Shown one piece after another: positions 1 to 58,857 of a stretch of 58,857 bases of DNA (position 1 is its first letter; every line of letters starts with the position of its first letter). Below the pieces are notes generated by a model, which saw nothing but the letters and a program-made list of their open reading frames with translations, searched no databases and was not told where the DNA came from. Origin of the DNA: Flavonifractor sp. An92. GTDB taxonomy: Bacteria; Bacillota; Clostridia; Oscillospirales; Oscillospiraceae. The stretch lies in assembly GCF_002159175.1 (NCBI RefSeq), contig NZ_NFGZ01000018.1:1-58857 (forward strand). The letters run 5' to 3'. Position numbers and translations under genes: made by a program.

Positions 1-486
1 GCCCCCAAGGTCCCCCGCCACTCCGACTCCGGCATCGTGGTGGAGGGGCTGGACAACTGCCTCGTGAAATTCGCCAAGTGCTGTACCCCCGTCCCCGGCG
101 ACCCCATCGTGGGCTTCATCACCCGGGGCTTCGGCGTGTCGGTCCACCGGGCCGACTGCCCCAACTGCGCCCCTGAGAAGCGCAAGCCCGAGGAGGCCGG
201 ACGCTGGGTCAAGGTGTCCTGGGTCACCGACGGCGACCAGCCCACCGCCTACAAAACTTCTCTCTCCATCTCCGCCAAGGACCGGGACGGCCTCACCCTG
301 GACATCGCCATGGCCCTCTCGGTGGTGAAGGTCAAGACCACCAGCCTCTCCGCCCGCTCCATGCCCGACGGCTACGCCGCCGTGTCCATCGTGCTGGAGG
401 TCAAGGACCAGGCCGAGCTCACCTCGGTCATCAACAAGCTGGGGCAGATCCAGGGGGTCTACCAGGTCAAGCGCGCGGCGGGCTAA
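1..486 (+). CDS. relA: RelA/SpoT-family (p)ppGpp synthetase/hydrolase, C-terminal part
   Basis: The frame is open to the left edge, so only about the last 161 residues are present. The segment begins just before the conserved zinc-finger-like (RIS) stretch: 'VEGLDNCLVKFAKCC' is followed by 'PVPGDPIVGF' and an 'HRADCPNC' element, as in bifunctional Rel proteins. The rest (about residues 75-160 of this fragment) has the beta-alpha-beta pattern of the C-terminal ACT domain. These regulatory domains sense stalled ribosomes and control the N-terminal hydrolase/synthetase domains, which lie outside the window. The TAA stop is followed by a small GC hairpin without a T-run and then the next gene, so transcription may read through. 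The family is firm; whether the missing part is catalytically complete cannot be seen. Confidence 0.93.
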   Translation, partial: APKVPRHSDSGIVVEGLDNCLVKFAKCCTPVPGDPIVGFITRGFGVSVHRADCPNCAPEKRKPEEAGRWVKVSWVTDGDQPTAYKTSLSISAKDRDGLTLDIAMALSVVKVKTTSLSARSMPDGYAAVSIVLEVKDQAELTSVINKLGQIQGVYQVKRAAG

Positions 487-552
487 CGACCCCGCCGCGC
501 CGTTGGACTCCCCGTTGGGGAGCCACTTCAAATTGCCATGGAGGCGTTTACA

Positions 553-1761
553 ATGGAAAACCGCTTTGTGCCCCTGCTCCTGGGGGCCGACATCAACGTA
601 TACAGCATGGCCCGGGCCTTTCACGAGGCCTACGGCGTCAAGACCGTGGCCTATGGCATGTACCCCTCCGGCCCGTGCTTCGGCAGTGATATCATCGACT
701 ACCGGGTGTGTGAGCACAACGACGAGCCCGAGGTGGTGCTGGCCAATGTGAAGAAGGTGGCCGCTGAGTTTGCCGACCGCAAGGTGATCCTCCTGGGCTG
801 CGGCGACAACTACCTGACCTCCATCGCCTGCAACCTGCCCAACTTCCCCGAAAACGTCATCGCGCCCTATATTGACCTCTCCCTCATGGAGACTCTCATC
901 CACAAGGAGAAGTTCTACGAGCTGTGTGACAAGTACGGTATCGACCACCCCGCCACCTTCGTCTACAAGAAGGGCATGGGCCACGACTTCACCCTCCCCT
1001 TCGACGGCCCCTTCGTGGTGAAGCCCGCCGAGAGTGCCACCTACTGGGACCACCCCTTCGACACCCAGAAGAAGGCCTACGTCCTCCAGACCCGGGAGGA
1101 GGTGGACCGGGTGCTGGACGAGATCTACGAGCACGGCTATGAGGACTCCCTCATCATCCAGGACTTCATCCCCGGCGACGACAGCTTCATGCGGGTGGTG
1201 ACCAACTACTCCGGCGCCGACGGCAAGGTGCGCCTGATGTGCGTGGGCCACGTGCTGCTGGAGGAGCACACCCGCCACGGCATCGGCAACCACGCCGTCA
1301 TCATCACCGAGCCCGAGCCGGAGCTGTGCGAGCAGCTGCGCCGCTTCCTGGACGACATCGGCTACACCGGCTTCTCCAACTTCGACGTGAAGTACGACCA
1401 GCGGGACGGCAAGTTCAAGGTCTTTGAGATCAACACCCGCCAGGGCCGCAGCAACTACTACGTCACCGGCGCGGGCTACAACCTGGCCAAGTACCTGGTG
1501 GAGGACCGCATCGAGGGCAAGTCCTGCCCCCTCACCGTCACCAAGAACCGCCACATGTGGTGGGTCATCCCCAAGAGCGTGGCCTACGACTATGTGAACA
1601 AGCGCTACCGCCAGGAGATGAAGTCCCTGGAGCAGTCCGGCGCCGTGGTGAATCCCCTCTTCTACAAGGCCGACCACAACCTCATCCACAAGCTGCGCAT
1701 CATCAAGGACCAGTGGCGCTACAAGCAGCGCTACGCCAGCTCCATGGAGAAGGCGAAATGA
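553..1761 (+). CDS. ATP-grasp carboxylate-amine ligase, D-aspartate-ligase-like
   Basis: This 402-residue protein of the ATP-grasp fold probably joins a carboxylate to an amine using ATP. The fold shows in 'FVVKPAES' (nucleotide-binding lysine, about residue 156), 'IIQDFIPGDD' (about 200) and 'FEINTRQGRSNYY' (metal-binding Glu/Asn, about 290). Length and motifs resemble the D-aspartate ligase family that adds D-Asp to peptidoglycan stems. The start at 553 is chosen because GGAGGCG lies 6 bases upstream; an ATG at 538 would overlap that site. The stop codon overlaps the start of the racemase gene (ATGA), so the two are translationally coupled. A racemase that could supply D-Asp and a MurE-like ligase downstream support a cell-wall role, but the substrate is inferred. 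Other amino-acid ligase activities remain possible. Confidence 0.82.
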   Translation: MENRFVPLLLGADINVYSMARAFHEAYGVKTVAYGMYPSGPCFGSDIIDYRVCEHNDEPEVVLANVKKVAAEFADRKVILLGCGDNYLTSIACNLPNFPENVIAPYIDLSLMETLIHKEKFYELCDKYGIDHPATFVYKKGMGHDFTLPFDGPFVVKPAESATYWDHPFDTQKKAYVLQTREEVDRVLDEIYEHGYEDSLIIQDFIPGDDSFMRVVTNYSGADGKVRLMCVGHVLLEEHTRHGIGNHAVIITEPEPELCEQLRRFLDDIGYTGFSNFDVKYDQRDGKFKVFEINTRQGRSNYYVTGAGYNLAKYLVEDRIEGKSCPLTVTKNRHMWWVIPKSVAYDYVNKRYRQEMKSLEQSGAVVNPLFYKADHNLIHKLRIIKDQWRYKQRYASSMEKAK

Positions 1762-2474
1762 CGGAACAACGCCTTGGTATTCTGGGCGGCATGGGCCCCC
1801 AGGCCACCCAGATCTTCTACCAGCGCATCCTGGACATGACCGACGCCGCCCGGGACCAGGACCACGTGCCCACCCTCATCTGGAGCGACACCCAGATGCC
1901 CGACCGCACCGCCGCCATTCTGGGCGGCGGCGAGGGGGCTGAGGCCTGCTATCAGCGGCTTCTGGCCGGCGCGAAGCTCCTGGAGAACGCCGGGTGCACC
2001 ATCCTGGGCATCCCCTGCAACACCTCCCACTACTTCGCCGACCGGCTCCAGAGCGAACTGAAGTCACTGCGCCTCATCCATATGGTGCGGGAGACCGCCG
2101 CCGTCATGGCCCAGAGCGGCTGCCGCCGGGTGGGCATCCTGGCCACCGACGGCACCGTCCAGACCGGCGTGTACCAGCGGGAGTGCGAGGCCCTGGGCCT
2201 CGCCTGCCCCGCCCTCCCTGCGGAGGTGCAGAAGCTGGTCATGTCCATCATCTACGACGAGATCAAGCGGGGCGAGACCGGCTCCCGGGAGAAGTTCGCC
2301 GTCATCGACCGCTGTCTCCGCCGGGACCTGGGGTGTGACGGGGCCATTCTGGGCTGCACTGAGCTGAGCGTCTACCGCAGCTACCACGGCCTGCCCGGGT
2401 ACTACCTGGACGCCATGGACGTGCTGGCCCGGCAGTGCATCACCGCCTGCGGCTACCCCCTGCGCATGGTCTGA
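1758..2474 (+). CDS. Aspartate/glutamate racemase family protein
   Basis: This 238-residue protein belongs to the PLP-independent Asp/Glu racemase family, which inverts the alpha carbon using two cysteines. It starts with the family signature 'LGILGGMGPQAT' and carries both catalytic cysteines in context: 'PCNTSH' (Cys87) and 'GCTELS' (Cys200). The ATG overlaps the TGA of the ATP-grasp gene. The natural reading is that it makes D-Asp (or D-Glu) for the coupled ligase. Sequence alone does not separate aspartate from glutamate racemase; the 'MGPQAT' N-terminus is more typical of aspartate racemases. A dedicated MurI for D-Glu is not in this window. Confidence 0.87.
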   Translation: MTEQRLGILGGMGPQATQIFYQRILDMTDAARDQDHVPTLIWSDTQMPDRTAAILGGGEGAEACYQRLLAGAKLLENAGCTILGIPCNTSHYFADRLQSELKSLRLIHMVRETAAVMAQSGCRRVGILATDGTVQTGVYQRECEALGLACPALPAEVQKLVMSIIYDEIKRGETGSREKFAVIDRCLRRDLGCDGAILGCTELSVYRSYHGLPGYYLDAMDVLARQCITACGYPLRMV

Positions 2475-2489
2475 GAAAGGAGGCCCCCC

Positions 2490-3179
2490 ATGGACGCCCA
2501 TATCCTGGTGGTGGACGACGAGCCGGAGATCGCCGACCTGGTGGAGGTCTACCTCCAGAGCGAGGGCTTCACCGTCCACACCTGCGGCAGCGGCACCGAG
2601 GCCCTGGAGCTGGTGAAGCGCCAGCCCCTGGACCTGGCCATTCTGGACGTGATGCTCCCCGACATCTCCGGCTTCACCCTCTGCGGCGAGATCCGCAAGG
2701 AGCACCACTTCCCCGTCCTCATGCTCACCGCCAAGGCCGAGGACACCGACAAGATCACCGGCCTCACCATCGGGGCCGACGACTACATGACCAAGCCCTT
2801 TAACCCGCTGGAGCTGGTGGCCCGGGTGAAGGCCCAGCTGCGCCGCTACACCCGCTACAACGAGGTGGACCGGGGCTCCGGGGACGTCCTCGACATCAAC
2901 GGCCTGGTCATCAACCGGGCCACCCACGAGTGCTGGCTCTACGACCAGCCGCTGGTCCTCACCCCCATCGAGTTCGACATCCTGTGGATGCTGTGCGAGA
3001 ACCGGGGGCAGGTCATCTCCGCCGAGCGCCTCTTTGAGAGCGTTTGGAAGGAGAAATACCTGGACCGCAACAACACCGTCATGGTCCACATCCGCCGCCT
3101 GCGGGAGAAGATGGGGGAGCCGTCCCGCAACCCCCGCTTCATCAAGACCGTCTGGGGCGTGGGCTACAAGATCGACTGA
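2490..3179 (+). CDS. OmpR/VanR-type response regulator
   Basis: This is a 229-residue two-component response regulator. The receiver domain (about residues 1-115) has the acidic pair Asp9/Asp10, the phosphorylated Asp53 in 'AILDVMLPD', and the switch lysine (Lys102) in 'YMTKPFNP'. The C-terminal winged-helix DNA-binding domain (about 130-229) ends with the OmpR-family 'TVWGVGYKID'. A strong RBS (AAAGGAGG) lies upstream. No kinase gene is adjacent; the nearest is the VanS-like kinase at 25899. It sits 15 bases after the racemase and is followed by a terminator-like hairpin, so it probably ends a ligase-racemase-regulator unit. VanR-like relatives usually control cell-wall or resistance genes, which fits the neighbours. 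Confidence 0.92.
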   Translation: MDAHILVVDDEPEIADLVEVYLQSEGFTVHTCGSGTEALELVKRQPLDLAILDVMLPDISGFTLCGEIRKEHHFPVLMLTAKAEDTDKITGLTIGADDYMTKPFNPLELVARVKAQLRRYTRYNEVDRGSGDVLDINGLVINRATHECWLYDQPLVLTPIEFDILWMLCENRGQVISAERLFESVWKEKYLDRNNTVMVHIRRLREKMGEPSRNPRFIKTVWGVGYKID

Positions 3180-3186
3180 ACGCAAG

Positions 3187-3212
3187 CCGGGGCGCACCGC
3201 GTCCCGGTTTTT
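3187..3212 (+). terminator. Intrinsic terminator after the response regulator
   Basis: A 9-bp GC stem (CCGGGGCGC with GCGTCCCGG, one G-T pair, loop ACC) is followed by TTTTT. It lies between the response regulator and the murE-like gene, whose RBS (CAGGAGG) follows, so murE may have its own start or depend on read-through. Confidence 0.7.
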
Positions 3213-3236
3213 CCACTCTTTCAGGAGGTATCCGCC

Positions 3237-4763
3237 ATGGAACGACCCATTCTCCCCCTGGGCGACTACTATCAGCTCCTCATCAAGCACGGCCTGCTGG
3301 CCAACCAGACCCCGCTGAAGGCCAATCTGGCCCAGCCGGTGGCTCTGGTGTCCTGCGACTCCCAGAAGGTGGTCCCCGGCACCCTCTTTCTCTGCAAGGG
3401 CAAGGCGTTCAAGGGCCAGTACCTGGCCCAGGCTCTGGAGCGGGGGGCCTTCGCCTATGTGAGCGAGCAGGTTTACCCCGAGGGGGGCGCCGCCCCCTGC
3501 ATCCGGGTCACCGACATCCGTGCCGCCATGGGCCTGCTGGCCGACCTGGCCTACGGCCACCCCTCGGGCGGGCTGACCATCACCGGCATCACCGGCACCA
3601 AGGGCAAGACCACCGCCGCCTACTATATCAAATCCATCCTGGACGCCTGGCTGGCCACTCAGGGCCACCGCGAGAGCGCCATTTTGTCCACCATCGTCAC
3701 CGACGACGGCGTGGAGCGCCGCCCCGCCAAGCTCACCACCCCCGAGCCCCTGGACCTCCAGCGCCACCTCTTCCACGCCCGCTCCTCCGGTGCGGACTAT
3801 GTCACCATGGAGTGCTCCAGCCAGGCCCTCAAGTACGGCCGGGTCATCGGGGTGGACCTTTCCTGCGCCGTATTCCTCAACATCGGGGAGGACCACATCT
3901 CCCCCAACGAGCACCCCGACTGGGCGGATTACTTCGCCTCGAAACTGCTCATCTTCCGCCAGGCCCGCACCGCCTGCATCAACCTGGACTGCGACCACGC
4001 CCGGGAGGTCCACGACGCCGCTTCCGCATCCTGCGCCCAGGTAGTGACCTTCTCCCAGAAAGACCCCTCCGCCACTGTCTACGCCACCAACGTACACAAG
4101 GTGGGGAGCACCACCGCCTTCCACCTGCGCACCCCCTCCTATGAGCGGGACATGGTGCTAGGCATGCCGGGGCTCTTCAACCTGGAGAACGCCCTGGCCG
4201 CCGTGGGCGTGGCGGAGCTCTACGGAATCCCCGGCGACATTGTGGCCGACTGTCTCGCCAGAGCCGCCGTCCCCGGCCGCATGGAGCACTATACCTCCGC
4301 CAACGGAGAGGTGTCGGTCATTGTGGACTACGCCCACAACGGCATGAGTCTGGAGGCCCTCCTCCGCTCCGCCCGGGCGGAGTACCCGGGACGGGAGCTC
4401 ACCGTCCTCTTCGGCTGCACCGGCGGCAAGGGCCTAGACCGCCGGGAGGGTATGGGCAACGCCGCCGGAGCCTGGGCCGACCGCATCCTCCTCACCGAGG
4501 ACGACCCCGGCCCCGAGGAAGTGGTGGACATCTGCGCCGACATTCAGGGCTATCTGGACCACTACGGCAAGGTGGGCACCGTCATCCCCGACCGCCCCGA
4601 GGCGGTGTTCCGGGCGGTGCTGGAGTGTCACACCCCGGCGGTGGTGGTGCTGGCGGGCAAGGGCTGTGAGATGGAGCAGAAGCGCAAGAACGGCCCCGAG
4701 CCCTGCGTCCCCGACGGCCTGCTGGCCCAGAAGGCCCTGGCCGAGTACGACAAGCGGCAGTGA
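3237..4763 (+). CDS. murE: MurE-like UDP-MurNAc-tripeptide ligase
   Basis: This 508-residue Mur ligase would add the third amino acid of the peptidoglycan stem to UDP-MurNAc-L-Ala-D-Glu in the cytoplasm. The N-terminal UDP-binding domain is followed by the ATP loop 'GITGTKGKTT' (about residues 117-126), 'TTPEPLDLQ', and the C-terminal ligase domain with 'VDYAHN' and 'LFGCTGGKGLDRR'. At the position that selects the amino acid, meso-DAP enzymes carry DNPR; here it reads 'EDDPGPEE' (residues 421-427), with no arginine. Pure DAP specificity is therefore doubtful, and L-Lys, L-Orn or another amine is possible. Overlap with the next gene (GTGA) shows translational coupling. It may be a second MurE paralogue; the canonical dcw cluster is not in the window. 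Confidence 0.88.
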   Translation: MERPILPLGDYYQLLIKHGLLANQTPLKANLAQPVALVSCDSQKVVPGTLFLCKGKAFKGQYLAQALERGAFAYVSEQVYPEGGAAPCIRVTDIRAAMGLLADLAYGHPSGGLTITGITGTKGKTTAAYYIKSILDAWLATQGHRESAILSTIVTDDGVERRPAKLTTPEPLDLQRHLFHARSSGADYVTMECSSQALKYGRVIGVDLSCAVFLNIGEDHISPNEHPDWADYFASKLLIFRQARTACINLDCDHAREVHDAASASCAQVVTFSQKDPSATVYATNVHKVGSTTAFHLRTPSYERDMVLGMPGLFNLENALAAVGVAELYGIPGDIVADCLARAAVPGRMEHYTSANGEVSVIVDYAHNGMSLEALLRSARAEYPGRELTVLFGCTGGKGLDRREGMGNAAGAWADRILLTEDDPGPEEVVDICADIQGYLDHYGKVGTVIPDRPEAVFRAVLECHTPAVVVLAGKGCEMEQKRKNGPEPCVPDGLLAQKALAEYDKRQ

Positions 4764-5602
4764 ACCGGGCCTTGCTGGACTCCCTCTTTGCCGCCGGTGG
4801 GGCGGCGGACTGGGGGTGGACCTCTTACGAAACGCTTACGCCCCACATGGATGAAAATGCCCGGGAGAAGGCGGAGGCCCTCTGCCCCGGGGCGCAGTGT
4901 GTGCTGGTGTGCGCTGTCCCCTACTACGCCGGGGACGCGCCGGGAAACCTCTCCCTCTACGCCCGGGGGAAGGACTACCACCTGGTTTTAGGGGACCTTT
5001 TAAATCCCATCTGTGAGGTCCTCCACGAGAAATACCCGGCGTACCGCTTTGTGCCCGGTGTGGACAACTCCCCCCTGCCGGAGCGGGAGGCCGCCTGGGC
5101 CGCGGGCATCGGCCTGCGGGGGGAGCACGGACTGGTGATCGTGCCGCCCTACGGCTCCTGGGTCTTTCTGGGCACCATCCTCACCGACCACCCGGCCCCT
5201 CCCCCTGACCGCGCCCCCAGTCCCCCCTGTATCCGCTGTGGGAAGTGCCAAAAGGTTTGCCCCGGCGGGGCACTGCGTGGGGAAACTTTTGACCCGGAGC
5301 GCTGCCTCTCCCACCTGACCCAGAAAAAGGGGGAGCTGCCCCCGGAGCAGGAAGCCCTTCTGGCGTCCCACCCTCTGGCCTGGGGGTGCGACCTGTGCCA
5401 GAAAGTGTGCCCCTACAACGCACACCCAAAAGCCACCGGGGTATCCACCTTCCGGGACGATCTGGTGGAGAACCTGACCGAGGACATGGTGGAGGGCGTC
5501 ACCAACCGGCAGTTCAAGGAGCGCTACGGCGATCGGGCCTTTGCCTGGCGGGGCCCGGCGGTGATCCGGCGCAATCTGGCCCTCCAAACTTCCAAAAACT
5601 AG
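4760..5602 (+). CDS. Short QueG-like (epoxyqueuosine reductase-like) iron-sulfur protein
   Basis: This 280-residue protein resembles epoxyqueuosine reductases, cobalamin and 4Fe-4S enzymes that finish queuosine in tRNA. Two ferredoxin-type motifs are visible: 'CIRCGKCQKVCP' (about residue 156) and 'CDLCQKVCPYN' (about 210), preceded by a DUF1730-like N-terminus ('LLDSLFAAGG', 'VPYYAG', 'GLRGEHGL'). It lacks the C-terminal HEAT-repeat region of full-length QueG, so it belongs to the shorter class common in Clostridia, whose function is less certain. It starts with GTG overlapping the murE-like stop. A terminator follows directly. QueG proper or a related reductase cannot be told apart here. 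Confidence 0.8.
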   Translation: MNRALLDSLFAAGGAADWGWTSYETLTPHMDENAREKAEALCPGAQCVLVCAVPYYAGDAPGNLSLYARGKDYHLVLGDLLNPICEVLHEKYPAYRFVPGVDNSPLPEREAAWAAGIGLRGEHGLVIVPPYGSWVFLGTILTDHPAPPPDRAPSPPCIRCGKCQKVCPGGALRGETFDPERCLSHLTQKKGELPPEQEALLASHPLAWGCDLCQKVCPYNAHPKATGVSTFRDDLVENLTEDMVEGVTNRQFKERYGDRAFAWRGPAVIRRNLALQTSKN

Positions 5603-5605
5603 AAT

Positions 5606-5660
5606 AAACGCCGCCCCTTCCGGGGATACTCAGGTATCCACACGGAAAGGGCGGCGTTTT
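5606..5660. terminator. Hairpin between the QueG-like gene and the CBS gene
   Basis: An inverted repeat of about 16 bp (AAACGCCGCCC...CCG against CGG...GGGCGGCGTTT) surrounds a loop of about 20 bases, flanked by an A-run and followed by TTTT. It can act as a terminator for the upstream operon. Its right arm ends 4 bases before the CBS start codon, so it also covers that gene's translation start region. Confidence 0.75.
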
Positions 5661-5663
5661 GCG

Positions 5664-6092
5664 ATGCTGGTAAAAGACCTGATGACCTCCCCCATTGTCA
5701 CCATCACCCCCATGGAGAGCGCGGCGCTGGCCGCCCGGCTCCTGTCCCGGTACGACCTGGGGGTGCTGCCAGTGTGTCAGAACGACGGGCGGCTGCGGGG
5801 CGTGGTCACCGACCGGGATCTGGTGCTCCGCTGTCTGGCCCCGGGTGAAAATCCGGAGCGGCTCCCGGTGGGGGACATCATGACCCGCAACTGCGCCTGG
5901 GTCTCCCCCGGCGCCGACGTGCAGGAGGCCGCCCGGGTGATGGCGGCGGCCCAGGTGCGGCGGCTGCCGGTGGTGGAGGGCAGCAAGGTGGTGGGGATGC
6001 TGTCCCTCAGCGACCTGGCCCGCAGCCGGGGCTTTGAGATGGAAGCCGGTGAGGCCTTAGGGGAGATCACCCGGCGCGTCAAGGAGGGCTGA
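5664..6092 (+). CDS. CBS-domain pair protein
   Basis: This 142-residue protein is made of two tandem CBS domains (about residues 5-60 and 70-130), the Bateman module that binds adenine nucleotides and senses energy state. Visible motifs are 'VKDLMTSPIVTITP', 'GVVTDRDLVLR', 'VGDIMTRNCAWV' and 'VVGMLSLSDLAR'. There is no catalytic domain. The ATG lies almost on the preceding hairpin, and only a weak AAAGGG sequence inside the hairpin could serve as RBS. The gene ends 2 bases before the end of the convergent M42 peptidase gene. Its target is unknown. Confidence 0.9.
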   Translation: MLVKDLMTSPIVTITPMESAALAARLLSRYDLGVLPVCQNDGRLRGVVTDRDLVLRCLAPGENPERLPVGDIMTRNCAWVSPGADVQEAARVMAAAQVRRLPVVEGSKVVGMLSLSDLARSRGFEMEAGEALGEITRRVKEG

Positions 6093-6094
6093 AC

Positions 6095-7135
6095 TTACTG
6101 GAAGTCCAGATACCGCTCCACCAGCGCCAGGGTGCCCAGCAGGGCGTCCTGATGGGTACGCTCCATGCCGTGAGAGGCCTGGACGCCGGGACCAATGAGG
6201 GCGGCGGGCACATCCAGGCCGGCCTTCCAGGCCACCGCCGCATCGGAGGAGTAGTGGGGGTACACGTCCAGCACGGCGGGGATGTCGTTCTCCTTGGCCA
6301 GCTTGGAGAGGCGGGTCACCATGTCGTAGTCGAAGGGACCGGCGCTGTCGGCGGCACAGATGGAGACGTGGTACTCGTCGCAGTTGAGGTCGGCCCCCAC
6401 GCAGCCCATGTCCACCGCCAGCAGCTCGCTGAGCTCCGGGGAGAAGGTGGCTCCGCCGTGGCCCTGCTCCTCGTAGACGGTCAAGGTGATCTCCACATTG
6501 TAAGCCGGGCGCTTCTTCTGCTCAGCGGCCCAGCGCAGCAGGGTGAGGAGCACGGCGGCGCTCCCCTTGTCGTCGATGAAGCGGGACTTCAGGAAGCCGC
6601 TGCGGGTGAACTTGGTCTTGGCGTCGTAGCAGATGTAGTCCCCCACCTCGATGCCCAGGGCCCGCACATCCTCGGCGGTGAACACCTTCTCGTCCAGGCG
6701 GACGTACATATTCTCCACATCCCGGGCCCGGGTGGAGGCGTCGTCAAAGACGTGGGCCGCCGGGGAGAGGGAGAGGACGGTGCCGCTGTAAGAGCGGCCG
6801 TCCCGGGTGTAGATGGTGCAGTATTCGCCGTCCAGGCTGGGAAGGACCGGCCCGCCGATCTTGCGGAAGAGCAGTTCGCCCTTGGCGGTGATGGAGCGGA
6901 CCATCAGGCCCAGGGTGTCCACATGGGCACACACGCCCACGGTGCGGCTGCTGTCGCGGCCGGGCACCAGGATAGTGAGGTTGCCCTTGCGGCTGCGGCG
7001 GGTCTCGTAGTTCATCGAATGGGCCAGGCCCTCCGCCAGGTCGATCACATGGCGGGTGTAGCCGCTGGGGCTGTCGGCCCCCAGCAGGAGGCGGGCGTAG
7101 TCTCTCAGGGCGGGAACGTAAGGACGGAAGTCCAT
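6095..7135 (-). CDS. M42 family metallopeptidase
   Basis: This 346-residue protein belongs to the M42 aminopeptidase family, cytoplasmic dizinc enzymes that form large tetrahedral shells and trim peptides. The metal-site elements are in order: 'CAHVDTLG' (His71, Asp73), 'FIDDKGSAA' (Asp188-189), the catalytic 'YEEQGHGG' (Glu222-223), 'VDMG' (Asp242) and a late histidine in 'GMERTHQDAL'. The start at 7135 is supported by GGAG 8 bases upstream. It is divergent from ybaK. Family members also include endoglucanase-like annotations, but aminopeptidase is the supported activity. Confidence 0.9.
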   Translation of the reverse strand: MDFRPYVPALRDYARLLLGADSPSGYTRHVIDLAEGLAHSMNYETRRSRKGNLTILVPGRDSSRTVGVCAHVDTLGLMVRSITAKGELLFRKIGGPVLPSLDGEYCTIYTRDGRSYSGTVLSLSPAAHVFDDASTRARDVENMYVRLDEKVFTAEDVRALGIEVGDYICYDAKTKFTRSGFLKSRFIDDKGSAAVLLTLLRWAAEQKKRPAYNVEITLTVYEEQGHGGATFSPELSELLAVDMGCVGADLNCDEYHVSICAADSAGPFDYDMVTRLSKLAKENDIPAVLDVYPHYSSDAAVAWKAGLDVPAALIGPGVQASHGMERTHQDALLGTLALVERYLDFQ

Positions 7136-7176
7136 TGAAATCACTCCAGTTCTGTGGTAAGGTAGTTCCGTCAAAC

Positions 7177-7205
7177 AGGATAGCCCTTTTTGGGCAAAAA
7201 AGCAA
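7177..7205 (-). promoter_or_regulatory. Promoter for the M42 peptidase gene
   Basis: Read on the minus strand, TTGCTT and TATCCT are separated by 17 bases. They sit about 45 bases upstream of the M42 start, in the divergent space with ybaK. A match by eye only. Confidence 0.45.
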
Positions 7206-7219
7206 GGAAGCGATGTACC

Positions 7220-7696
7220 ATGGCACAGGAAAAAACCAACGTGATGCGCCTGCTGGGCCAGAAGAAGGTGGCCTTCACCCGCCACTACTACGCCTGTCCC
7301 GACGGCGCGGTGGACGGCCGCAGCGTGGCGGCTCTCATTGATCTGCCCCCGGAGCGGGTGTTCAAGACCCTGGTGACCCGGGGCGCAGGCAAGCAATATT
7401 ATGTGTTCGTCATCCCCGTCACCGGGGAGCTGGACCTGAAGGCCGCCGCCAAGGCGGTGGGCGAGAAGTCCATCGAGATGATCCGGCAGGCGGAGCTCCT
7501 GCCCCTGACCGGATACGTCCACGGCGGGTGCTCCCCCCTGGGGATGAAAAAGCAGTTCAAGACGGTGCTGGACGAGAGCGCCCGGGACCTGGAGACCATG
7601 GTAGTCAGCGCCGGAAAGATCGGCGCCCAGGTGGAGCTCTCCCCCGCCGATCTGGCCAATCTGTGCCGGGCGGAATTTGCGCCAGTAAGCAAATAA
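7220..7696 (+). CDS. ybaK: YbaK/EbsC-type Cys-tRNA(Pro) deacylase
   Basis: This 158-residue protein is a trans-editing enzyme of the YbaK family, which removes cysteine mischarged on tRNA(Pro). Family features are 'MRLLGQKKV' near the N-terminus, 'VFKTLV' (about residue 50), 'GEKSIEMI', and the glycine-rich 'GYVHGGCSPLGMKKQ' (about residues 96-110) that forms the active site. The start at 7220 has an AAGGAAG RBS. It stands alone and ends at a strong terminator. Confidence 0.9.
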   Translation: MAQEKTNVMRLLGQKKVAFTRHYYACPDGAVDGRSVAALIDLPPERVFKTLVTRGAGKQYYVFVIPVTGELDLKAAAKAVGEKSIEMIRQAELLPLTGYVHGGCSPLGMKKQFKTVLDESARDLETMVVSAGKIGAQVELSPADLANLCRAEFAPVSK

Positions 7697-7702
7697 GAAA
7701 CG

Positions 7703-7744
7703 ACCCCCGCGGTTTCCGGCAGGACCGCGGGGGTTTCCTTTTCC
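7703..7744 (+). terminator. Terminator of ybaK
   Basis: Perfect 11-bp stem, ACCCCCGCGGT with ACCGCGGGGGT, with a 10-base loop, followed by TTCCTTTTCC. Confidence 0.85.
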
Positions 7745-7764
7745 GCGGGCCTCGGATGGATGTG

Positions 7765-8114
7765 CTCGCCGCACGGGCCGCCTGCTCGGCGGGAGCACCG
7801 CTTTCTTTGCAAAGAAAGCGGTGAGAAAGAAAGCCCAGAGGGGGGATACCCCCCTCTGGACTCCCCCAAAGCGCATCCCGGCTTTCATTCCGCTGCGGCG
7901 GTGTTTCCAAGGCATGGCGTGGCCAATTCCGGGCTTTCCGCCTATCCGGAAAGCGTTGTACCCTGCCAATATGGGGCGGCCCCCGAAAAGGCCGCCCTTT
8001 TGGAGGGGAGTGGAGAGGGGAACGAGAAGTTCCCCTCTCCGCCTTTTCTTTCCCCGGTTTCTTTTCCGCGAAAAGAAATCGGGCCCCCGCTGGGTAAGCG
8101 GCCCGCCCGGCGAG
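7765..8114 (+). repeat. 350-bp dispersed hairpin-rich element, copy A
   Basis: First of four copies of a non-coding element. It runs from CTCGCC to GGCGAG, and the two ends are imperfect inverted repeats over about 45 bases. Inside are perfect hairpins at 7797-7822 (ACCGCTTTCTTTG stem), 7835-7859 (CCAGAGGGGGG stem), 7974-7997 (GGGCGGCC stem) and 8012-8040 (GGAGAGGGGAAC stem), plus an imperfect one near the right end (TTTCTTTTCC..AAAAGAAA). It fills the space between the convergent ends of ybaK and ileS, just after the ybaK terminator. Open frames cross it on both strands, but copies differ by 1-2 base indels, so it is not coding. It could be a MITE-like or REP-like mobile element or a structured RNA. 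Confidence 0.85.
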
Positions 8115-8148
8115 GGCGAATCCCCCGGGCTACCCAGGAAATACACGC

Positions 8149-8184
8149 AAAAAGAGAGGACGCCGTCTCCGGCATCCTCTCTTT
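8149..8184 (-). terminator. Terminator of ileS
   Basis: On the minus strand the stem AAAGAGAGGA..GCCG pairs with CGGC..TCCTCTCTTT, with a short GAGA loop, and runs into TTTTTG. It lies 13 bases beyond the ileS stop. Confidence 0.85.
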
Positions 8185-8196
8185 GGTGTTATAGGG

Positions 8197-10992
8197 TTAC
8201 TGCCCCACCACAGCGGCGCAGCGGTCGCACAGCTCGGCGTGGTGGCCCTCGGTACCAATGGAATCGCAGTGGTTCCAGCAGCGGGGGCACTTGGGCGCCT
8301 CGGACAGCTTCACGGCGATGGTGCAGGGGATGAGGGCATCCTCGTTCTTCTCCCCTTCCACCGCGTTGGTGGTGACGGTGACCTTGGACACGATGCACAG
8401 GCTGGCCAGGTCCACGCCCTCCAGGAAGGCGGCGTCCTCGGCGGACACAGACACGGTGACCTCGGTGTCCTGGGCCTTCTTGAACACGCCGGCGTTGCGG
8501 GCGTTCTCCAGAGCCTTGTTCACCGCGTCGCGCAGGGAGATAAGCTTCTCCCAGCGGGCCTTCGCGTCCTCGCCCAGGGCGTAGGCAGCGTTGTCGGAGG
8601 GCATGTCGTTCAGCAGGACGCTCTCGGCGTCCACGCCGGCGGCATGCTTCATGGCGTGCCAGATCTCGTCGGAGGTGAAGGCCAGGATGGGGGCGATGAG
8701 GCGGGTCATGCCATCCAGGATGTGGTACAGGGCGGTCTGGGCGGAGCGGCGCTCGGCCTCGGCGCCGCAGTACAGCCGGTCCTTGATGATGTCCAGATAG
8801 AAGTTGGACATGTCGATGACGCAGAAGTTGTACACGGCGCGGTACACCCCGTGGAACTCGTAGCGGTCATAGGCGGCGCGGACGTTCTTCACCAGCTCGT
8901 TGAGGGCGTGGAGGGCGTAGCGGTCCAGCTCCATCAGGTTCTCCAGGGCCACGGCGTCGGTGTCGGGGTTGAAGTCGCAGAGGTTGCCCAGCATGTAGCG
9001 GGCGGTGTTGCGGATCTTCAGGTAGGCCTGGGACAGCTGCTTCATGATGTCCTTGGAGATGCGCATGTCCTGGGTGTAGTCGGCGGAGGCCACCCACAGG
9101 CGCAGCATGTCGGCGCCGTAGTCCTTGATGACCTCATCGGGGGCCACAGCGTTGCCCAGGGACTTGTGCATGGCCTTGCCCTCGCCGTCCACGGTCCAGC
9201 CGTGGGTGGCGATCTGCTTGTAGGGTGCCACGCCGTTGACGGCGATGGAGGTCAGCATGGAGGACTGGAACCAGCCGCGGTACTGGTCGCCGCCCTCCAG
9301 ATAGAGGTCGGCGGGATACTTCAGGTAGGGACGCTCAGCGGCGACAGCGGCCCAGGTGGAGCCGGAGTCGAACCACACGTCCATGATGTCGGTCTCCTTG
9401 GTGAAGTGGGTCTTGCCGCACTTGGGGCACACGAAGCCCTGGGGCAGCAGGTCCTTGGCCTCACGGTCGAACCACACGTTGGAGCCGTGCTCCCGGAAGA
9501 GCTCAGCCACATGGGCGATGGTCTCGGGGGTCACGATATCGGCGCCGCAGTCCTCGCAGTAGAAGATGGGAATGGGCACGCCCCACACGCGCTGACGGGA
9601 GATGCACCAGTCGTTGCGCTCGGAGATCATGGAGATCATGCGCTCCTTGCCCCAGCCGGGATGCCACTGGATCTCGTCACAGGACTTGACGGCGGCGTCC
9701 TTGATGGCCTCCACGGAGCAGAACCACTGCTCGGTGGCGCGGTAGATGATGGGGTGCTTGCAGCGCCAGCAGTGGGGGTAGGAGTGGGTGATCTGCTCCT
9801 TTGCGACCAGGAAGCCCTCCTTCTCCAGGTCCTCCACCACCATGTCGTTGCCCTTGGCGTAGAACTGGCCGTTGTAGCGCTCGTCAGTCATGACGCCCTT
9901 GGCGTTGACGGGCACGGGCACGCCGATGTGGGTCAGGCCCGCCTTGTCGTACTGCTGGCAGATCTGGAAGTCCTCGGCGCCGAAGCCGGGGGCGGTGTGG
10001 ACGCAGCCGGAGCCGGCGTCCAGGGTAACGTGCTCGCCGTTGAGGATGACGCTCTCCCGGTCGAAGAGGGGGTGCTTGGCGGTCATCAGCTCGAACTCAG
10101 AACCCTTCAGCTCGGCCAGCACCTTGCAGGCCTCAAAGTCGATGTGGGCGGCCTTGCAGACGCTCTCGGCCAGGTCCTTGGCCAGGACGTACACGTCGCC
10201 GGAGGGCACCTGGAGGAGCACATAGTCGAAGTCGGCGTTCAGGCAGATGGCGAAGTTGCCGGGGATGGTCCAGGGGGTGGTGGTCCAGATCACGAAGTAG
10301 ACCTTGGAGAGGTCGGCGTACTGGCCCAGCTTGCCCTTGTCGTCCCGGACGGGGAATTTGACGAAGATGGTGGTACAGGGGTCGTCGGCGTACTCGATCT
10401 CGGCCTCGGCCAGAGCGGTCTGGTCGTGGGGGCACCAGTAGACCGGCTTCATGCCCTTGTAGATGAGGCCCTTCTCGGCCATCTTGCCAAAGACCTCGAT
10501 CTGCTTGGCCTCAAACTCGGGCAGCAGGGTGATATAGGGGTTGTCCCACTCGCCCAGGACGCCCAGGCGCTGGAACTGGCCGGTCATCTTGGCGATGTAG
10601 CTCTCGGCATACTCCCGGCACTTGGTGCGGAACTGAGCGGTGGTCATCTCCTCCCGCTTCACGTTCTTGTCCTTCAGGACGGCGGACTCGATGGGCAGGC
10701 CGTGGGTGTCCCAGCCGGGGACGTAGGGGGCGCAGAAGCCCGTCATGTTCTTCTCTTTGACGATGATGTCCTTGAGGATCTTATTGAGGGCGGTGCCGAT
10801 GTGGATGTTGCCGTTGGCGTAGGGAGGGCCGTCGTGCAGCACGAAGGTGGGCTTGCCCTCGTTGCGCTTGACCATCTTGTTGTACAGGTCGTGGTCGTAC
10901 ATCTCCTTGAGCATGTCCGGCTCACGCTTGGGCAGACCTGCCCGCATGGGGAAGTCGGTCTGGGGCAGGTGGACAGTCTGGTTGTAGTCCAT
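8197..10992 (-). CDS. ileS: Isoleucyl-tRNA synthetase
   Basis: This 931-residue class I aminoacyl-tRNA synthetase charges tRNA(Ile). It has the HIGH element in 'PPYANGNIHIGTALNK', a KMSKS-type loop 'GKAMHKSLGN', the large editing insertion between them ('LHDGP', 'WTTTPWTIPGN'), an anticodon-binding domain, and a C-terminal zinc knuckle with 'CPRCWNHC' and 'LCDRCAAV'. The start at 10992 is preferred over an in-frame TTG at 11005 because GGAGGAA overlaps that TTG and sits at proper distance from the ATG. It is the second gene of a T-box-controlled unit, 46 bases after the short SepF-like gene, so isoleucine shortage should raise its expression. Confidence 0.98.
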   Translation of the reverse strand: MDYNQTVHLPQTDFPMRAGLPKREPDMLKEMYDHDLYNKMVKRNEGKPTFVLHDGPPYANGNIHIGTALNKILKDIIVKEKNMTGFCAPYVPGWDTHGLPIESAVLKDKNVKREEMTTAQFRTKCREYAESYIAKMTGQFQRLGVLGEWDNPYITLLPEFEAKQIEVFGKMAEKGLIYKGMKPVYWCPHDQTALAEAEIEYADDPCTTIFVKFPVRDDKGKLGQYADLSKVYFVIWTTTPWTIPGNFAICLNADFDYVLLQVPSGDVYVLAKDLAESVCKAAHIDFEACKVLAELKGSEFELMTAKHPLFDRESVILNGEHVTLDAGSGCVHTAPGFGAEDFQICQQYDKAGLTHIGVPVPVNAKGVMTDERYNGQFYAKGNDMVVEDLEKEGFLVAKEQITHSYPHCWRCKHPIIYRATEQWFCSVEAIKDAAVKSCDEIQWHPGWGKERMISMISERNDWCISRQRVWGVPIPIFYCEDCGADIVTPETIAHVAELFREHGSNVWFDREAKDLLPQGFVCPKCGKTHFTKETDIMDVWFDSGSTWAAVAAERPYLKYPADLYLEGGDQYRGWFQSSMLTSIAVNGVAPYKQIATHGWTVDGEGKAMHKSLGNAVAPDEVIKDYGADMLRLWVASADYTQDMRISKDIMKQLSQAYLKIRNTARYMLGNLCDFNPDTDAVALENLMELDRYALHALNELVKNVRAAYDRYEFHGVYRAVYNFCVIDMSNFYLDIIKDRLYCGAEAERRSAQTALYHILDGMTRLIAPILAFTSDEIWHAMKHAAGVDAESVLLNDMPSDNAAYALGEDAKARWEKLISLRDAVNKALENARNAGVFKKAQDTEVTVSVSAEDAAFLEGVDLASLCIVSKVTVTTNAVEGEKNEDALIPCTIAVKLSEAPKCPRCWNHCDSIGTEGHHAELCDRCAAVVGQ

Positions 10993-11038
10993 GGGTTGTT
11001 CCTCCAAACATAAGAATTGATGAATCTCAGGGGCCGGA

Positions 11039-11305
11039 TCAATCCTCCGGCGGGGTGATCAGAAAGTGGTCCATGGTGAGTCTGCGGATCCTCCCCCCGG
11101 CCAGAAAGACTGCGCCGCACAGGAAATCCACGATACGCCGGGAGATCTCGCTGGGCATGTCCTCCACGCTCAGCACAAAGGGCTCCTCCTTCCGCACCCA
11201 CTGGATCAGCTCCGGGGCGTCGGAAAAGCTCTCCGCCTGATACCGGGGCAGATCGGCCACATCCTCCAGGGTAAGGGGCTCCTCCCAGTCCAGATTCTCT
11301 TCCAT
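11039..11305 (-). CDS. Short SepF-like protein (second SepF domain protein)
   Basis: An 88-residue protein whose C-terminal half matches the SepF core: 'ISRRIVDFLCGAVFLAGG' followed by 'RIRR' and 'HFLITP' align with 'IARRLLDFLSGVAYANEG' and 'YIITP' of the full SepF encoded at 12472-12954. It lacks the N-terminal amphipathic membrane helix and the acidic linker. Full SepF bundles FtsZ and ties it to the membrane; a version without the anchor could modulate that ring, which is inference. The start at 11305 is set by AAAGGAG. It is the first gene after the isoleucine T-box leader and precedes ileS, an unexpected partner for a division-type protein. Confidence 0.8.
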   Translation of the reverse strand: MEENLDWEEPLTLEDVADLPRYQAESFSDAPELIQWVRKEEPFVLSVEDMPSEISRRIVDFLCGAVFLAGGRIRRLTMDHFLITPPED

Positions 11306-11324
11306 CGCGTCTCCTTTCGATACG

Positions 11325-11600
11325 AAAAAACGCCTTTGTCTCCTGTCAAACAAGAGACAAAGGCGCTTCTAGTCCTCTGCGGTACCACTCTTTTTGCCGC
11401 CGGGGGCGGCCACTCAGCCCGTGCAGACGCACGGAGGCGGGATAACGGCCGCTGCCCGTCCCCGCTTACTGTTTGGTTCAGCGGGCCGCTCCAAGGCGAT
11501 CTTCCCGCCGCGCTGCTCTCCGCCTTACACCAAACGGCGGCTCTCTGGGCAGCAAACGCGGCGCTACTGGTCCTCTTCTGCGCGTTTGGATATTGAAAAC
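11325..11600 (-). promoter_or_regulatory. T-box leader, isoleucine type
   Basis: Read on the minus strand this is a complete T-box. Stem I has an AGTA element, 'AGAGAGC' and 'GGTGTAAGG' motifs, and a specifier region 'GAAGATCGCC' then 'TTGGAGC' that presents ATC (Ile codon, + strand 11498-11500). Near the 3' end is the T-box bulge 'GAGTGGTACCGC' (11377-11391), then a terminator stem with GCGCCTTTGTCTC and GAGACAAAGGCG arms and TTTTTT (11325-11367). Uncharged tRNA(Ile) would stabilise the antiterminator and allow transcription of the SepF-like gene and ileS. The specifier assignment is by alignment to the usual T-box pattern. Confidence 0.93.
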
Positions 11601-11606
11601 GCTACT

Positions 11607-11635
11607 ATCTTATCCGTTTTCCCCGCTCCTGTCAA
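11607..11635 (-). promoter_or_regulatory. Promoter of the T-box / ileS unit
   Basis: Near-consensus sigma-A promoter on the minus strand: TTGACA, 17-base spacer, TAAGAT. It lies immediately after the divIVA stop codon and places the transcript start at about 11600, the 5' end of the T-box. Confidence 0.85.
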
Positions 11636-11641
11636 GGGGGC

Positions 11642-12409
11642 TCACTTGATTTCGTAGTCCCGGCCGAACTGGAGGTTGGAAAAGTCGATGCGCTTGGTGG
11701 GGGCGGTGTCGTCCTCCTCCTCCGCAGGCTCCTCGGCCTCCGGGCGCTCGATGGGCTGGCGGGAGGGGCGCTTGTGGCGCTCGCCCTCAGCGGGGTTCAT
11801 GTTCAGCTCCATGAGCTCGGCATAGAGCCCGCCGTCCGACTTGTCCTCCACCGGCACCTCGATGGTGATGGTGTCGGCGGTGAGATCGGGCTCCTCCGCC
11901 TTGGGGGCGGGCTGCTCCGGCTGGGCGGTCTGGACCGGCTCCTCCGCCGCCACGGGGGCGGTGAACTGGTCCAGGCTGCGGAGATAGTCCATCTCGTGCT
12001 GGTAGAGCTCCTTGAGCTTGGCCACATAGGCGGCCGTGGCCTTGCGGGCGGCCTCCAGCCGGCCCTCCTCGTTGGCCACCTCCTGGACGAGCTGGTTGCG
12101 GCGGGTGCGGACCTCGGCGTCCACCGTCTGGAGCATGGTGTTGCGCTTCTGCTCGGCCTCAGCCACCATCTCGTCGGCCATCCGCTGGGCGGTGAGCAGG
12201 GCCTTGCGCATGGCGTCCTCAGTGGAGCGGTACTCCTCCACCTTGTCCACCAGCACCTTCATCTTGCTCTTCAGGACAGCGTTTTCCTTATAGAGCGCGG
12301 TATAATCCTCGGTGAGCAAATCCAGGAATTCGTCCACCATGGCCATATTGTAGCCGCCGAAGGACGCCTTGGCAAAGGCGTGCTCGGAGACTTCCTGAGG
12401 AGTCATCAT
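11642..12409 (-). CDS. divIVA: DivIVA-family cell division protein
   Basis: This 255-residue coiled-coil protein senses membrane curvature at poles and division sites. The N-terminal lipid-binding domain shows the family pattern 'FAKASFGGYNMAMVDEFLDLL' in shortened form at residues 12-32 (F..GY..VD.FL). A long coiled coil spans about residues 35-165, and an acidic Pro/Glu-rich tail follows. Two adjacent ATGs (12409 and 12406) are possible starts; the RBS is weak. It follows sepF in the order yggS-sepF-divIVA-ileS, a conserved Gram-positive division neighbourhood, but the ylmG and ylmH genes often found between are absent. No terminator separates it from the T-box promoter. Confidence 0.93.
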   Translation of the reverse strand: MMTPQEVSEHAFAKASFGGYNMAMVDEFLDLLTEDYTALYKENAVLKSKMKVLVDKVEEYRSTEDAMRKALLTAQRMADEMVAEAEQKRNTMLQTVDAEVRTRRNQLVQEVANEEGRLEAARKATAAYVAKLKELYQHEMDYLRSLDQFTAPVAAEEPVQTAQPEQPAPKAEEPDLTADTITIEVPVEDKSDGGLYAELMELNMNPAEGERHKRPSRQPIERPEAEEPAEEEDDTAPTKRIDFSNLQFGRDYEIK

Positions 12410-12471
12410 AAGTCAAAACCCCGTTTCTCTCCCGTGCGTTCCGCCCGGTCTTTTGTTTCAAACTGGAGCGC

Positions 12472-12954
12472 TTAGAAGTAGAGCCCGTTGTTCTCCAGTT
12501 CGTCGATGAGATCCCCCAAGATATCCACGTTGTAGGGGGTGATGATGTAGGTGGAGATGGCCACCTTCTTGATCTTGCCCTCGTTGGCGTAGGCCACGCC
12601 GGAGAGGAAGTCCAGCAGGCGCCGGGCAATGTCCTTGTTGGTCTGCTCCAGGTTGAGCACCACGGTGCGCTTCTCCCGCAGGTGGTCGGCGATCTCGGCG
12701 GCGTTCTCGAAGCGGTCGGGCTTCACCAGCACCACCTGCAGCTGAGTGGTGGTGTGGATGTTGACCACCTTGTTGCTGCGGCGCTCCGGCTCCATGTTGA
12801 AGGAGGCGGGCTCCTTCTTGGCCGGGCTCTTGCGGTCGTTGTAGTCGTCGCGGCGGCTGCTGCGGCTGTCTTCGAAGTCGTCTTCGTAATCGTCCATATC
12901 CTCTTCGTCCTCATAAGGACGGGCCAGGCGCTTGAGTTCATCCATAAGTCCCAT
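12472..12954 (-). CDS. sepF: Cell division protein SepF
   Basis: A 160-residue FtsZ-binding membrane anchor. It has the N-terminal amphipathic helix 'MGLMDELKRL', an acidic, Arg/Asp-rich linker (about residues 15-65), and the SepF core (about 72-155) with 'RFENAAEIADHLREKRTVVL' and 'ARRLLDFLSGVAYA'. A good RBS (AGGAGG) precedes the ATG. It lies between yggS and divIVA, the expected context. A shorter homologue is encoded nearby at 11039-11305. Confidence 0.96.
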   Translation of the reverse strand: MGLMDELKRLARPYEDEEDMDDYEDDFEDSRSSRRDDYNDRKSPAKKEPASFNMEPERRSNKVVNIHTTTQLQVVLVKPDRFENAAEIADHLREKRTVVLNLEQTNKDIARRLLDFLSGVAYANEGKIKKVAISTYIITPYNVDILGDLIDELENNGLYF

Positions 12955-13009
12955 AAAAAACCGTTCCTCCTGATTTATTTCCGACGGGCCGCCGGCCCAG
13001 GGATACCGC

Positions 13010-13720
13010 TTAGTGAGGCGCTCCCATGGGCGGCCGGGGGCCGAAGAGCGCTGTACCCACCCGGACCAGCGTGGCGCCTTCCCGGACGGCGTCCATATAA
13101 TCGCCGCTCATACCCATGGAGAGAGAATCCATAGCAGAACTATTATCGTCCATTTTCCCCTTTATGTCAACAAAAAGCTGTTTCATCTCGGCAAAAAAGG
13201 GGCGATTCTCCCCCGGCGCATGGGCAGCGGGCGGGATGGCCATGAGCCCCCGCAGGCGCACATGCGGAAGCACAGCGGCCTTCTGGGCCAGGGCAAACAG
13301 GTCCTCGGGGGCCACGCCGCTCTTGCTTTCCTCGCCGCCCACGTTGACCTCCAGCAGGATATCCTGCACCACGCCGATCTTTTCCGCCTGGCGCTCAATG
13401 GCCTCCAGCAGGTGCTCCGACCCCACCGACTCGATGAGGTCCACCTTGCCCACCACGAACTTCACCTTGTTGGTCTGCAAATGGCCGATGAAGTGGAGGG
13501 CGGCGCCGGCATAGGCGTCGTCGCCCAGGTGGGCGGTCATCTCCTGCACCCGGTTCTCACCGCACACCGTGATGCCGGCGGCGATGGCTTCCCGGATGGT
13601 GTCCGAGGTCTGGACCTTCGTGGCCGCCACCAGGGTGATTTCTCCGGGGTCCCGGCCCACCTCACGGGCGGCCTGGGCGATGTTCTCCCGCACCTTCTGG
13701 ATGTTCTCTGCCAAAGACAT
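13010..13720 (-). CDS. yggS: YggS-family PLP homeostasis protein
   Basis: A 236-residue protein of the PLP-binding barrel family (YggS/YlmE/PROSC), which buffers pyridoxal phosphate and affects amino-acid balance. The PLP lysine is in 'LVAATKVQ', followed by 'ENRVQEM', 'HFIGHLQTNK', 'EVNVGGEESKSG' and the C-terminal 'LSMGMSGDY' phosphate-binding motif. The start at 13720 has GAGAGAGGTG upstream, better than the in-frame start 3 codons earlier. It is placed just before sepF, as ylmE is in Gram-positive division clusters. Confidence 0.95.
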   Translation of the reverse strand: MSLAENIQKVRENIAQAAREVGRDPGEITLVAATKVQTSDTIREAIAAGITVCGENRVQEMTAHLGDDAYAGAALHFIGHLQTNKVKFVVGKVDLIESVGSEHLLEAIERQAEKIGVVQDILLEVNVGGEESKSGVAPEDLFALAQKAAVLPHVRLRGLMAIPPAAHAPGENRPFFAEMKQLFVDIKGKMDDNSSAMDSLSMGMSGDYMDAVREGATLVRVGTALFGPRPPMGAPH

Positions 13721-13745
13721 GATACGCACCTCTCTCTGTCTGCTT

Positions 13746-15017
13746 CTAGTCTACGACCATACCGTCGAAGATCTCGTCGCCGGCGATGACCACCTGGTCC
13801 CCGGCGCGGAGGATGGTCTTGGCCGAGGAGGAATCCTCCACCGGCGCGACCACACAGTAGTCGTCCCGGCGGGCCAGGATCTCCACGGGCTTGAACTCAT
13901 ACTGCATGCCCACCACAGCGTAGACGCCCACGGTCTGCACGGTACTCTCGTTTCCGTCCTCATCGGTGACGGTCTGCTCCAGGGTGCGGATGGCGCCGCT
14001 GGGGACCCGCAGGCCCTCCTGGGAACTAAAGACCAGCTCCACCGTCTGGCGGCGCAGCAGGGTGGTCTCCGACAGGAAGCGGTCGGTGGAGAAGATCACC
14101 ACGCATTCGCCGTCCACCGGCGCGCCCACGCGCTCCACCTTCATGTCCACCTCGCCGGACCAGTCCCGGGAGAAGCGCACTTCCACACTCTTGCCCTCGG
14201 TGAGGCGGTTGGCCTCCTCCTCGGTGAGGACGCAGGCAAAGCGCCAGGTGGCGTCGGTGATGAGCTTGCCCACTGCGCCGCTCTGGGCGGTGACGGTCTG
14301 GGTGCCCACGGCCTTGAGCTGGGCGGGGGTCATGGCCTCCACCGCCTCCGGGGTGAGGATGGACTCATAGCCGTCCACCAGGCCAGAGAAGGTGCCCGGC
14401 TGGCTCACCGTCACCCGGGTGGTGTCCGCCCCCGCCTGGGTGGTGAGGGCGGAGATCTGGGCGTTGACGCTGTCCAGCTGGCTCTGCAGCGCGGCGGTGT
14501 CGCCGCCCTCATAGGCGCTGGAGCGCTGGTAGATGAGGCTGCGCAGCTCCAGGGTCTGGTCCTCCAGCCGGGTCAGGTCGCCGTTGGCGGCGGAGGAGCG
14601 CAGGTCCACGATGGCGTCGATGATGTCCTCGTTGAGCCGCGCGTTGTCGCTGACGGTATTGGTGGCGGTGAGGGCGTACTGAAGCTGTGTCCGCTCCTCC
14701 TCCAGGGTCTGGAGCTGGGCCTGACGCTGGGCGGCGTCGGCGCTGGAGTACAGCAGGGCCACGGTGGCGCCGCTGGCCACCTTCTCCCCCTCGTTGTAGA
14801 GCTGCTCCACCACGGCGGCGCCGCCGCCCTGGATGACCTGCTCCTCCCGCACCAGAAAGCCGGTGACCTCCATGGTCTCCTCCACCGTAGTGGCGTAACA
14901 GGTGGCCAGCGTGTAGGGATCGGTGAGCCCCTTCCAGACCGTGACTCCCAGATAGAGGAGCACCGCCCCGAAGAGCACCAGCATCATCACCCGGTTGAGA
15001 ACCTCGCCTTGCTTCAT
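13746..15017 (-). CDS. HlyD-like membrane-fusion / adaptor protein
   Basis: A 423-residue protein with one N-terminal membrane helix (about residues 8-26), a biotinyl-lipoyl-like half ('VTGFLVREEQVIQG', 'VASGATVALLYSS'), a long coiled-coil hairpin (about 80-200) and beta-rich C-terminal domains. This is the layout of HlyD/RND-type periplasmic adaptors, here in a Gram-positive context. The second ATG (15017) is used because GGAGG lies 7 bases upstream. No ABC or MFS transporter is adjacent; it sits between hfq and yggS in the division-gene run, 25 bases before yggS. Its partner is unknown; a role at the division site or in envelope assembly is only suggested by location. Confidence 0.75.
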   Translation of the reverse strand: MKQGEVLNRVMMLVLFGAVLLYLGVTVWKGLTDPYTLATCYATTVEETMEVTGFLVREEQVIQGGGAAVVEQLYNEGEKVASGATVALLYSSADAAQRQAQLQTLEEERTQLQYALTATNTVSDNARLNEDIIDAIVDLRSSAANGDLTRLEDQTLELRSLIYQRSSAYEGGDTAALQSQLDSVNAQISALTTQAGADTTRVTVSQPGTFSGLVDGYESILTPEAVEAMTPAQLKAVGTQTVTAQSGAVGKLITDATWRFACVLTEEEANRLTEGKSVEVRFSRDWSGEVDMKVERVGAPVDGECVVIFSTDRFLSETTLLRRQTVELVFSSQEGLRVPSGAIRTLEQTVTDEDGNESTVQTVGVYAVVGMQYEFKPVEILARRDDYCVVAPVEDSSSAKTILRAGDQVVIAGDEIFDGMVVD

Positions 15018-15062
15018 TCGCATTCCTCCGCCCGCCTGGGGCCTCCGCCGCCCCTCCACCGG

Positions 15063-15314
15063 CTAGCGCCCGGCGTCCTCCCCGGCGGAACGTCCGCTGT
15101 CCAGGGAGATGGCCCGCTCGGGCACGATGGTGGAGATGGCGTGCTTGTATATGACCTGCTGCTTGCTCTCGCTGTGTACCACCACCACGAAGGCGTCAAA
15201 GCCGGTGATCTGGCCCCGGATCTGGTATCCGTTCACCAGAAATACCGTCACATTGGCGCGGGTGCTCCGGGCGCGGAGCAGGAAGAGGTCCTGAAGGTTG
15301 TTGATCTTTTGCAT
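15063..15314 (-). CDS. hfq: RNA chaperone Hfq
   Basis: An 83-residue Sm-like RNA chaperone. The Sm1 motif is seen in 'NLQDLFLLRARSTRANVTVF' and the Sm2 motif in 'QQVIYKHAISTIVP', which matches the usual 'YKHAIST' of Hfq. A short charged tail follows. RBS AAAGGAG is upstream. It follows mutL by about 120 bases, which hold a small GC hairpin (15341-15360) without a T-run. In many bacteria hfq sits beside miaA; here miaA is about 40 kb away. Confidence 0.97.
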   Translation of the reverse strand: MQKINNLQDLFLLRARSTRANVTVFLVNGYQIRGQITGFDAFVVVVHSESKQQVIYKHAISTIVPERAISLDSGRSAGEDAGR

Positions 15315-15435
15315 AGAGCTGCACTCCTTTTCTTTCTAAGGCCGGCACGTGTCCGGCCCAGGGATGGCTCTATGCTAACCAATAATTTCCATTTATGCCC
15401 GTGAAATCGGTCGAGCCGGGGAAATTTTTTGCCCC

Positions 15436-17445
15436 TCAGGCCCGCTTGAACTGCTTTTCCAGCTCCTTGCGCTTCAGCTCGATGGCCACCGGGCGGCCGT
15501 GGGGGCAGTATTTCACCTCGCCCCGCATCACGGCTCCGGCCACTTTTTCCAGCTCCTGGGGGCCGTTCTTCTGGCCCCCCTTGATGGCCGCCTTGCAGGC
15601 CATGGTGTGCATCAGGGCGTCCCGGGCCGCCGCCGGGTCGGCCCGGCCGGTGGTGAGCAGCTCCCCGGCCAGGGAGGTGAGGGTGGGCTGGATGTCCCCG
15701 GTGTCCAGGTAGTCCGGGCACTGGCGGACGATGAGGCTGCCGCCCCCGAAGTCCTCCACCTCAAAGCCGAAGCGCCCCAGCAGGGGCAGGTTCTCCAGCA
15801 GAATGGCTCCCTCCTCGGCGGTGGGGGTGAAGATCACCGGGGTGAGCAGCATCTGGCACATGGGGGTGTACCCCTCGGCCTTGAGCTTGTCGAAATTCAT
15901 CCGCTCGTGGGCAGCGTGCTTGTCGATGAGGAGGACCTTGTCCCCCTGCTCCACGATGATGTAGGTGTCAAAGACCTCTCCGGCCACGCGCCAGGGCTCC
16001 GGCTCGGGGGTGGGGTCGGGTTCCGACACGGGGACCGGCACAGGCTCCGGCTCCGGCATCGTCTGGGGCTTGGGTTCCGGCACAGGGGCAGCTTGTTCCG
16101 GCGGACGGACCGGCTCGGTCCGCACAGGGACACGCACTTCGGTCCGTACCGGCTGGGAGATGGACTTCTCCACCCGCTCTGCCGGGCGGGACACCGCCGG
16201 AGGGGGCACCGGGGGCGTCTGAATGTTCGCCGGGCGCTCCGCCGTCCGGGGGACGGTGAAGTCCCGGAGCGGCGCCCGCCCCAGCCGCTCCAGGGCGGAC
16301 AAGCCGGGCCGAACAGGCTGCTTTTTGGCGGCGGGTTTCGTCTCCGTCTCCGCCATAGCGCGGTACTGCTCCGCCGTCATGGTGCGGAAGGCGGTCTGGT
16401 TGGGGGTGACGGTGTCGTGGGCTTTCGGCTTCTCCAGCACCGCCGCCGGGCGCTGCCGGTCCCCCTCCAGGGCGGAGCGGACGGCGTAGTAGACGGTATC
16501 AAAGACCCGCTTGTCGCTGCCGAACTTGACCTCCTGCTTGGTGGGGTGGACGTTCACGTCCACGGCGTTGAGCTTGGTGGTCAGGTGGAGGACGCAGGCG
16601 GGGAACTTGCCCACCATCTTCTGGTTGGCGTAGGCCTCCTCCAGGGCGGCCATCATGGTACGGGATTTCACATAGCGGCCGTTGACGAAGAAGTGCTGTC
16701 CCCCCCGGCTGCCCCGGCAGCAGGTGGGCCGGGAGGTGAAGCCGGTGACCTTCATCTCCTCGCCGGAGCCGGACACCGGCAGCAGGCCCAGCGCGGTCTC
16801 CCGCCCTAAAACGGCGTACACCGCGCTCTCCAGGGAGCCGTCCCCGGGGGTGTGCATCTCCTGCTTGCCGTCCCGGAGGAATTTTACGCTGACCTCCGGG
16901 TGGGAGAGGGCCTCCCGCTGCACGGCGGCGTAGACCGCCGCGCCCTCGGCGCTGTCCTTCTTCATGAATTTCAGCCGGGCCGGGGTGTTGTAAAAGAGGT
17001 CCCGCACCACCATGGTGGTGCCCGCCGGGCACCCGGCCTCCTCCTTGGAGACCACCACGCCCCCCTCCAGCTCCAGAGACACTCCCATGGGCCGGTCGGG
17101 CAGGCGGGTCAGCAGGTCCACCCGGGACACCGCCGCGATGGCGGCCAGAGCCTCCCCCCGGAAGCCCAGGGTGCCGATGGCCTCCAGGTCATACTCGGTG
17201 CGGATCTTGCTGGTGGCGTGGCGGAGGAAGGCGGTCTCCACCTCCTCGGGGGCGATGCCGCAGCCGTTGTCCGTGACCCGGATGAGGGTCATACCGCCGT
17301 TCTGGATCTCCACCGTCACGGCGGAGGCTCCGGCGTCAATGGCGTTTTCCAGCAGCTCCTTGGCCACCGAGGCGGGGCGCTCCACCACCTCGCCGGCGGC
17401 GATCAGGTCGGCCAGATGGGCGTCCAGGGTCTGAATGTGAGGCAT
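15436..17445 (-). CDS. mutL: DNA mismatch repair protein MutL
   Basis: A 669-residue mismatch-repair ATPase that links MutS to strand incision. The N-terminal GHKL ATPase has 'ELLENAIDAGA', 'VTDNGCGI' and 'IGTLGFRGEAL', and a transducer domain follows with 'FVNGRYVKS'. A Pro/Glu/Arg-rich linker of about 110 residues leads to the C-terminal dimer domain. That domain carries an endonuclease-type motif 'DKHAAHERMNFDK' (Gln replaced by Lys relative to DQHA) plus 'CKAAIKGG' and 'CPHGRP', consistent with a nicking MutL as in organisms without MutH. It lies downstream of mutS with a CPBP gene between. Confidence 0.97.
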   Translation of the reverse strand: MPHIQTLDAHLADLIAAGEVVERPASVAKELLENAIDAGASAVTVEIQNGGMTLIRVTDNGCGIAPEEVETAFLRHATSKIRTEYDLEAIGTLGFRGEALAAIAAVSRVDLLTRLPDRPMGVSLELEGGVVVSKEEAGCPAGTTMVVRDLFYNTPARLKFMKKDSAEGAAVYAAVQREALSHPEVSVKFLRDGKQEMHTPGDGSLESAVYAVLGRETALGLLPVSGSGEEMKVTGFTSRPTCCRGSRGGQHFFVNGRYVKSRTMMAALEEAYANQKMVGKFPACVLHLTTKLNAVDVNVHPTKQEVKFGSDKRVFDTVYYAVRSALEGDRQRPAAVLEKPKAHDTVTPNQTAFRTMTAEQYRAMAETETKPAAKKQPVRPGLSALERLGRAPLRDFTVPRTAERPANIQTPPVPPPAVSRPAERVEKSISQPVRTEVRVPVRTEPVRPPEQAAPVPEPKPQTMPEPEPVPVPVSEPDPTPEPEPWRVAGEVFDTYIIVEQGDKVLLIDKHAAHERMNFDKLKAEGYTPMCQMLLTPVIFTPTAEEGAILLENLPLLGRFGFEVEDFGGGSLIVRQCPDYLDTGDIQPTLTSLAGELLTTGRADPAAARDALMHTMACKAAIKGGQKNGPQELEKVAGAVMRGEVKYCPHGRPVAIELKRKELEKQFKRA

Positions 17446-17470
17446 AGGGTCACCGTCTTTCTAACGTCCG

Positions 17471-18166
17471 TCAGGACAGGATACGAAACAGGGTCAGGCC
17501 GTTGACGGCCATGTGGAGGAAGATGGCGGCCCACACCGAGCCGCCCTGGTCGTAGCACCAGGTCAGGGCCAGACCGGCGGGCAGATACCGCACCGCCAGC
17601 AGGAGATACCGCAGGTCCACCATGCCGTAGGAGAAGGCGAACTGCCACACGCTGTACAGCGCGAAGGGCACCACCGACAGCACCCAGGCCAGGGCGCGGC
17701 TATACCGCCGGGTGCCGCCGTAGAAGAAGCCCCGGAAGAGCATCTCCTCCACCACCGGCATGAGCACCACCACGATGACCACCGTAGCCGTCGGGGACAG
17801 GAGGTACTCCAGGCGGTAGGTCATCTCATTGGGGTCGGTCACCGGCAGGGGGATGAGGCGGACCAGAAAGTCCAGCACCACCCAGCCCACGAGCGCGGCG
17901 GCGAAGGCGGTCAGATTCTCCGGCAGGCGGTCCAGGAGCCGGAGAAAATCCCGGTGCAGGAAGCCCCAGAACAGCAGAAACACCAGCAGCACGGCGATGA
18001 GGTAGTACACCACGCTGGCCTCCGCCACGGGGAGCTCCGCCCCCGCGGCGGTCTGCACCCAGCCCATGGCCAGGGGAAAAATGAAAAAGTAGACCACACA
18101 CAGCACGGCGGCGCGGATGAGCTCCGCCGTGGTCAGCGGCGCCTGCCAGATACGGCGCGGGTACAT
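17471..18166 (-). CDS. CPBP family intramembrane metalloprotease
   Basis: A 231-residue membrane protein with about six to seven hydrophobic segments and the CAAX-protease/bacteriocin-processing (ABI) motifs: 'PVVEEMLFRGFFYG' (the EExxxR motif) and 'FLHMAVNGL' (the late His/Asn motif). Such enzymes cleave in the membrane; substrates are rarely known. The start at 18166 has GGAGG at 8 bases, better than the GTG two codons earlier. It lies in a tight run mutS - this gene - mutL, so it is probably cotranscribed with mismatch repair genes without an obvious functional link. Confidence 0.88.
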   Translation of the reverse strand: MYPRRIWQAPLTTAELIRAAVLCVVYFFIFPLAMGWVQTAAGAELPVAEASVVYYLIAVLLVFLLFWGFLHRDFLRLLDRLPENLTAFAAALVGWVVLDFLVRLIPLPVTDPNEMTYRLEYLLSPTATVVIVVVLMPVVEEMLFRGFFYGGTRRYSRALAWVLSVVPFALYSVWQFAFSYGMVDLRYLLLAVRYLPAGLALTWCYDQGGSVWAAIFLHMAVNGLTLFRILS

Positions 18167-18202
18167 AGGCACTTCCTCCTTTGGAGACGGTGCGGGCTCG
18201 TT

Positions 18203-20809
18203 TTAGAGCATTTGCTTGAGCTCGTAGACCAGATTCATGGCTTCGATGGGGGTGAGGGTGTTCACGTCCACCCGGCGCAGGCGCTCCGCCGCCTGGATCG
18301 CCCCCAGGTCGCCCAGGCTCATCTGCCCGGCGTCGGCGGCAGGGGCGGCCGCGGCGGGCGCGGCGGCGGGGGCGCTCCCCTCCTCCAGCTCCTGCAGGAT
18401 GGCCCGGGCCCGCTTGATGACCTTGTCCGGCACCCCGGCCAGCTTGGCCACCTCGATGCCGTAGCTCTGGTCCGCCCCGCCCCGGACGATCTTGCGCAGG
18501 AAGAGGACGTCATCCTTCTTCTTTTTGGCGGCGATGTTGTAGTTCTCCACCCCGGGGATGACCCCCTCCAGGGCGGTGAGCTCGTGGTAGTGGGTGGCAA
18601 AGAGGGTCTTGGCCCCCAGCTTCTTCTTATCGGCGCAGTACTCCAGCACCGCCCGGGCGATGGCCATGCCGTCGTAGGTGGAGGTGCCCCGGCCGATCTC
18701 GTCCAGGATGAGGAGGCTCTTCCGGGTGGCGTTTTTCAGAAGCTCGGCCACTTCCGTCATCTCCACCATGAAGGTGGACTGTCCGGCGGACAGGTCGTCG
18801 CTGGCGCCGATGCGGGTGAACACCCGGTCCACCACGCCGATGTGGGCGTATTTCGCCGGGACAAAGGAACCCATCTGGGCCATGAGGACGATGAGGGCCA
18901 CCTGGCGCATGTAGGTGGACTTACCGGCCATATTGGGGCCGGTGATGATGGCCACGGTGTGCTCCCCGCCGTCCAGGTGGGCGTCGTTGGGGACAAAGAG
19001 GCTCCCTTTCAGCATCTTCTCCACCACCGGGTGACGGCCCTCGGTGATCTCCACCGTGTCGGACAGATCCACCTCCGGGCGGCAGTAGCCGTTCTCGGCG
19101 GCCACGGCGGCGAAGGAGGTGAGCACGTCCACCTGGGCCACAGCGGCGGCGGAGCGCTGGATCTCTCCCACCTTGGCGGCGGCCTCCTCCCGGATGGAGC
19201 AGAAGAGCTCATATTCCAGAGAGGTGATGCGGTCCTGGGCGGTGAGGATCTCGTGCTCCAGGTCCTTCAGCTCCTGGGTGATGTAGCGCTCGCAGTTGAC
19301 CAGGGTCTGCTTGCGGATGTAGTCCGCGGGCACCTGGTCGTAATAGGTCTTGGACACCTCGATGTAGTAGCCAAAGACCTTGTTATAGCCCACTTTCAGG
19401 CTCTTGATGCCGGTTTTTTCCTTCTCCCGGGCCTCGATGGCGGCCACCATGTCCTTGCCGCCGTTGAGGATGCCCCGCAGGCGGTCCACCTCCGGGTCGT
19501 AGCCGTCCCGGATGAAGCCGCCCTCCCGCACGGAGAAGGGGGGCTCGTCCACGATGCCCCGGACGATGAGGTCCCGCAGGTCGGCCAGGTCGTCCAGTTC
19601 CCCCTGGAGGGTACGCAGGAGGGGGCTGTCCAGCCCGTCCAGCGCCTCCCGCAGGGCGGGGAGCTTGCCCAGGCCGGTCCCCAGGGCCACCAGGTCCCGG
19701 CCGCCGGCGGTGCCGTAGACGATGCGCCCGATGAGGCGCTCCAGGTCGGTGATCTCCCGCAGGAGCAAAATCAGCTCGTCCCGCCGGATGGAGGCCCCCA
19801 CCAGGGCCTCCACCGCCCCCAGCCGCCGCTCGATGGCCGCCGGGGACAGGAGGGGCCGCTCCATCCAGGTGCGGATGAGGCGGCGGCCCATGGCCGTGCG
19901 GGTCTTGTCCAGCACCCAGAGGAGGCTCCCTTTCTTCTCTTTGCTCCGCAGAGTCTCGGTAAGCTCCAGGTTCCGCCGGGCGGTGAGGTCCAGCTCCATG
20001 TACTGCCCGGAGGTGAACCACCGCAGGGTGGAGAGGTGGGAGAGGTCGGTCTTTTGGGTCTCGTAGAGGTAGGCCAGAAGGCCCCCCACCGCCCGGAGGG
20101 CGTGGCCGTCCTCCCCGCCGGTGGGGGCGTTCTCGCCGGTGAACTGGCGGTGGACGGTCTCCAGGGCGGCTTCCGCGTCAAAGCGGTCCTCCCCGCCGTT
20201 CTCGCACCGGCACTCCAGCCGGTCCCGCAGGAAGGACACCAGCGCGCCGTCCTCATAGGCGCCCGCGGACAGCAGGGCCTCCCGGGGGGAGAAGCGCCCC
20301 AGCTCGTTCTGGAGGTGCTCGGCGGCGTCCGGGCCGTGGAAGGCGGCGGCGGAGATCTCGCCGGTGGAGATGTCGCACAGGCACAGGCCGGTGCCGTCCC
20401 CGTCCTCATAGATGGAACAGATAAAGTTGTTTCTCCCCTCGTCCAGCATGGAGGAGGCGATCACGGTACCCGGGGTGACGATGCGGATGATGTCCCGGTC
20501 CACCAGGCCCTTGGCGGTGGCGGGGTCCTCCATCTGCTCGCAGATGGCCACCTTGTACCCCCGGGAGATGAGCCGGGCGATATAGGCGTCGGCGGAGTGG
20601 TAGGGCACGCCGCACATGGGGGTGCGCTCCTCCTCTGGCTTGCCCCGGTCCCGGCTGGTCAGGGTCAGCTCCAGCTCCTTGGACACCAGCTTGGCGTCCT
20701 CGTTGAACATCTCATAAAAATCCCCCAGCCGGAAAAAGAGGATGCAGTCCGGGTGGGCTTCCTTCATGGCGATGTACTGGCGCATCATGGGCGTGGTGTC
20801 TGCTGGCAT
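18203..20809 (-). CDS. mutS: DNA mismatch repair protein MutS
   Basis: An 868-residue mismatch recognition ATPase. The N-terminus has the mismatch-reading 'LFFRLGDFYEMF' (Phe-x-Glu wedge), then connector, lever and clamp domains. The ATPase shows Walker A 'GPNMAGKSTYMRQ', Walker B 'LLILDEIGRGTSTYDG', and 'LFATHYHEL'. The start at 20809 is set by AAGGAG 9 bases upstream and by the family N-terminus; the frame stays open further upstream through the 350-bp repeat, which is not part of the protein. An Ala-rich linker is followed by a short C-terminal helix region. No clear promoter lies in the 58 bases between the start and repeat copy B. Confidence 0.97.
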   Translation of the reverse strand: MPADTTPMMRQYIAMKEAHPDCILFFRLGDFYEMFNEDAKLVSKELELTLTSRDRGKPEEERTPMCGVPYHSADAYIARLISRGYKVAICEQMEDPATAKGLVDRDIIRIVTPGTVIASSMLDEGRNNFICSIYEDGDGTGLCLCDISTGEISAAAFHGPDAAEHLQNELGRFSPREALLSAGAYEDGALVSFLRDRLECRCENGGEDRFDAEAALETVHRQFTGENAPTGGEDGHALRAVGGLLAYLYETQKTDLSHLSTLRWFTSGQYMELDLTARRNLELTETLRSKEKKGSLLWVLDKTRTAMGRRLIRTWMERPLLSPAAIERRLGAVEALVGASIRRDELILLLREITDLERLIGRIVYGTAGGRDLVALGTGLGKLPALREALDGLDSPLLRTLQGELDDLADLRDLIVRGIVDEPPFSVREGGFIRDGYDPEVDRLRGILNGGKDMVAAIEAREKEKTGIKSLKVGYNKVFGYYIEVSKTYYDQVPADYIRKQTLVNCERYITQELKDLEHEILTAQDRITSLEYELFCSIREEAAAKVGEIQRSAAAVAQVDVLTSFAAVAAENGYCRPEVDLSDTVEITEGRHPVVEKMLKGSLFVPNDAHLDGGEHTVAIITGPNMAGKSTYMRQVALIVLMAQMGSFVPAKYAHIGVVDRVFTRIGASDDLSAGQSTFMVEMTEVAELLKNATRKSLLILDEIGRGTSTYDGMAIARAVLEYCADKKKLGAKTLFATHYHELTALEGVIPGVENYNIAAKKKKDDVLFLRKIVRGGADQSYGIEVAKLAGVPDKVIKRARAILQELEEGSAPAAAPAAAAPAADAGQMSLGDLGAIQAAERLRRVDVNTLTPIEAMNLVYELKQML

Positions 20810-20867
20810 GGTGTCTGACTCCTTTTCTCTCATTCTTTGTCCTGACCGGAAGCCCGGTGGGGTTGCC

Positions 20868-21217
20868 CTCGCCGGGCGGGCGTCCTGCCCGGACAGGGCA
20901 CCGCTTTCTTTGCAAAGAAAGCGGTGGGAAAGAAAGCCCAGAGGGGGGATACCCCCCTCTGGACTCCCCCAAAACGCTCCCCGGCCTCCATCCGGCTGCG
21001 GAGGGATTTCATTACCCTGGCGTGGCCAATTCCAGGCTTTCCGCCTATCCGGAAAGCGTTGTACCCTGCCAATATGGGGCGGCCCCCCAAAAGGCCGCCC
21101 TTTTGGAGGGGAGTGGAGAGGGGAACGAGAAGTTCCCCTCTCCGCCTTTTCTTTCCCCGGTTTCTTTTCCGCGAAAAGAAATCGGGCGCTGTCCGCGCAG
21201 GACGCCCGTGCGGCGAG
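20868..21217 (+). repeat. 350-bp dispersed hairpin-rich element, copy B
   Basis: Second copy, same orientation as copy A and the same length. The ends use a different stem sequence (GTCC..GGAC in place of CCGCC..GGCGG) but still match each other as inverted repeats. All internal hairpins are kept. It separates the Xre gene (ending at 21241) from the mutS start (20809), both on the minus strand, so any transcript from the regulator into mutS would cross it. Confidence 0.85.
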
Positions 21218-21240
21218 CACACCCCCGGCGGGGCCGGGTC

Positions 21241-21450
21241 TTACGGCTCGTCCCGGAGGCCCAGCAGGTAGTCGCTGCTGACGTTAAAGTAGCGGGCCAT
21301 GCGCACGATGGTGGAGGCGGTGGGCTCCCGCTCGCCATATTCATACCGTTTATAGGCGCTGTACGACAGGTCCAGAAGTTCGGCAAGTTCGTCCTGCTTC
21401 TTCTGATTGGCCAGCCGCAATTCTTTCAAGCGCTCTGATAAAACACTCAT
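21241..21450 (-). CDS. Small Xre-family (HTH) regulator
   Basis: A 69-residue protein that is almost only a Cro/CI-type helix-turn-helix: 'RLKELRLANQKKQDELAELL' is followed by 'YSAYKRYEYGEREPTAS' and a C-terminal 'YFNVSSDYLLGL', as in small phage-type repressors. It is divergent from the small gene at 21535, and the shared space holds two near-palindromes that look like its operators, one inside the promoter of that gene. It is likely a repressor of that gene and perhaps of itself. Confidence 0.92.
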   Translation of the reverse strand: MSVLSERLKELRLANQKKQDELAELLDLSYSAYKRYEYGEREPTASTIVRMARYFNVSSDYLLGLRDEP

Positions 21451-21463
21451 CCTGTGCTTCCTC

Positions 21464-21514
21464 TTGACAGCTCCATTCGGAGCTGATATGATTATAATAT
21501 CTCCAAACGGAGCT
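21464..21514 (+). promoter_or_regulatory. Promoter with two candidate Xre operators
   Basis: TTGACA (21464-21469), 17-base spacer and TATGAT (21487-21492), with TATAAT directly after. The perfect palindrome AGCTCCATTCGGAGCT (21469-21484) fills the spacer. A second, imperfect copy (ATCTCC AAAC GGAGCT, 21499-21514) lies over the start of transcription. Centres are 30 bases apart, so two dimers on about the same face of the helix are possible. Confidence 0.8.
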
Positions 21515-21534
21515 GTTGTCTAGGAGGTGCCGCC

Positions 21535-21801
21535 ATGTCCGACTTACTGGAATACCTCAGCGCCTACGTTCGGGAGCAGGCGCCCCGCTTCCTCTCCGAC
21601 CCGGAGTATGAGCAGAACCGTGCTTATCGGGACTGGCACTTCTCCTGGCTCCAGGACCATCTGGACCCGGAGGCCCTGCGGCACCTGGAGGATTTCGAGG
21701 GCCACCTTTTCCTGACGGCCTGCGCGGAGGAGGAATCCCTCATCCGCGCCGCCCTGTCCGTGGGGGCCCGGCTGGGGGCCTTAGGCCAGCTCGCCGAATA
21801 G
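21535..21801 (+). CDS. Small protein of unknown function, divergent from the Xre regulator
   Basis: An 88-residue acidic, helical protein rich in Leu, Glu and aromatic residues ('SDPEYEQNRAYRDWHFSWLQ' in the middle), with no signal peptide, membrane segment or known motif that I recognise. It has a strong RBS (AGGAGG) and a near-consensus promoter with embedded palindromes, which argue that it is real and repressed by the adjacent Xre protein. Its 3' end overlaps the end of miaB by 21 bases on the opposite strand. It could be a small regulated effector or part of a degenerate phage-type or toxin-antitoxin-like switch; that is speculation. Confidence 0.75.
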   Translation: MSDLLEYLSAYVREQAPRFLSDPEYEQNRAYRDWHFSWLQDHLDPEALRHLEDFEGHLFLTACAEEESLIRAALSVGARLGALGQLAE

Positions 21802-23184
21802 GGACCACTTGTTGGCCCCGGTGATAGCCACGTTCACAAACTGCCCGATGAGCTTCTCGTCCCCCTCCAGGTGGACCAGCCGGTTGCCGGGAGTGCGGGC
21901 GGTGAGGCCCTTCTCGTCCTTCCCGTCCACCAAACAGCGGACGGTCTTGCCGATGTAGGCTGCGTGCTTCTCCTCCGAAATCTGGTCCTGCCGCTCCACC
22001 AGGCGCTGGAACTCCTTCAGCTTCTCCTCCCGGGACATGGGGTCCGGCATAGAGGCGGCGGGAGTGCCCACCCGGGGCGAGTAGATGAAGGTAAAGAGGG
22101 CGTCGAAGCGCACCTCCTCAATGAGGGTCATGGTGTCCTCGAACTCCTCCGCCGTCTCGCCGGGGAAGCCCACGATGACGTCGGAAGTAATCACTACGTC
22201 GGGAATGGCCTCCCGCAGGCGGCGGACCTTGTCCAGGTACCCCGCCCGGTCGTACACCCGGTTCATGGCCTTCAGCACCCGGTCGTTGCCCGCCTGGAAG
22301 GGCAGGTGGAAGCAGGGCGCAATTTTCGGGGAGGACGCCATGGTGTCGAAGAGCTTCTGGGAGGCGTCCTTGGGGTGGCTGGTCATGAAGCGCAGCAGGA
22401 ACTCCCCGGGGATCTCCGAAGCGGCTTTCAGGAGGTCGGCGAAGTCCACCTTCTCGTCCAGGTCCTTGCCGTAGGAATTCACGTTCTGGCCCAGAAGGGT
22501 GATGTCCTTGTAGCCGTCGGCCACCAGACCCCGGATCTCCTCCAGGATGACCTCCGGCTTGCGGCTGCGCTCCCGGCCCCGGACGTAAGGCACGATGCAG
22601 TAGGTGCAGAAGTTGTTGCACCCGTACATGATGGACACCCAGGCCTTCACGGTGCCCTGGCGCACCACGGGGATGCCCTCGGCGATGGAGCCGGCCTCGT
22701 CGGTGTTCTCAAAGACCCGCTTGCCGGTGGCCCGGAAGCGCCACAGCAGCTCCGGGAAGCGCCACAGGGCGTGGGGCCCGAAGAGGATGTCCACCTGCCG
22801 GTAGGACTCCTTCACCTTTTTCGCCACGTGCTCCTCCTGGGCCATGCAGCCGCACAGGCAGATGATCTGGTTGGGGTTGGCCCGCTTGGTGTGGGTGAGG
22901 GCGCCCACGTTGCCCAGCACCCGCTGCTCGGCGTGCTCCCGGATGGCGCAGGTGTTCACCAGCACCAGGTCGGCCTGGTGCTCGTCGTCGGTGAAGCCGT
23001 AGCCCATCTCGCTCAAATAGCCCCGCAGGCGCTCGGAGTCGGCCTCGTTCTGCTGACAGCCGTAGGTGTCCACCATGGCCAGGGGGGTGTGGTCCATGGC
23101 CGCATTCATGGCGTGGACCTTCATGCAGTAGTCCATCTGGAGGGCGATCTGCTCCCCGCTGATCTGTGTCGTCTCTCGCTTCAA
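21781..23184 (-). CDS. miaB: tRNA methylthiotransferase MiaB
   Basis: A 467-residue radical SAM enzyme that adds the 2-methylthio group to i6A37 in tRNA. Domains in order: UPF0004 with cysteines in 'TYGCQQNEADSERL', 'NTCAIREHAE' and 'CGCMAQ'; radical SAM core with 'GCNNFCTYCIVPYVRG' (CxxxCxxC); and a C-terminal TRAM domain (about 395-460). The start is TTG at 23184 with GGAGG 7 bases upstream, because the frame further upstream lacks an RBS. MiaA, which makes its i6A substrate, is encoded at 55798. The 3' end overlaps the convergent small gene. Confidence 0.96.
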   Translation of the reverse strand: MKRETTQISGEQIALQMDYCMKVHAMNAAMDHTPLAMVDTYGCQQNEADSERLRGYLSEMGYGFTDDEHQADLVLVNTCAIREHAEQRVLGNVGALTHTKRANPNQIICLCGCMAQEEHVAKKVKESYRQVDILFGPHALWRFPELLWRFRATGKRVFENTDEAGSIAEGIPVVRQGTVKAWVSIMYGCNNFCTYCIVPYVRGRERSRKPEVILEEIRGLVADGYKDITLLGQNVNSYGKDLDEKVDFADLLKAASEIPGEFLLRFMTSHPKDASQKLFDTMASSPKIAPCFHLPFQAGNDRVLKAMNRVYDRAGYLDKVRRLREAIPDVVITSDVIVGFPGETAEEFEDTMTLIEEVRFDALFTFIYSPRVGTPAASMPDPMSREEKLKEFQRLVERQDQISEEKHAAYIGKTVRCLVDGKDEKGLTARTPGNRLVHLEGDEKLIGQFVNVAITGANKWSLFGELA

Positions 23185-23269
23185 GTGTGTTCCTCCGCTT
23201 CCGTTTGTTCCAGAGAATTTATCAAAAAATTGTATCACTATTTCCAGGAAAGCGCAAGGTTTCCTTTCT

Positions 23270-23308
23270 GGAAAGACAAAGCGCGCGCCGCGTGTCCGCG
23301 GCGCGCGC
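23270..23308 (-). terminator. Terminator after prmA
   Basis: On the minus strand a 12-bp GC-only stem (GCGCGCGCCGCG with CGCGGCGCGCGC, 4-base loop) is followed by TTTGTCTTT. It lies 9 bases past the prmA stop. Confidence 0.85.
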
Positions 23309-23317
23309 TGCTGCTGT

Positions 23318-24259
23318 TTAACGGGCTGCCAGGGCCACCCAGCCCTTGCGCTCCCAGCGTCCGATGAGGGTGAGGCCGTTGCGCTGAAGGGCGGCCACGA
23401 CCTCCTCGGCCCGGGTGTCGATGATGCCGGAGCAGAGGAACACTCCGCCGGGGGTCAGGAAGCGGCGGACCTCCCGGGAGAGGGGGATGATGACGTCGGC
23501 CACGATGTTGGCCAGCACCAGCTCATAGGGTTTTTCCGCCAGCTCGTCCACCAGCTTCCGGTCGGAGAGCACGTCCCCGGCCAGGACCCGGTAGCGGTCC
23601 TTGCCGATGTCGTTCATGGCGGCGTTTTCATAGGCCACGCCCACGGCCTTGGGGTCGATGTCCACGGCCACGGCCTCCGCCGCGCCCAGGCGCAGGGCGG
23701 CGATGGAGAGGATGCCGCTGCCGCAGCCCAGATCCAGCACCCGGCAGCCGGGGGTGGTGTGCTCCTCCACCCCCGCCAGACACAGCTGGGTGGAGGCGTG
23801 GGAGCCGGTGCCGAAGGTGAGGCCGGGGTTCAGATAGAGGGCGGTGCGCCCCTCGGGCACGGGGGTGGTGTCCTTCTCCCACTCGGGAACGATGTAGAGG
23901 CGCTTGCCGATCTCCATGGGCTTATAGTACTTCTGCCAGGAGTGGGCCCAGTCGTTCTCCCCCAGCACCGCCGTGGTGTAAGGGAGGTCGATGCCGCGCA
24001 TCCACTGTTCCAGCTGGGCGCGGCCGTCGGCGTCGTCGGTGACGTAGAACTTCACCCGGCTCACGCCCTTCATCCGCTCCAGAAGCTCGTCGTCCACATA
24101 GTCCCAGTACTGCCGGTTCTCCTCCAGGAAGCGGAGGAACTCCCCCTCCTCCTCCAGCACCAGGCCGTTGACGCCGTTCATGGTCAGCCGGGCGGCCACG
24201 TTTTCCAGGTCGGCGGCGGTGGTCTCCACCGCCACCTCCAGCCACTTCAGGTCTTCCAT
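23318..24259 (-). CDS. prmA: Ribosomal protein L11 methyltransferase
   Basis: A 313-residue SAM-dependent methyltransferase that modifies ribosomal protein L11. The N-terminal substrate domain ('DLKWLEVAVETTAADLENVA') leads to 'LNPGLTFGTGSHASTQLCL', a hallmark of PrmA, then the SAM site 'VLDLGCGSGILSIAALRLGA' and the catalytic 'LANIVADVI'. RBS AAAGGAG is upstream. Its start lies 1 base after the degV stop, so it is cotranscribed with degV and probably the DUF1836 gene. Confidence 0.95.
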   Translation of the reverse strand: MEDLKWLEVAVETTAADLENVAARLTMNGVNGLVLEEEGEFLRFLEENRQYWDYVDDELLERMKGVSRVKFYVTDDADGRAQLEQWMRGIDLPYTTAVLGENDWAHSWQKYYKPMEIGKRLYIVPEWEKDTTPVPEGRTALYLNPGLTFGTGSHASTQLCLAGVEEHTTPGCRVLDLGCGSGILSIAALRLGAAEAVAVDIDPKAVGVAYENAAMNDIGKDRYRVLAGDVLSDRKLVDELAEKPYELVLANIVADVIIPLSREVRRFLTPGGVFLCSGIIDTRAEEVVAALQRNGLTLIGRWERKGWVALAAR

Positions 24260-24260
24260 C

Positions 24261-25139
24261 TTACCGCTCCTTTCCCACGAAGAAGAGGGCCAGGGTGCCC
24301 GGGCCGGAGTGGGCGCCGATGACGGGGCCCACCTCGTTGAGGATGATCTTCTCCCGGGGGATGCCGAAGCGGCGGGACACCTCGCCGGCCACGAACTCGG
24401 CGTCCTCGATGCAGTCGCCGTGGCTGATGAAGATGGTCTGGTGCTCCGGGTCGATGGCGGTCTCCGCCATATGGTCCACCAGAGCGGTCAGAGAGGCCTT
24501 GCGGCCCCGGGCCTTGGCCATGTTGATGAGGTGTCCCTCATTGTCCACGTGGAGCACCGGCTTGATCTGGAGCATGGTGCCCACCACGGCGGTGGCCGCC
24601 GAGATACGGCCGCCCCGCTTGAGGAAGTGGAGGTCGTCCACGGTGAACCAGTGGCAGAGGTTGAGCTTGTTGGCCTCGGTCCAGTCCCGGACCTCCTCGA
24701 TGGTCTTGCCCGCCTGGCGCATCCGGGCGGCGTACCACACCAGCAGGCCCTGGCCCAGGGAGGCGCAGAGGGTGTCCACGGTGTAGAGTTTGCGCTCGGG
24801 GTACTTCTCCCGCAGCTCCTCCACCGCCAGGCGGGAGGAGTTATAGGTGGTGGACAGGCCCGAGGAGAAGGCCAGGACCAGCACGTCCTTGCCCGCCTGG
24901 AGCAGGGGCTCCAGCATCTCGGTGTACTCGGACACATTCACCGCCGAGGTGGTGACCAGCTTGCCCCCCCGCAGGGCGGCGTACAGGTCCTTCACCGGCA
25001 TCTCCCGGCGGTCCGGGTAGTCGTGGTAGTTCTTCCCCTCCATGGTAAAGGTGAGGGGGAGCACCTCCAGCTCCAGCTCCTTGACCAGGGCGTCGGTGAG
25101 GTCCGCCGAAGAATCGGTGAGAATGACATATTCGCTCAT
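24261..25139 (-). CDS. degV: DegV family fatty-acid-binding protein
   Basis: A 292-residue DegV (FakB-like) protein, which binds a fatty acid and presents it to the FakA kinase. Characteristic elements are 'ILTDSSADL' at the N-terminus, 'TTSAVN' with the conserved Ser/Thr pair, 'SSGLSTTYNSS', 'LKRGGRISAA' and the C-terminal 'VGPVIGAHSGPGTLALFF'. RBS AGGAGG precedes the ATG. It lies between the DUF1836 gene and prmA. FakA is not in the window, so the lipid role is by family only. Confidence 0.93.
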   Translation of the reverse strand: MSEYVILTDSSADLTDALVKELELEVLPLTFTMEGKNYHDYPDRREMPVKDLYAALRGGKLVTTSAVNVSEYTEMLEPLLQAGKDVLVLAFSSGLSTTYNSSRLAVEELREKYPERKLYTVDTLCASLGQGLLVWYAARMRQAGKTIEEVRDWTEANKLNLCHWFTVDDLHFLKRGGRISAATAVVGTMLQIKPVLHVDNEGHLINMAKARGRKASLTALVDHMAETAIDPEHQTIFISHGDCIEDAEFVAGEVSRRFGIPREKIILNEVGPVIGAHSGPGTLALFFVGKER

Positions 25140-25160
25140 GGGAAAATCCCTCCTGACAGA

Positions 25161-25706
25161 TCAGTTGTTTTTCTCGCGCTTGCGGGGCTGCTTTTCCCCG
25201 GGGTCCTGCTCGGCCAGGATGTCCAGAATGCGCTGGCAGGCCAGACGGTCGGCGTAGCTGCGCAGGGCCAGGTTCAGCGCCAGACGGGGCAGGTCCTCCT
25301 TCTCGCAGTCCTCCGGCAGGCTCTGGGCCGTCTCGGTGAGGGCGTCGGACAGCTGCCGGCAGAAATAGGCGTACAGCTCCGCGGTGTCCCGCTTGCGCTT
25401 GGTGCCCGTGGCGATGAGGCGCTTGGCCTCCTTCACGGAGAGCACCTGCTTGAGCACGCAGATGGCGGTGAGATAGGCCAGATGGATGCGGGAGTACCGC
25501 TTTCCCTCCGCCCGGGGCAGGAGCCCGTCCTTGATGTAGTTGTTGACCATGGCGGAGGTGAGCAGGTCCCCCTCCCCATAGTGGATGAGCTGACGGGGCA
25601 TATAAGAGATGATCTGATCCATATACAGCCCGATGTCGGGGAAGGACTCCCACTCCACCGGACGCTGCTCGCTCAGCCGCTGGCGCAACTCCTGAATTTC
25701 CTCCAT
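25161..25706 (-). CDS. DUF1836 (YkrK-like) protein
   Basis: A 181-residue protein of the DUF1836 family, found in Firmicutes next to degV-type genes. The middle has a MerR-like helix-turn-helix pattern ('LLTSAMVNNYIKDGLLPRAE', 'RYSRIHLAYLTAICVLKQVL'), so it may bind DNA. The C-terminus is basic ('KQPRKREKNN'). A good RBS (AGGAGGGACGGAG) and a promoter at 25739-25767 lie upstream. It is the first gene of a degV-prmA unit. The function of the family is not established. Confidence 0.85.
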   Translation of the reverse strand: MEEIQELRQRLSEQRPVEWESFPDIGLYMDQIISYMPRQLIHYGEGDLLTSAMVNNYIKDGLLPRAEGKRYSRIHLAYLTAICVLKQVLSVKEAKRLIATGTKRKRDTAELYAYFCRQLSDALTETAQSLPEDCEKEDLPRLALNLALRSYADRLACQRILDILAEQDPGEKQPRKREKNN

Positions 25707-25738
25707 CTCCGTCCCTCCTTTTCCATTGACTGAGTGCT

Positions 25739-25767
25739 ATTGTATCACATTGGAAAGTGAGAAGTAA
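25739..25767 (-). promoter_or_regulatory. Promoter of the DUF1836-degV-prmA unit
   Basis: Minus strand TTACTT, 17-base spacer, TACAAT, about 30 bases upstream of the DUF1836 start. Confidence 0.6.
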
Positions 25768-25803
25768 AGGCCCGCAGGTGCTGAAAGGCGGGACTTTCCC
25801 TCA

Positions 25804-25862
25804 CATAACGCGGTTATGCGCCTCCCGCCGGCCTTGCCAGGCGGAGCGGGCAGCTCTATAAT
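25804..25862 (+). promoter_or_regulatory. Promoter of the VanS-like kinase gene, with an upstream palindrome
   Basis: TTGCCA (25834-25839), 17-base spacer, TATAAT (25857-25862). A perfect palindrome CATAAC-GCG-GTTATG lies just upstream (25804-25818), between this promoter and the divergent one, and could be an operator. Confidence 0.65.
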
Positions 25863-25898
25863 GGAACTCAGACGTTCCCGCCGGGAGGAGGTCCCCAC

Positions 25899-27050
25899 AT
25901 GTACGAAAAACGCTATACCCGCCTGAAGCTCAAGATGCTCCTGCTGGTGGTCATCGGGGCCCTGGTGGCCTGCGCGCTGGCCCTGTTCCTGCTGGAGGTG
26001 GTGGTGGACGGGGTGCTCCAGGACCCCATCCCCCGCCTCTTCGTGTGGGTGGCCACCCACCTCTTCGGCCAGAGCACCGAGACGGCCGAGCAGGCCTATG
26101 GCCAGTACATCCGGGCCAACAAGGTGGAGTTCATCATCCTGGGTCTGGTGGTGCTGATGATCCTGGCCTTCTACGTGGCCATCGGGCGCTTCACCACCTG
26201 GCTGGAGGAGATCCGCTGGGCCACCCACTCCCTCACCGACACCGCCGTGGAGGAGATCCGCCTCCCCAAGGAGCTCCAGCCCCTGGAGCAGGATCTGAAC
26301 GTGATCCGGCGGCAGCTGCTGGCCAAGGAGGCCCTGGCCAAGGAGAACGAGCGGCGGCAGCGGGACCTGACCGCCTTCCTGGCCCACGACCTCAAGACCC
26401 CTCTCACCTCGGTGGTGGGGTACCTGACCCTCCTCCACGACGAGCCCAATCTCACCGAAGAGCAGCGCACCAAATTCACCGGCGTGGCCCTGGACAAGGC
26501 CCGGCGGCTGGAGGAGCTGCTGGGGGAATTCTTCGACATCACCCGCATGGACCTGGACCGCATCCCGGCGGGGATGGTACCCATCCAGCTCACCGTGCTG
26601 CTGGAGCAGCTCTCCGACGAGTTTTACCCCATCTTCGCCGAGCGGGACCTGACCTGTGAGACGCGGCTGGAGCCCCATCTGATGGTGCAGGGGGACCCGG
26701 ACAAGCTGGCCCGGGTGTTCGACAACGTCCTCCGGAACGCCTACCATTACAGCACCGCCGGCGGCGTGGTCCACGTCTCCGCCCAGCGGGAGGGCGACCG
26801 GGCCGAGGTGGTCATCTCCAACGAGGGCCTGGAGATCCCCGAGGGGGAGCTGGCCCACATCTTCGAAAAGTTCTACCGCCTGGACACCGCCCGCTCCTCC
26901 CGCACCGGCGGGGCGGGCCTGGGCCTGGCCATCGCCAAGGAGATCGTGGAGCGCCACGGCGGCACCATCCGGGCCGAGTCCAACGGCCGCTTCACCAGCT
27001 TCGTCATCTCCCTCCCCCTGTGCTCCGACCAGCCCCCGGAGCAGCCCTAG
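25899..27050 (+). CDS. VanS-like sensor histidine kinase
   Basis: A 383-residue membrane sensor kinase. Two membrane helices (about residues 12-34 and 77-97) flank a short extracellular loop of about 40 residues, followed by a HAMP-like linker. The phospho-accepting His163 is in 'FLAHDLKTPLTSVVGYL', and the ATPase domain has 'VFDNVLRNAYHYS', 'FEKFYRLD' and 'GGAGLGLAIAKEI'. The small loop is typical of VanS-type sensors of cell-wall or membrane stress. RBS GGGAGGAGG. No response regulator is adjacent; the unpaired VanR-like regulator at 2490 is a candidate partner. Confidence 0.93.
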   Translation: MYEKRYTRLKLKMLLLVVIGALVACALALFLLEVVVDGVLQDPIPRLFVWVATHLFGQSTETAEQAYGQYIRANKVEFIILGLVVLMILAFYVAIGRFTTWLEEIRWATHSLTDTAVEEIRLPKELQPLEQDLNVIRRQLLAKEALAKENERRQRDLTAFLAHDLKTPLTSVVGYLTLLHDEPNLTEEQRTKFTGVALDKARRLEELLGEFFDITRMDLDRIPAGMVPIQLTVLLEQLSDEFYPIFAERDLTCETRLEPHLMVQGDPDKLARVFDNVLRNAYHYSTAGGVVHVSAQREGDRAEVVISNEGLEIPEGELAHIFEKFYRLDTARSSRTGGAGLGLAIAKEIVERHGGTIRAESNGRFTSFVISLPLCSDQPPEQP

Positions 27051-27104
27051 CGGGAACGCCGGAAAGGCGGGGTCCCGGAAGGCCGGAATGTGGCAGTTTT
27101 TCTC

Positions 27105-27133
27105 TTGTCACAGGGGAAAAAACATGATATATT
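27105..27133 (+). promoter_or_regulatory. Promoter of obg
   Basis: TTGTCA, 17-base spacer, TATATT in an AT-rich stretch after the kinase gene. It gives a leader of about 85 bases. Confidence 0.6.
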
Positions 27134-27166
27134 TGTGGTAACATACGCAATATGGGACAAAATAAG

Positions 27167-27197
27167 GTGGCGATGGAGACATGGTCTCCACCGCCAC
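27167..27197 (+). promoter_or_regulatory. Strong hairpin in the obg leader
   Basis: A 14-bp stem with one mismatch (GTGGCGATGGAGAC with GTCTCCACCGCCAC) closes a 3-base loop. There is no T-run, so it is not a classic terminator. It ends 18 bases before the RBS of obg and could affect mRNA stability or translation. Confidence 0.65.
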
Positions 27198-27225
27198 TCC
27201 TTTCGCCTGCACAAAGGAGGTTTTT

Positions 27226-28503
27226 ATGGCACAATTCATCGACACGGCCAAGATCACCGTCCGCTCGGGGGACGGCGGCAACGGCGCGGTGGCCTTCCAC
27301 CGGGAGAAGTACGTGGCCGCCGGCGGGCCCGACGGCGGCGACGGCGGCCGGGGCGGCGACGTGATCCTGATGGTGGACCGGCACATGTCCACCCTGATGG
27401 ACTTCCGCTACAAGCGCAAGTACACCGCCGGCAACGGCATGGACGGCTCAGGCAAGCGCTGCACCGGCAAGGACGGCGCCGACTGCGTCATCAAGGTCCC
27501 CCTGGGCACCGTGGTCCGCGACGCCGAGACCAATGAGATCATCTGCGACATGTCCGGCGACGAGCCCTACGTCCTCTGCCGGGGCGGCAACGGCGGCTGG
27601 GGCAACAAGCACTTCGCCACCCCCACCCGCCAGGTGCCCAGCTTCGCCAAGGCCGGTCTGCCCGGCCGCACTCGGGAGGTCATCCTGGAGCTGAAGCTGC
27701 TGGCCGACGTGGGCCTGGTGGGCTTCCCCAACGTGGGCAAGTCCACCCTGCTGAGCGTGGTGTCCAAGGCCCAGCCCAAGATCGCCAACTACCACTTCAC
27801 CACCCTTTTCCCCAACCTGGGCGTGGTGTATGTGGACGAGGGCGTGTCCTTCGTCCTGGCCGACATCCCCGGCATCATCGGGGGCGCCAGCGAGGGCGCC
27901 GGTCTGGGCCACGACTTCCTGCGGCACATCGACCGCTGCCGCCTCCTGATCCATGTGGTGGACGTGTCGGGCTGCGAGGGCCGGGACCCCGTGGAGGACT
28001 TCGAGGCCATCCAGGCCGAGCTGAAGGAGTACTCCCCCGCGCTGGCCTCCCGCCGCATGATCGTGGCGGGCAACAAGGTGGACATCGCCGCCGACCGCAC
28101 CGCGCTGGAGGCCCTCAAGGCCCACGTGGAGGCCCTGGGCATGCCCTTCTATGAGATCTCCGCCGCTGCCCACCAGGGCACCCGGGAGCTGATGCTCTCC
28201 GCCGCCCGGGAGCTGGAGCACCTGCCCCCCATCACCGTGTACGAGCCCACCTATGTGGAGCGTCCCGCCCAGATCGACACCAGCGCCCCCCTGGACATTC
28301 GCCACGAGGATGACACCTGGATCGTGGAGGGCCCCTGGCTCCAGCGGCTCATGGCCAACACCAACTTCGGCGACTTCGAGTCCCGCAGCTGGTTCGACAA
28401 GATGCTCCGGCAGTCCGGCCTCTACGACCGGCTGGAGGAGATGGGCGTCCAGGACGGCGATACCGTGTCCCTCTACAACCTGGAATTCGAATACCAGCGC
28501 TGA
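27226..28503 (+). CDS. obg: GTPase Obg
   Basis: A 425-residue essential GTPase that takes part in large-subunit assembly and stress response. The glycine-rich Obg fold (about residues 1-158, 'VRSGDGGNGAVAFHREKYV') is followed by the G domain with 'GFPNVGKSTLLSVV' (P-loop), 'LADIPGIIGGA' and 'VAGNKVDIA', then a C-terminal OCT domain (about 345-425). The start at 27226 has a perfect AAAGGAGG; an in-frame ATG at 27181 lies in the loop of the leader hairpin and is rejected. Confidence 0.97.
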   Translation: MAQFIDTAKITVRSGDGGNGAVAFHREKYVAAGGPDGGDGGRGGDVILMVDRHMSTLMDFRYKRKYTAGNGMDGSGKRCTGKDGADCVIKVPLGTVVRDAETNEIICDMSGDEPYVLCRGGNGGWGNKHFATPTRQVPSFAKAGLPGRTREVILELKLLADVGLVGFPNVGKSTLLSVVSKAQPKIANYHFTTLFPNLGVVYVDEGVSFVLADIPGIIGGASEGAGLGHDFLRHIDRCRLLIHVVDVSGCEGRDPVEDFEAIQAELKEYSPALASRRMIVAGNKVDIAADRTALEALKAHVEALGMPFYEISAAAHQGTRELMLSAARELEHLPPITVYEPTYVERPAQIDTSAPLDIRHEDDTWIVEGPWLQRLMANTNFGDFESRSWFDKMLRQSGLYDRLEEMGVQDGDTVSLYNLEFEYQR

Positions 28504-28542
28504 TTTTCCCACGCGCATACAACAGGAAGTGTTACAAACCCT

Positions 28543-29475
28543 ATGCTGGACTATTTTCTCACTGTACTCGCCCAGGTCATCACGCTTTTTCTGCTGATGG
28601 GAGTGGGCTTCGTTCTGGGCCGCCTGGGGAAGGTGGGCGGGGAGGCGATCTCCCAGTTCACTTTCCTGCTGCTGTACATCGTGGCCCCCTGCGTGGTGCT
28701 GGAGACCATGCAGGCTGACGTGGACCCCTCCCTGCTCCCCCGCCTGGGCGAGGCGCTGGTCCTCACTCTGGCCCTCTACCTCTGCTTCAGCGCGGCGGTC
28801 CTCCCCTTTTTCCGCCGGGTGGACGGCCCCACCCAGACCTCCCTCCGCTTCGGCTGTGTCTACGGCAACGTGGGCTTCATGGGCCTGCCCCTGGCCGAGG
28901 CGGTCCTGGGCAGTCAAGCGCTGATCTACGCGGTCATCACGCTGGTGGTCTTTAACGTCTACTCCTGGATCCACGGCGTGCTGGTCATGGGCGGCAAGCG
29001 CGCCCTCTCCCCCCGCAGCGCCCTCATCAATCCGGGCACCGTGTCCCTGGTCCTGGGCCTGCCCTTTCTGCTGACCGGGACCCGCCTGCCCGGCAGCGTT
29101 CAGACCGCCGTGGGCTTTCTGGCCGATCTGAACACCCCGCTGGCCATGGTGGTCATCGGAGCCCAGATGGCTTCGGTGGACCTGGCCGCCATCCTGCGTC
29201 AGGGAAAACTCTTCCTGGCCTCCGCCATCCGCCTGGTGGCCATGCCGCTGTTCACCGCGCTGGTCCTTCTGCCCTTTCATCTGGACCCGCTGCTCTACTG
29301 CACCATGGTCATCCTGTCCGGCGCCCCCTCTGCCGGCCTCACCTCCATGTTTGCCCAGCGCTTCGGGCAGGACACCGCCGCCGCCGCGCAGCTGGTGAGC
29401 CTGTCCACCCTGCTGTCGGTGGTGACGCTGCCCCTGGTGGCGGTTCTGGCCCAGCAGCTCTCCGCGCTGCTGTGA
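28543..29475 (+). CDS. AEC (auxin efflux carrier) family transporter
   Basis: A 310-residue membrane protein with about ten hydrophobic helices. The family pattern includes an N-terminal 'LFLLMGVGFVLGRLGKV', the central 'VYGNVGFMGLPLAEAVLG', 'INPGTVSLVLGLPF', 'NTPLAMVVIGAQMA' and a late 'SGAPSAGLTSMFAQRFG'. Bacterial AEC proteins export or import organic acids such as malate; the substrate here is unknown. It begins 39 bases after obg and ends at a bidirectional terminator shared with glgB. Confidence 0.92.
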   Translation: MLDYFLTVLAQVITLFLLMGVGFVLGRLGKVGGEAISQFTFLLLYIVAPCVVLETMQADVDPSLLPRLGEALVLTLALYLCFSAAVLPFFRRVDGPTQTSLRFGCVYGNVGFMGLPLAEAVLGSQALIYAVITLVVFNVYSWIHGVLVMGGKRALSPRSALINPGTVSLVLGLPFLLTGTRLPGSVQTAVGFLADLNTPLAMVVIGAQMASVDLAAILRQGKLFLASAIRLVAMPLFTALVLLPFHLDPLLYCTMVILSGAPSAGLTSMFAQRFGQDTAAAAQLVSLSTLLSVVTLPLVAVLAQQLSALL

Positions 29476-29489
29476 GCCCTTTTAAATCC

Positions 29490-29530
29490 AAAAAAGGCCG
29501 CGCTCTCCAGTGAGAGCGCGGCCTTTTTTT
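29490..29530. terminator. Bidirectional terminator, AEC gene and glgB
   Basis: Stem GGCCGCGCTCTC with GAGAGCGCGGCC, loop CAGT, flanked by six A on the left and seven T on the right. It serves the converging AEC and glgB genes, and the glgB stop codon begins in the T-run. Confidence 0.92.
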
Positions 29531-31334
29531 ACTCTTTGAGCAGTCGGTAGCACCGAGCGGCGCAGGGGGGCAGCGTCACCGTCACGGCGCCGTCTTTGGC
29601 CGGGAACACCCGCTCCTCCGAGGGCGTGGCCCCGCCGTAAAAGTCCCAGTCGCTGGCGATGACCAGCTCCAGTCCGGCGCTTCCCTCCGGCAGGGGGATG
29701 GTGCAGGGGACCTCCTCCCCAGCGGAGAAGCGGCACAGGGCCAGCATGGCCCCCGTCTCCCCCTTCCGCCAGAAGGCAAACACGTCCTCCCGGTCCGGAT
29801 CGGTCTCCGCCCAGGAAAACCCCTCCGGCCGGTAGTCCCAGCCCCACAGGGGCTCCCAGCTCCGGTAAACCAAGTTCAGATCCCGGCGGAAGCGGTGGTA
29901 GGCCCCGTGATGCGGGTCCTCCAGTATGGCCCACTCCAGCGCCCGGTCCTCCCCCCACTCGTGGGGCTGGGCCAGGTCGTTGCCCATGAAATCCAGCTTT
30001 TTCCCCGGGTGAGTGTACATGTAGAGGTAGAGGGCCCGCAGCTGGTCCAGCTTCTCCCCCTCCGTCCCCGGCATCTTTTGCAGCATGGAGCCCTTGCCGT
30101 GGACCACTTCGTCGTGGGAGAGGGGCAGCAGATACCGCTCGTCGGAGAAGTAGTGCATGGAGAAGGTGAGCTTCCCCCGGTGCTTCCCCCGCTCCTCCGG
30201 CGGGAGGGCGAAATAGGCCAGGGTGTCGTTCATCCAGCCCATGTCCCACTTGTAGTGGAAGCCCATGCCTCCCATCTCCGGCGGGGCGGTGACGCCGCCG
30301 TGGGCGGAGGAGTCCTCGGCGGCCAGGAACACGTCGGGGTGGCGCTCCCGCAGGCCCCGGTTCATCTCCCGCAGGAAGGAGATGCCCCCGGCGTTCTCCC
30401 CCCGGGCCGGGTCCCCCTGCCAGTAGATGAGGTTGCGCACCGCATCCATCCGCAGGCCGTCGAAGTGGTATTTCTCCAGCCAGAAGTGGGCGGCCGACTG
30501 CAAAAAGCTGCGCACCTCGCCCCGGGAGTGCATGAAGTTGCAGCTCCCCCACTCGCTCACCCCCACATCCCGGTGGGGGTACTCATAGAGGGCGGTGCCG
30601 TCGTAGTTCCACAGGGCGTAGTCGTCCACGGCGAAGTGGACCGGCACGAAGTCCAGCACCACCCCGATGCCCCCCTGGTGGCACCAGTCCACGAAGGCCT
30701 TGAGCTGATCCGGGGTCCCATAGCGGGAGGTGGGGCTGAAGAACCCGGTGTTCTGATAGCCCCAGGAGGAGTCGCTGGGGTGCTCGCTCAGGGGCATCAG
30801 CTCCACGTGGGTGTAGCCGTTCTCCTGCAAATAGGGGATGAGCCGCCGGGCCAGGTCCTCATAGTCGTACCAGTCCGCCGGTCCCGGCCCCGGCTTCTGC
30901 CAGGCCCCGGCGTGGAGCTCGTAGAGGTTCACCGGCCGGTCCAGCCCCGCTCTACGGTGGGCCATCCAGTCCTCATCGTGGAATTCGTACCCGTCCACGT
31001 CCCACAGGATGGAGGCGGTGTGGGGCCGCAGCTCCATCCAGTACCCATAGGGGTCGCAGTGGTCCAGCACCTTGCCGTCCCCCTGGTAGATGCGGAATTT
31101 GTAGCCCATGCCCGCCCGGGCCTCCGGCACGGTGCAGGACCAGAAATTCCCGTCCCACTCCCGCTCCATGGGGATCTCCTCCCAGTTCCGGAACGCCCCG
31201 ATGAGGGACACCTTCCGGGCCGCCGGGGCGAAGGTGCGGAACACCGCCCCCTCCCCCGTCAGCCGGGCGCCCAAAAAGGTGTAGGCGTCGAAACAGCTCC
31301 CGGTGTAAAAGCCATACAGATCCATGCGCTTCAT
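29529..31334 (-). CDS. glgB: 1,4-alpha-glucan branching enzyme
   Basis: A GH13 enzyme of about 601 residues that makes alpha-1,6 branches in glycogen-like glucans. An N-terminal CBM48-like domain ('VFRTFAPAARKVSLIGAFRN') precedes the barrel with 'YTHVELMPLSEHP', the nucleophile region 'FDGLRMDAVRN' (Asp about 297), the acid in 'LAAEDSS' (Glu about 340) and 'PLSHDEVVHGKGS'. Starts at 31334 or 31325 are both possible; neither has an ideal RBS. No glgA, glgC, glgD or glgP is nearby. It is divergent from a TetR regulator. Confidence 0.95.
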   Translation of the reverse strand: MKRMDLYGFYTGSCFDAYTFLGARLTGEGAVFRTFAPAARKVSLIGAFRNWEEIPMEREWDGNFWSCTVPEARAGMGYKFRIYQGDGKVLDHCDPYGYWMELRPHTASILWDVDGYEFHDEDWMAHRRAGLDRPVNLYELHAGAWQKPGPGPADWYDYEDLARRLIPYLQENGYTHVELMPLSEHPSDSSWGYQNTGFFSPTSRYGTPDQLKAFVDWCHQGGIGVVLDFVPVHFAVDDYALWNYDGTALYEYPHRDVGVSEWGSCNFMHSRGEVRSFLQSAAHFWLEKYHFDGLRMDAVRNLIYWQGDPARGENAGGISFLREMNRGLRERHPDVFLAAEDSSAHGGVTAPPEMGGMGFHYKWDMGWMNDTLAYFALPPEERGKHRGKLTFSMHYFSDERYLLPLSHDEVVHGKGSMLQKMPGTEGEKLDQLRALYLYMYTHPGKKLDFMGNDLAQPHEWGEDRALEWAILEDPHHGAYHRFRRDLNLVYRSWEPLWGWDYRPEGFSWAETDPDREDVFAFWRKGETGAMLALCRFSAGEEVPCTIPLPEGSAGLELVIASDWDFYGGATPSEERVFPAKDGAVTVTLPPCAARCYRLLKE

Positions 31335-31478
31335 CGCCTCTCGAAAAATCAACTTGCGTCGTTTATCCGTCTCGTATATGATATATTATAAGTTCTCAAA
31401 TTTCTTCTCCCACCGTCAGTTTTCGCCCTGCGGCAAATATACGATTATTTTAGAGATTGGTTGAGAAAGGAGCTTACC

Positions 31479-32018
31479 ATGGACCTGCGTGTTGCCCGTA
31501 CCCGCCGCCACATCACGGCCGCTTTTCTGGAGCTGCGCGCCCAAAAACCCCTGGAGCGCATCACCATCAAGGATCTGGCCGCCCGGGCCGAGATCAACAA
31601 GGCCACCTTCTACCTCCACTTCCACGACATCTACCACCTGTCGGACACCGTGGAGCAGGAGATCGTCTCCTCGGTCATCGACCGCATCGAGAATCCGGAA
31701 AACCTCATCTTCCAGCCCTCTCAGGCCATCCGGGAGCTGACCTGCGCCTACCTCGCCCAGAAGGACCGCATCGACGTGGTCTTTTCCGGCGAACAGCGCC
31801 CCCATCTGGTCCAGCGCATCGACCACAGCATCCGCCAGAGTTTGTATGAGAAATATCCCCAGTGGCGGGACGACCGGGACAAGAACATCATGCTCAGCTA
31901 CTGCATCTACGGCTCCTACCACGCCTTTATGGAGAACCGGCACTACGGCGTGGAGTCCGTCCTCCCTGCCATCTGCCGCATCTCCGACGCGGTGAAAGTC
32001 CTCTATGAGGGGAACTGA
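31479..32018 (+). CDS. TetR/AcrR family regulator
   Basis: A 179-residue one-component repressor-type regulator. The HTH is at residues 5-50 ('HITAAFLELRAQKPLERITI' then 'AEINKATFYLHFHDIYHLSD'), and a variable ligand-binding domain ('YCIYGSYHAFMEN') follows. The start at 31479 is set by AAAGGAG. An AT-rich 144-base space separates it from glgB on the opposite strand, and that space holds several TATA-like boxes but no palindrome that I could pick out as its operator. The ligand and targets are unknown. Confidence 0.9.
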   Translation: MDLRVARTRRHITAAFLELRAQKPLERITIKDLAARAEINKATFYLHFHDIYHLSDTVEQEIVSSVIDRIENPENLIFQPSQAIRELTCAYLAQKDRIDVVFSGEQRPHLVQRIDHSIRQSLYEKYPQWRDDRDKNIMLSYCIYGSYHAFMENRHYGVESVLPAICRISDAVKVLYEGN

Positions 32019-32141
32019 CCAGAGTGTGACAGCGCTCCTAACTTCTGGGTCCCGTGTATCATTTTTGTAAAAAACATTTTATTTTTATCGGTTTTTTCTA
32101 TACTTTTTCGTCATTCTGTGGTATTCTATTGAGTACACCTT

Positions 32142-32162
32142 GGGGAGACACTCTGTCTCCCC
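32142..32162 (+). promoter_or_regulatory. Leader hairpin before the 5'-nucleotidase gene
   Basis: A perfect 9-bp stem (GGGGAGACA with TGTCTCCCC, loop CTC) lies 15 bases before the AAAAGGAG RBS. The 32019-32140 stretch upstream is very AT-rich and likely holds the promoter, with TATACT and TATTCT as candidate -10 boxes. Confidence 0.55.
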
Positions 32163-32191
32163 TCTCCGCACAACGAAAAGGAGTGAATGGA

Positions 32192-34351
32192 ATGAAACGG
32201 AAGAACCTGCGTACCCTGCTGGCCGGCGTGATGACCGCCGCCATGCTGGTCTCTCTGGTCCCCGCCGCTCTGGCCGCTGAGACCGGTGAGAAGCACATCA
32301 CCATCCTGGGTACCTCGGATATGCACGGCAATATCTGGGGCTACTCCTACGAGGACAACACCGAGACCACCAACAACGGTATGGCCCGCCTGTACACCTA
32401 CATCCAGCAGGTGCGCGCGGAAAACCCCAACACCATCCTCATCGACGCCGGTGATGACATCCAGGGCACCATCATGACCGACGACCTGTACAACAAGACC
32501 CCCGAGGAGGCCCATCCCGTCATCACCGCCATGAACTACATGGGCTATGACGCCATGACTCTGGGCAACCACGAGTTCAACTGGGGCATCTCCACCATGC
32601 AGACCATCCTGGGCCAGGCCGACTTCCCCGTGCTGGCCGCCAATGTCACCGACGCTGAGGGCAACTACGTCACCGGCGCCGGCTGGACCATCGTGGAGAA
32701 GGACGGCGTGAATGTGGCCATCATCGGCGTCGTCACCCCCGACGTGCCCATCTGGGACGGCGGCAAGGAGGGCATCGAGGAGGCCACCTTTGAGGCCGCC
32801 AACGAGGCCGTGGGCAAGGCCATCGACGAGATCGGCGATCAGGCCGACGTGATCGTGGTCTCCGCCCACATGGGCATGTACGCCGAGTTCGACGAGGAGG
32901 GCGGCTCTGATTCCGCTCAGAAGATCCTGGACGACAACCCCGAGATCGACGTGCTCCAGGTGGCCCACAACCACGTGGTGGTCAACGACAAGCAGGGCAA
33001 CACCGTCATCGGCGGCGTGCGCAACGGCGGCCGTGACATCGCCCGCTTCGATCTGACCCTGGACAAGGACAACAACGTGGTCGACGCCACGGTGGAGATC
33101 GTGGACATGACCGACGTGACCCCCAGCCAGGAGATCCGGGAGATCCCCCTGGTGGCTGAGGCCCATCAGAAGACCATCGACTACATCGCCGGCGGCACCG
33201 ACGAGAGCGGCGAGCCCCTGCCCCCGCTGGGCACCACCACCGCCAAGTTCCAGCCCGAGGATGAGATCAAGGGCATTCCCGCCGGCCGTCTGATGGACAC
33301 CGCCGTTATGGACCTCATCAACCAGATCCAGCTTGAAAATTCCGGCGCCGACGTCTCCGCCGCCGCTCTCTTCAAGAACACCAGCGATCTGCCCGCGGGC
33401 GACATCAACTACGGCAACATCTTCGACATCTACAAGTTCGACAACACCCTCTACCGCGTGGAGGTCACCGGCGCCGAGCTGAAGGCCTACATGGAGTGGT
33501 CCGCTGAGTGCTACAACCAGTGGGAGGAGGGCGACATCAACATCTCCTTCGACCCCGAGTACCCCGACTACCTCTATGACATGTTCGCTGGCGTGGACTA
33601 CGAGATCGACCTGTCCCAGCCCAAGGGCCAGCGCATCAAGAACGTCATGTTCAAGGGCGAGCCCCTGCAGGACGACCAGACCCTCACCCTGGCTGTGAAC
33701 AACTACCGCTACTCCTCCGCCCTGAAGGGCCAGAACCTGATCTCCGGCACCAAGGAGTGGGAGTCCTCCAACTCCATCCGCGACATGATCGTGGCCTACT
33801 TCGCCGAGCACTCCCCTGTGGCCCCCACCGTGGACAACAACTGGAAGATCGTGGGCGTGGACCTGAACGAGGATGATCCCCGCCGCGCTGAGCTCATCGG
33901 CTACATCAACGCCGGTCTGCTGGACACCCCCTACGCTGAGAGCTACAACCTGGCCGACTATGACGCCCTGGTCGCTCAGGCCAAGGAGAACGCCTCCGTC
34001 CTGGTGGACGGCGCCCCCAAGGCCGTCGCCACTGTCACCGTGGGCGATGTGACCTACTACGGCCTGCGTGATCTGGCCGTGGCTCTGGCCGGCACCGACG
34101 CTCAGTTCGAGGTGGGCTGGGACGGCCAGGTGGTCATCACCACCGGCACCGCCTACACCGGCTCCGCTCTGACCGCCTACACCGGCAGCGACGCCGCCGC
34201 AGCCACCCTCACCGCTCAGGTGGACGGCTCCGCTGTGGAGGCCGACGCCGCCCTGGCCGCCGGCAACTACTACCTGTCCGCCGACGCGGTGCAGACCCTG
34301 CTGGGTGTCACCGCTGTGGCTGACGGCGCGCTGAACATCACCACCAAGTAA
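32192..34351 (+). CDS. Secreted 5'-nucleotidase / 2',3'-cyclic phosphodiesterase family protein
   Basis: A 719-residue exported metallophosphoesterase. A signal peptide (basic 'MKRKNLR', hydrophobic core to about residue 28, Ala-x-Ala cleavage at 'LAA') leads to the calcineurin-like domain with 'TSDMHGN' (Asp43, His45), 'DAGDDIQG', 'LGNHEFNWG', 'VSAHMG' and 'VAHNHVV'. The 5'-nucleotidase C-terminal domain (about residues 360-590) binds the nucleotide. The last ~100 residues ('YYGLRDLAVALAG', 'YYLSADAVQTLLG') resemble a copper-amine-oxidase N-terminal-like stalk domain common in Clostridia envelope proteins. It likely releases nucleosides and phosphate outside the cell. It stands alone with its own terminator. 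Confidence 0.92.
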   Translation: MKRKNLRTLLAGVMTAAMLVSLVPAALAAETGEKHITILGTSDMHGNIWGYSYEDNTETTNNGMARLYTYIQQVRAENPNTILIDAGDDIQGTIMTDDLYNKTPEEAHPVITAMNYMGYDAMTLGNHEFNWGISTMQTILGQADFPVLAANVTDAEGNYVTGAGWTIVEKDGVNVAIIGVVTPDVPIWDGGKEGIEEATFEAANEAVGKAIDEIGDQADVIVVSAHMGMYAEFDEEGGSDSAQKILDDNPEIDVLQVAHNHVVVNDKQGNTVIGGVRNGGRDIARFDLTLDKDNNVVDATVEIVDMTDVTPSQEIREIPLVAEAHQKTIDYIAGGTDESGEPLPPLGTTTAKFQPEDEIKGIPAGRLMDTAVMDLINQIQLENSGADVSAAALFKNTSDLPAGDINYGNIFDIYKFDNTLYRVEVTGAELKAYMEWSAECYNQWEEGDINISFDPEYPDYLYDMFAGVDYEIDLSQPKGQRIKNVMFKGEPLQDDQTLTLAVNNYRYSSALKGQNLISGTKEWESSNSIRDMIVAYFAEHSPVAPTVDNNWKIVGVDLNEDDPRRAELIGYINAGLLDTPYAESYNLADYDALVAQAKENASVLVDGAPKAVATVTVGDVTYYGLRDLAVALAGTDAQFEVGWDGQVVITTGTAYTGSALTAYTGSDAAAATLTAQVDGSAVEADAALAAGNYYLSADAVQTLLGVTAVADGALNITTK

Positions 34352-34377
34352 ATTTGGTTTCCTCCTTCTTGCAGCAT

Positions 34378-34419
34378 GAGGAGCGCCCCCCAAATCCGGG
34401 GGGCGCTCCTCGTTTCTTT
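34378..34419 (+). terminator. Terminator of the 5'-nucleotidase gene
   Basis: Perfect 14-bp stem GAGGAGCGCCCCCC with GGGGGGCGCTCCTC, 6-base loop, followed by GTTTCTTT. It also lies at the end of the convergent anti-sigma gene. Confidence 0.9.
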
Positions 34420-34436
34420 GAAAAGGATTCCAATGG

Positions 34437-35819
34437 TTACGGCAGGTCGAAGGTCACGTCCCCAATGGTCACCGAGGCCACCTGGCTGGTGTCCAGGAGA
34501 CAGGGCGCGCCGTCCTCGGTGAGAAGGGTGTATTCCAGTGTACAGGCGTCCTCGCTCTGGTGGCCGCCATAGTTCCAGGGCTCCAGCACGGTGCCGTCAG
34601 TCAGGGTGATGGTGAGGGGCACCCTCAGCGAGGCGTCGTAGGCCTCATCCAACTCCAGCTCCAGGGCGATCTCCCGGGCCGAGAGGCGCAGCTCCCGCAG
34701 CAGGAGGGTCTTGCCCTCCGCCTGGATGGGCTCCAGGGGAAGGGTAACTGCGGCGCTGGTGTCCACCTGGAAGGACAGCTCAAAGGGCTCCGTGGTGACC
34801 AGCTGGGCGATCTGATACTCCGCCTCCAGCTCCAGCCAGGGCAGGTCCTCCGCCGTCAGGGGGCAATCCCGGAACGACGTGACCCAGACCTCGGTCCCGT
34901 CGGGGAGATAGGCCGTGGTGCTGCTGACCGCCTCATAGCGCGCCCCCGTTCGGGTGTCGATGAGCGCGCCGGCTTCCACGCCGATGCAGTCGGTCAGGTC
35001 CCGCACCCCATGGATGCTCTCCACCGCGATGGACAGGCCGTCTTCGGTCATCAGGGCGCCCCGCACCGCTGCGCCGGAAAAGCCCTCCACGGCGGGGATG
35101 GGCAGGTCACAGTCCTGTTCCGCCAGGAGGCGGCCCATCCGGGTGGGAGGATCGGCCTCTGGATCACGGGCATAGGTGGGGATCTCCCGCTCCGCCAGCG
35201 TCTCCAGAGACAGGGTGGCCGTCTCTACCTCATACCACTTGCCCAGCGCGGGCACTTCATAGGTGAGGGTTCGGCCAGCCAGGGAATCCACATCGTGAAT
35301 CGACTGATCCTCCACAAAATATAGGGTCTTGCCGTCGCCGGACAGCCTCCTGCCGCCCATGCCGTAGCCGCCGCTGGTGGTGAGGACCTGTTTCCCGTCC
35401 AGGCTCAGGGTGCTCTCCAGCCTCATGTCGCCGAAATACATGCGCAGGTCCGGGTCGATCTCCGCCCCGTCGGTCCGGGTGAGGGACAGGAGGAGCATCA
35501 GGCCGGCGTCATCGGCCACCGCGTCCTCCACGGTGAGGGTGTAGTCCCCATGGGTCTGGGAGACATTCAGCTCGGTGACGGCGTTTTCCGGCACGCCGGG
35601 GAAGAAGTACCGCCAGGCGTCGCTGAGCCCGGCAGCCCCCACCACCGCGCCCAGCATGACCACCAGGCAGGCCGCCGCCACGGCCATGCGGAAATAGGGC
35701 CGGTTGTGCCGCTCCCGGCGCTCCAGCCGGGCGCGGACCCCCTCCTCCAGAGGGGCTTCGGGTGTTTCTACGGCGGAGAGCGCCTGATAAATGCGCTCCT
35801 CCTCGGGGGTTCGTTTCAT
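34437..35819 (-). CDS. DUF4179-type anti-sigma factor
   Basis: A 460-residue single-pass membrane protein coupled to a sigma factor. The N-terminal cytoplasmic part (about residues 1-42, 'MKRTPEEERIYQALSAVE') would bind sigma; one membrane helix spans about 44-65; a large beta-rich extracellular part follows, beginning with 'WRYFFPGVPENAV' as in DUF4179 proteins. The start overlaps the sigma stop (ATGA), typical of sigma/anti-sigma pairs. The signal it senses is unknown. It ends facing the 5'-nucleotidase gene. Confidence 0.87.
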   Translation of the reverse strand: MKRTPEEERIYQALSAVETPEAPLEEGVRARLERRERHNRPYFRMAVAAACLVVMLGAVVGAAGLSDAWRYFFPGVPENAVTELNVSQTHGDYTLTVEDAVADDAGLMLLLSLTRTDGAEIDPDLRMYFGDMRLESTLSLDGKQVLTTSGGYGMGGRRLSGDGKTLYFVEDQSIHDVDSLAGRTLTYEVPALGKWYEVETATLSLETLAEREIPTYARDPEADPPTRMGRLLAEQDCDLPIPAVEGFSGAAVRGALMTEDGLSIAVESIHGVRDLTDCIGVEAGALIDTRTGARYEAVSSTTAYLPDGTEVWVTSFRDCPLTAEDLPWLELEAEYQIAQLVTTEPFELSFQVDTSAAVTLPLEPIQAEGKTLLLRELRLSAREIALELELDEAYDASLRVPLTITLTDGTVLEPWNYGGHQSEDACTLEYTLLTEDGAPCLLDTSQVASVTIGDVTFDLP

Positions 35820-36325
35820 AAAGATCCCTCCTGTTCGGTGAGCAGGCGGGCCAGCTTGCCCCGGGCCCGCTCATAACGTTTGCGTAAGGTAGCCTCGCTC
35901 TTGCCCAGCATCTGGGAGAGCTCCTCGTAGCTGCGCTCCTCCATCACCCGGCCAAAAATCAGGGCCCGCTCCTCCGCCGTCAGGGCGAGAAGGGCTTTCC
36001 GCAGCTCCGGGCCGATGTAATCCGGGTCCTCCGCCGGGGCGGCGGGTGGGACAAAGAGCTGTTTTTTGCGCCGCCGCAGCAGGTCCACGCAGGTGGTGTA
36101 GGCCAGGCGGTAGAGCCAGGCGGACAGGTTGGTGCCCGACTGGAAGCGGCGGCGGTGGGTGTAGGCCTTGCAGAAGGTGATCTGCACCGCGTCCTGGGCC
36201 TCGTGGTAGTCGCACAGGATGTGGTGGCAGTAGCGCAGCAGCGGCTGGCCGTAGCGGTCGATGACCTGGGCGAGGGCGTCCTCCTCCCCCGCCGTGAAGG
36301 CGGCGTCCAGCGCTTGGGCATCCAT
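35816..36325 (-). CDS. ECF (sigma-70 family) RNA polymerase sigma factor
   Basis: A 169-residue extracytoplasmic-function sigma factor. Region 2 (about residues 8-75) has 'VIDRYGQPLLRYCHHILCDY' and the DNA-melting 'AWLYRLAYTTCVDLLRRRKK'; region 4 (about 105-160) has 'LTAEERALIFGRVMEERSYE' and 'SEATLRKRYERARGKL'. It is translationally coupled to the downstream anti-sigma gene. A 13-base palindrome 26 bases upstream contains a GAAACC element like ECF -35 boxes, so self-activation is possible. The terminator for lepA lies about 75 bases upstream. Confidence 0.94.
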   Translation of the reverse strand: MDAQALDAAFTAGEEDALAQVIDRYGQPLLRYCHHILCDYHEAQDAVQITFCKAYTHRRRFQSGTNLSAWLYRLAYTTCVDLLRRRKKQLFVPPAAPAEDPDYIGPELRKALLALTAEERALIFGRVMEERSYEELSQMLGKSEATLRKRYERARGKLARLLTEQEGSL

Positions 36326-36350
36326 AAGACCACTTCCTTTCCTCTCGTTT

Positions 36351-36363
36351 GAAACCTGGTTTC
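36351..36363. promoter_or_regulatory. Palindrome with ECF -35-like element before the sigma gene
   Basis: Perfect palindrome GAAACCTGGTTTC. Both strands read GAAACC, the usual core of an ECF -35 box. It is close to the sigma start (26 bases), so it may be an operator rather than a -35. Confidence 0.4.
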
Positions 36364-36401
36364 ACCTTTTATAACGCAGACCGGACTTGGTTTGTGACAG
36401 C

Positions 36402-36434
36402 AAAAAGCCCCCGGCAGGAATTTCCTGTCGGGGG
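36402..36434 (-). terminator. Terminator between repeat copy C and the sigma gene
   Basis: Minus strand 13-bp stem (CCCCCGACAGGAA with TTCCTGCCGGGGG, one A-C mismatch, 1-base loop) followed by CTTTTT. It would stop transcripts from lepA after they cross the repeat. Confidence 0.8.
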
Positions 36435-36468
36435 TCGATCTGTTTTTTGGGAACCTCCCGGGGGTGCG

Positions 36469-36816
36469 CTCGCCGCGCGGGCCGCCTGCTCGGCGGGAGC
36501 ACCGCTTTCTTTGCAAAGAAAGCGGTGGGAAAGAAAGCCCAGAGGGGGGATACCCCCCTCTGGACTCCCCCAAAGCGCATCCCGGCTTTCATTCTTCTGC
36601 GGCTGTATTTCCTCAGCCTGGCGTGGCCAATTCCGGGCTTTCCGCCTATCCGGATAGCGTTGTACCCCGCTGCTCGGGGCGGCCCCATAAAAGGCCGCCC
36701 TTTTGGAGGGGAGTGGAGAGGGGAACGAGAAGTTCCCCTCTCCGCCTTTTCTTTCCCCGGTTTCTTTTCGCGAAAAGAAATCGGGCCCTGTCCGGGCAGG
36801 ACGCCCGCCCGGCGAG
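36469..36816 (+). repeat. 348-bp dispersed hairpin-rich element, copy C
   Basis: Third copy, same orientation as A and B. Its left end has the GCCGCC..GGCGG stem type of copy A, and its right end has the GTCC..GGAC type of copy B, so it combines both end types. Internal hairpins are kept; the loop of the GGGCGGCC hairpin reads CCATAAAA. It lies between the lepA stop (36853) and the sigma gene. About 20 bases of similarity to copy D continue outside the left end (GAACCTCCCGGGGGTGCG), so the true element may be nearer 390 bp. Confidence 0.85.
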
Positions 36817-36852
36817 GGCAACAGTTCCGGGCTGCCCGGAACAAAACACTTG

Positions 36853-38661
36853 TTACTCTTCGTCCAGCTTGAGGACAGCCATAAACGCCTCGGTGGGCAG
36901 CTGCACGGAACCCAGGGAGCGCATCTTCTTCTTGCCCTCCTTCTGCTTCTCCAGCAGCTTCTTCTTTCGGGTGATGTCACCGCCGTAACACTTAGCCAGC
37001 ACGTCCTTGCGCACCGCCTTGACGGTCTCGCGGGCGATGACCTTGCCGCCGATGGCGGCCTGCACCGGCACCTCGAAGAGCTGGCGGGGGATGTTCTCCT
37101 TCAGCTTCTCGCAGATGCGGCGGGCCCGCTTGTAGGCCTTCTCCTTGTGGGCGATGAAGGACAGAGCATCCACCTGCTCGCCGTTGAGGAGCATGTCCAC
37201 CTTCACCAGTTCGCTGGGCCGGTAGCCCTCCACCTCGTAGTCCAGGGAGGCGTAGCCCTTGGTGTTGGCCTTCAGGGCGTCAAAGAAGTCGTAGATGATC
37301 TCGTTGAGAGGCATGGAGTAGTGGATCTCCACCAGATTGGTGTCCAGATACTGCATGTCCTTGAACTCGCCCCGGCGGTCCTGGCACATGGGCATGATAT
37401 TGCCCACATAGTCGGGGGGCGCGATGATGGAGACCTTCGCAAAGGGCTCCCGGGCCTCCTCGATGACGGCGGGGTCGGGGTAGTTGTGGGGGTTGTCCAC
37501 GTGGACCACAGTGCCGTCGGTCTTGGTGATCTCATAGATGACCGACGGGAGGGTGGTCACCAGGTCCAGGTCGAACTCCCGCTCCAGCCGCTCCTGGATG
37601 ATCTCCATGTGGAGCATGCCCAGAAAGCCGCAGCGGAAGCCAAAGCCCAGGGCTGCAGAGGACTCGGGCTCAAAGGACAGAGACGCGTCGTTGAGCTGGA
37701 GCTTCTCCAGCGCGTCCCGCAGGTCGGGGTATTTGCTGCCGTCCTCGGTGTACACGCCGCAGTAGACCATGGCCTGGGCGGGGCGGTAGCCGGGCAGGGG
37801 CTCGGCGGCGGGCGCCTCCACGCCGGTGATGGTATCGCCCACCCGGGTGTCCTTCACATTCTTGATGGAGGCGGTGAAGTAGCCGACCTCACCGGCGGAG
37901 AGGGACTGGGTGGGCTCCAGGCCCAGGGGGCGCAGGTAGCCGCACTCAATGACCTCGTACTCGGCGCCGGAGGCCATCATGCGCACCTTCATGCCGGTGC
38001 GGATGGTGCCCTCCATCACGCGGAAGTAGACGATGACGCCCCGGTAGGCGTCGTACTGGCTGTCGAAGATGAGGGCCTTCAGGGGGGCCTTGGGGTCGCC
38101 GGTGGGGGCGGGGATGTTCTGGACGATATCCTCCAGCACCGCGTCGATGTTCAGGCCCACCTTGGCGGAGATCTCGGGGGCGTCCATGGCGGGCAGGCCG
38201 ATGACGTCCTCGATCTCGTGCTTGACCTTCTGGGGGTCGGCGGCGGGCAGGTCGATCTTGTTCACCACCGGGCGGATCTCCAGGTCGTGCTCCAGGGCCA
38301 GATAGGTGTTGGCCAGCGTCTGGGCCTCGATGCCCTGGGCGGCGTCCACCACCAGCACCGCGCCCTCACAGGCGGCCAGAGAGCGGGAGACCTCGTAGTT
38401 GAAGTCCACGTGGCCCGGGGTGTCGATGAGGTTGAGCTCGTACTCCTCCCCATCCTGGGCCTTGTAATTGAGCTTTACCGCCCGGGCCTTGATGGTGATG
38501 CCGCGCTCCCGCTCCAGGTCCATGTTGTCCAGAAGCTGGGACTCCATCTCCCGCTGGGAGACGGCGTTGCACTTCTCGATGAGCCGGTCGGACAGGGTGG
38601 ATTTGCCGTGGTCAATGTGGGCGATGATACTGAAATTCCGAATCTTGGACTGGTCAGACAA
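36853..38661 (-). CDS. lepA: Elongation factor 4
   Basis: A 602-residue translational GTPase that acts on stalled or back-translocated ribosomes. The G domain shows '[20 protein letters not shown]', 'DTPGHVDF' and 'NKIDLPAA'; domain II and the EF-G-like domains follow; the LepA-specific C-terminus includes '[20 protein letters not shown]'. The start is TTG at 38661 with GGAGGTG upstream. The Xre-type regulator ends 37 bases upstream on the same strand, so they may be cotranscribed. Confidence 0.98.
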
Positions 38662-38698
38662 TCAAAACACCTCCGTCAGGGTTGGATGGGGGCAGGGC

Positions 38699-39400
38699 TT
38701 ACTTGTTGCCCTTGTGGAACTCGATGCAGTTGGACACACGCACGCCGGTGTTGTGGACAATCTGCAGGAGGGACTGGTACGCGCCGGGGTAGTTCTCCAT
38801 CAGCGCGTCGTGGTTCATGGCGGGGAAGGAGCCCTTCTCCCGGCGGTGGTCCTCCAGGGCCTCCACATAGGAGCAGCGGGAGCAGACCATGTCCGCCTGA
38901 GCCACGCCGGTGGCGAAGGCCGTGGGGGGCACGTCGAAGAAGTCCTCGTTCTGGGTGCCGTCGGCCCGGTAGAGGTGTCGGAAGAGGGTGTAGATGGCGG
39001 TGCTCAGGTAATCCGCCGCCCCCTTGATGGCCCCCTTGCACTCGGTCTTGCCCAGAAGGTCAAAGAGGACGCTGATGGAGTTGACCAGCAGCTTCTTGTT
39101 CAGCGTGGCCACGATGCTGCCGTGGAGAACGTTGTCCTTCTCGGTGGAGTAGTCGTACAGCTCCTCCGGCGAGACGATGGTGGAGCCGTCCTTGGTCAGC
39201 GTCCGGCCCAGCAGGAAATCGGCGGAGACGTTGTAGTAGTCGCAGGCACGGGTGACGAACGCCAGACCCGGTTCCCGAACGCCGTTTTCATAGTGCGAGA
39301 GGAGCGCCTGGCTGATGCCCAGATCCTTGGCCGCGGCGCGCTGGGAGATCCCCTTTTCCTGCCGGAGCAGGGAGAGGCAGCGGGAGAAATCGGAATGCAT
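38699..39400 (-). CDS. Xre-family regulator with a larger C-terminal domain
   Basis: A 233-residue regulator. The N-terminal helix-turn-helix (about residues 6-66) has 'QRAAAKDLGISQALLSHYEN' and 'YYNVSADFLLGR'. The remaining ~165 residues form a mostly helical domain with a Cys pair ('VCSRCSY') that I do not recognise as a named ligand-binding domain. Similar proteins stand near lepA in related Clostridia, as far as I recall. It has its own promoter, divergent from pta, with a GAGGTG RBS. It may regulate itself or the adjacent pta; no clear operator was found. Confidence 0.87.
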   Translation of the reverse strand: MHSDFSRCLSLLRQEKGISQRAAAKDLGISQALLSHYENGVREPGLAFVTRACDYYNVSADFLLGRTLTKDGSTIVSPEELYDYSTEKDNVLHGSIVATLNKKLLVNSISVLFDLLGKTECKGAIKGAADYLSTAIYTLFRHLYRADGTQNEDFFDVPPTAFATGVAQADMVCSRCSYVEALEDHRREKGSFPAMNHDALMENYPGAYQSLLQIVHNTGVRVSNCIEFHKGNK

Positions 39401-39480
39401 ATCGACAACACCTCATGACGAAATGTAGATAAAAGGACGGCCCACTCCCGGGCGGAGGGGTCGCGAAAAACAGCGTGTAT

Positions 39481-39509
39481 AGTATAGCTTGATGAATACA
39501 AAAAGTAAA
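39481..39509 (-). promoter_or_regulatory. Promoter of the Xre-lepA unit
   Basis: Minus strand TTTACT, 17-base spacer, TATACT, about 80 bases upstream of the regulator start in an AT-rich divergent space. Confidence 0.6.
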
Positions 39510-39542
39510 TCAATAAATTGACCGAATTTTTTGAATTAAGGA

Positions 39543-39572
39543 TTGTAGTTATTCTATGAACTGGTGTATAAT
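39543..39572 (+). promoter_or_regulatory. Promoter of pta
   Basis: TTGTAG, 18-base spacer, TATAAT, about 45 bases upstream of the pta start. Confidence 0.6.
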
Positions 39573-39617
39573 GAGCATACCAATAACCATACCGCGATTA
39601 GAAAAGGGGTTTTTCCT

Positions 39618-40595
39618 ATGTTCGGTAAATTGATTGCAAAGCTGAAGCAGTCTCCCAAGAAGATCGTCTTTACTGAGGGTACCGACCCCCGCATCCTGGA
39701 GGCCAGCGCCCGCCTGCTGGCCGGAACCTGGCTGACTCCCATTCTGGTGGGCAACGTGGATGAGGTGAAGGCCGCCGCCGAAGAGGCCGGCTTCAACATC
39801 CGCGGCGCCGAGATCATCGATCCCGCCACCTATCCCCGCATGGAGGAGATGGTGCAGAAGATGGTGGAGCTGCGCAAGGGCAAGATGACCGAGGAGCAGG
39901 TCCGCGACTACCTGAAGCGCGGCAACTACTTCGGCACCATGCTGGTGAAGATGGGCGAGGCCGACGCTCTGCTGGGCGGCGCCACCTACTCCACCGCCGA
40001 CACCGTCCGTCCTGCCCTGCAGCTCATCAAGACCAAGCCGGGCAACAAGATCGTGTCCTCCTGCTTCATCATGGTCCGTCCTTCCGCCACCGGCGGCAAC
40101 GAGGTGCTGGTCATGGGCGACTGCGCCATCAACATCAAGCCCACCGAGGACGAGCTGGTGGAGATCGCCATCGAGTCCGCCCGCTGCGGCAAGATCTTCG
40201 GCGTGGATCCCCAGGTCGCCATGCTGTCCTACTCCACCCTGGGCTCCGGCGCCGGTGAGGACGTGGACAAGATGCGCAACGCCACCGCCAAGATCCGGGC
40301 CGCCATGCCCGAGCTCCCCGTGGAAGGCGAGATCCAGTTTGACGCCGCCGTGTCCCCCAACGTGGCCCGCACCAAGTGCCCCAACTCTCCCGTGGCCGGC
40401 CACGCCAACACCTTTATCTTCCCCGACATCAACGCGGGCAACATCGGCTACAAGATTGCCCAGCGTCTGGGTAACTTCGACGCCTACGGCCCCATCCTGC
40501 TGGGCCTGAACGCCCCTATCAACGACCTCTCCCGCGGCTGCAACGCCCAGGAGGTCTACTCCATGGCCATCATCACCGCCGCTCTGGCCGACTGA
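39618..40595 (+). CDS. pta: Phosphate acetyltransferase
   Basis: A 325-residue phosphotransacetylase that interconverts acetyl-CoA and acetyl phosphate, the ATP-yielding step toward acetate in fermentation. The length and motifs are those of the short class: 'KKIVFTEGTDPRILEAS', 'LLGGATYSTADTVRPALQ', 'SYSTLGSGAGEDVDKM', 'VEGEIQFDAAV', 'NTFIFPDINAGNIGYKIAQR' and the closing 'GPILLGLNAPINDLSRG'. The codons favour highly expressed choices. The partner ackA is not adjacent. The ATG at 39618 follows AAAAGGGG. Confidence 0.97.
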   Translation: MFGKLIAKLKQSPKKIVFTEGTDPRILEASARLLAGTWLTPILVGNVDEVKAAAEEAGFNIRGAEIIDPATYPRMEEMVQKMVELRKGKMTEEQVRDYLKRGNYFGTMLVKMGEADALLGGATYSTADTVRPALQLIKTKPGNKIVSSCFIMVRPSATGGNEVLVMGDCAINIKPTEDELVEIAIESARCGKIFGVDPQVAMLSYSTLGSGAGEDVDKMRNATAKIRAAMPELPVEGEIQFDAAVSPNVARTKCPNSPVAGHANTFIFPDINAGNIGYKIAQRLGNFDAYGPILLGLNAPINDLSRGCNAQEVYSMAIITAALAD

Positions 40596-40608
40596 TCCAG
40601 AATGTGAG

Positions 40609-40645
40609 ACAGGAGCATCCCAAATCGGGGTGCTCCTGTTTTTTT
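40609..40645 (+). terminator. Terminator of pta
   Basis: 13-bp stem ACAGGAGCATCCC with GGGGTGCTCCTGT (one C-G shift, 5-base loop) and then TTTTTTT. Confidence 0.92.
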
Positions 40646-40683
40646 GTGGGACAGTCTTTCCCTGGGAACCTCCCGGGGGTGCG

Positions 40684-41032
40684 CTCGCCGCGCGGGCCGC
40701 CTGCTCGGCGGGAGCCCCATTTCTTTTCTCGAAAAGAAATGGGGGAAAGAAAAGAAGGAGAGGGGAACTTCTCGTTCCCCTCTCCACTCCCCTCCAAAAG
40801 GGCGGCCTTTTAAGGGGGCCGCCCATATTGCCGGGGTACAACGCTTTCCGGATAGGCGGAAAGCCTGGAATTGGCCACGCCAGGCTAAGGAAATACCGCC
40901 GCAGAAGAATGAAGACCGGGATGCGCTTTGGGGGAGTCCAGAGGGGGGTATCCCCCCTCTGGGCTTTCTTTCCCACCGCTTTCTTTGCAAAGAAAGCGGT
41001 GCTCCCGCTGAGCAAGCGGCCCGCCCGGCGAG
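40684..41032 (-). repeat. 349-bp dispersed hairpin-rich element, copy D (inverted)
   Basis: Fourth copy, on the opposite strand from the others. Both ends are of the GCCGCC..GGCGG type. The hairpin near its + strand left end reads CCCATTTCTTTTC with GAAAAGAAATGGG, a compensated change from the other copies. It fills the convergent space between the ends of pta and prfC, starting 39 bases after the pta terminator. The flanking bases outside both ends match those of copy C for about 20 bases. Confidence 0.85.
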
Positions 41033-41123
41033 GGCAAACACTCCGGGCTGCCCGGAAAAAAGCAGGGCCGCTGCAGAAGGAAACCCTTCCGCAACGACCC
41101 TTTTGATTGAAATAGGATAGAAA

Positions 41124-42731
41124 TTAGAACCGGGCGCCGCCGAACTCGGCCAGCTTGAGGTCCTTGTTCCGGTCCTCCACCCACTGGATGGCCCACTGGG
41201 ACCCGAAGAGCAGGAGCTGGTTCCCCTTGTAGTCCTCCACCAGCTTGGTGTCGGTGCCCAGGATCAGGTCCTCCTCCTTCAGCGGCTCGGCGTCCTCGTC
41301 CTCCCGGACGATCCAGCGCAGGTACTCATAGGGCAGGCCCTCCATGTAGAGGTCCACGTTGTACTCGTTTTTCAGGCGGTACTCCAGCACGTCGAACTGG
41401 AGGGTGCCCACCACGCCCACGATGACCTCCTCCATGCCGGAGTAAGGGGTCTTGAAGATCTGGATGGCGCCCTCTTGGGCGATCTGCTCCATGCCCTTCA
41501 GGAACTGCTTGCGCTTCATGGTGTCCAGGGAGCGCACCCGCTTGAAGTGCTCGGGGGCGAAGGTGGGGATGGGATCGAATTTGAACTTCTTGGCGGCGGT
41601 GCAGAGAGTGTCGCCGATGGAGAAGATACCGGGGTCAAAGACGCCGATGATGTCGCCGGCGTAGGCCTCCTCGATGATTTCCCGCTCGGCGGCCATGAGC
41701 TGCTGGGGCCGGGACAGGCGCAGCTTCTTGCCGCCCTGGACGTGATAGACCTCCTTGTCCGCCTCGAACTTGCCGGAGACCACCCGCATGAAGGCGATGC
41801 GGTCCCGGTGGGCCTTGTTCATGTTGGCCTGGATCTTAAAGACGAAGGCGGAGAAGTTGTCGTCCATGGAGTCGATGATCTCGTCCCCGGCCTTCCGGGG
41901 CAGAGGGGCGGTGGTCATCTGGAGGAAGTGCTCCAGGAAGGGCTCCACGCCGAAGTTGGTGAGGGCGGAGCCAAAGAACACGGGAGAGAGCTTGCCGTGG
42001 CGCACCCGGTCCAGGTCGAACTCGGCGGCGGCGCCGTCCAGCAGTTCGATCTCGTCCACCAGCTGCTGGTGGAGGTCCGCGCCGATGAGCCCGTCCAGGT
42101 TGGGGTCGCCCAGCTCCACCTCGGTGGCGGTGGCGGCCTTGGCGCCGCCGTTGGAGGTGAAGTGGATGATCTTCTGGCTGCCGCGGTCATAGACGCCCTT
42201 AAAATCCTTGCCGCAGCCGATGGGCCAGTTCACCGGGTAGGTCTCGATGCCCAGCTCCTTTTCCAGCTCCTCCAGGAGCTCGAAGGAGTCCCGGGCCTCC
42301 CGGTCCATCTTGTTGACAAAGGTAAAGATGGGGATGTCCCGCATGGCGCAGACCTTGAAGAGCTTGCGGGTCTGGGCCTCCACGCCCTTGGCGGCGTCGA
42401 TGACCATGACGGCGCTGTCGGCGGCCATGAGGGTGCGGTAGGTGTCCTCGGAAAAGTCCTGGTGGCCCGGAGTGTCCAGGATGTTGATGCAGTAGCCCTC
42501 GTACTGGAACTGCATGACCGAGGAGGTGACGGAAATGCCGCGCTGCTTCTCGATCTCCATCCAGTCGGAGGTGGCGGCCCGGGTGTTCTTCTTGCCCTTG
42601 ACCTGGCCGGCCTGGGCGATGGCCCCTCCGTAGAGGAGGAACTTTTCGGTCAGAGTGGTCTTGCCGGCGTCGGGGTGGGAGATGATGGCGAACGTCCGGC
42701 GGCGGTTGATCTCAGCTTCATATTTGGACAA
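41124..42731 (-). CDS. prfC: Peptide chain release factor 3
   Basis: A 535-residue translational GTPase that removes RF1/RF2 after termination. It shows 'FAIISHPDAGKTTLTEKFLL' (P-loop), 'DWMEIEKQRGISVTSSVMQF', 'ILDTPGHQDFSEDTYRTL', 'FVNKMDREARD' and the RF3-specific middle 'PVNWPIGCGKDFKGVYD'. It starts with TTG at 42731 behind GGAGGTATT. It follows the HAD gene by 59 bases and may be cotranscribed with it. Confidence 0.97.
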   Translation of the reverse strand: MSKYEAEINRRRTFAIISHPDAGKTTLTEKFLLYGGAIAQAGQVKGKKNTRAATSDWMEIEKQRGISVTSSVMQFQYEGYCINILDTPGHQDFSEDTYRTLMAADSAVMVIDAAKGVEAQTRKLFKVCAMRDIPIFTFVNKMDREARDSFELLEELEKELGIETYPVNWPIGCGKDFKGVYDRGSQKIIHFTSNGGAKAATATEVELGDPNLDGLIGADLHQQLVDEIELLDGAAAEFDLDRVRHGKLSPVFFGSALTNFGVEPFLEHFLQMTTAPLPRKAGDEIIDSMDDNFSAFVFKIQANMNKAHRDRIAFMRVVSGKFEADKEVYHVQGGKKLRLSRPQQLMAAEREIIEEAYAGDIIGVFDPGIFSIGDTLCTAAKKFKFDPIPTFAPEHFKRVRSLDTMKRKQFLKGMEQIAQEGAIQIFKTPYSGMEEVIVGVVGTLQFDVLEYRLKNEYNVDLYMEGLPYEYLRWIVREDEDAEPLKEEDLILGTDTKLVEDYKGNQLLLFGSQWAIQWVEDRNKDLKLAEFGGARF

Positions 42732-42790
42732 GGTAATACCTCCTAAGCGATGTGAAACGATGGGTCAAAGTGCCTTCCATGACGCCCCGG

Positions 42791-43432
42791 TCACAAGGGC
42801 CCCATCCGGTCCACCGCCGTGGGGAGGTCGGTGAACCGCTCCACAAAGGGCACGTCATGGTCGATGGTCCCGAAGCCATAGGCCGCGTGGAGGAAGGGCA
42901 CCCCGGCGGAGGAGGCGGCGTTGCAATCCCCCTGGGTGTCCCCCACATAGACCGGAAGCTTCAGGCGGTGGCGCTCCACCAGCAGGGCGATGTTCTCCCC
43001 CTTGGGCTTACCGGTCTCCCCGGGGCAGGTGAAGTCGGTGAAATACTGCCCCAGGCCGGTGACCGCCAGAAAGCCCTCGATGTAGCCGCTCTGGCAGTTG
43101 CTGACGATGAAGAGGGGGCAGCGCGCCGCCAGCTTTTTCAGGGTGTCCTCCACCCCGTCGTAGAGGGTGCCGCCGTGTCTGGCCAGGTAGTCGGCCTGCT
43201 CGGCCGCGCACACCGCCATGACCTCGCTCCGCCGCTCCGGCGTCAGGTCCGGCATGAGCTTGGCGGCGATGTCCTCCAGGAGCATCCCCATGCAGCCCCG
43301 GATCTCCTCCTCAGCAAAGTGCAGGGGCACGCCGCACTTCTCCAGGCCCCGGTTCCAGGCCGTGCAGATGCCCGCCACCGCGTCCCAGAGGGTGCCGTCC
43401 AGGTCAAAGAGGATTCCATCCACGTGTTCCAT
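42791..43432 (-). CDS. HAD-family hydrolase (phosphoglycolate phosphatase-like)
   Basis: A 213-residue haloacid-dehalogenase-type phosphatase. Motif I is 'GILFDLDGTLWDAV' at the N-terminus, motif II 'FIVSNCQSGY', motif III lysine in 'GETGKPKGENIALLVER', and motif IV 'VYVGDTQGDCNAASSAGVPF'. The helical cap between motifs I and II is of the C1 type. The start at 43432 places motif I near the N-terminus as usual. The substrate is not evident; the family includes Gph and beta-phosphoglucomutase relatives. Confidence 0.9.
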   Translation of the reverse strand: MEHVDGILFDLDGTLWDAVAGICTAWNRGLEKCGVPLHFAEEEIRGCMGMLLEDIAAKLMPDLTPERRSEVMAVCAAEQADYLARHGGTLYDGVEDTLKKLAARCPLFIVSNCQSGYIEGFLAVTGLGQYFTDFTCPGETGKPKGENIALLVERHRLKLPVYVGDTQGDCNAASSAGVPFLHAAYGFGTIDHDVPFVERFTDLPTAVDRMGPL

Positions 43433-43535
43433 CGGGGGCTCCGCTCCTTTTCTTCCAAAATGGCGCACCTTCCCGTGCGCACAGTACGTTTTAGTGTATC
43501 ATGTTCCGCCCGGCCACACAAGGGAATTTCTGCGC

Positions 43536-43562
43536 AAAAAAAGCCGGCTTCACCGGCTTTTT
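43536..43562 (-). terminator. Terminator of the PAS-HTH regulator gene
   Basis: On the minus strand GCCGG and CCGGC arms with a 5-base loop are flanked by A and T runs. It lies 20 bases past the regulator stop. Confidence 0.75.
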
Positions 43563-43581
43563 CCTATGGTGTTTCCCGGGC

Positions 43582-44226
43582 TTACTTGATCTCCTTGGCC
43601 TCGTCGATGTAGCTGTACAGCGTGTACTTGGAAATACCGAAGAACTTGCAGACCTTGTCGCCGCTCTTGGTGATGAGGAAGGCGCCCGTGTTGTTGAGGA
43701 ACTGGATGGCCTTGACCTTGTCATCCTTGTTCATCAGGGCCACCGGCTTGCCCACCACCTTGACGCTCTGCTCGATGAGCTCGTCCAGCAGGTCGCTGAC
43801 GTTCCGGGAGATGGCCTCCGGCTCCTGGGTCTCCTGCTCGGTGGAGGTGAACTGCTTCAGGCTGGTCTCCATGGCCAGCATGAGGGTGATGTCGTAGTTG
43901 ATGCCGAAGATGCCCACGGCGTCCCCGTCATCGTCTCGGATGTAGAAGGTGCTGGACTTCAGGATCTTTCCGTCCCGGGTGCGGGTCAGGTAACAGATGT
44001 GGTCCTCCAGCTTGCTGCGGTCGCTGCTCAGGGCCTCCAACACCACGTGGGAGGGGCCATCCCCCACCTTGCGCCCGGTGACATGGCCGTTCTCAATGGC
44101 CACGATGGAGCTGTCGGGGTCGTTGGAGATCAGGTCGTGGACCACCACCTCGCAGTTCGGTCCGAACTGTTTGCTGAGTCCCTTCGCCAATCGAAATAAA
44201 AAGTGAAGTGTCGATGCGTCGAACAT
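43582..44226 (-). CDS. YheO-like PAS / helix-turn-helix regulator
   Basis: A 214-residue regulator. The N-terminal YheO-type PAS domain (about residues 5-115) is recognisable by 'LAKGLSKQFGPNCEVVVHDL' and 'STFYIRDDDGDAVGIFGINYD'. A C-terminal HTH domain (about 155-214) ends with 'FLITKSGDKVCKFFGISKYT' and 'YSYIDEAK'. The start at 44226 has AGGAGG. It is divergent from ssnA, so it is the likely regulator of the purine cluster. PAS domains of this type probably bind a small molecule; a purine intermediate is a natural guess. Confidence 0.88.
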   Translation of the reverse strand: MFDASTLHFLFRLAKGLSKQFGPNCEVVVHDLISNDPDSSIVAIENGHVTGRKVGDGPSHVVLEALSSDRSKLEDHICYLTRTRDGKILKSSTFYIRDDDGDAVGIFGINYDITLMLAMETSLKQFTSTEQETQEPEAISRNVSDLLDELIEQSVKVVGKPVALMNKDDKVKAIQFLNNTGAFLITKSGDKVCKFFGISKYTLYSYIDEAKEIK

Positions 44227-44278
44227 ACTCCGGCCTCCTGCTCCTGTGTGTCGTCTTTCCATTCCATTCGTACCTATC

Positions 44279-44306
44279 ATTGTACCACAAATGTGAACAA
44301 TTACAA
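44279..44306 (-). promoter_or_regulatory. Promoter of the PAS-HTH regulator gene
   Basis: Minus strand TTGTAA, 16-base spacer, TACAAT. The palindromes CACAAATGTG and GGAAAATGTTCC lie in or beside it and may be operators. Confidence 0.5.
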
Positions 44307-44351
44307 GGAAAATGTTCCTGCTAAAAATTTTTTTGGCACTCTAAAAAAGGG

Positions 44352-44380
44352 TTGCTTTTTCCGGTAAACTATGTTATACT
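44352..44380 (+). promoter_or_regulatory. Promoter of the ssnA cluster
   Basis: TTGCTT, 17-base spacer, TATACT, facing the purine genes. It predicts a leader of about 220 bases. Confidence 0.65.
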
Positions 44381-44386
44381 TTCCTC

Positions 44387-44607
44387 ACAAAAGAGGGTTT
44401 GACTGTGCAAATCCACCAAAAATAAATGTATATGGTTGTGGCTGCAACGGAGTGCTCTCGCGCACGGGCTGGATGAACGTCTATTACCCATTTGTTGCGG
44501 CCGTGGCCGCGCTTTTGAAGGGACGCTCGTCGGAAGGATGGGGTCCTTTTTTTGCGCCATGGACACCGGACGTATGCCAAACCATAAAAAGAAGGAGGAC
44601 AACCACC
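44387..44607 (+). other. Long untranslated leader of ssnA
   Basis: About 220 bases lie between the promoter and the ssnA start. It holds a short GC hairpin (GCGGCC/GGCCGC, about 44495-44508) and, near 44535-44553, a weak GGAC/GTCC stem followed by seven T and then GCGCC. This could be an attenuator or riboswitch, but it matches no riboswitch consensus that I recognise (purine, xanthine NMT1, guanidine, Moco were considered). The ssnA frame stays open through it, but the RBS fixes the start at 44608. Confidence 0.4.
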
Positions 44608-45948
44608 ATGCTGCTCGTTGGAAATGGTAAGCTCATCACCCGCAATCCCGCCCTCCCCTATCTGGAGGACGGCGCTGTCGTCATCGACGGCGAAGTCGTC
44701 AAGGAGATCGGCGGTTATGCCGAGCTGAAGGCCAAGTATCCCGACGCAGAATTTGTGGACGCCAAGGGCGGCGTCATCATGCCCGGTCTCATCAACGTCC
44801 ACACCCACATCTATTCCGGTCTGGCCCGCGGCCTTTCCATCAACGGCTTCAACCCCACCAACTTCTTTGAGGTTCTGGACGGCCAGTGGTGGTACATCGA
44901 CCGCCACCTGACCCTGGACGGCACCAAGGCCTGCGCCTACGCCACCATCCTGGACTGCATCCGGGACGGCGTGACCACCATCTTCGACCACCACGCCTCC
45001 TTCTGTGAGATCCCCGGCTCCCTCTTCGCCATCAAGGACGTGTGCAAGGAGCTGGGCATGCGCGCCAACCTCTGCTACGAGGTCTCCGAGCGCGACGGCA
45101 TGGAGAAGTGCGACCAGGCCATCCAGGAGAACGCCGACTTCGCCAAGTGGGTCAAGGAGCAGGACGACGACATGATCAAGGCCATGTTCGGCGGCCACGC
45201 CCTGTTCACCATCTCCGACAAGACCTTTGAGAAGATGGTCGAGGCCAACGACGGCATGACCGGCTTCCACATCCACGTGGCCGAGGGCATGAACGACGTG
45301 TACGACTCCCTGCAGAACTACGGCTGCCGTCCCATCAACCGCCTGCTGTACAACGGCATCCTGGGCGAGAAGACCATGCTGGGCCACTGCATCCACGTCT
45401 CCCCCGCCGAGATGGACATCATCAAGGAGACCAACACCATGGTCTGCCACAACCCCGAGTCCAACATGGGCAACGCCGTGGGCTGCTCCCCCGTGCTGCA
45501 GCTGTACAACCGGGGCATCCTCATCGGCCTGGGCACCGACGCCTACACCCACGACATGCTGGAGAGCCTGAAGGTCCTGCTGCCCATGCAGCGCCACAAC
45601 GTCTGTCAGCCCAACGTGGGCTGGTGCGAGGCCACTGGCATGCTGTTCCAGAACAACGCCAAGATCTGCTCCCGCTACTTCAAGAAGCCTCTGGGCATCC
45701 TGGCCGAGGGCGCTGCCGCCGACGTGATCGTCATGGACTACAAGCCCTTCACCCCCTTCTCCGACGCCAACATCGACGGCCACATGCTCTTCGGCATGAT
45801 GGGCAAGAACTGCCGCACCACCATCATCAACGGCAAGGTCCTCTACAAGGACCGCGAGTTCGTCGGCATCGATGAGGACAAGATCAATGCCTGGTGCATG
45901 GAGCAGTCCAAGAAGCTCTGGGGTGAGCTCAACCACTGCACTTACTAA
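44608..45948 (+). CDS. ssnA: SsnA, putative aminohydrolase of the selenium/purine cluster
   Basis: A 446-residue amidohydrolase-superfamily enzyme related to guanine and chlorohydrolase-type deaminases. Metal ligands are in 'MPGLINVHTHIYSGLARG' (His65, His67), 'HIHVAEG', 'LGHCIHVSP' and 'IGLGTDAYTHD'. A helical N-terminal strand region and C-terminal 'GKNCRTTIINGKVLY' complete the urease-like barrel setting. SsnA occurs with YgfK and selenium-dependent hydroxylases in bacteria that break down purines without oxygen. AAGGAGG lies upstream of the ATG. The last 72 bases of the gene recur 200 bases downstream. Confidence 0.95.
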   Translation: MLLVGNGKLITRNPALPYLEDGAVVIDGEVVKEIGGYAELKAKYPDAEFVDAKGGVIMPGLINVHTHIYSGLARGLSINGFNPTNFFEVLDGQWWYIDRHLTLDGTKACAYATILDCIRDGVTTIFDHHASFCEIPGSLFAIKDVCKELGMRANLCYEVSERDGMEKCDQAIQENADFAKWVKEQDDDMIKAMFGGHALFTISDKTFEKMVEANDGMTGFHIHVAEGMNDVYDSLQNYGCRPINRLLYNGILGEKTMLGHCIHVSPAEMDIIKETNTMVCHNPESNMGNAVGCSPVLQLYNRGILIGLGTDAYTHDMLESLKVLLPMQRHNVCQPNVGWCEATGMLFQNNAKICSRYFKKPLGILAEGAAADVIVMDYKPFTPFSDANIDGHMLFGMMGKNCRTTIINGKVLYKDREFVGIDEDKINAWCMEQSKKLWGELNHCTY

Positions 45949-45950
45949 GA
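45879..45950 (+). repeat. 72-base direct repeat, copy 1 (3' end of ssnA)
   Basis: It covers the last 23 codons and stop of ssnA, from CAAGATCAA to CTTACTAAGA. It is the functional copy, in frame. Confidence 0.9.
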
Positions 45951-46078
45951 GACAACGCCCATTGAGCTTGTCCTCACCAAGCGTTTTGCCCTCGGGCAAA
46001 ACCTTGATGCCGGGGCGATTCATTCGCCCCGCGCAGATCAAGGATCGGGGTCCCCGCACGGCGTAAGCCGGGTGGGGC
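45951..46078 (+). other. Structured 128-base block between the two ssnA ends
   Basis: Four hairpins follow one another: GCTTG..CAAGC (loop 7), GTTTTGCCC..GGGCAAAAC (loop 2), GGGGCGA..TCGCCCC (loop 5), and CCCCGCACGGC..GCCGGGTGGGG with a GTAA (GNRA-type) loop and one mismatch. There is no open frame of note. The flanking 72-base duplication suggests that it arrived with or caused a rearrangement. I recognise no named RNA or element; a small mobile repeat or structured mRNA element is possible. Confidence 0.55.
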
Positions 46079-46150
46079 CAAGATCAACGCCTGGTGCATG
46101 GAGCAGTCCAAGAAGCTCTGGGGTGAGCTCAACCACTGCACTTACTAAGA
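46079..46150 (+). pseudogene. 72-base direct repeat, copy 2 (displaced ssnA 3' end)
   Basis: It is identical to 45879-45950 except for one base (AAC for AAT, synonymous). It encodes the last residues of SsnA with stop but has no start and no upstream gene, so it is a remnant. It lies 109 bases before ygfK. Confidence 0.85.
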
Positions 46151-46259
46151 ACGAGATCCGGCGGAGCGGCCGGAAAGGCCGCTCCCCATTCCCCCTTTTT
46201 CAGCCCCAAGCCCCAATTTTTCCGCTATCTGAGTGAACGTAATACAGGAGGTAATTCTT

Positions 46260-49256
46260 ATGAGCGATATCATGCGCCCCATGCCGTTCTCCCATCTGAT
46301 GAACTGGATCCTGAGCGAGTATCATAACCAGGGTTCCATCTTCGGCGTGTCCAAGCTGGTCAAGCACACCAACGGCCAGGCCCTGCCCATTTTCAAGGAG
46401 AAGATCGAGTCCCCCTACGGCCCCGCCGCCGGCCCCCACACCCAGCTGGCCCAGAACATCGTGGCCGCTTACGCCGCCGGCAGCCGCTTCTTCGAGGTCA
46501 AGACCGTTCAGGTCATGGACGGCGACGAGCTCTCCAAGTGCGTGAACAAGCCCTGCATCACCGCTGCCGACGAGTGCTACAACTGCGAGTGGTCCACCGA
46601 GCTGTACGTGCCCCAGGCCTTTGCCGAGTACGTGAAGGCGTGGTTCGCCTGTAAGCTGCTGGCCAAGGAGCTGGGCCTGGGCGATCCCGACGGCTTCGTG
46701 TTCAACATGAGCGTGGGCTACGATCTCGCCGGCATCAAGAGCGAGAAGGTGGGCAAGTACATCGAGGGAATGAAGGACGCCTCCCAGACCGAGGTCTGGA
46801 AGGAGTGCATGGACTGGGCGCTGGCCAACCTGGACCGCTTCCAGAACGTGGACGAGGCCTATGTCAAGGCCATCTCCCCCAAGGTGTCCGACTCCATCAC
46901 CGAGTCCACCCTCCACGGCTGCCCCCCCGATGAGATCGAGCGCATCGCCACCTACCTCATCACCGAGAAGGGCCTGAACACCTACATCAAGTGCAACCCC
47001 ACCCTGCTGGGCTATGAGTTTGCCCGCAAGACCCTGGACGGCCTGGGCTTCGACTACATCGCCTTTGACGACCACCACTTCGTGGAGGACCTGCAGTGGG
47101 CCGACGCCATCCCCATGTTCAACCGTCTGCTGAAGCTGACCGCCGAGCGCGGCCTGGAGTTCGGCGTGAAGATCACCAACACCTTCCCCGTGGACGTGAA
47201 GGCCGGGGAGCTCCCCAGCGAGGAGATGTACATGTCCGGCCGCTCCCTGTATCCCCTGTCCCTGTCCCTGGCCGGGATGCTCACCAAGGAGTTCGACGGC
47301 AAGCTGCGCATCTCCTACTCCGGCGGCGCCGACTACCACTCCATCGGCAAGCTCTTTGACGCCGGCATCTGGCCCATCACCATGGCCACCAACATGCTCA
47401 AGCCCGGCGGCTATCAGCGCATGAGCCAGATCGGCGAGCTGCTGATGGACTGCGGCAGCGCCGCCTGGACCGGCGTGGACACCGGCAAGATGGAGGCCCT
47501 GGTGAAGGAGTTCGTCACCGACGCCCACTTCCAGAAGCCCATGAAGCCCCTGCCCAGCCGCAAGATGGACAAGAAGGTGCCTCTCATCGACTGCTTCGAG
47601 GCCCCCTGCCGCAACGGCTGCCCCATTTCCCAGGACATCCCCGCCTACCTCATGCGGGTCAACGCCGGCAAGTTCGAGGAGGCCCTGGAGATCATCACCC
47701 ACCGCAACGCCCTGCCCTTCATCACCGGCACCATCTGCTCCCACCGCTGCCAGGACAAGTGCATGCGCAACGCCTATGATGAGAGCGTTTACATCCGCAC
47801 CCAGAAGCTGAAGGCGGCCGAGGGCGGCTTCGACGCCCTGCTGCCCAAGCTGAAGCCCGCCGCCCCCGTGGCTGGCAAGAAGGTCGCCGTCATCGGCGGT
47901 GGCCCCGCCGGTATGTCCGCCGCTTACTTCCTGGGCCGCTCCGGCGTGGACGTCACCGTCTTTGAGCGCAAGGACTCCCTGGGCGGCATCGTGCGCCACG
48001 TCATCCCCGCCTTCCGCATCAGCGACGACGCCATCGACAACGATGTGAAGCTGATGAACGCCATGGGCGCCAAGGTGGAGCTGAACCACGAGGTCAAGAG
48101 CGTGCAGGAGCTCTTCGATCAGGGCTACACCCACGTCATCCTGGCCACCGGCGCCTGGAACAAGGGCAGCGCCGGCCTGGAGTATGGCGAAGAGATGAAC
48201 GTCATCGAGTTCCTGGAGAAGGCCAAGAAGGCCCCCGAGAGCCTGGACCTGGGCAAGAACGTGGTGGTCATCGGCGGCGGCAACACCGCTATGGACGCCG
48301 CCCGCGCCGCCAAGCGCATCCCCGGCGTGGAGAAGGTCTCCCTGGTCTACCGCCGCACCAAGCGCTACATGCCCGCCGACCAGGAGGAGCTGGAGCTGGC
48401 TCTGGAGGACGGCGTGGAGTTCTGTGAGCTGCTCGCCCCCGTGGGCGTGAAGGACGGCGTCCTCACCTGCCACCAGATGGAGCTGGGCGCTCCCGATGCT
48501 TCCGGCCGCCGCACCCCCGTGGACACCGGCAAGGTCGTGGAGGTCCCCGCCTGCACCGTCATCACCGCCGTGGGCGAGAAGGTGGACACCGCTCTGTACA
48601 CCGCCAACGGCCTGGAGGTGGACAACCGCGGCAAGGCCGTGGTGAATGCCGACACCCTGGAGTCCAGCGTGAAGAACGTGTTCGTCATCGGTGACGGCCA
48701 GAAGGGCCCCGGCACCGTGGTCGAGGCCATTGCCGGCGCCACCAAGGCCGCCATGGCCATCCAGCCCTTCGAGCTGGACAAGTACGTCGAGAAGAACGTC
48801 AACCCCGACTATCAGGCCCCCCTGGCCAAGCGCGGCGAGCTGTGCGACGACTGCAAGAACTGCTCCGAGATCCGCTGCCTGGGCTGCGCCACCGTCTGCG
48901 AGACCTGCACCGAGGTCTGCCCCAACCGCGCCAACGTGGCCATCTGGGTCCCCGGCAAGCGCATGCGCCAGATCATCCACGTGGACGGCATGTGCAACGA
49001 GTGCGGCAACTGCGGCACCTTCTGCCCCTACGACTCCCGTCCCTACAAGGATAAGTTCACCCTGTTCTGGAGCGAGGAGGACTTCGCCAACAGCGAGAAC
49101 GAGGGCTTCCTGCGCCTGGACGGCGGCCTGACCCGGGTGCGCCTGGGCGGCCAGGTCAAGGAGTACAACGTGGACGACGCCAACTGCGGCCTCTACGAGG
49201 ACCTGCGCAAGCTCATCTGCGCCGTGTACGCCAACTACGCCTACCTGCTGAAGTAA
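46260..49256 (+). CDS. ygfK: YgfK, putative selenate reductase-type FAD/Fe-S subunit
   Basis: A 998-residue multidomain redox protein. The first ~420 residues form a dihydroorotate-dehydrogenase-like barrel ('YGPAAGPHTQLAQNIVAAYA', 'CPPDEIERI'). A cysteine-rich segment at about 445-510 ('APCRNGCPISQDIPAYL', 'ICSHRCQDKCMRN') precedes an FAD/NAD-binding half like glutamate synthase small subunit ('KVAVIGGGPAGMSAAYFLGR', about 542). The C-terminus (about 860-930) has many Cys in ferredoxin-type motifs ('CNECGNCGTFCPYDS'). Once proposed as selenate reductase, it is now associated with anaerobic purine breakdown clusters. AGGAGG lies 8 bases before the ATG. Confidence 0.96.
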   Translation: MSDIMRPMPFSHLMNWILSEYHNQGSIFGVSKLVKHTNGQALPIFKEKIESPYGPAAGPHTQLAQNIVAAYAAGSRFFEVKTVQVMDGDELSKCVNKPCITAADECYNCEWSTELYVPQAFAEYVKAWFACKLLAKELGLGDPDGFVFNMSVGYDLAGIKSEKVGKYIEGMKDASQTEVWKECMDWALANLDRFQNVDEAYVKAISPKVSDSITESTLHGCPPDEIERIATYLITEKGLNTYIKCNPTLLGYEFARKTLDGLGFDYIAFDDHHFVEDLQWADAIPMFNRLLKLTAERGLEFGVKITNTFPVDVKAGELPSEEMYMSGRSLYPLSLSLAGMLTKEFDGKLRISYSGGADYHSIGKLFDAGIWPITMATNMLKPGGYQRMSQIGELLMDCGSAAWTGVDTGKMEALVKEFVTDAHFQKPMKPLPSRKMDKKVPLIDCFEAPCRNGCPISQDIPAYLMRVNAGKFEEALEIITHRNALPFITGTICSHRCQDKCMRNAYDESVYIRTQKLKAAEGGFDALLPKLKPAAPVAGKKVAVIGGGPAGMSAAYFLGRSGVDVTVFERKDSLGGIVRHVIPAFRISDDAIDNDVKLMNAMGAKVELNHEVKSVQELFDQGYTHVILATGAWNKGSAGLEYGEEMNVIEFLEKAKKAPESLDLGKNVVVIGGGNTAMDAARAAKRIPGVEKVSLVYRRTKRYMPADQEELELALEDGVEFCELLAPVGVKDGVLTCHQMELGAPDASGRRTPVDTGKVVEVPACTVITAVGEKVDTALYTANGLEVDNRGKAVVNADTLESSVKNVFVIGDGQKGPGTVVEAIAGATKAAMAIQPFELDKYVEKNVNPDYQAPLAKRGELCDDCKNCSEIRCLGCATVCETCTEVCPNRANVAIWVPGKRMRQIIHVDGMCNECGNCGTFCPYDSRPYKDKFTLFWSEEDFANSENEGFLRLDGGLTRVRLGGQVKEYNVDDANCGLYEDLRKLICAVYANYAYLLK

Positions 49257-49293
49257 TCAATTTGACCGGTTAGCCCGCCCTCCCCGCGGCGCC

Positions 49294-49332
49294 GCGCAAA
49301 GCCTCGGCCTGAGTGCCTGAGGCTTTGTGCGC
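49294..49332 (+). other. Hairpin in the ygfK-ferredoxin gap
   Basis: Arms GCGCAAAGCCTC and GAGGCTTTGTGCGC with a loop of about 12 bases. No T-run follows, so it is not a clear terminator. A second GC hairpin (GGGAGCGG..CCGCTCCC) lies at about 49375-49404, just before the RBS region. They may mark mRNA processing or a stability boundary within the operon. Confidence 0.55.
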
Positions 49333-49422
49333 GTGCCGTGGGGCATGGGCGTTCCATCCCTCCTGAAATTGCGGGGGAGCGGGGCCGCCCCAGCCGCCGC
49401 TCCCAGGAAAGGACGAACCCAA

Positions 49423-49971
49423 ATGGCTGTTACCACTCAAAAGATCGCCGTGGTGTTCTGCACCGGCGGCGACCGCGCCAACCGCCGCACCGAGGCCAGT
49501 ACCCTGGGCCTGGACTGCCGCCGGGCCGCCGAGGCCTTCCCCGAGGGCCTGCTGGAGTGCGGCCAGGGCTGCCTGGGTCTGGGCACCTGCGTGGACGCCT
49601 GCCCCCTGGAAGCCATCCACATCGGCCCCCACGGCGCCGCCGTGGTGGACCGGGAGCGCTGCGTGGGCTGCGGCGTGTGCGTCGGAGTCTGCCCCCGGAA
49701 GGTCATCCACCTGGTGGACGCCTCTACCACCATCCTGCCCCGCTGCTCCAATCAGGATGCCGGCCCCGTGGCCCGCAAGGCCTGTGATGTGAGCTGCATC
49801 GCCTGCCGGATCTGCGAAAAGAACTGCCCCGCCGACGCCATCTCCATGGTGGATAACCACGCGGCCATCGACCCCGAGCGCTGCATTTCCTGCGGCATGT
49901 GCGCCGTGAAGTGCCCCCGGGGCGTGATCGTGGACGCCGACGGTACTTTCACCGTTTCTGACTTTTCATAA
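49423..49971 (+). CDS. RnfB-like polyferredoxin
   Basis: A 182-residue iron-sulfur protein with many cysteines in three to four 4Fe-4S motifs: 'CGQGCLGLGTCVDACP', 'CVGCGVCVGVCPRK', 'CIACRICEKNCPAD' and 'CISCGMCAVKCPRG'. The N-terminal part ('VVFCTGGDRAN') resembles the RnfB cluster-binding region but lacks its membrane helix, so it is soluble. It starts 166 bases after ygfK and ends 19 bases before the hydroxylase gene, so it probably carries electrons between YgfK and the molybdenum hydroxylase. The exact partner is inferred. Confidence 0.9.
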   Translation: MAVTTQKIAVVFCTGGDRANRRTEASTLGLDCRRAAEAFPEGLLECGQGCLGLGTCVDACPLEAIHIGPHGAAVVDRERCVGCGVCVGVCPRKVIHLVDASTTILPRCSNQDAGPVARKACDVSCIACRICEKNCPADAISMVDNHAAIDPERCISCGMCAVKCPRGVIVDADGTFTVSDFS

Positions 49972-49990
49972 TAAGAAAGAGGAACCACAG

Positions 49991-52573
49991 ATGAGCGAGA
50001 GCTATACCTTTATCGTCAATGGAATCACCCGCACCACCGAAGAGGATAAGCCCCTGCTGCGCTATCTGCGTGACGACCTGCATCTGTTCTCCGTGAAGGA
50101 CGGGTGCAGCGAGGGCGCCTGCGGCACCTGTACCATCGTGGTGGACGGCAAGGCGGTGAAGTCCTGCGTCCTCACCACCAAGAAGGCGGTGGGCAAGAAC
50201 ATCCTCACCGTGGAGGGCCTGTCCTACGAGGAGCAGGAGGCCTTTGTCTACGCCTTCGGTAAGGTGGGCGCGGTGCAGTGCGGCTTCTGCATCCCCGGCA
50301 TGGTCATGGCCGGCAAGGCCCTCATTGACCAGAACCCCAACCCCTCCGAGGAGGACATCAAGAAGGCCATCCGGGGCAACATCTGCCGCTGCACCGGCTA
50401 CAAGAAGATCATCGAGGGCATCGCCCTCACCGCCGCCATCCTCCGCGGGGACGAGAAGCTGGACCCCGACCTGGAGAAGGGCGACGTCTACGGCGTGGGC
50501 GACCGGGCCTTCCGCACCGACGTGCGCGGCAAGGTCCTGGGCAGCGGCGCCTACTGCGACGACCTCTACCTGGACGGCATGGTCCACGCCTCCGCCGTCC
50601 GCTCCCAGTATCCCCGGGCCAAGGTGCTGGACATCGACGCCTCCAAGGCTCTGGCCATGCCCGGCGTGCTGGCCGTCCTCACCGCTGAGGACGTGCCCCA
50701 CAACAAGGTGGGCCACATCCAGCAGGACTGGGACGTGTTCATCGCCAAGGGCGACATCACCCGCTGCGTAGGCGACGCCATCTGCCTGGTGGTGGCCGAG
50801 GATGAAAAGACCCTGGAGAAGGCCAAGAAGGTCATCAAGGTCAGCTACGAGCCCCTGGAGCCGGTGCGCAACATCCACGAGGCCATGGCGGAGAACGCCC
50901 CCCTGGTCCACTCCAAGGGCAACCTCTGCCAGCAGCGCCACGTGACCCGCGGCGACGCCAAGACCGCCCTGGCCAACTCCAAGTATGTGGTCACCCAGAG
51001 CTACACCACCCCCTTCACCGAGCACGCCTTCCTGGAACCCGAGTGCGCCGTGGCCTTCCCCTACAAGGACGGCGTGAAGGTGTACACCTCCGACCAGGGC
51101 GTCTACGACACCCGGAAGGAGATCTCCATCATGCTGGGCTGGGACCCCGACCGCATCGTGGTGGAGAACAAGTTCGTGGGCGGCGGCTTCGGCGGCAAGG
51201 AGGACGTGTCGGTGCAGCACCTGGCGGTGCTGGCCGCGCTGAAGGTCAACAAGCCGGTCAAGTGCAAGCTCACCCGGCAGGAGTCCATCAACTTTCACCC
51301 CAAGCGCCACTACATGGAGGGCACCTTCACCCTGGGCTGCGATGAGAACGGCATTTTCACCGGCCTCGACTGTGAGATCTACTTCGACACCGGCGCCTAC
51401 GCCTCCCTCTGCGGCCCCGTGCTGGAGCGCGCCTGCACCCACTCCGTGGGCCCCTACTGCTACCAGAACACCGACATCCGGGGTTATGGCTACTACACCA
51501 ACAATCCTCCCGCCGGCGCCTTCCGCGGCTTCGGCGTGTGCCAGAGCGAGTTCGCTCTGGAGTCCAACATCAACCTGCTGGCCGAGAAGGTGGGCATCTC
51601 CCCCTGGGAGATCCGCTACCGCAACGCCATCGAGCCCGGTAAGGTCCTGCCCAACGGCCAGATCGCCGACTGCTCCACCGCGCTGAAGGAGACCCTGCTG
51701 GCGGTCAAGGACGTGTACGAGGCCAACAAGGACCACGCGGGCATCGCCTGCGCCATGAAGAACGCCGGCGTGGGCGTGGGCCTGCCCGACAAGGGCCGTT
51801 GTAAGCTGGCCGTCCACGAGGGCATGGTGGAGCTCTACTCCGCCGCGTCCGACATCGGCCAGGGCTGCGCCACCGTGTTCCTGCAGATCCTGTCCCAGAC
51901 CACCGGTCTGCCTCGGGTGCTGCTGCGCAACATGGGCGCCAACTCCGAGGTGGCCCCCGACTCCGGTACCACCTCCGGCTCCCGCCAGACCCTCATCACC
52001 GGCGAGGCCGTGCGCATGGCCGCCGCCGACCTGAAGAAGGACATGGACGAAGTGGGCGGGGACCTCGCCAAGCTGGAGGGCAAGGAGTACTTTGCCGAGT
52101 TCTTCGAGCCTACCGACAAGCTGGGTGCCGACGTGCCCAACCCCAAGAGCCATGTGGCCTACGGCTTCGCCACCCACGTGGTCATCCTGGATGACGAGGG
52201 CAAGGTGAAGGAAGTCTACGCGGCCCACGACTCCGGCAAGGTGGTCAACCCCACCTCCATCCAGGGTCAGATCGAGGGCGGCGTGCTGATGGGTCTGGGC
52301 TATGCCCTCACCGAGGACTTCCCCCTGAAGGACTGCGTGCCCCAGGCCAAGTACGGCACCCTGGGCCTGATGCGCTCCAACCAGATCCCCGACATCCACG
52401 CCATCTATGTGGAGAAGGAGGAGCTGCTCCCCTTCGCCTACGGCGCCAAGGGTATCGGCGAGATCGCCACCATCCCCACCGCTCCGGCGGCGCAGGGCGC
52501 TTACTACGCCCGGGATCACATCCTGCGCACCAAGCTGCCCATGGAGGACACCTACTACCGCAAGAAGAAGTAA
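49991..52573 (+). CDS. xdh: Selenium-dependent-type molybdenum hydroxylase (xanthine dehydrogenase-like)
   Basis: An 860-residue fusion of the small Fe-S and large molybdenum subunits. The plant-type 2Fe-2S site is 'CSEGACGTC' (Cys39, 44, 47) plus Cys59; the second 2Fe-2S site is 'CGFCIPGM' and 'CRCTGYK' (about 98-135). The molybdopterin domain from about 170 has 'VGGGFGGKEDV', 'AFRGFGVCQSEFA' and the catalytic glutamate in 'AYGAKGIGEIATIP'. There is no FAD domain, so electrons must pass to a separate protein, which fits the adjacent polyferredoxin and YgfK. The linkage to ssnA and ygfK marks the selenium-dependent group acting on xanthine or related purines; the selenium ligand itself cannot be seen. 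Confidence 0.94.
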   Translation: MSESYTFIVNGITRTTEEDKPLLRYLRDDLHLFSVKDGCSEGACGTCTIVVDGKAVKSCVLTTKKAVGKNILTVEGLSYEEQEAFVYAFGKVGAVQCGFCIPGMVMAGKALIDQNPNPSEEDIKKAIRGNICRCTGYKKIIEGIALTAAILRGDEKLDPDLEKGDVYGVGDRAFRTDVRGKVLGSGAYCDDLYLDGMVHASAVRSQYPRAKVLDIDASKALAMPGVLAVLTAEDVPHNKVGHIQQDWDVFIAKGDITRCVGDAICLVVAEDEKTLEKAKKVIKVSYEPLEPVRNIHEAMAENAPLVHSKGNLCQQRHVTRGDAKTALANSKYVVTQSYTTPFTEHAFLEPECAVAFPYKDGVKVYTSDQGVYDTRKEISIMLGWDPDRIVVENKFVGGGFGGKEDVSVQHLAVLAALKVNKPVKCKLTRQESINFHPKRHYMEGTFTLGCDENGIFTGLDCEIYFDTGAYASLCGPVLERACTHSVGPYCYQNTDIRGYGYYTNNPPAGAFRGFGVCQSEFALESNINLLAEKVGISPWEIRYRNAIEPGKVLPNGQIADCSTALKETLLAVKDVYEANKDHAGIACAMKNAGVGVGLPDKGRCKLAVHEGMVELYSAASDIGQGCATVFLQILSQTTGLPRVLLRNMGANSEVAPDSGTTSGSRQTLITGEAVRMAAADLKKDMDEVGGDLAKLEGKEYFAEFFEPTDKLGADVPNPKSHVAYGFATHVVILDDEGKVKEVYAAHDSGKVVNPTSIQGQIEGGVLMGLGYALTEDFPLKDCVPQAKYGTLGLMRSNQIPDIHAIYVEKEELLPFAYGAKGIGEIATIPTAPAAQGAYYARDHILRTKLPMEDTYYRKKK

Positions 52574-52581
52574 GCAGAGCA

Positions 52582-52619
52582 AATGCCCCCGGATACCGCG
52601 GTATCCGGGGGCATTTTTT
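52582..52619. terminator. Bidirectional terminator after the hydroxylase gene
   Basis: Perfect 16-bp stem (AATGCCCCCGGATACC with GGTATCCGGGGGCATT) followed by TTTT. It lies between the convergent hydroxylase and radical SAM genes. Confidence 0.93.
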
Positions 52620-52628
52620 GTTTGGAGC

Positions 52629-53981
52629 TTATTCCTTGTGCTCCCCGTTCCAGAGCGCGTCGGCGGTGGGCTTCCAGTGCTCGGCATAGGGGGTGGTGCG
52701 GTCACAGAGGGTATCCACGTCCTCCGGCGACTCGTAGTCAGTGGATTTGGCGCCGGTCTCCTTGACCATGGCGCGGAGCTTCTCCGGGTTCTCCAGCATG
52801 GGGCAGGGCCGGAGCATGTTGTCGTTGAAGGGCTGCTGGTCGTGGTAGGCCATGAAGATGGGGCTCTTGAGGGCCTCCAGGAGGGTGTGCTCCCGGATGT
52901 TCACGTTGGAGTAGTGGATGAACACGCAGGGCTCCACATCGCCCCGGGCGTTGATGTGCAGGTAGCGGCGGCCGCCGGCGATGCACCCGCCCACATACTC
53001 GGCGTCGTTCTGGAAGTCCATGGAGAAGATGGGCTTGCTGCCGCGGAAGGCCCGGATGCGGCGGTACATCTCGGTGCGCTGCTCCGGGGTGGGGAGAAGC
53101 GCCGGGGCCGCGCCGTTGCCCACGGGCATGTAGTGGAAGAACCAGATGAACAGGGCGCCGGCCTCGATGATCTGGTCGTAGAACTTCTCGCTGCTCACAT
53201 CATTCCAGTTCTGGCTGGTGTAGCAGGTGGAGATGCCGAAGGGCAGCTTGTGGGCCTTGAGCAACTCCATGGCGTGGGTCACTTTCTGGTAACAGCCCTC
53301 GCCCCGGCGGCCGTCGTTGGCCTCCTCGAAGCCCTCCAGGCTGATGGCGGGGACGAAGTTCTTCACCCGCAGCATCTCCTGACAGAATGCCTCATCGATG
53401 AGGGTGCCGTTGGTGAAGGACAGGAACTCACAGTCGTTGTGCTTCTCGCACAGCTTCAGGATGTCCGCCTTGCGCACCAGGGGCTCGCCGCCGGTGAAGA
53501 TGTACATATAGGTGCCCAGCGCCTTGCCCTGGGTGACGATGGAGTCCAGCTCCTCAAAGGTCAGGTTCAGGCGGTTGCCATACTCGGCCGCCCAGCAGCC
53601 GGTGCAGTGCATGTTGCAGGCGCTGGTGGGGTCCAGCAGGATGGCCCAGGGCACGTTGCAGTTCTCCCGCCGGGCGGTCTCCTCCTGGGTGGCGCTGCCC
53701 AGCAGGCTGGCGTTGAGGATAAAGTTGCGGAAGAAGGTCTCCCGTACCCCCTCGTCCAGAGCGTAGACCTTCATGATAAGCTCGTACCAGTGGTTCTTCT
53801 CCCGGATGGCGTTGCGGAATGCGCTCCGCTGGGCCTCGTACCAGTCGTCAGGTGCCAGCTTATCCACCAGATCCATGAGCTTGGGGATATTGGTCTCCGG
53901 GTCCTTTTTCAGATAGTCCAGAGCCTGATGGATCGCGGCGGAGAGGGCCGCGTTTTTTGCCTTTTCCACGATGGAATTCAT
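52629..53981 (-). CDS. Radical SAM / SPASM domain enzyme
   Basis: A 450-residue radical SAM enzyme. An N-terminal helical region of ~108 residues precedes the core with 'DPTSACNMHCTGCWAAEYG' (Cys122, 126, 129 bind the SAM cluster) and 'YIFTGGEPL' (164-167). The C-terminal SPASM-like part has 'CIAGGRRYLHINARGDVEPC' and 'RPCPMLENP', for extra clusters. The start at 53981 has a GAGG RBS. SPASM enzymes often modify peptides or act as protein maturases, but no small precursor peptide was found next to it. It is divergent from a truncated paralogue and near a TetR gene. Reaction unknown. Confidence 0.9.
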   Translation of the reverse strand: MNSIVEKAKNAALSAAIHQALDYLKKDPETNIPKLMDLVDKLAPDDWYEAQRSAFRNAIREKNHWYELIMKVYALDEGVRETFFRNFILNASLLGSATQEETARRENCNVPWAILLDPTSACNMHCTGCWAAEYGNRLNLTFEELDSIVTQGKALGTYMYIFTGGEPLVRKADILKLCEKHNDCEFLSFTNGTLIDEAFCQEMLRVKNFVPAISLEGFEEANDGRRGEGCYQKVTHAMELLKAHKLPFGISTCYTSQNWNDVSSEKFYDQIIEAGALFIWFFHYMPVGNGAAPALLPTPEQRTEMYRRIRAFRGSKPIFSMDFQNDAEYVGGCIAGGRRYLHINARGDVEPCVFIHYSNVNIREHTLLEALKSPIFMAYHDQQPFNDNMLRPCPMLENPEKLRAMVKETGAKSTDYESPEDVDTLCDRTTPYAEHWKPTADALWNGEHKE

Positions 53982-54134
53982 AGCGATCAACCTCATTTCT
54001 CCTGCGCGGGGCGCTGGACCAGCCGGGCGCTCCCTCAGGTCAGCTCCTATTTTAAAAGCGCTCCCCTCCCGCGTCACTGGGCAGCCGGGGAAATTTGTGG
54101 CATTTTTCGACATTCTCCCAGATTGTTACCTTTT

Positions 54135-54158
54135 GGGACAGTTTTTCGATTTTGTCCC
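54135..54158. promoter_or_regulatory. Palindrome in the radical SAM divergent space
   Basis: GGGACA and TGTCCC arms are 12 bases apart, with TTTTTCGA repeated nearby (54108 and 54142). The 53982-54220 space holds nothing else I can name. It is a candidate operator for the nearby TetR regulator at 55218. Confidence 0.4.
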
Positions 54159-54220
54159 TTTTCCCCGCCGGAGCCGCTTCTTATTATGGTTTTGAAAGGC
54201 TCAGAAAGGACGTGGACCGA

Positions 54221-55180
54221 ATGGAACAGGACACCCTGCGCCGCCGGCTGGTGGAGAGCGTGGTGGAGCGCAGCCTGCGGGGCATCCGCACCGACCCCGA
54301 GCGCAGTCTGCGCAAGCTGGTGGATCTGGGCCGTGACCTGGCCCAGGGACCGGGCCAGCAGCGATTTTTTGCCCAGGTACAGCGCGTTCTGGCCCGGAAG
54401 GGCTGTCCCTACTACCGTCTGGCCCAGGATCTGGCCACCACGGTGGACCCGTCCCGGCTCCAGACCGTTGGGATCAATCTGGGCTGGAACGGGCTGACGG
54501 TGGGCGCCCGGCAGATCCGCGCGCTGGAGCCGCAGCTGGAGCGCCACATCCCCTGGTCGCTGACCCTTTGCCTCAGCGGAGCCCCTTCCTTTGCTCCGGT
54601 CTGCGCCCGGCGTCTGGCCGAGGGGCGGGCGTTGGGCATCCGCGTCTACTTCCTCTTCCCCCAGGACCGCCCCGGCGCGGTGGAGCAGGCCGTGGAACTG
54701 GCCGGACAGGCCGGGGACTGCGTGTTTTTCCTCTTCCTCCCCCCGCGCTGGCCGGTGGAAACGCTGGCCCGGAGCGCCGCAGACCACCTCATTCTGGGGG
54801 TCGACACGGCCGCCCCCGGCTGGCAGGCCGACGCCGGGGCGCTGCGGGCGGCGGGGTGTCTCTACCTCCTCTACCGCCGGTACGACACACCGGCGGAGGC
54901 GGAGGACATCTGCTCCGGCCGCTGGGCCCAGCAGCTGCGGACCCACGGAGGCCTGGCCGCCGTCTGTGTGGCGGGGCCCGGCTGTCCCGTCCCGCTCTGC
55001 CGCCAGGTCTACCGCTCGGTGCTCTGCGCCCGGCTCAACCCCCGGGAGCCCATTATGCCGGCGGAATTCCGGCTGGACAACCTCAGCGCCGATGCCTGTG
55101 TCTCGCCCAACCCCTGTTTGCTCCACCTGGGGCCGGACAGCGCAGACGAGCCTCTCATCCAAAGCCTGCCTCCCCTCTGA
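54221..55180 (+). CDS. Cysteine-motif-lacking paralogue of the adjacent radical SAM enzyme
   Basis: A 319-residue protein with no family match on its own, but it aligns by eye with the divergent radical SAM enzyme. 'DPERSLRKLVDLGRDLA' (residues 25-41) matches 'DPETNIPKLMDLVDKLA', and 'HIPWSLTL' (109-116) matches 'NVPWAILL' at the same residue numbers (109-116). 'EGRALGIRVYFLF' (134-146) matches 'QGKALGTYMYIFT' after a gap of 17 residues in which the CxxxCxxC motif is lost. GGEP is also replaced. It should not bind the radical SAM cluster. The start at 54221 has AAAGGACG. A regulatory or scaffold partner is likely; the assignment is by eye. Confidence 0.7.
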   Translation: MEQDTLRRRLVESVVERSLRGIRTDPERSLRKLVDLGRDLAQGPGQQRFFAQVQRVLARKGCPYYRLAQDLATTVDPSRLQTVGINLGWNGLTVGARQIRALEPQLERHIPWSLTLCLSGAPSFAPVCARRLAEGRALGIRVYFLFPQDRPGAVEQAVELAGQAGDCVFFLFLPPRWPVETLARSAADHLILGVDTAAPGWQADAGALRAAGCLYLLYRRYDTPAEAEDICSGRWAQQLRTHGGLAAVCVAGPGCPVPLCRQVYRSVLCARLNPREPIMPAEFRLDNLSADACVSPNPCLLHLGPDSADEPLIQSLPPL

Positions 55181-55187
55181 TGATATG

Positions 55188-55219
55188 AAAAAAACACCGG
55201 CCTATGCCGGTGTTTTTTT
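55188..55219. terminator. Bidirectional terminator, SAM-like gene and TetR gene
   Basis: CACCGGC and GCCGGTG arms with a CTAT loop, seven A before and seven T after. It serves both converging genes; the TetR stop lies in the T-run. Confidence 0.9.
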
Positions 55220-55784
55220 ACTCTTTGGGCGGATCGATGTACTGCTCCCGCACATGGCGCACCAGCAGCTCCGAGGACTCCCGCATCAGACGCACAAAGT
55301 CCTCCGGCGAGAGCCGGGCGCCCTCGGTGAGCCAGCGGATGATGGCCAGGAGCACCGCGTCACTGATGAAGTGGGAGTAAAAGGCGGCCACCTCATCCTG
55401 GTGGCCGGGCTCCTTCTCCAGGGCCAGAAAGGGCTCCACCGAGTGGTAGAAGAACTCCCGGAAGTAGTCTCGGAAGGCGTTCTGTCCCCGGACCTCCAGC
55501 GCCCGGATATAAAAGGTGCGCTCCTGATAGAAGTAGTCGCACAGAGTGCGCAGAAAGGTCCACTGATCGGTGGGGTCTATGTCCTTGATCTGGGCGATGA
55601 ACTCGCTCTCGAAGATCCACTCCACCAGGTCATACTTGTCCTTAAAATGGTAGTAGAAGCTCTTCCGGTTCATCTCGCACAGGGCGCAGATCTCCCCCAC
55701 GCTGATTTTCTCCAGCGGCTGCTGGGCCATGAGCTGCTTGAGCGCCTGGGCCAGAGCCCGCTTGGTGATGTTGGAATCGGCCAA
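55218..55784 (-). CDS. TetR family regulator
   Basis: A 188-residue regulator. The HTH (about residues 5-50) reads 'ALAQALKQLMAQQPLEKISV' then 'ICALCEMNRKSFYYHFKDKY'; the C-terminal domain is of the kind found in DhaS-like regulators ('YSHFISDAVLLAIIRWLTEG'). The start is TTG at 55784 with AGGAGG 8 bases upstream, 13 bases after the miaA stop, so it is cotranscribed with miaA. It might control the radical SAM pair, whose divergent space holds a palindrome. Confidence 0.88.
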   Translation of the reverse strand: MADSNITKRALAQALKQLMAQQPLEKISVGEICALCEMNRKSFYYHFKDKYDLVEWIFESEFIAQIKDIDPTDQWTFLRTLCDYFYQERTFYIRALEVRGQNAFRDYFREFFYHSVEPFLALEKEPGHQDEVAAFYSHFISDAVLLAIIRWLTEGARLSPEDFVRLMRESSELLVRHVREQYIDPPKE

Positions 55785-55797
55785 ATCCGTTCCCTCC

Positions 55798-56703
55798 TCA
55801 CTCTCCCCGCAAAAAGGCGTCGGCCGCCGCCTCCGCCTGGGCCAGGGGATCCCCGGCAGTGTCCAGCCACAGGACGTCCCGGTCCTTTTTGAACCAAACC
55901 ATCTGCCGCTTGGCAAAGCGCTTGATGGCCCGGCCCAGCTCGTCGATGAGGGCCTCCCGGTCGGGGAGCTTCCCGGTGAGGTACCAGAGGATGTAGCGGT
56001 ACTCCAGTCCCAGCCCCTCCAGGAAGGCGTCGGTGGCCCCCGCCTTCCGCAGGCGCTCCACCTCCTCCACCATGCCGTCGTCCAGGCGGCGGATGAGCCG
56101 CTCGTCAATGCGGCGGCACAGCTCCTCCCGGGGGTAGGTCATACCCAGCTGGAGGACCTGGTAATGGGGGTCCCGGGGGGCCTCGGTCAGGTCCTCCCCG
56201 GCCAGCACCTTCTCCAGGGTGCGCACCAGGCGGTGGCGGTTGTTCTCCTCCCCGCCGGTGAGGGTGCGGCCCGTTTTCTCCCGGAAGATGGCATAGAGCT
56301 CTTCGGCGCTCTTCCCCTCCAGCTCGGCGCGGAGGGCGGGGTCGGGCTGGCTGTCCCGGAAGGTGTAGCCCTCGGCCACGGCGCGGACGTACAGCCCGGT
56401 GCCGCCCACCAGCAGGGGCACCTTGCCCCGGGCCAGGATGTCGTCGATGGCGGCGTAGGCGTCCCGCTGGAACTGGGCCACCGAATAGCTCTCGTTGGGG
56501 TCCACCACATCCAGCAGATGGTGGGGCACGCCCCCCATCTCCTCCTCGGTGACCTTGCCGGTGCCCAGGTCCAGGCCCCGGTACACCTGGCGGGAGTCGG
56601 CCGAGACGATCTCGCCCCCCACATGCCGGGCCAGCTCCACCCCCAGTCCGCTCTTGCCGCAGGCGGTGGTGCCCAGGATCACGATCAGCTTCGGCAGCGC
56701 CAT
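55798..56703 (-). CDS. miaA: tRNA dimethylallyltransferase
   Basis: A 301-residue enzyme that adds dimethylallyl to A37 of tRNAs reading UNN codons, the substrate for MiaB (encoded at 21781). The P-loop is 'ILGTTACGKSGLG', then 'IVSADSRQVYRGLDLGTGKV', 'PHHLLDVVDP', 'PLLVGGTGLYVRAV' and 'TKRQMVWFKKD'-type C-terminal motif seen as 'FAKRQMVWFKKD'. The start at 56703 has AAAGGAG; a GTG three codons earlier overlaps that site. It has its own promoter and continues into a TetR gene. Confidence 0.97.
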   Translation of the reverse strand: MALPKLIVILGTTACGKSGLGVELARHVGGEIVSADSRQVYRGLDLGTGKVTEEEMGGVPHHLLDVVDPNESYSVAQFQRDAYAAIDDILARGKVPLLVGGTGLYVRAVAEGYTFRDSQPDPALRAELEGKSAEELYAIFREKTGRTLTGGEENNRHRLVRTLEKVLAGEDLTEAPRDPHYQVLQLGMTYPREELCRRIDERLIRRLDDGMVEEVERLRKAGATDAFLEGLGLEYRYILWYLTGKLPDREALIDELGRAIKRFAKRQMVWFKKDRDVLWLDTAGDPLAQAEAAADAFLRGE

Positions 56704-56735
56704 GTTCTCCACTCCTTTTGTCCCTATTGGGCCCT

Positions 56736-56765
56736 ATTGTACCACAAAAAGCCCGCGGGAGGCAA
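56736..56765 (-). promoter_or_regulatory. Promoter of miaA
   Basis: Minus strand TTGCCT, 18-base spacer, TACAAT, about 33 bases upstream of the miaA start. Confidence 0.6.
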
Positions 56766-56783
56766 CCGCCCGCCTCGCCGGGG

Positions 56784-56812
56784 TTGACGGGCTGTGACAG
56801 ACCTTTTATAAT
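56784..56812 (+). promoter_or_regulatory. Promoter of the Pro/Glu-repeat protein gene
   Basis: TTGACG, 17-base spacer, TATAAT, close to consensus. It predicts a leader of about 80 bases. Confidence 0.8.
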
Positions 56813-56901
56813 TAACATAATCTCTTAAAATGTCTCAAAAAGGGGGAGATTCCTCCCCCGTTCCGTCTCGACCGGATTCCATATAGATAGGAGTGAATCA
56901 C

Positions 56902-58857
56902 TTGACACGAGAACTGGACAACATCCGCGGGATGCTCTCCAATCTGGAGGACCTGCGCGCCCACAGCGCCGCTCTCGCCCAGCGACTCCCCGCCCTGGAA
57001 CAGGCCCTGAAGGAGCAGCACTGGCTGGACCAGGGGGATGTGAACGACCTGGCGGACCAGCTGCGGCGCTTCACCCTCTCCCAGCAGACCTTCCTGACCT
57101 GGGCCCAGCAGACCCTGGGCCACGGCACCGATACCATGGGTGAGCTCAAGGACCTGCTGGACCAGCAGGAGCGCACTCTGGTGCAGCAGGAGGCGCAGCT
57201 GCGGCCCTGCCTGGATTTTCTGGCTCTGAGCACCGAGGATGGAGCGCTGAAGCCCCTGCTGGCCCAGCGCCAGGAAGCCCTCCGCCAGGCCATGGACAGC
57301 GGTTCCGACCTGGAGCTGTGGTCCAACGGCTGCGGCGCGCTGCTGGAGCAGCTCACCGCCCGGGATTACGGCCGCATCGGCGCCCTGATGGAGCAGTACG
57401 GCACCCTCTTTGACTTCCCCCTGGTGGCCGGTATCTACAGCGGGGCCATTCTCGCGCCCGCCCCCGAAGCGGAGCCCACCGTCACCGTGGCGGACGAGGC
57501 CCCGGTGGAGGAGCCCGCTGCCCCTGTGGAGAACGAAGTCCCCGCCGAGGAGCCCACGGCTCCTGTGGAAGAGGCACCTGCTGAGGAGCCCGCCGCCCCT
57601 GTGGAGAACGAAGTCCCCGCCGAGGAGCCCACGGCTCCTGTGGAAGAGGCACCTGCTGAGGAGCCCGCCGCCCCTGTCGAAAATGACGCCCCCGCGGAGG
57701 ACGAGGCCCCCGCCGAAGAGCCCGGCTGGCCCGGCGTGGCTGCCCCCTGCTCCGACGGCGTCCTCACCTTCGCCGGTCCCCGCCGCTTTGAGCCCCCCAG
57801 CACCAAGAAATTTCAGGACATGTTCCGCCGCCCCGATTTCCGGGAGCTCTACTATAAACTGCGCACCTACCTGATTTTTACCGAGGAAGAGCACCGCGCC
57901 CAGCCCGATTTCTCCGACGTGATCCTGCGCCAGAGCGTGCGTGAGGGCTATGTGACCCAGGCCACTGCGCCGGACGGCAGCATTTTCTACTTCCCCTCTC
58001 CCAAGCTGCTGGCCGCCGTGCGCAAGTCCGGCGTGCAGCGCTGCCTGGAGCACTACGGCAGTCACCCCATCCCCAGCGCGCCGGACGAGAATGACCTCAC
58101 GCCGGAGCTGATGAAGCAGCCCGAGGCCGTGTACCGCGCTCTAAAATGCCTCTATGACGACCAGCGGCTGAAAAACTGGGAGTCCAACCGCCTGTGCCAG
58201 TGGCAGGACCGGGTCTGTTACGAGACTTACATCCGCTTTGAGACCAAGGGCATCGAGCCGGTCTTTTGCCGCGTGGTGGCCCTGGTGGAACCCGGCGCGG
58301 ACCGCCGGGCGGCCTTCCTGGAGCGGCTCTCCACCTTCTTCCCGGAGCGGGAGGAGCCGGTCTGGGCGGTGGTGCCCACCCGGGCTGAGATCCCCCAGTG
58401 GCAGGACTACTTGGTCTCCCACGGCCTGACCGCCCCCTCCTGGCTGCCCCTGGACGAGCCTGGCCGCATCATTACCCCCGAGGGCGAGGACCTCTCCCTC
58501 ACCGATCTGTTTTTGACCACCCCGGCTGACGAGCCCACTCCCGTGGAAGAACCTGCCCCCGCTGAGGAACCTGCTCCCGCCGAAGAGCCTGTCCCCGTCG
58601 AGGAACCTGCCCCCGTGGAGGAGCCTGCCCCTGTGGAGGAGCCTGTCCCCGCTGAGGAGCCCACCCCCGTGGAGGAACCTGCCCCTGCTGAGGAGCCCGT
58701 CCCTGTCGAGGAGCCCGCTCCCGTGGAGGAGCCCACTCCCGTCGAAGAGCCTGTCCCCGTGGAGGAGCCCGCCCCCGTGGAGGAGCCTGTCCCCGTCGAA
58801 GAGCCCGCTCACGCCGAGGAGCCTGCCCCCGTGGAGGAGCCCGCCCCTGTGGAAGAG
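56902..58857 (+). CDS. Pro/Glu-repeat protein with two globular parts, 3' end missing
   Basis: The frame is open from a TTG at 56902 (AGGAG 8 bases upstream, good promoter) to the right edge, 652 codons without a stop. Residues 1-185 are helical, with a coiled-coil look. Residues about 200-275 hold a 25-residue tandem repeat ('EEPAAPVENEVPAEEPTAPV' as its core) twice and a part. Residues 290-535 form a second folded part ('RFEPPSTKKFQDMFRRPDF', 'FYFPSPKLLAAVRKSG'). From about 540 a six-residue EEP-[AVT]-P-[AV] repeat runs to the edge. There is no signal peptide. I do not recognise either folded part. Antisense frames over the repeats look open only because of the biased composition. Confidence 0.8.
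   Translation, partial: MTRELDNIRGMLSNLEDLRAHSAALAQRLPALEQALKEQHWLDQGDVNDLADQLRRFTLSQQTFLTWAQQTLGHGTDTMGELKDLLDQQERTLVQQEAQLRPCLDFLALSTEDGALKPLLAQRQEALRQAMDSGSDLELWSNGCGALLEQLTARDYGRIGALMEQYGTLFDFPLVAGIYSGAILAPAPEAEPTVTVADEAPVEEPAAPVENEVPAEEPTAPVEEAPAEEPAAPVENEVPAEEPTAPVEEAPAEEPAAPVENDAPAEDEAPAEEPGWPGVAAPCSDGVLTFAGPRRFEPPSTKKFQDMFRRPDFRELYYKLRTYLIFTEEEHRAQPDFSDVILRQSVREGYVTQATAPDGSIFYFPSPKLLAAVRKSGVQRCLEHYGSHPIPSAPDENDLTPELMKQPEAVYRALKCLYDDQRLKNWESNRLCQWQDRVCYETYIRFETKGIEPVFCRVVALVEPGADRRAAFLERLSTFFPEREEPVWAVVPTRAEIPQWQDYLVSHGLTAPSWLPLDEPGRIITPEGEDLSLTDLFLTTPADEPTPVEEPAPAEEPAPAEEPVPVEEPAPVEEPAPVEEPVPAEEPTPVEEPAPAEEPVPVEEPAPVEEPTPVEEPVPVEEPAPVEEPVPVEEPAHAEEPAPVEEPAPVEE

Follow-up and report, generated by a model that had tools for sequence, protein, structure and literature searches.

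In mobile insertion cassettes (MICs) and TIMEs, passenger genes are framed by ends of the transposon type and no transposase is encoded; these ends trace back to those of known IS or Tn3 elements. The ends described in the present study match no family that could be named. Among smaller repeats, the Yersinia palindromic element YPAL/RU-2 is described as an intergenic, non-coding sequence of about 168 bp that is not A+T-rich (PMC2229807), and REPs as tagged (GTAG or CGTC) sequences of 20-40 bp (PMC3733652). Bacterial MITEs, including RUP, Correia/NEMIS, ERIC and bcr1, are described as dispersed, non-coding elements of 70-300 bp with inverted ends and without a transposase gene (PMC2229807, PMC10969869, PMC3733652). 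The element analysed here, found in a 58,857-bp window of Flavonifractor sp. An92, shares these MITE features but exceeds that size class and is G+C-rich; its ends are covarying hairpin chains, and neither a target site duplication nor a parent transposon was found among the loci examined. It resembles YPAL/RU-2 in being intergenic, non-coding and not A+T-rich, with targets spanning or beside dyad symmetry; in contrast, YPAL is half as long and has 3-26 bp target duplications and internal inverted repeats (PMC2229807), whereas the present element has terminal hairpin chains of about 110 bp and showed no duplication in 32 copies. With REPs and REPINs it shares self-complementary ends, inverted pairs, a tendency to unlike partners and an extragenic position (PMC3733652), but it is 350 bp long, the foot of its outermost hairpin is untagged and no Y1 gene was found in its genome. 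By description alone (PMC10969869), it can also be likened to SPRITE of Streptococcus pneumoniae, a dispersed terminator-like element. No description of this layout was found in the literature searched and Rfam gave no match at the gathering score; the original prediction likewise knew of no named family with such a layout. This repeat family is common in part of a major gut-bacterial group, and it bears on the way in which MITE-like elements spread when no transposase for them is known.

The four non-coding copies of 348-350 bp that had been predicted were all recovered exactly where they had been placed, with lengths of 350, 350, 348 and 349 bp. Aligned with 40-bp flanks, they showed a mean column identity of 88%. 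The terminal hairpin extends 4 bp beyond the predicted limits, and the coordinates given here include it. Neighbouring genes were assigned with a simple codon-usage caller, with a Pfam check on nine proteins only. Copy 1 (7761..8118, plus strand) lies between convergent genes, namely an aminoacyl-tRNA editing domain protein gene ending at 7696 (plus strand) and a class I (isoleucyl-type) tRNA synthetase gene (8197-11007, minus strand). Copies 2 and 3 occupy tandem positions: copy 2 (20864..21221, plus strand) is behind the gene for a 59-aa HTH_3 protein (21241-21420, minus strand) and before mutS (minus strand), and copy 3 (36465..36820, plus strand) is behind lepA (36853-38661, minus strand) and before a sigma factor gene (minus strand). 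Copy 4 (40680..41036, minus strand) is located between the convergent genes pta (39618-40595, plus strand) and release factor 3 (41124-42731, minus strand).

When the whole genome (G000, 3.49 Mb, of the Flavonifractor/Pseudoflavonifractor group) was searched with the same query, at least 40 matches of at least 260 bp were obtained, 40 of the 64 initial candidates having been scored. A profile search over stretches of this genome returned 84 matches, of which 43 places were retained, partial ones included; the others were echoes on the reverse strand or pieces of places already counted. With 10 further places the total reached 53, seven of them at contig ends. The genome thus contains about 50 copies, and the many hundreds extrapolated from the density in the window did not hold. 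No called gene overlapped the element in any of the 43 copies examined. These results confirm that the four window repeats are genuine copies of a dispersed non-coding element family, which is probably mobile.

Inverted repeats had been predicted over about 45 bases at the ends of the element. They are present, and they measure about 110 bp. Each end consists of four small hairpins in a row, and the opposite end repeats them in mirror image. In copy 3 (all on the plus strand), the left terminal hairpin H1 (TGCGC-TCGCC-GCGCG, 36465..36479) is followed by H2 (36482..36496), by H3, a 26-bp palindrome ACCGCTTTCTTTGCAAAGAAAGCGGT (36501..36526), by the linker GGGAAAGAAAG (36527..36537), which repeats the 3' arm of H3, and by H4 (36539..36563), which is terminator-like when read leftward on the minus strand. 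The core contains hairpins H5 and H6 (36638..36700), with TTTT after H6. The right end comprises H7 (36715..36743), with a T-rich tract after it and terminator-like on the plus strand, H8 (36758..36784), which mirrors H3, and the right terminal hairpin (36806..36820), which mirrors H1 with the allele GCCC.

The outermost stem H1 follows the consensus TGYSC-TCGCC-GSRCR and occurs as four alleles. Full self-complementarity was observed in 79 of 83 H1 matches, against a mean of 22 and a maximum of 37 in shuffles. Only 5 of 32 copies carried the same H1 allele left and right (9.1 expected, P 0.06); as the two ends mostly differ in allele, it is each local hairpin, and not pairing from end to end, that is conserved. 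In an alignment of 50 selected ends, 30 from this genome (no copy represented twice) and 20 from relatives, standard pairs filled 99.6% of the H1 and H2 cells, compared with 80.8 ± 1.2 in shuffles, and few wobble intermediates were present within these stems. The outermost pair of H1 is T-G in 45 of the 50 ends, a wobble pair on the inward strand only. Arm and linker positions of the ends gave a mean co-variation of 5.94, against 5.23 in 5000 permutations (maximum 5.88), which is only a hint since related rows are not independent. This family bears on why stems in bacterial repeats retain pairing despite sequence change.

The placement of the copies relative to genes was analysed for the 41 copies flanked on each side by a called gene, two of the 43 having none on one side. 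A stop codon lay within 100 bp in 38 copies and within 40 bp in 31, compared with 10.6 simulated (maximum 21 in 5000 runs). The neighbouring genes were convergent in 21 cases, tandem in 19 and divergent in one, while simulation gave 6.6 convergent and 10.8 divergent. In copies 3 and 4, each end carries outward-pointing terminator-like hairpins, and weaker sites point inward. A 4.9-kb region contained 16 terminator-like sites, some of them outside elements, against 4.0 ± 2.0 in shuffled sequence. By their sequence, the element hairpins resemble terminators and may halt transcription from either side, which bears on whether mobile elements provide transcription ends.

Comparison with relatives revealed that the ends are kept, while the core, its orientation and many of the sites vary. 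Between G000 and the related genome G007, core identity was 0.64, against 0.82 within species, making the core the most variable part; end identity was 0.87-0.89 between species and 0.89-0.93 within (identical copies counted once; one of 22 G007 elements, of undecided orientation, excluded). At the site of copy 1, an element follows the G007 synthetase gene with an inverted core (one flank seen), and likewise an element with an inverted core is found behind G007 lepA at the site of copy 3 (one flank shared). Copy 4 shares both flanks with its G007 counterpart, again with the core inverted. At the site of copy 2, the G009 element is on the mutS side in the same orientation. Altogether, the core is inverted at three of the seven sites read as common to G000 and G007. 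The element at locus L041 was dropped as a common site, with about 490 bp between it and the shared flank. In similarity, the shared-site G007 copies ranked 20, 15, 26 and 19 of 35 among random inter-species pairs (rank 19 comes from a rearranged site), and the G009 copy ranked 16 of 35. Copies at shared sites resemble each other no more closely than random pairs from the two species do, which calls for gene conversion or repeated insertion as an explanation. One element is missing from a collinear G007 stretch, where the site is too diverged for the junction to be read, and the element of locus L051 is missing from the inspected stretches of G006-G009, the neighbourhood being rearranged in all four relatives. 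Some copies coincide with gene-order breaks between species.

The original prediction had considered a MITE moved in trans, among other options, and part of this is supported: a short dispersed element without coding capacity and with terminal inverted repeats was observed. No target site duplication was found at any offset up to 70 bp in the 32 copies tested (11 incomplete or irregular ones of the 43 excluded), the longest shared direct repeat averaging 6.25 against 6.15 in crossed controls, and none of the loci examined contained a transposase-bearing element bounded by such ends. The best reading, towards which we lean, is nevertheless that of a MITE-like, non-autonomous element whose DNA ends are folded, as it fits the dispersal, the lack of coding capacity, the inverted ends, the conservation of ends around differing cores and the sites that differ between species. 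Two mirrored ends, each of four short hairpins, would surround a dispensable core and be spread in trans by some recombinase or transposase, most likely one that reads the folded, single-stranded ends. Copies would insert or persist almost solely just behind stop codons, where the hairpins, several with a T-rich stretch after them, may end transcription from both sides; such two-sided termination could make insertions harmless or useful. Dispersal, covarying hairpins, 3'-end placement, and conserved ends with species-specific cores are directly supported, as are presence or absence and core inversion between species and the genes enclosed at three places outside the genus.

The placement behind stop codons and the terminator-like hairpins would also suit a host 3'-end module, a selected bidirectional terminator and mRNA stabiliser spread by gene conversion and not by transposition, as would the sites common to G000 and G007 with copies homogenised within species. 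We regard this as unlikely, given that presence differs between species, that the core has no uniform orientation relative to transcription (8 same and 11 opposite among the 19 tandem copies), that the ileS and release factor 3 genes already have their own terminator-like hairpin ahead of the element, and that relatives enclose foreign-looking genes. The notion of an invertible switch, in which a site-specific invertase flips the core between the inverted ends and thereby controls the neighbours, draws on the inverted cores at shared sites; it is the least probable of the explanations, as about 50 dispersed copies exist and random orientation is also expected from independent insertion or from recombination between 110-bp inverted repeats.

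Two further options raised by the original prediction, a large REP-type element and a structured RNA, found little favour. If the elements were REP/BIME-like palindromes mobilised by a Y1 (RAYT or TIRYT) transposase, this would account for the hairpin ends, inverted pairs, extragenic position and tendency to unlike partners, and single-stranded REP DNA is reported to be recognised by a recombinant RAYT from E. coli (PMC3733652). We disfavour this origin as improbable: the Y1 family PF01797 gave no match in G000, nor in G005, G007, G008 or G009 (G007 and G009 about 81% complete), and where Y1 genes occur in other species (PF01797 is present in 5 of 10 genus genomes) they are not bounded by these ends; the foot of H1 also lacks the GTAG tag. 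A structured non-coding or cis-regulatory RNA is slightly less probable still. Its fold would be very stable (about -210 kcal/mol per 350 nt), and the covarying stems and the inward-strand wobble pair of H1 are in its favour, but Rfam gave no match at the gathering score over the whole window (the best below threshold, in copy 1, being psaA with 29.7 bits against 50), the covarying pairs have few G-U intermediates, the core is weakly conserved between species and its orientation is mixed. Neither strand has a consistent advantage: the ends fold better outward, and the whole element is equal on both strands (plus better in 16 of 32). Fold strand bias was rejected as support for an RNA: folding favoured the inward strand in only 2 of 64 ends from this genome and in 5 of 20 from relatives.

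Returning to the MITE-like reading, a more specific version can be put forward tentatively, as a minority possibility: the hairpin chains may be the ends recognised by a mobilisation system, not yet described, that acts on folded single-stranded DNA in gut Oscillospiraceae, with the 350-bp elements as empty cassettes, related cassettes that carry genes, and positions behind genes where the ends double as terminators. Searches of phage and plasmid collections returned zero matches to the element. In viral contigs, loose matching to H1 gave 54 hits spread over 53 contigs; 16 of these hits were paired, and they were rejected because about a quarter is expected to pair by chance. A covariance model detected such ends in at least 43 of 150 family genomes. 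The genome scans scored at most 22 or 11 candidates per genome, so the copy numbers are minimum values, and elements may also exist in genomes that gave no match. An arrangement like that of mobile insertion cassettes was found only outside the genus, at L273, L269 and L270, where three end pairs enclose small genes but no transposase; the window copies are not of this kind. The L273 cargo protein has weak Pfam matches below the cut-offs, and no defence-model or plasmid match. The putative cassettes of relatives contain genes for small regulators (HTH or RHH), DUF6809-like proteins and membrane proteins, and these enclosed genes look foreign.

The original prediction had described four copies of the element in the window, and all four were recovered by sequence and alignment check where it had placed them (7765–8114, 20868–21217, 36469–36816 and, inverted, 40684–41032). 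With the terminal hairpins, which extend 4 bp beyond these limits, the copies run over 7761–8118, 20864–21221 and 36465–36820 on the forward strand and 40680–41036 on the reverse strand. Searching the genome of the window (G000) with the element returned at least 40 long matches. Profile searches of the fetched G000 stretches located 43 element places, including truncated ones, and further searches added 10, for a total of 53, 7 of them touching contig ends, or about 50 copies per 3.49 Mb. Since seven contig ends fall inside the element (C9, both ends of C18, C19, C29, C42 and C59), the repeat probably breaks short-read assemblies. The fetched stretches contained 35 distinct copies with a terminal hairpin at each end; 33 of these were 345–352 bp long, and the remaining two 262 and 285 bp. 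No Rfam family matched the element at gathering score in searches with the window and copy 1. Elsewhere in the window, an ssnA RNA motif (RF03031; 44432–44480, forward strand) exceeded its gathering score.

Each element end consists, from the outside inwards, of hairpins H0, H1, H2 and H3, a linker and H4, followed by the core, and the opposite end is its mirror image. H0 lies outside the repeat and is variable; relative to shuffled sequence, its zone folded better by 3 kcal/mol or more in 36 of 64 cases, compared with 9 of 64 for zones further out. H1 follows the pattern TGYSC-TCGCC-GSRCR, H3 has the arms TTTCTTT/AAAGAAA, the linker between H3 and H4 reads GGGAAAGAAAG, and H4, the last hairpin before the core, is a G-rich palindrome. 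Across 50 ends, 99.6% of the H1 and H2 cells contained standard pairs; shuffles reached 80.8 ± 1.2% and slid controls no more than 53.3%. H1 column 40/48 was G-C in 26 ends and C-G in 24, with none broken, and column 39/49 was C-G in 28, U-A in 21 and U-G in one; the outermost H1 pair was T-G in 45 of the 50 ends, without covariation. Genome-wide in G000, 79 of 83 H1 matches had a completely paired stem; shuffles gave 22.5 on average and 37 at most. The same H1 allele occurred at both ends in 5 of 32 copies, against 9.1 expected (P 0.06). With paired H1 matches and mostly unlike alleles at the two ends, the conserved unit is therefore each local hairpin rather than pairing between the element ends. 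Individual hairpins can be replaced as whole units: the variants L263 and L265, read by eye, carry a different H7 (a right-end hairpin) in an otherwise similar frame.

The overall pattern is more readily explained by a non-autonomous mobile element than by a host RNA. Few wobble intermediates occur among the varying pairs, which would favour DNA over RNA. Folded ends and stem pairing together suggest an enzyme that would recognise hairpins in single-stranded DNA. Template switching in palindromes is a mutational route to paired stems, and the pairing may be of purely mutational origin.

Genes were called on both sides of 41 copies. These genes were convergent at 21 copies, tandem at 19 and divergent at one; placing copies at random between genes would yield 6.6 convergent and 10.8 divergent cases. 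At 31 of the 41 copies a stop codon came within 40 bp, against 10.6 expected and at most 21 in 5000 runs; at 38 one came within 100 bp. The core ran along transcription in 8 tandem copies and opposite to it in 11. Either targeting or selection may account for this position behind genes. Sequence prediction gave outward terminator-like sites at either end of copies 3 and 4, with weaker inward ones; such ends would make insertions behind genes tolerable. A T-box leader (RF00230; 11350–11589, reverse strand) precedes the isoleucyl-type tRNA synthetase gene adjoining copy 1.

Computed kinship placed G000 in the same genus as G001–G009, and all nine of these genomes contained element matches at E ≤ 0.001; among the matches listed, those in G001–G006 were to the element ends. 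In a named genome collection, the exact end pattern was present in contigs of Candidatus Flavonifractor merdigallinarum, Pseudoflavonifractor sp. 524-17 (G004) and Candidatus F. intestinipullorum (G009). One contig of a Hyphomicrobiales metagenome bin also matched it exactly (L094, near 7505), which may reflect chance or a misbinned contig. Core and spacing depended on the species: between G000 and G007, core identity was 0.64, against 0.82 inside either species, and end identity was 0.87–0.89. Seven sites were read as common to these two genomes. The core was inverted in G007 at three of them, behind ileS and lepA (one flank matched at each) and in the interval that separates pta from the release factor 3 gene. 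Orientation was the same at the other four, in L041, L036 (one flank matched), L144 and L051, where two G007 contigs both end within the element. Copies at shared sites were no more alike than random inter-species pairs. At copy 2, the mutS side of the site was shared with G009, and at another L041 site the G009 copy was partly deleted. For 21 of 26 G007 loci, some overlapping, no flank matched any of 43 G000 element loci; one of the 21, L084, was shown to be shared in a later search. A collinear G007 stretch lacked one G000 element, with 72 bp against 428 bp between the aligned blocks. The gene-order junction at which another sits was not found in G006, G007, G008 or G009, and the end model detected no end in the stretches fetched from these genomes for that site. 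At L085, the stretch lying between two G000 elements has the opposite orientation in G007.

A covariance model of the element end was searched against family and order genomes. At least 43 of 150 family genomes had matches at E ≤ 0.001, at least 16 of them with 10 or more, and at least 21 of 295 order genomes had matches at E ≤ 1e-5, 10 of these 21 being in the same family. In 25 wider matches from 22 loci (23 outside the genus, plus L160 and L030 from G001), 95.9% of pairs were kept, against 70.6 ± 1.3% shuffled and 68.4% for the best slid control, in an alignment fitted to the model and so biased towards it.

H1-like hairpins were also observed in viral contigs. Those in L258 (near 5829) and L212 (near 14606) are followed by an H2-like hairpin, and no inverted partner was found in L258 or the searched L212 stretch. 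Others occur in L221 (3313–3346), gokushovirus-like from its ORFs by eye, where the hairpin sits behind a gene, and in L260 (2460–2493 and 6762–6795). Their stem alleles covary within the same sequence context, and they may represent coincidence or a common single-stranded-DNA signal.

Three inward-facing end pairs enclose genes. The 1075 bp pair of L273, 3' of a gyrB-like gene (named by eye), encloses the gene of a 189-aa membrane-like protein, with 30% G+C against 58–60% in its neighbours. The same genome has two sister copies of 637 and 506 bp, whose cores (382 and 265 bp) could not contain this gene. The 1496 bp pair of L269 encloses two genes, one for an RHH protein and one for a DUF6809-like protein, the latter below the curated cut-off; in L270, the 848 bp pair encloses the gene of an HTH_26 protein together with a 52-aa ORF. 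Nine further inward pairs, two from the genus, span 380–748 bp. In other genera, small HTH/RHH genes next to DUF6809-like proteins or further small ones are a recurrent content of end-module pairs (L273 3912–4487, L269 1530–2394, L270 1025–1476), and L282, read by eye, has such genes beside a single end. In the window, the gene of a 59-aa HTH_3 protein (21241–21420, reverse strand) ends 24 bp from copy 2 and is similar in type to the small regulator genes close to other end modules.
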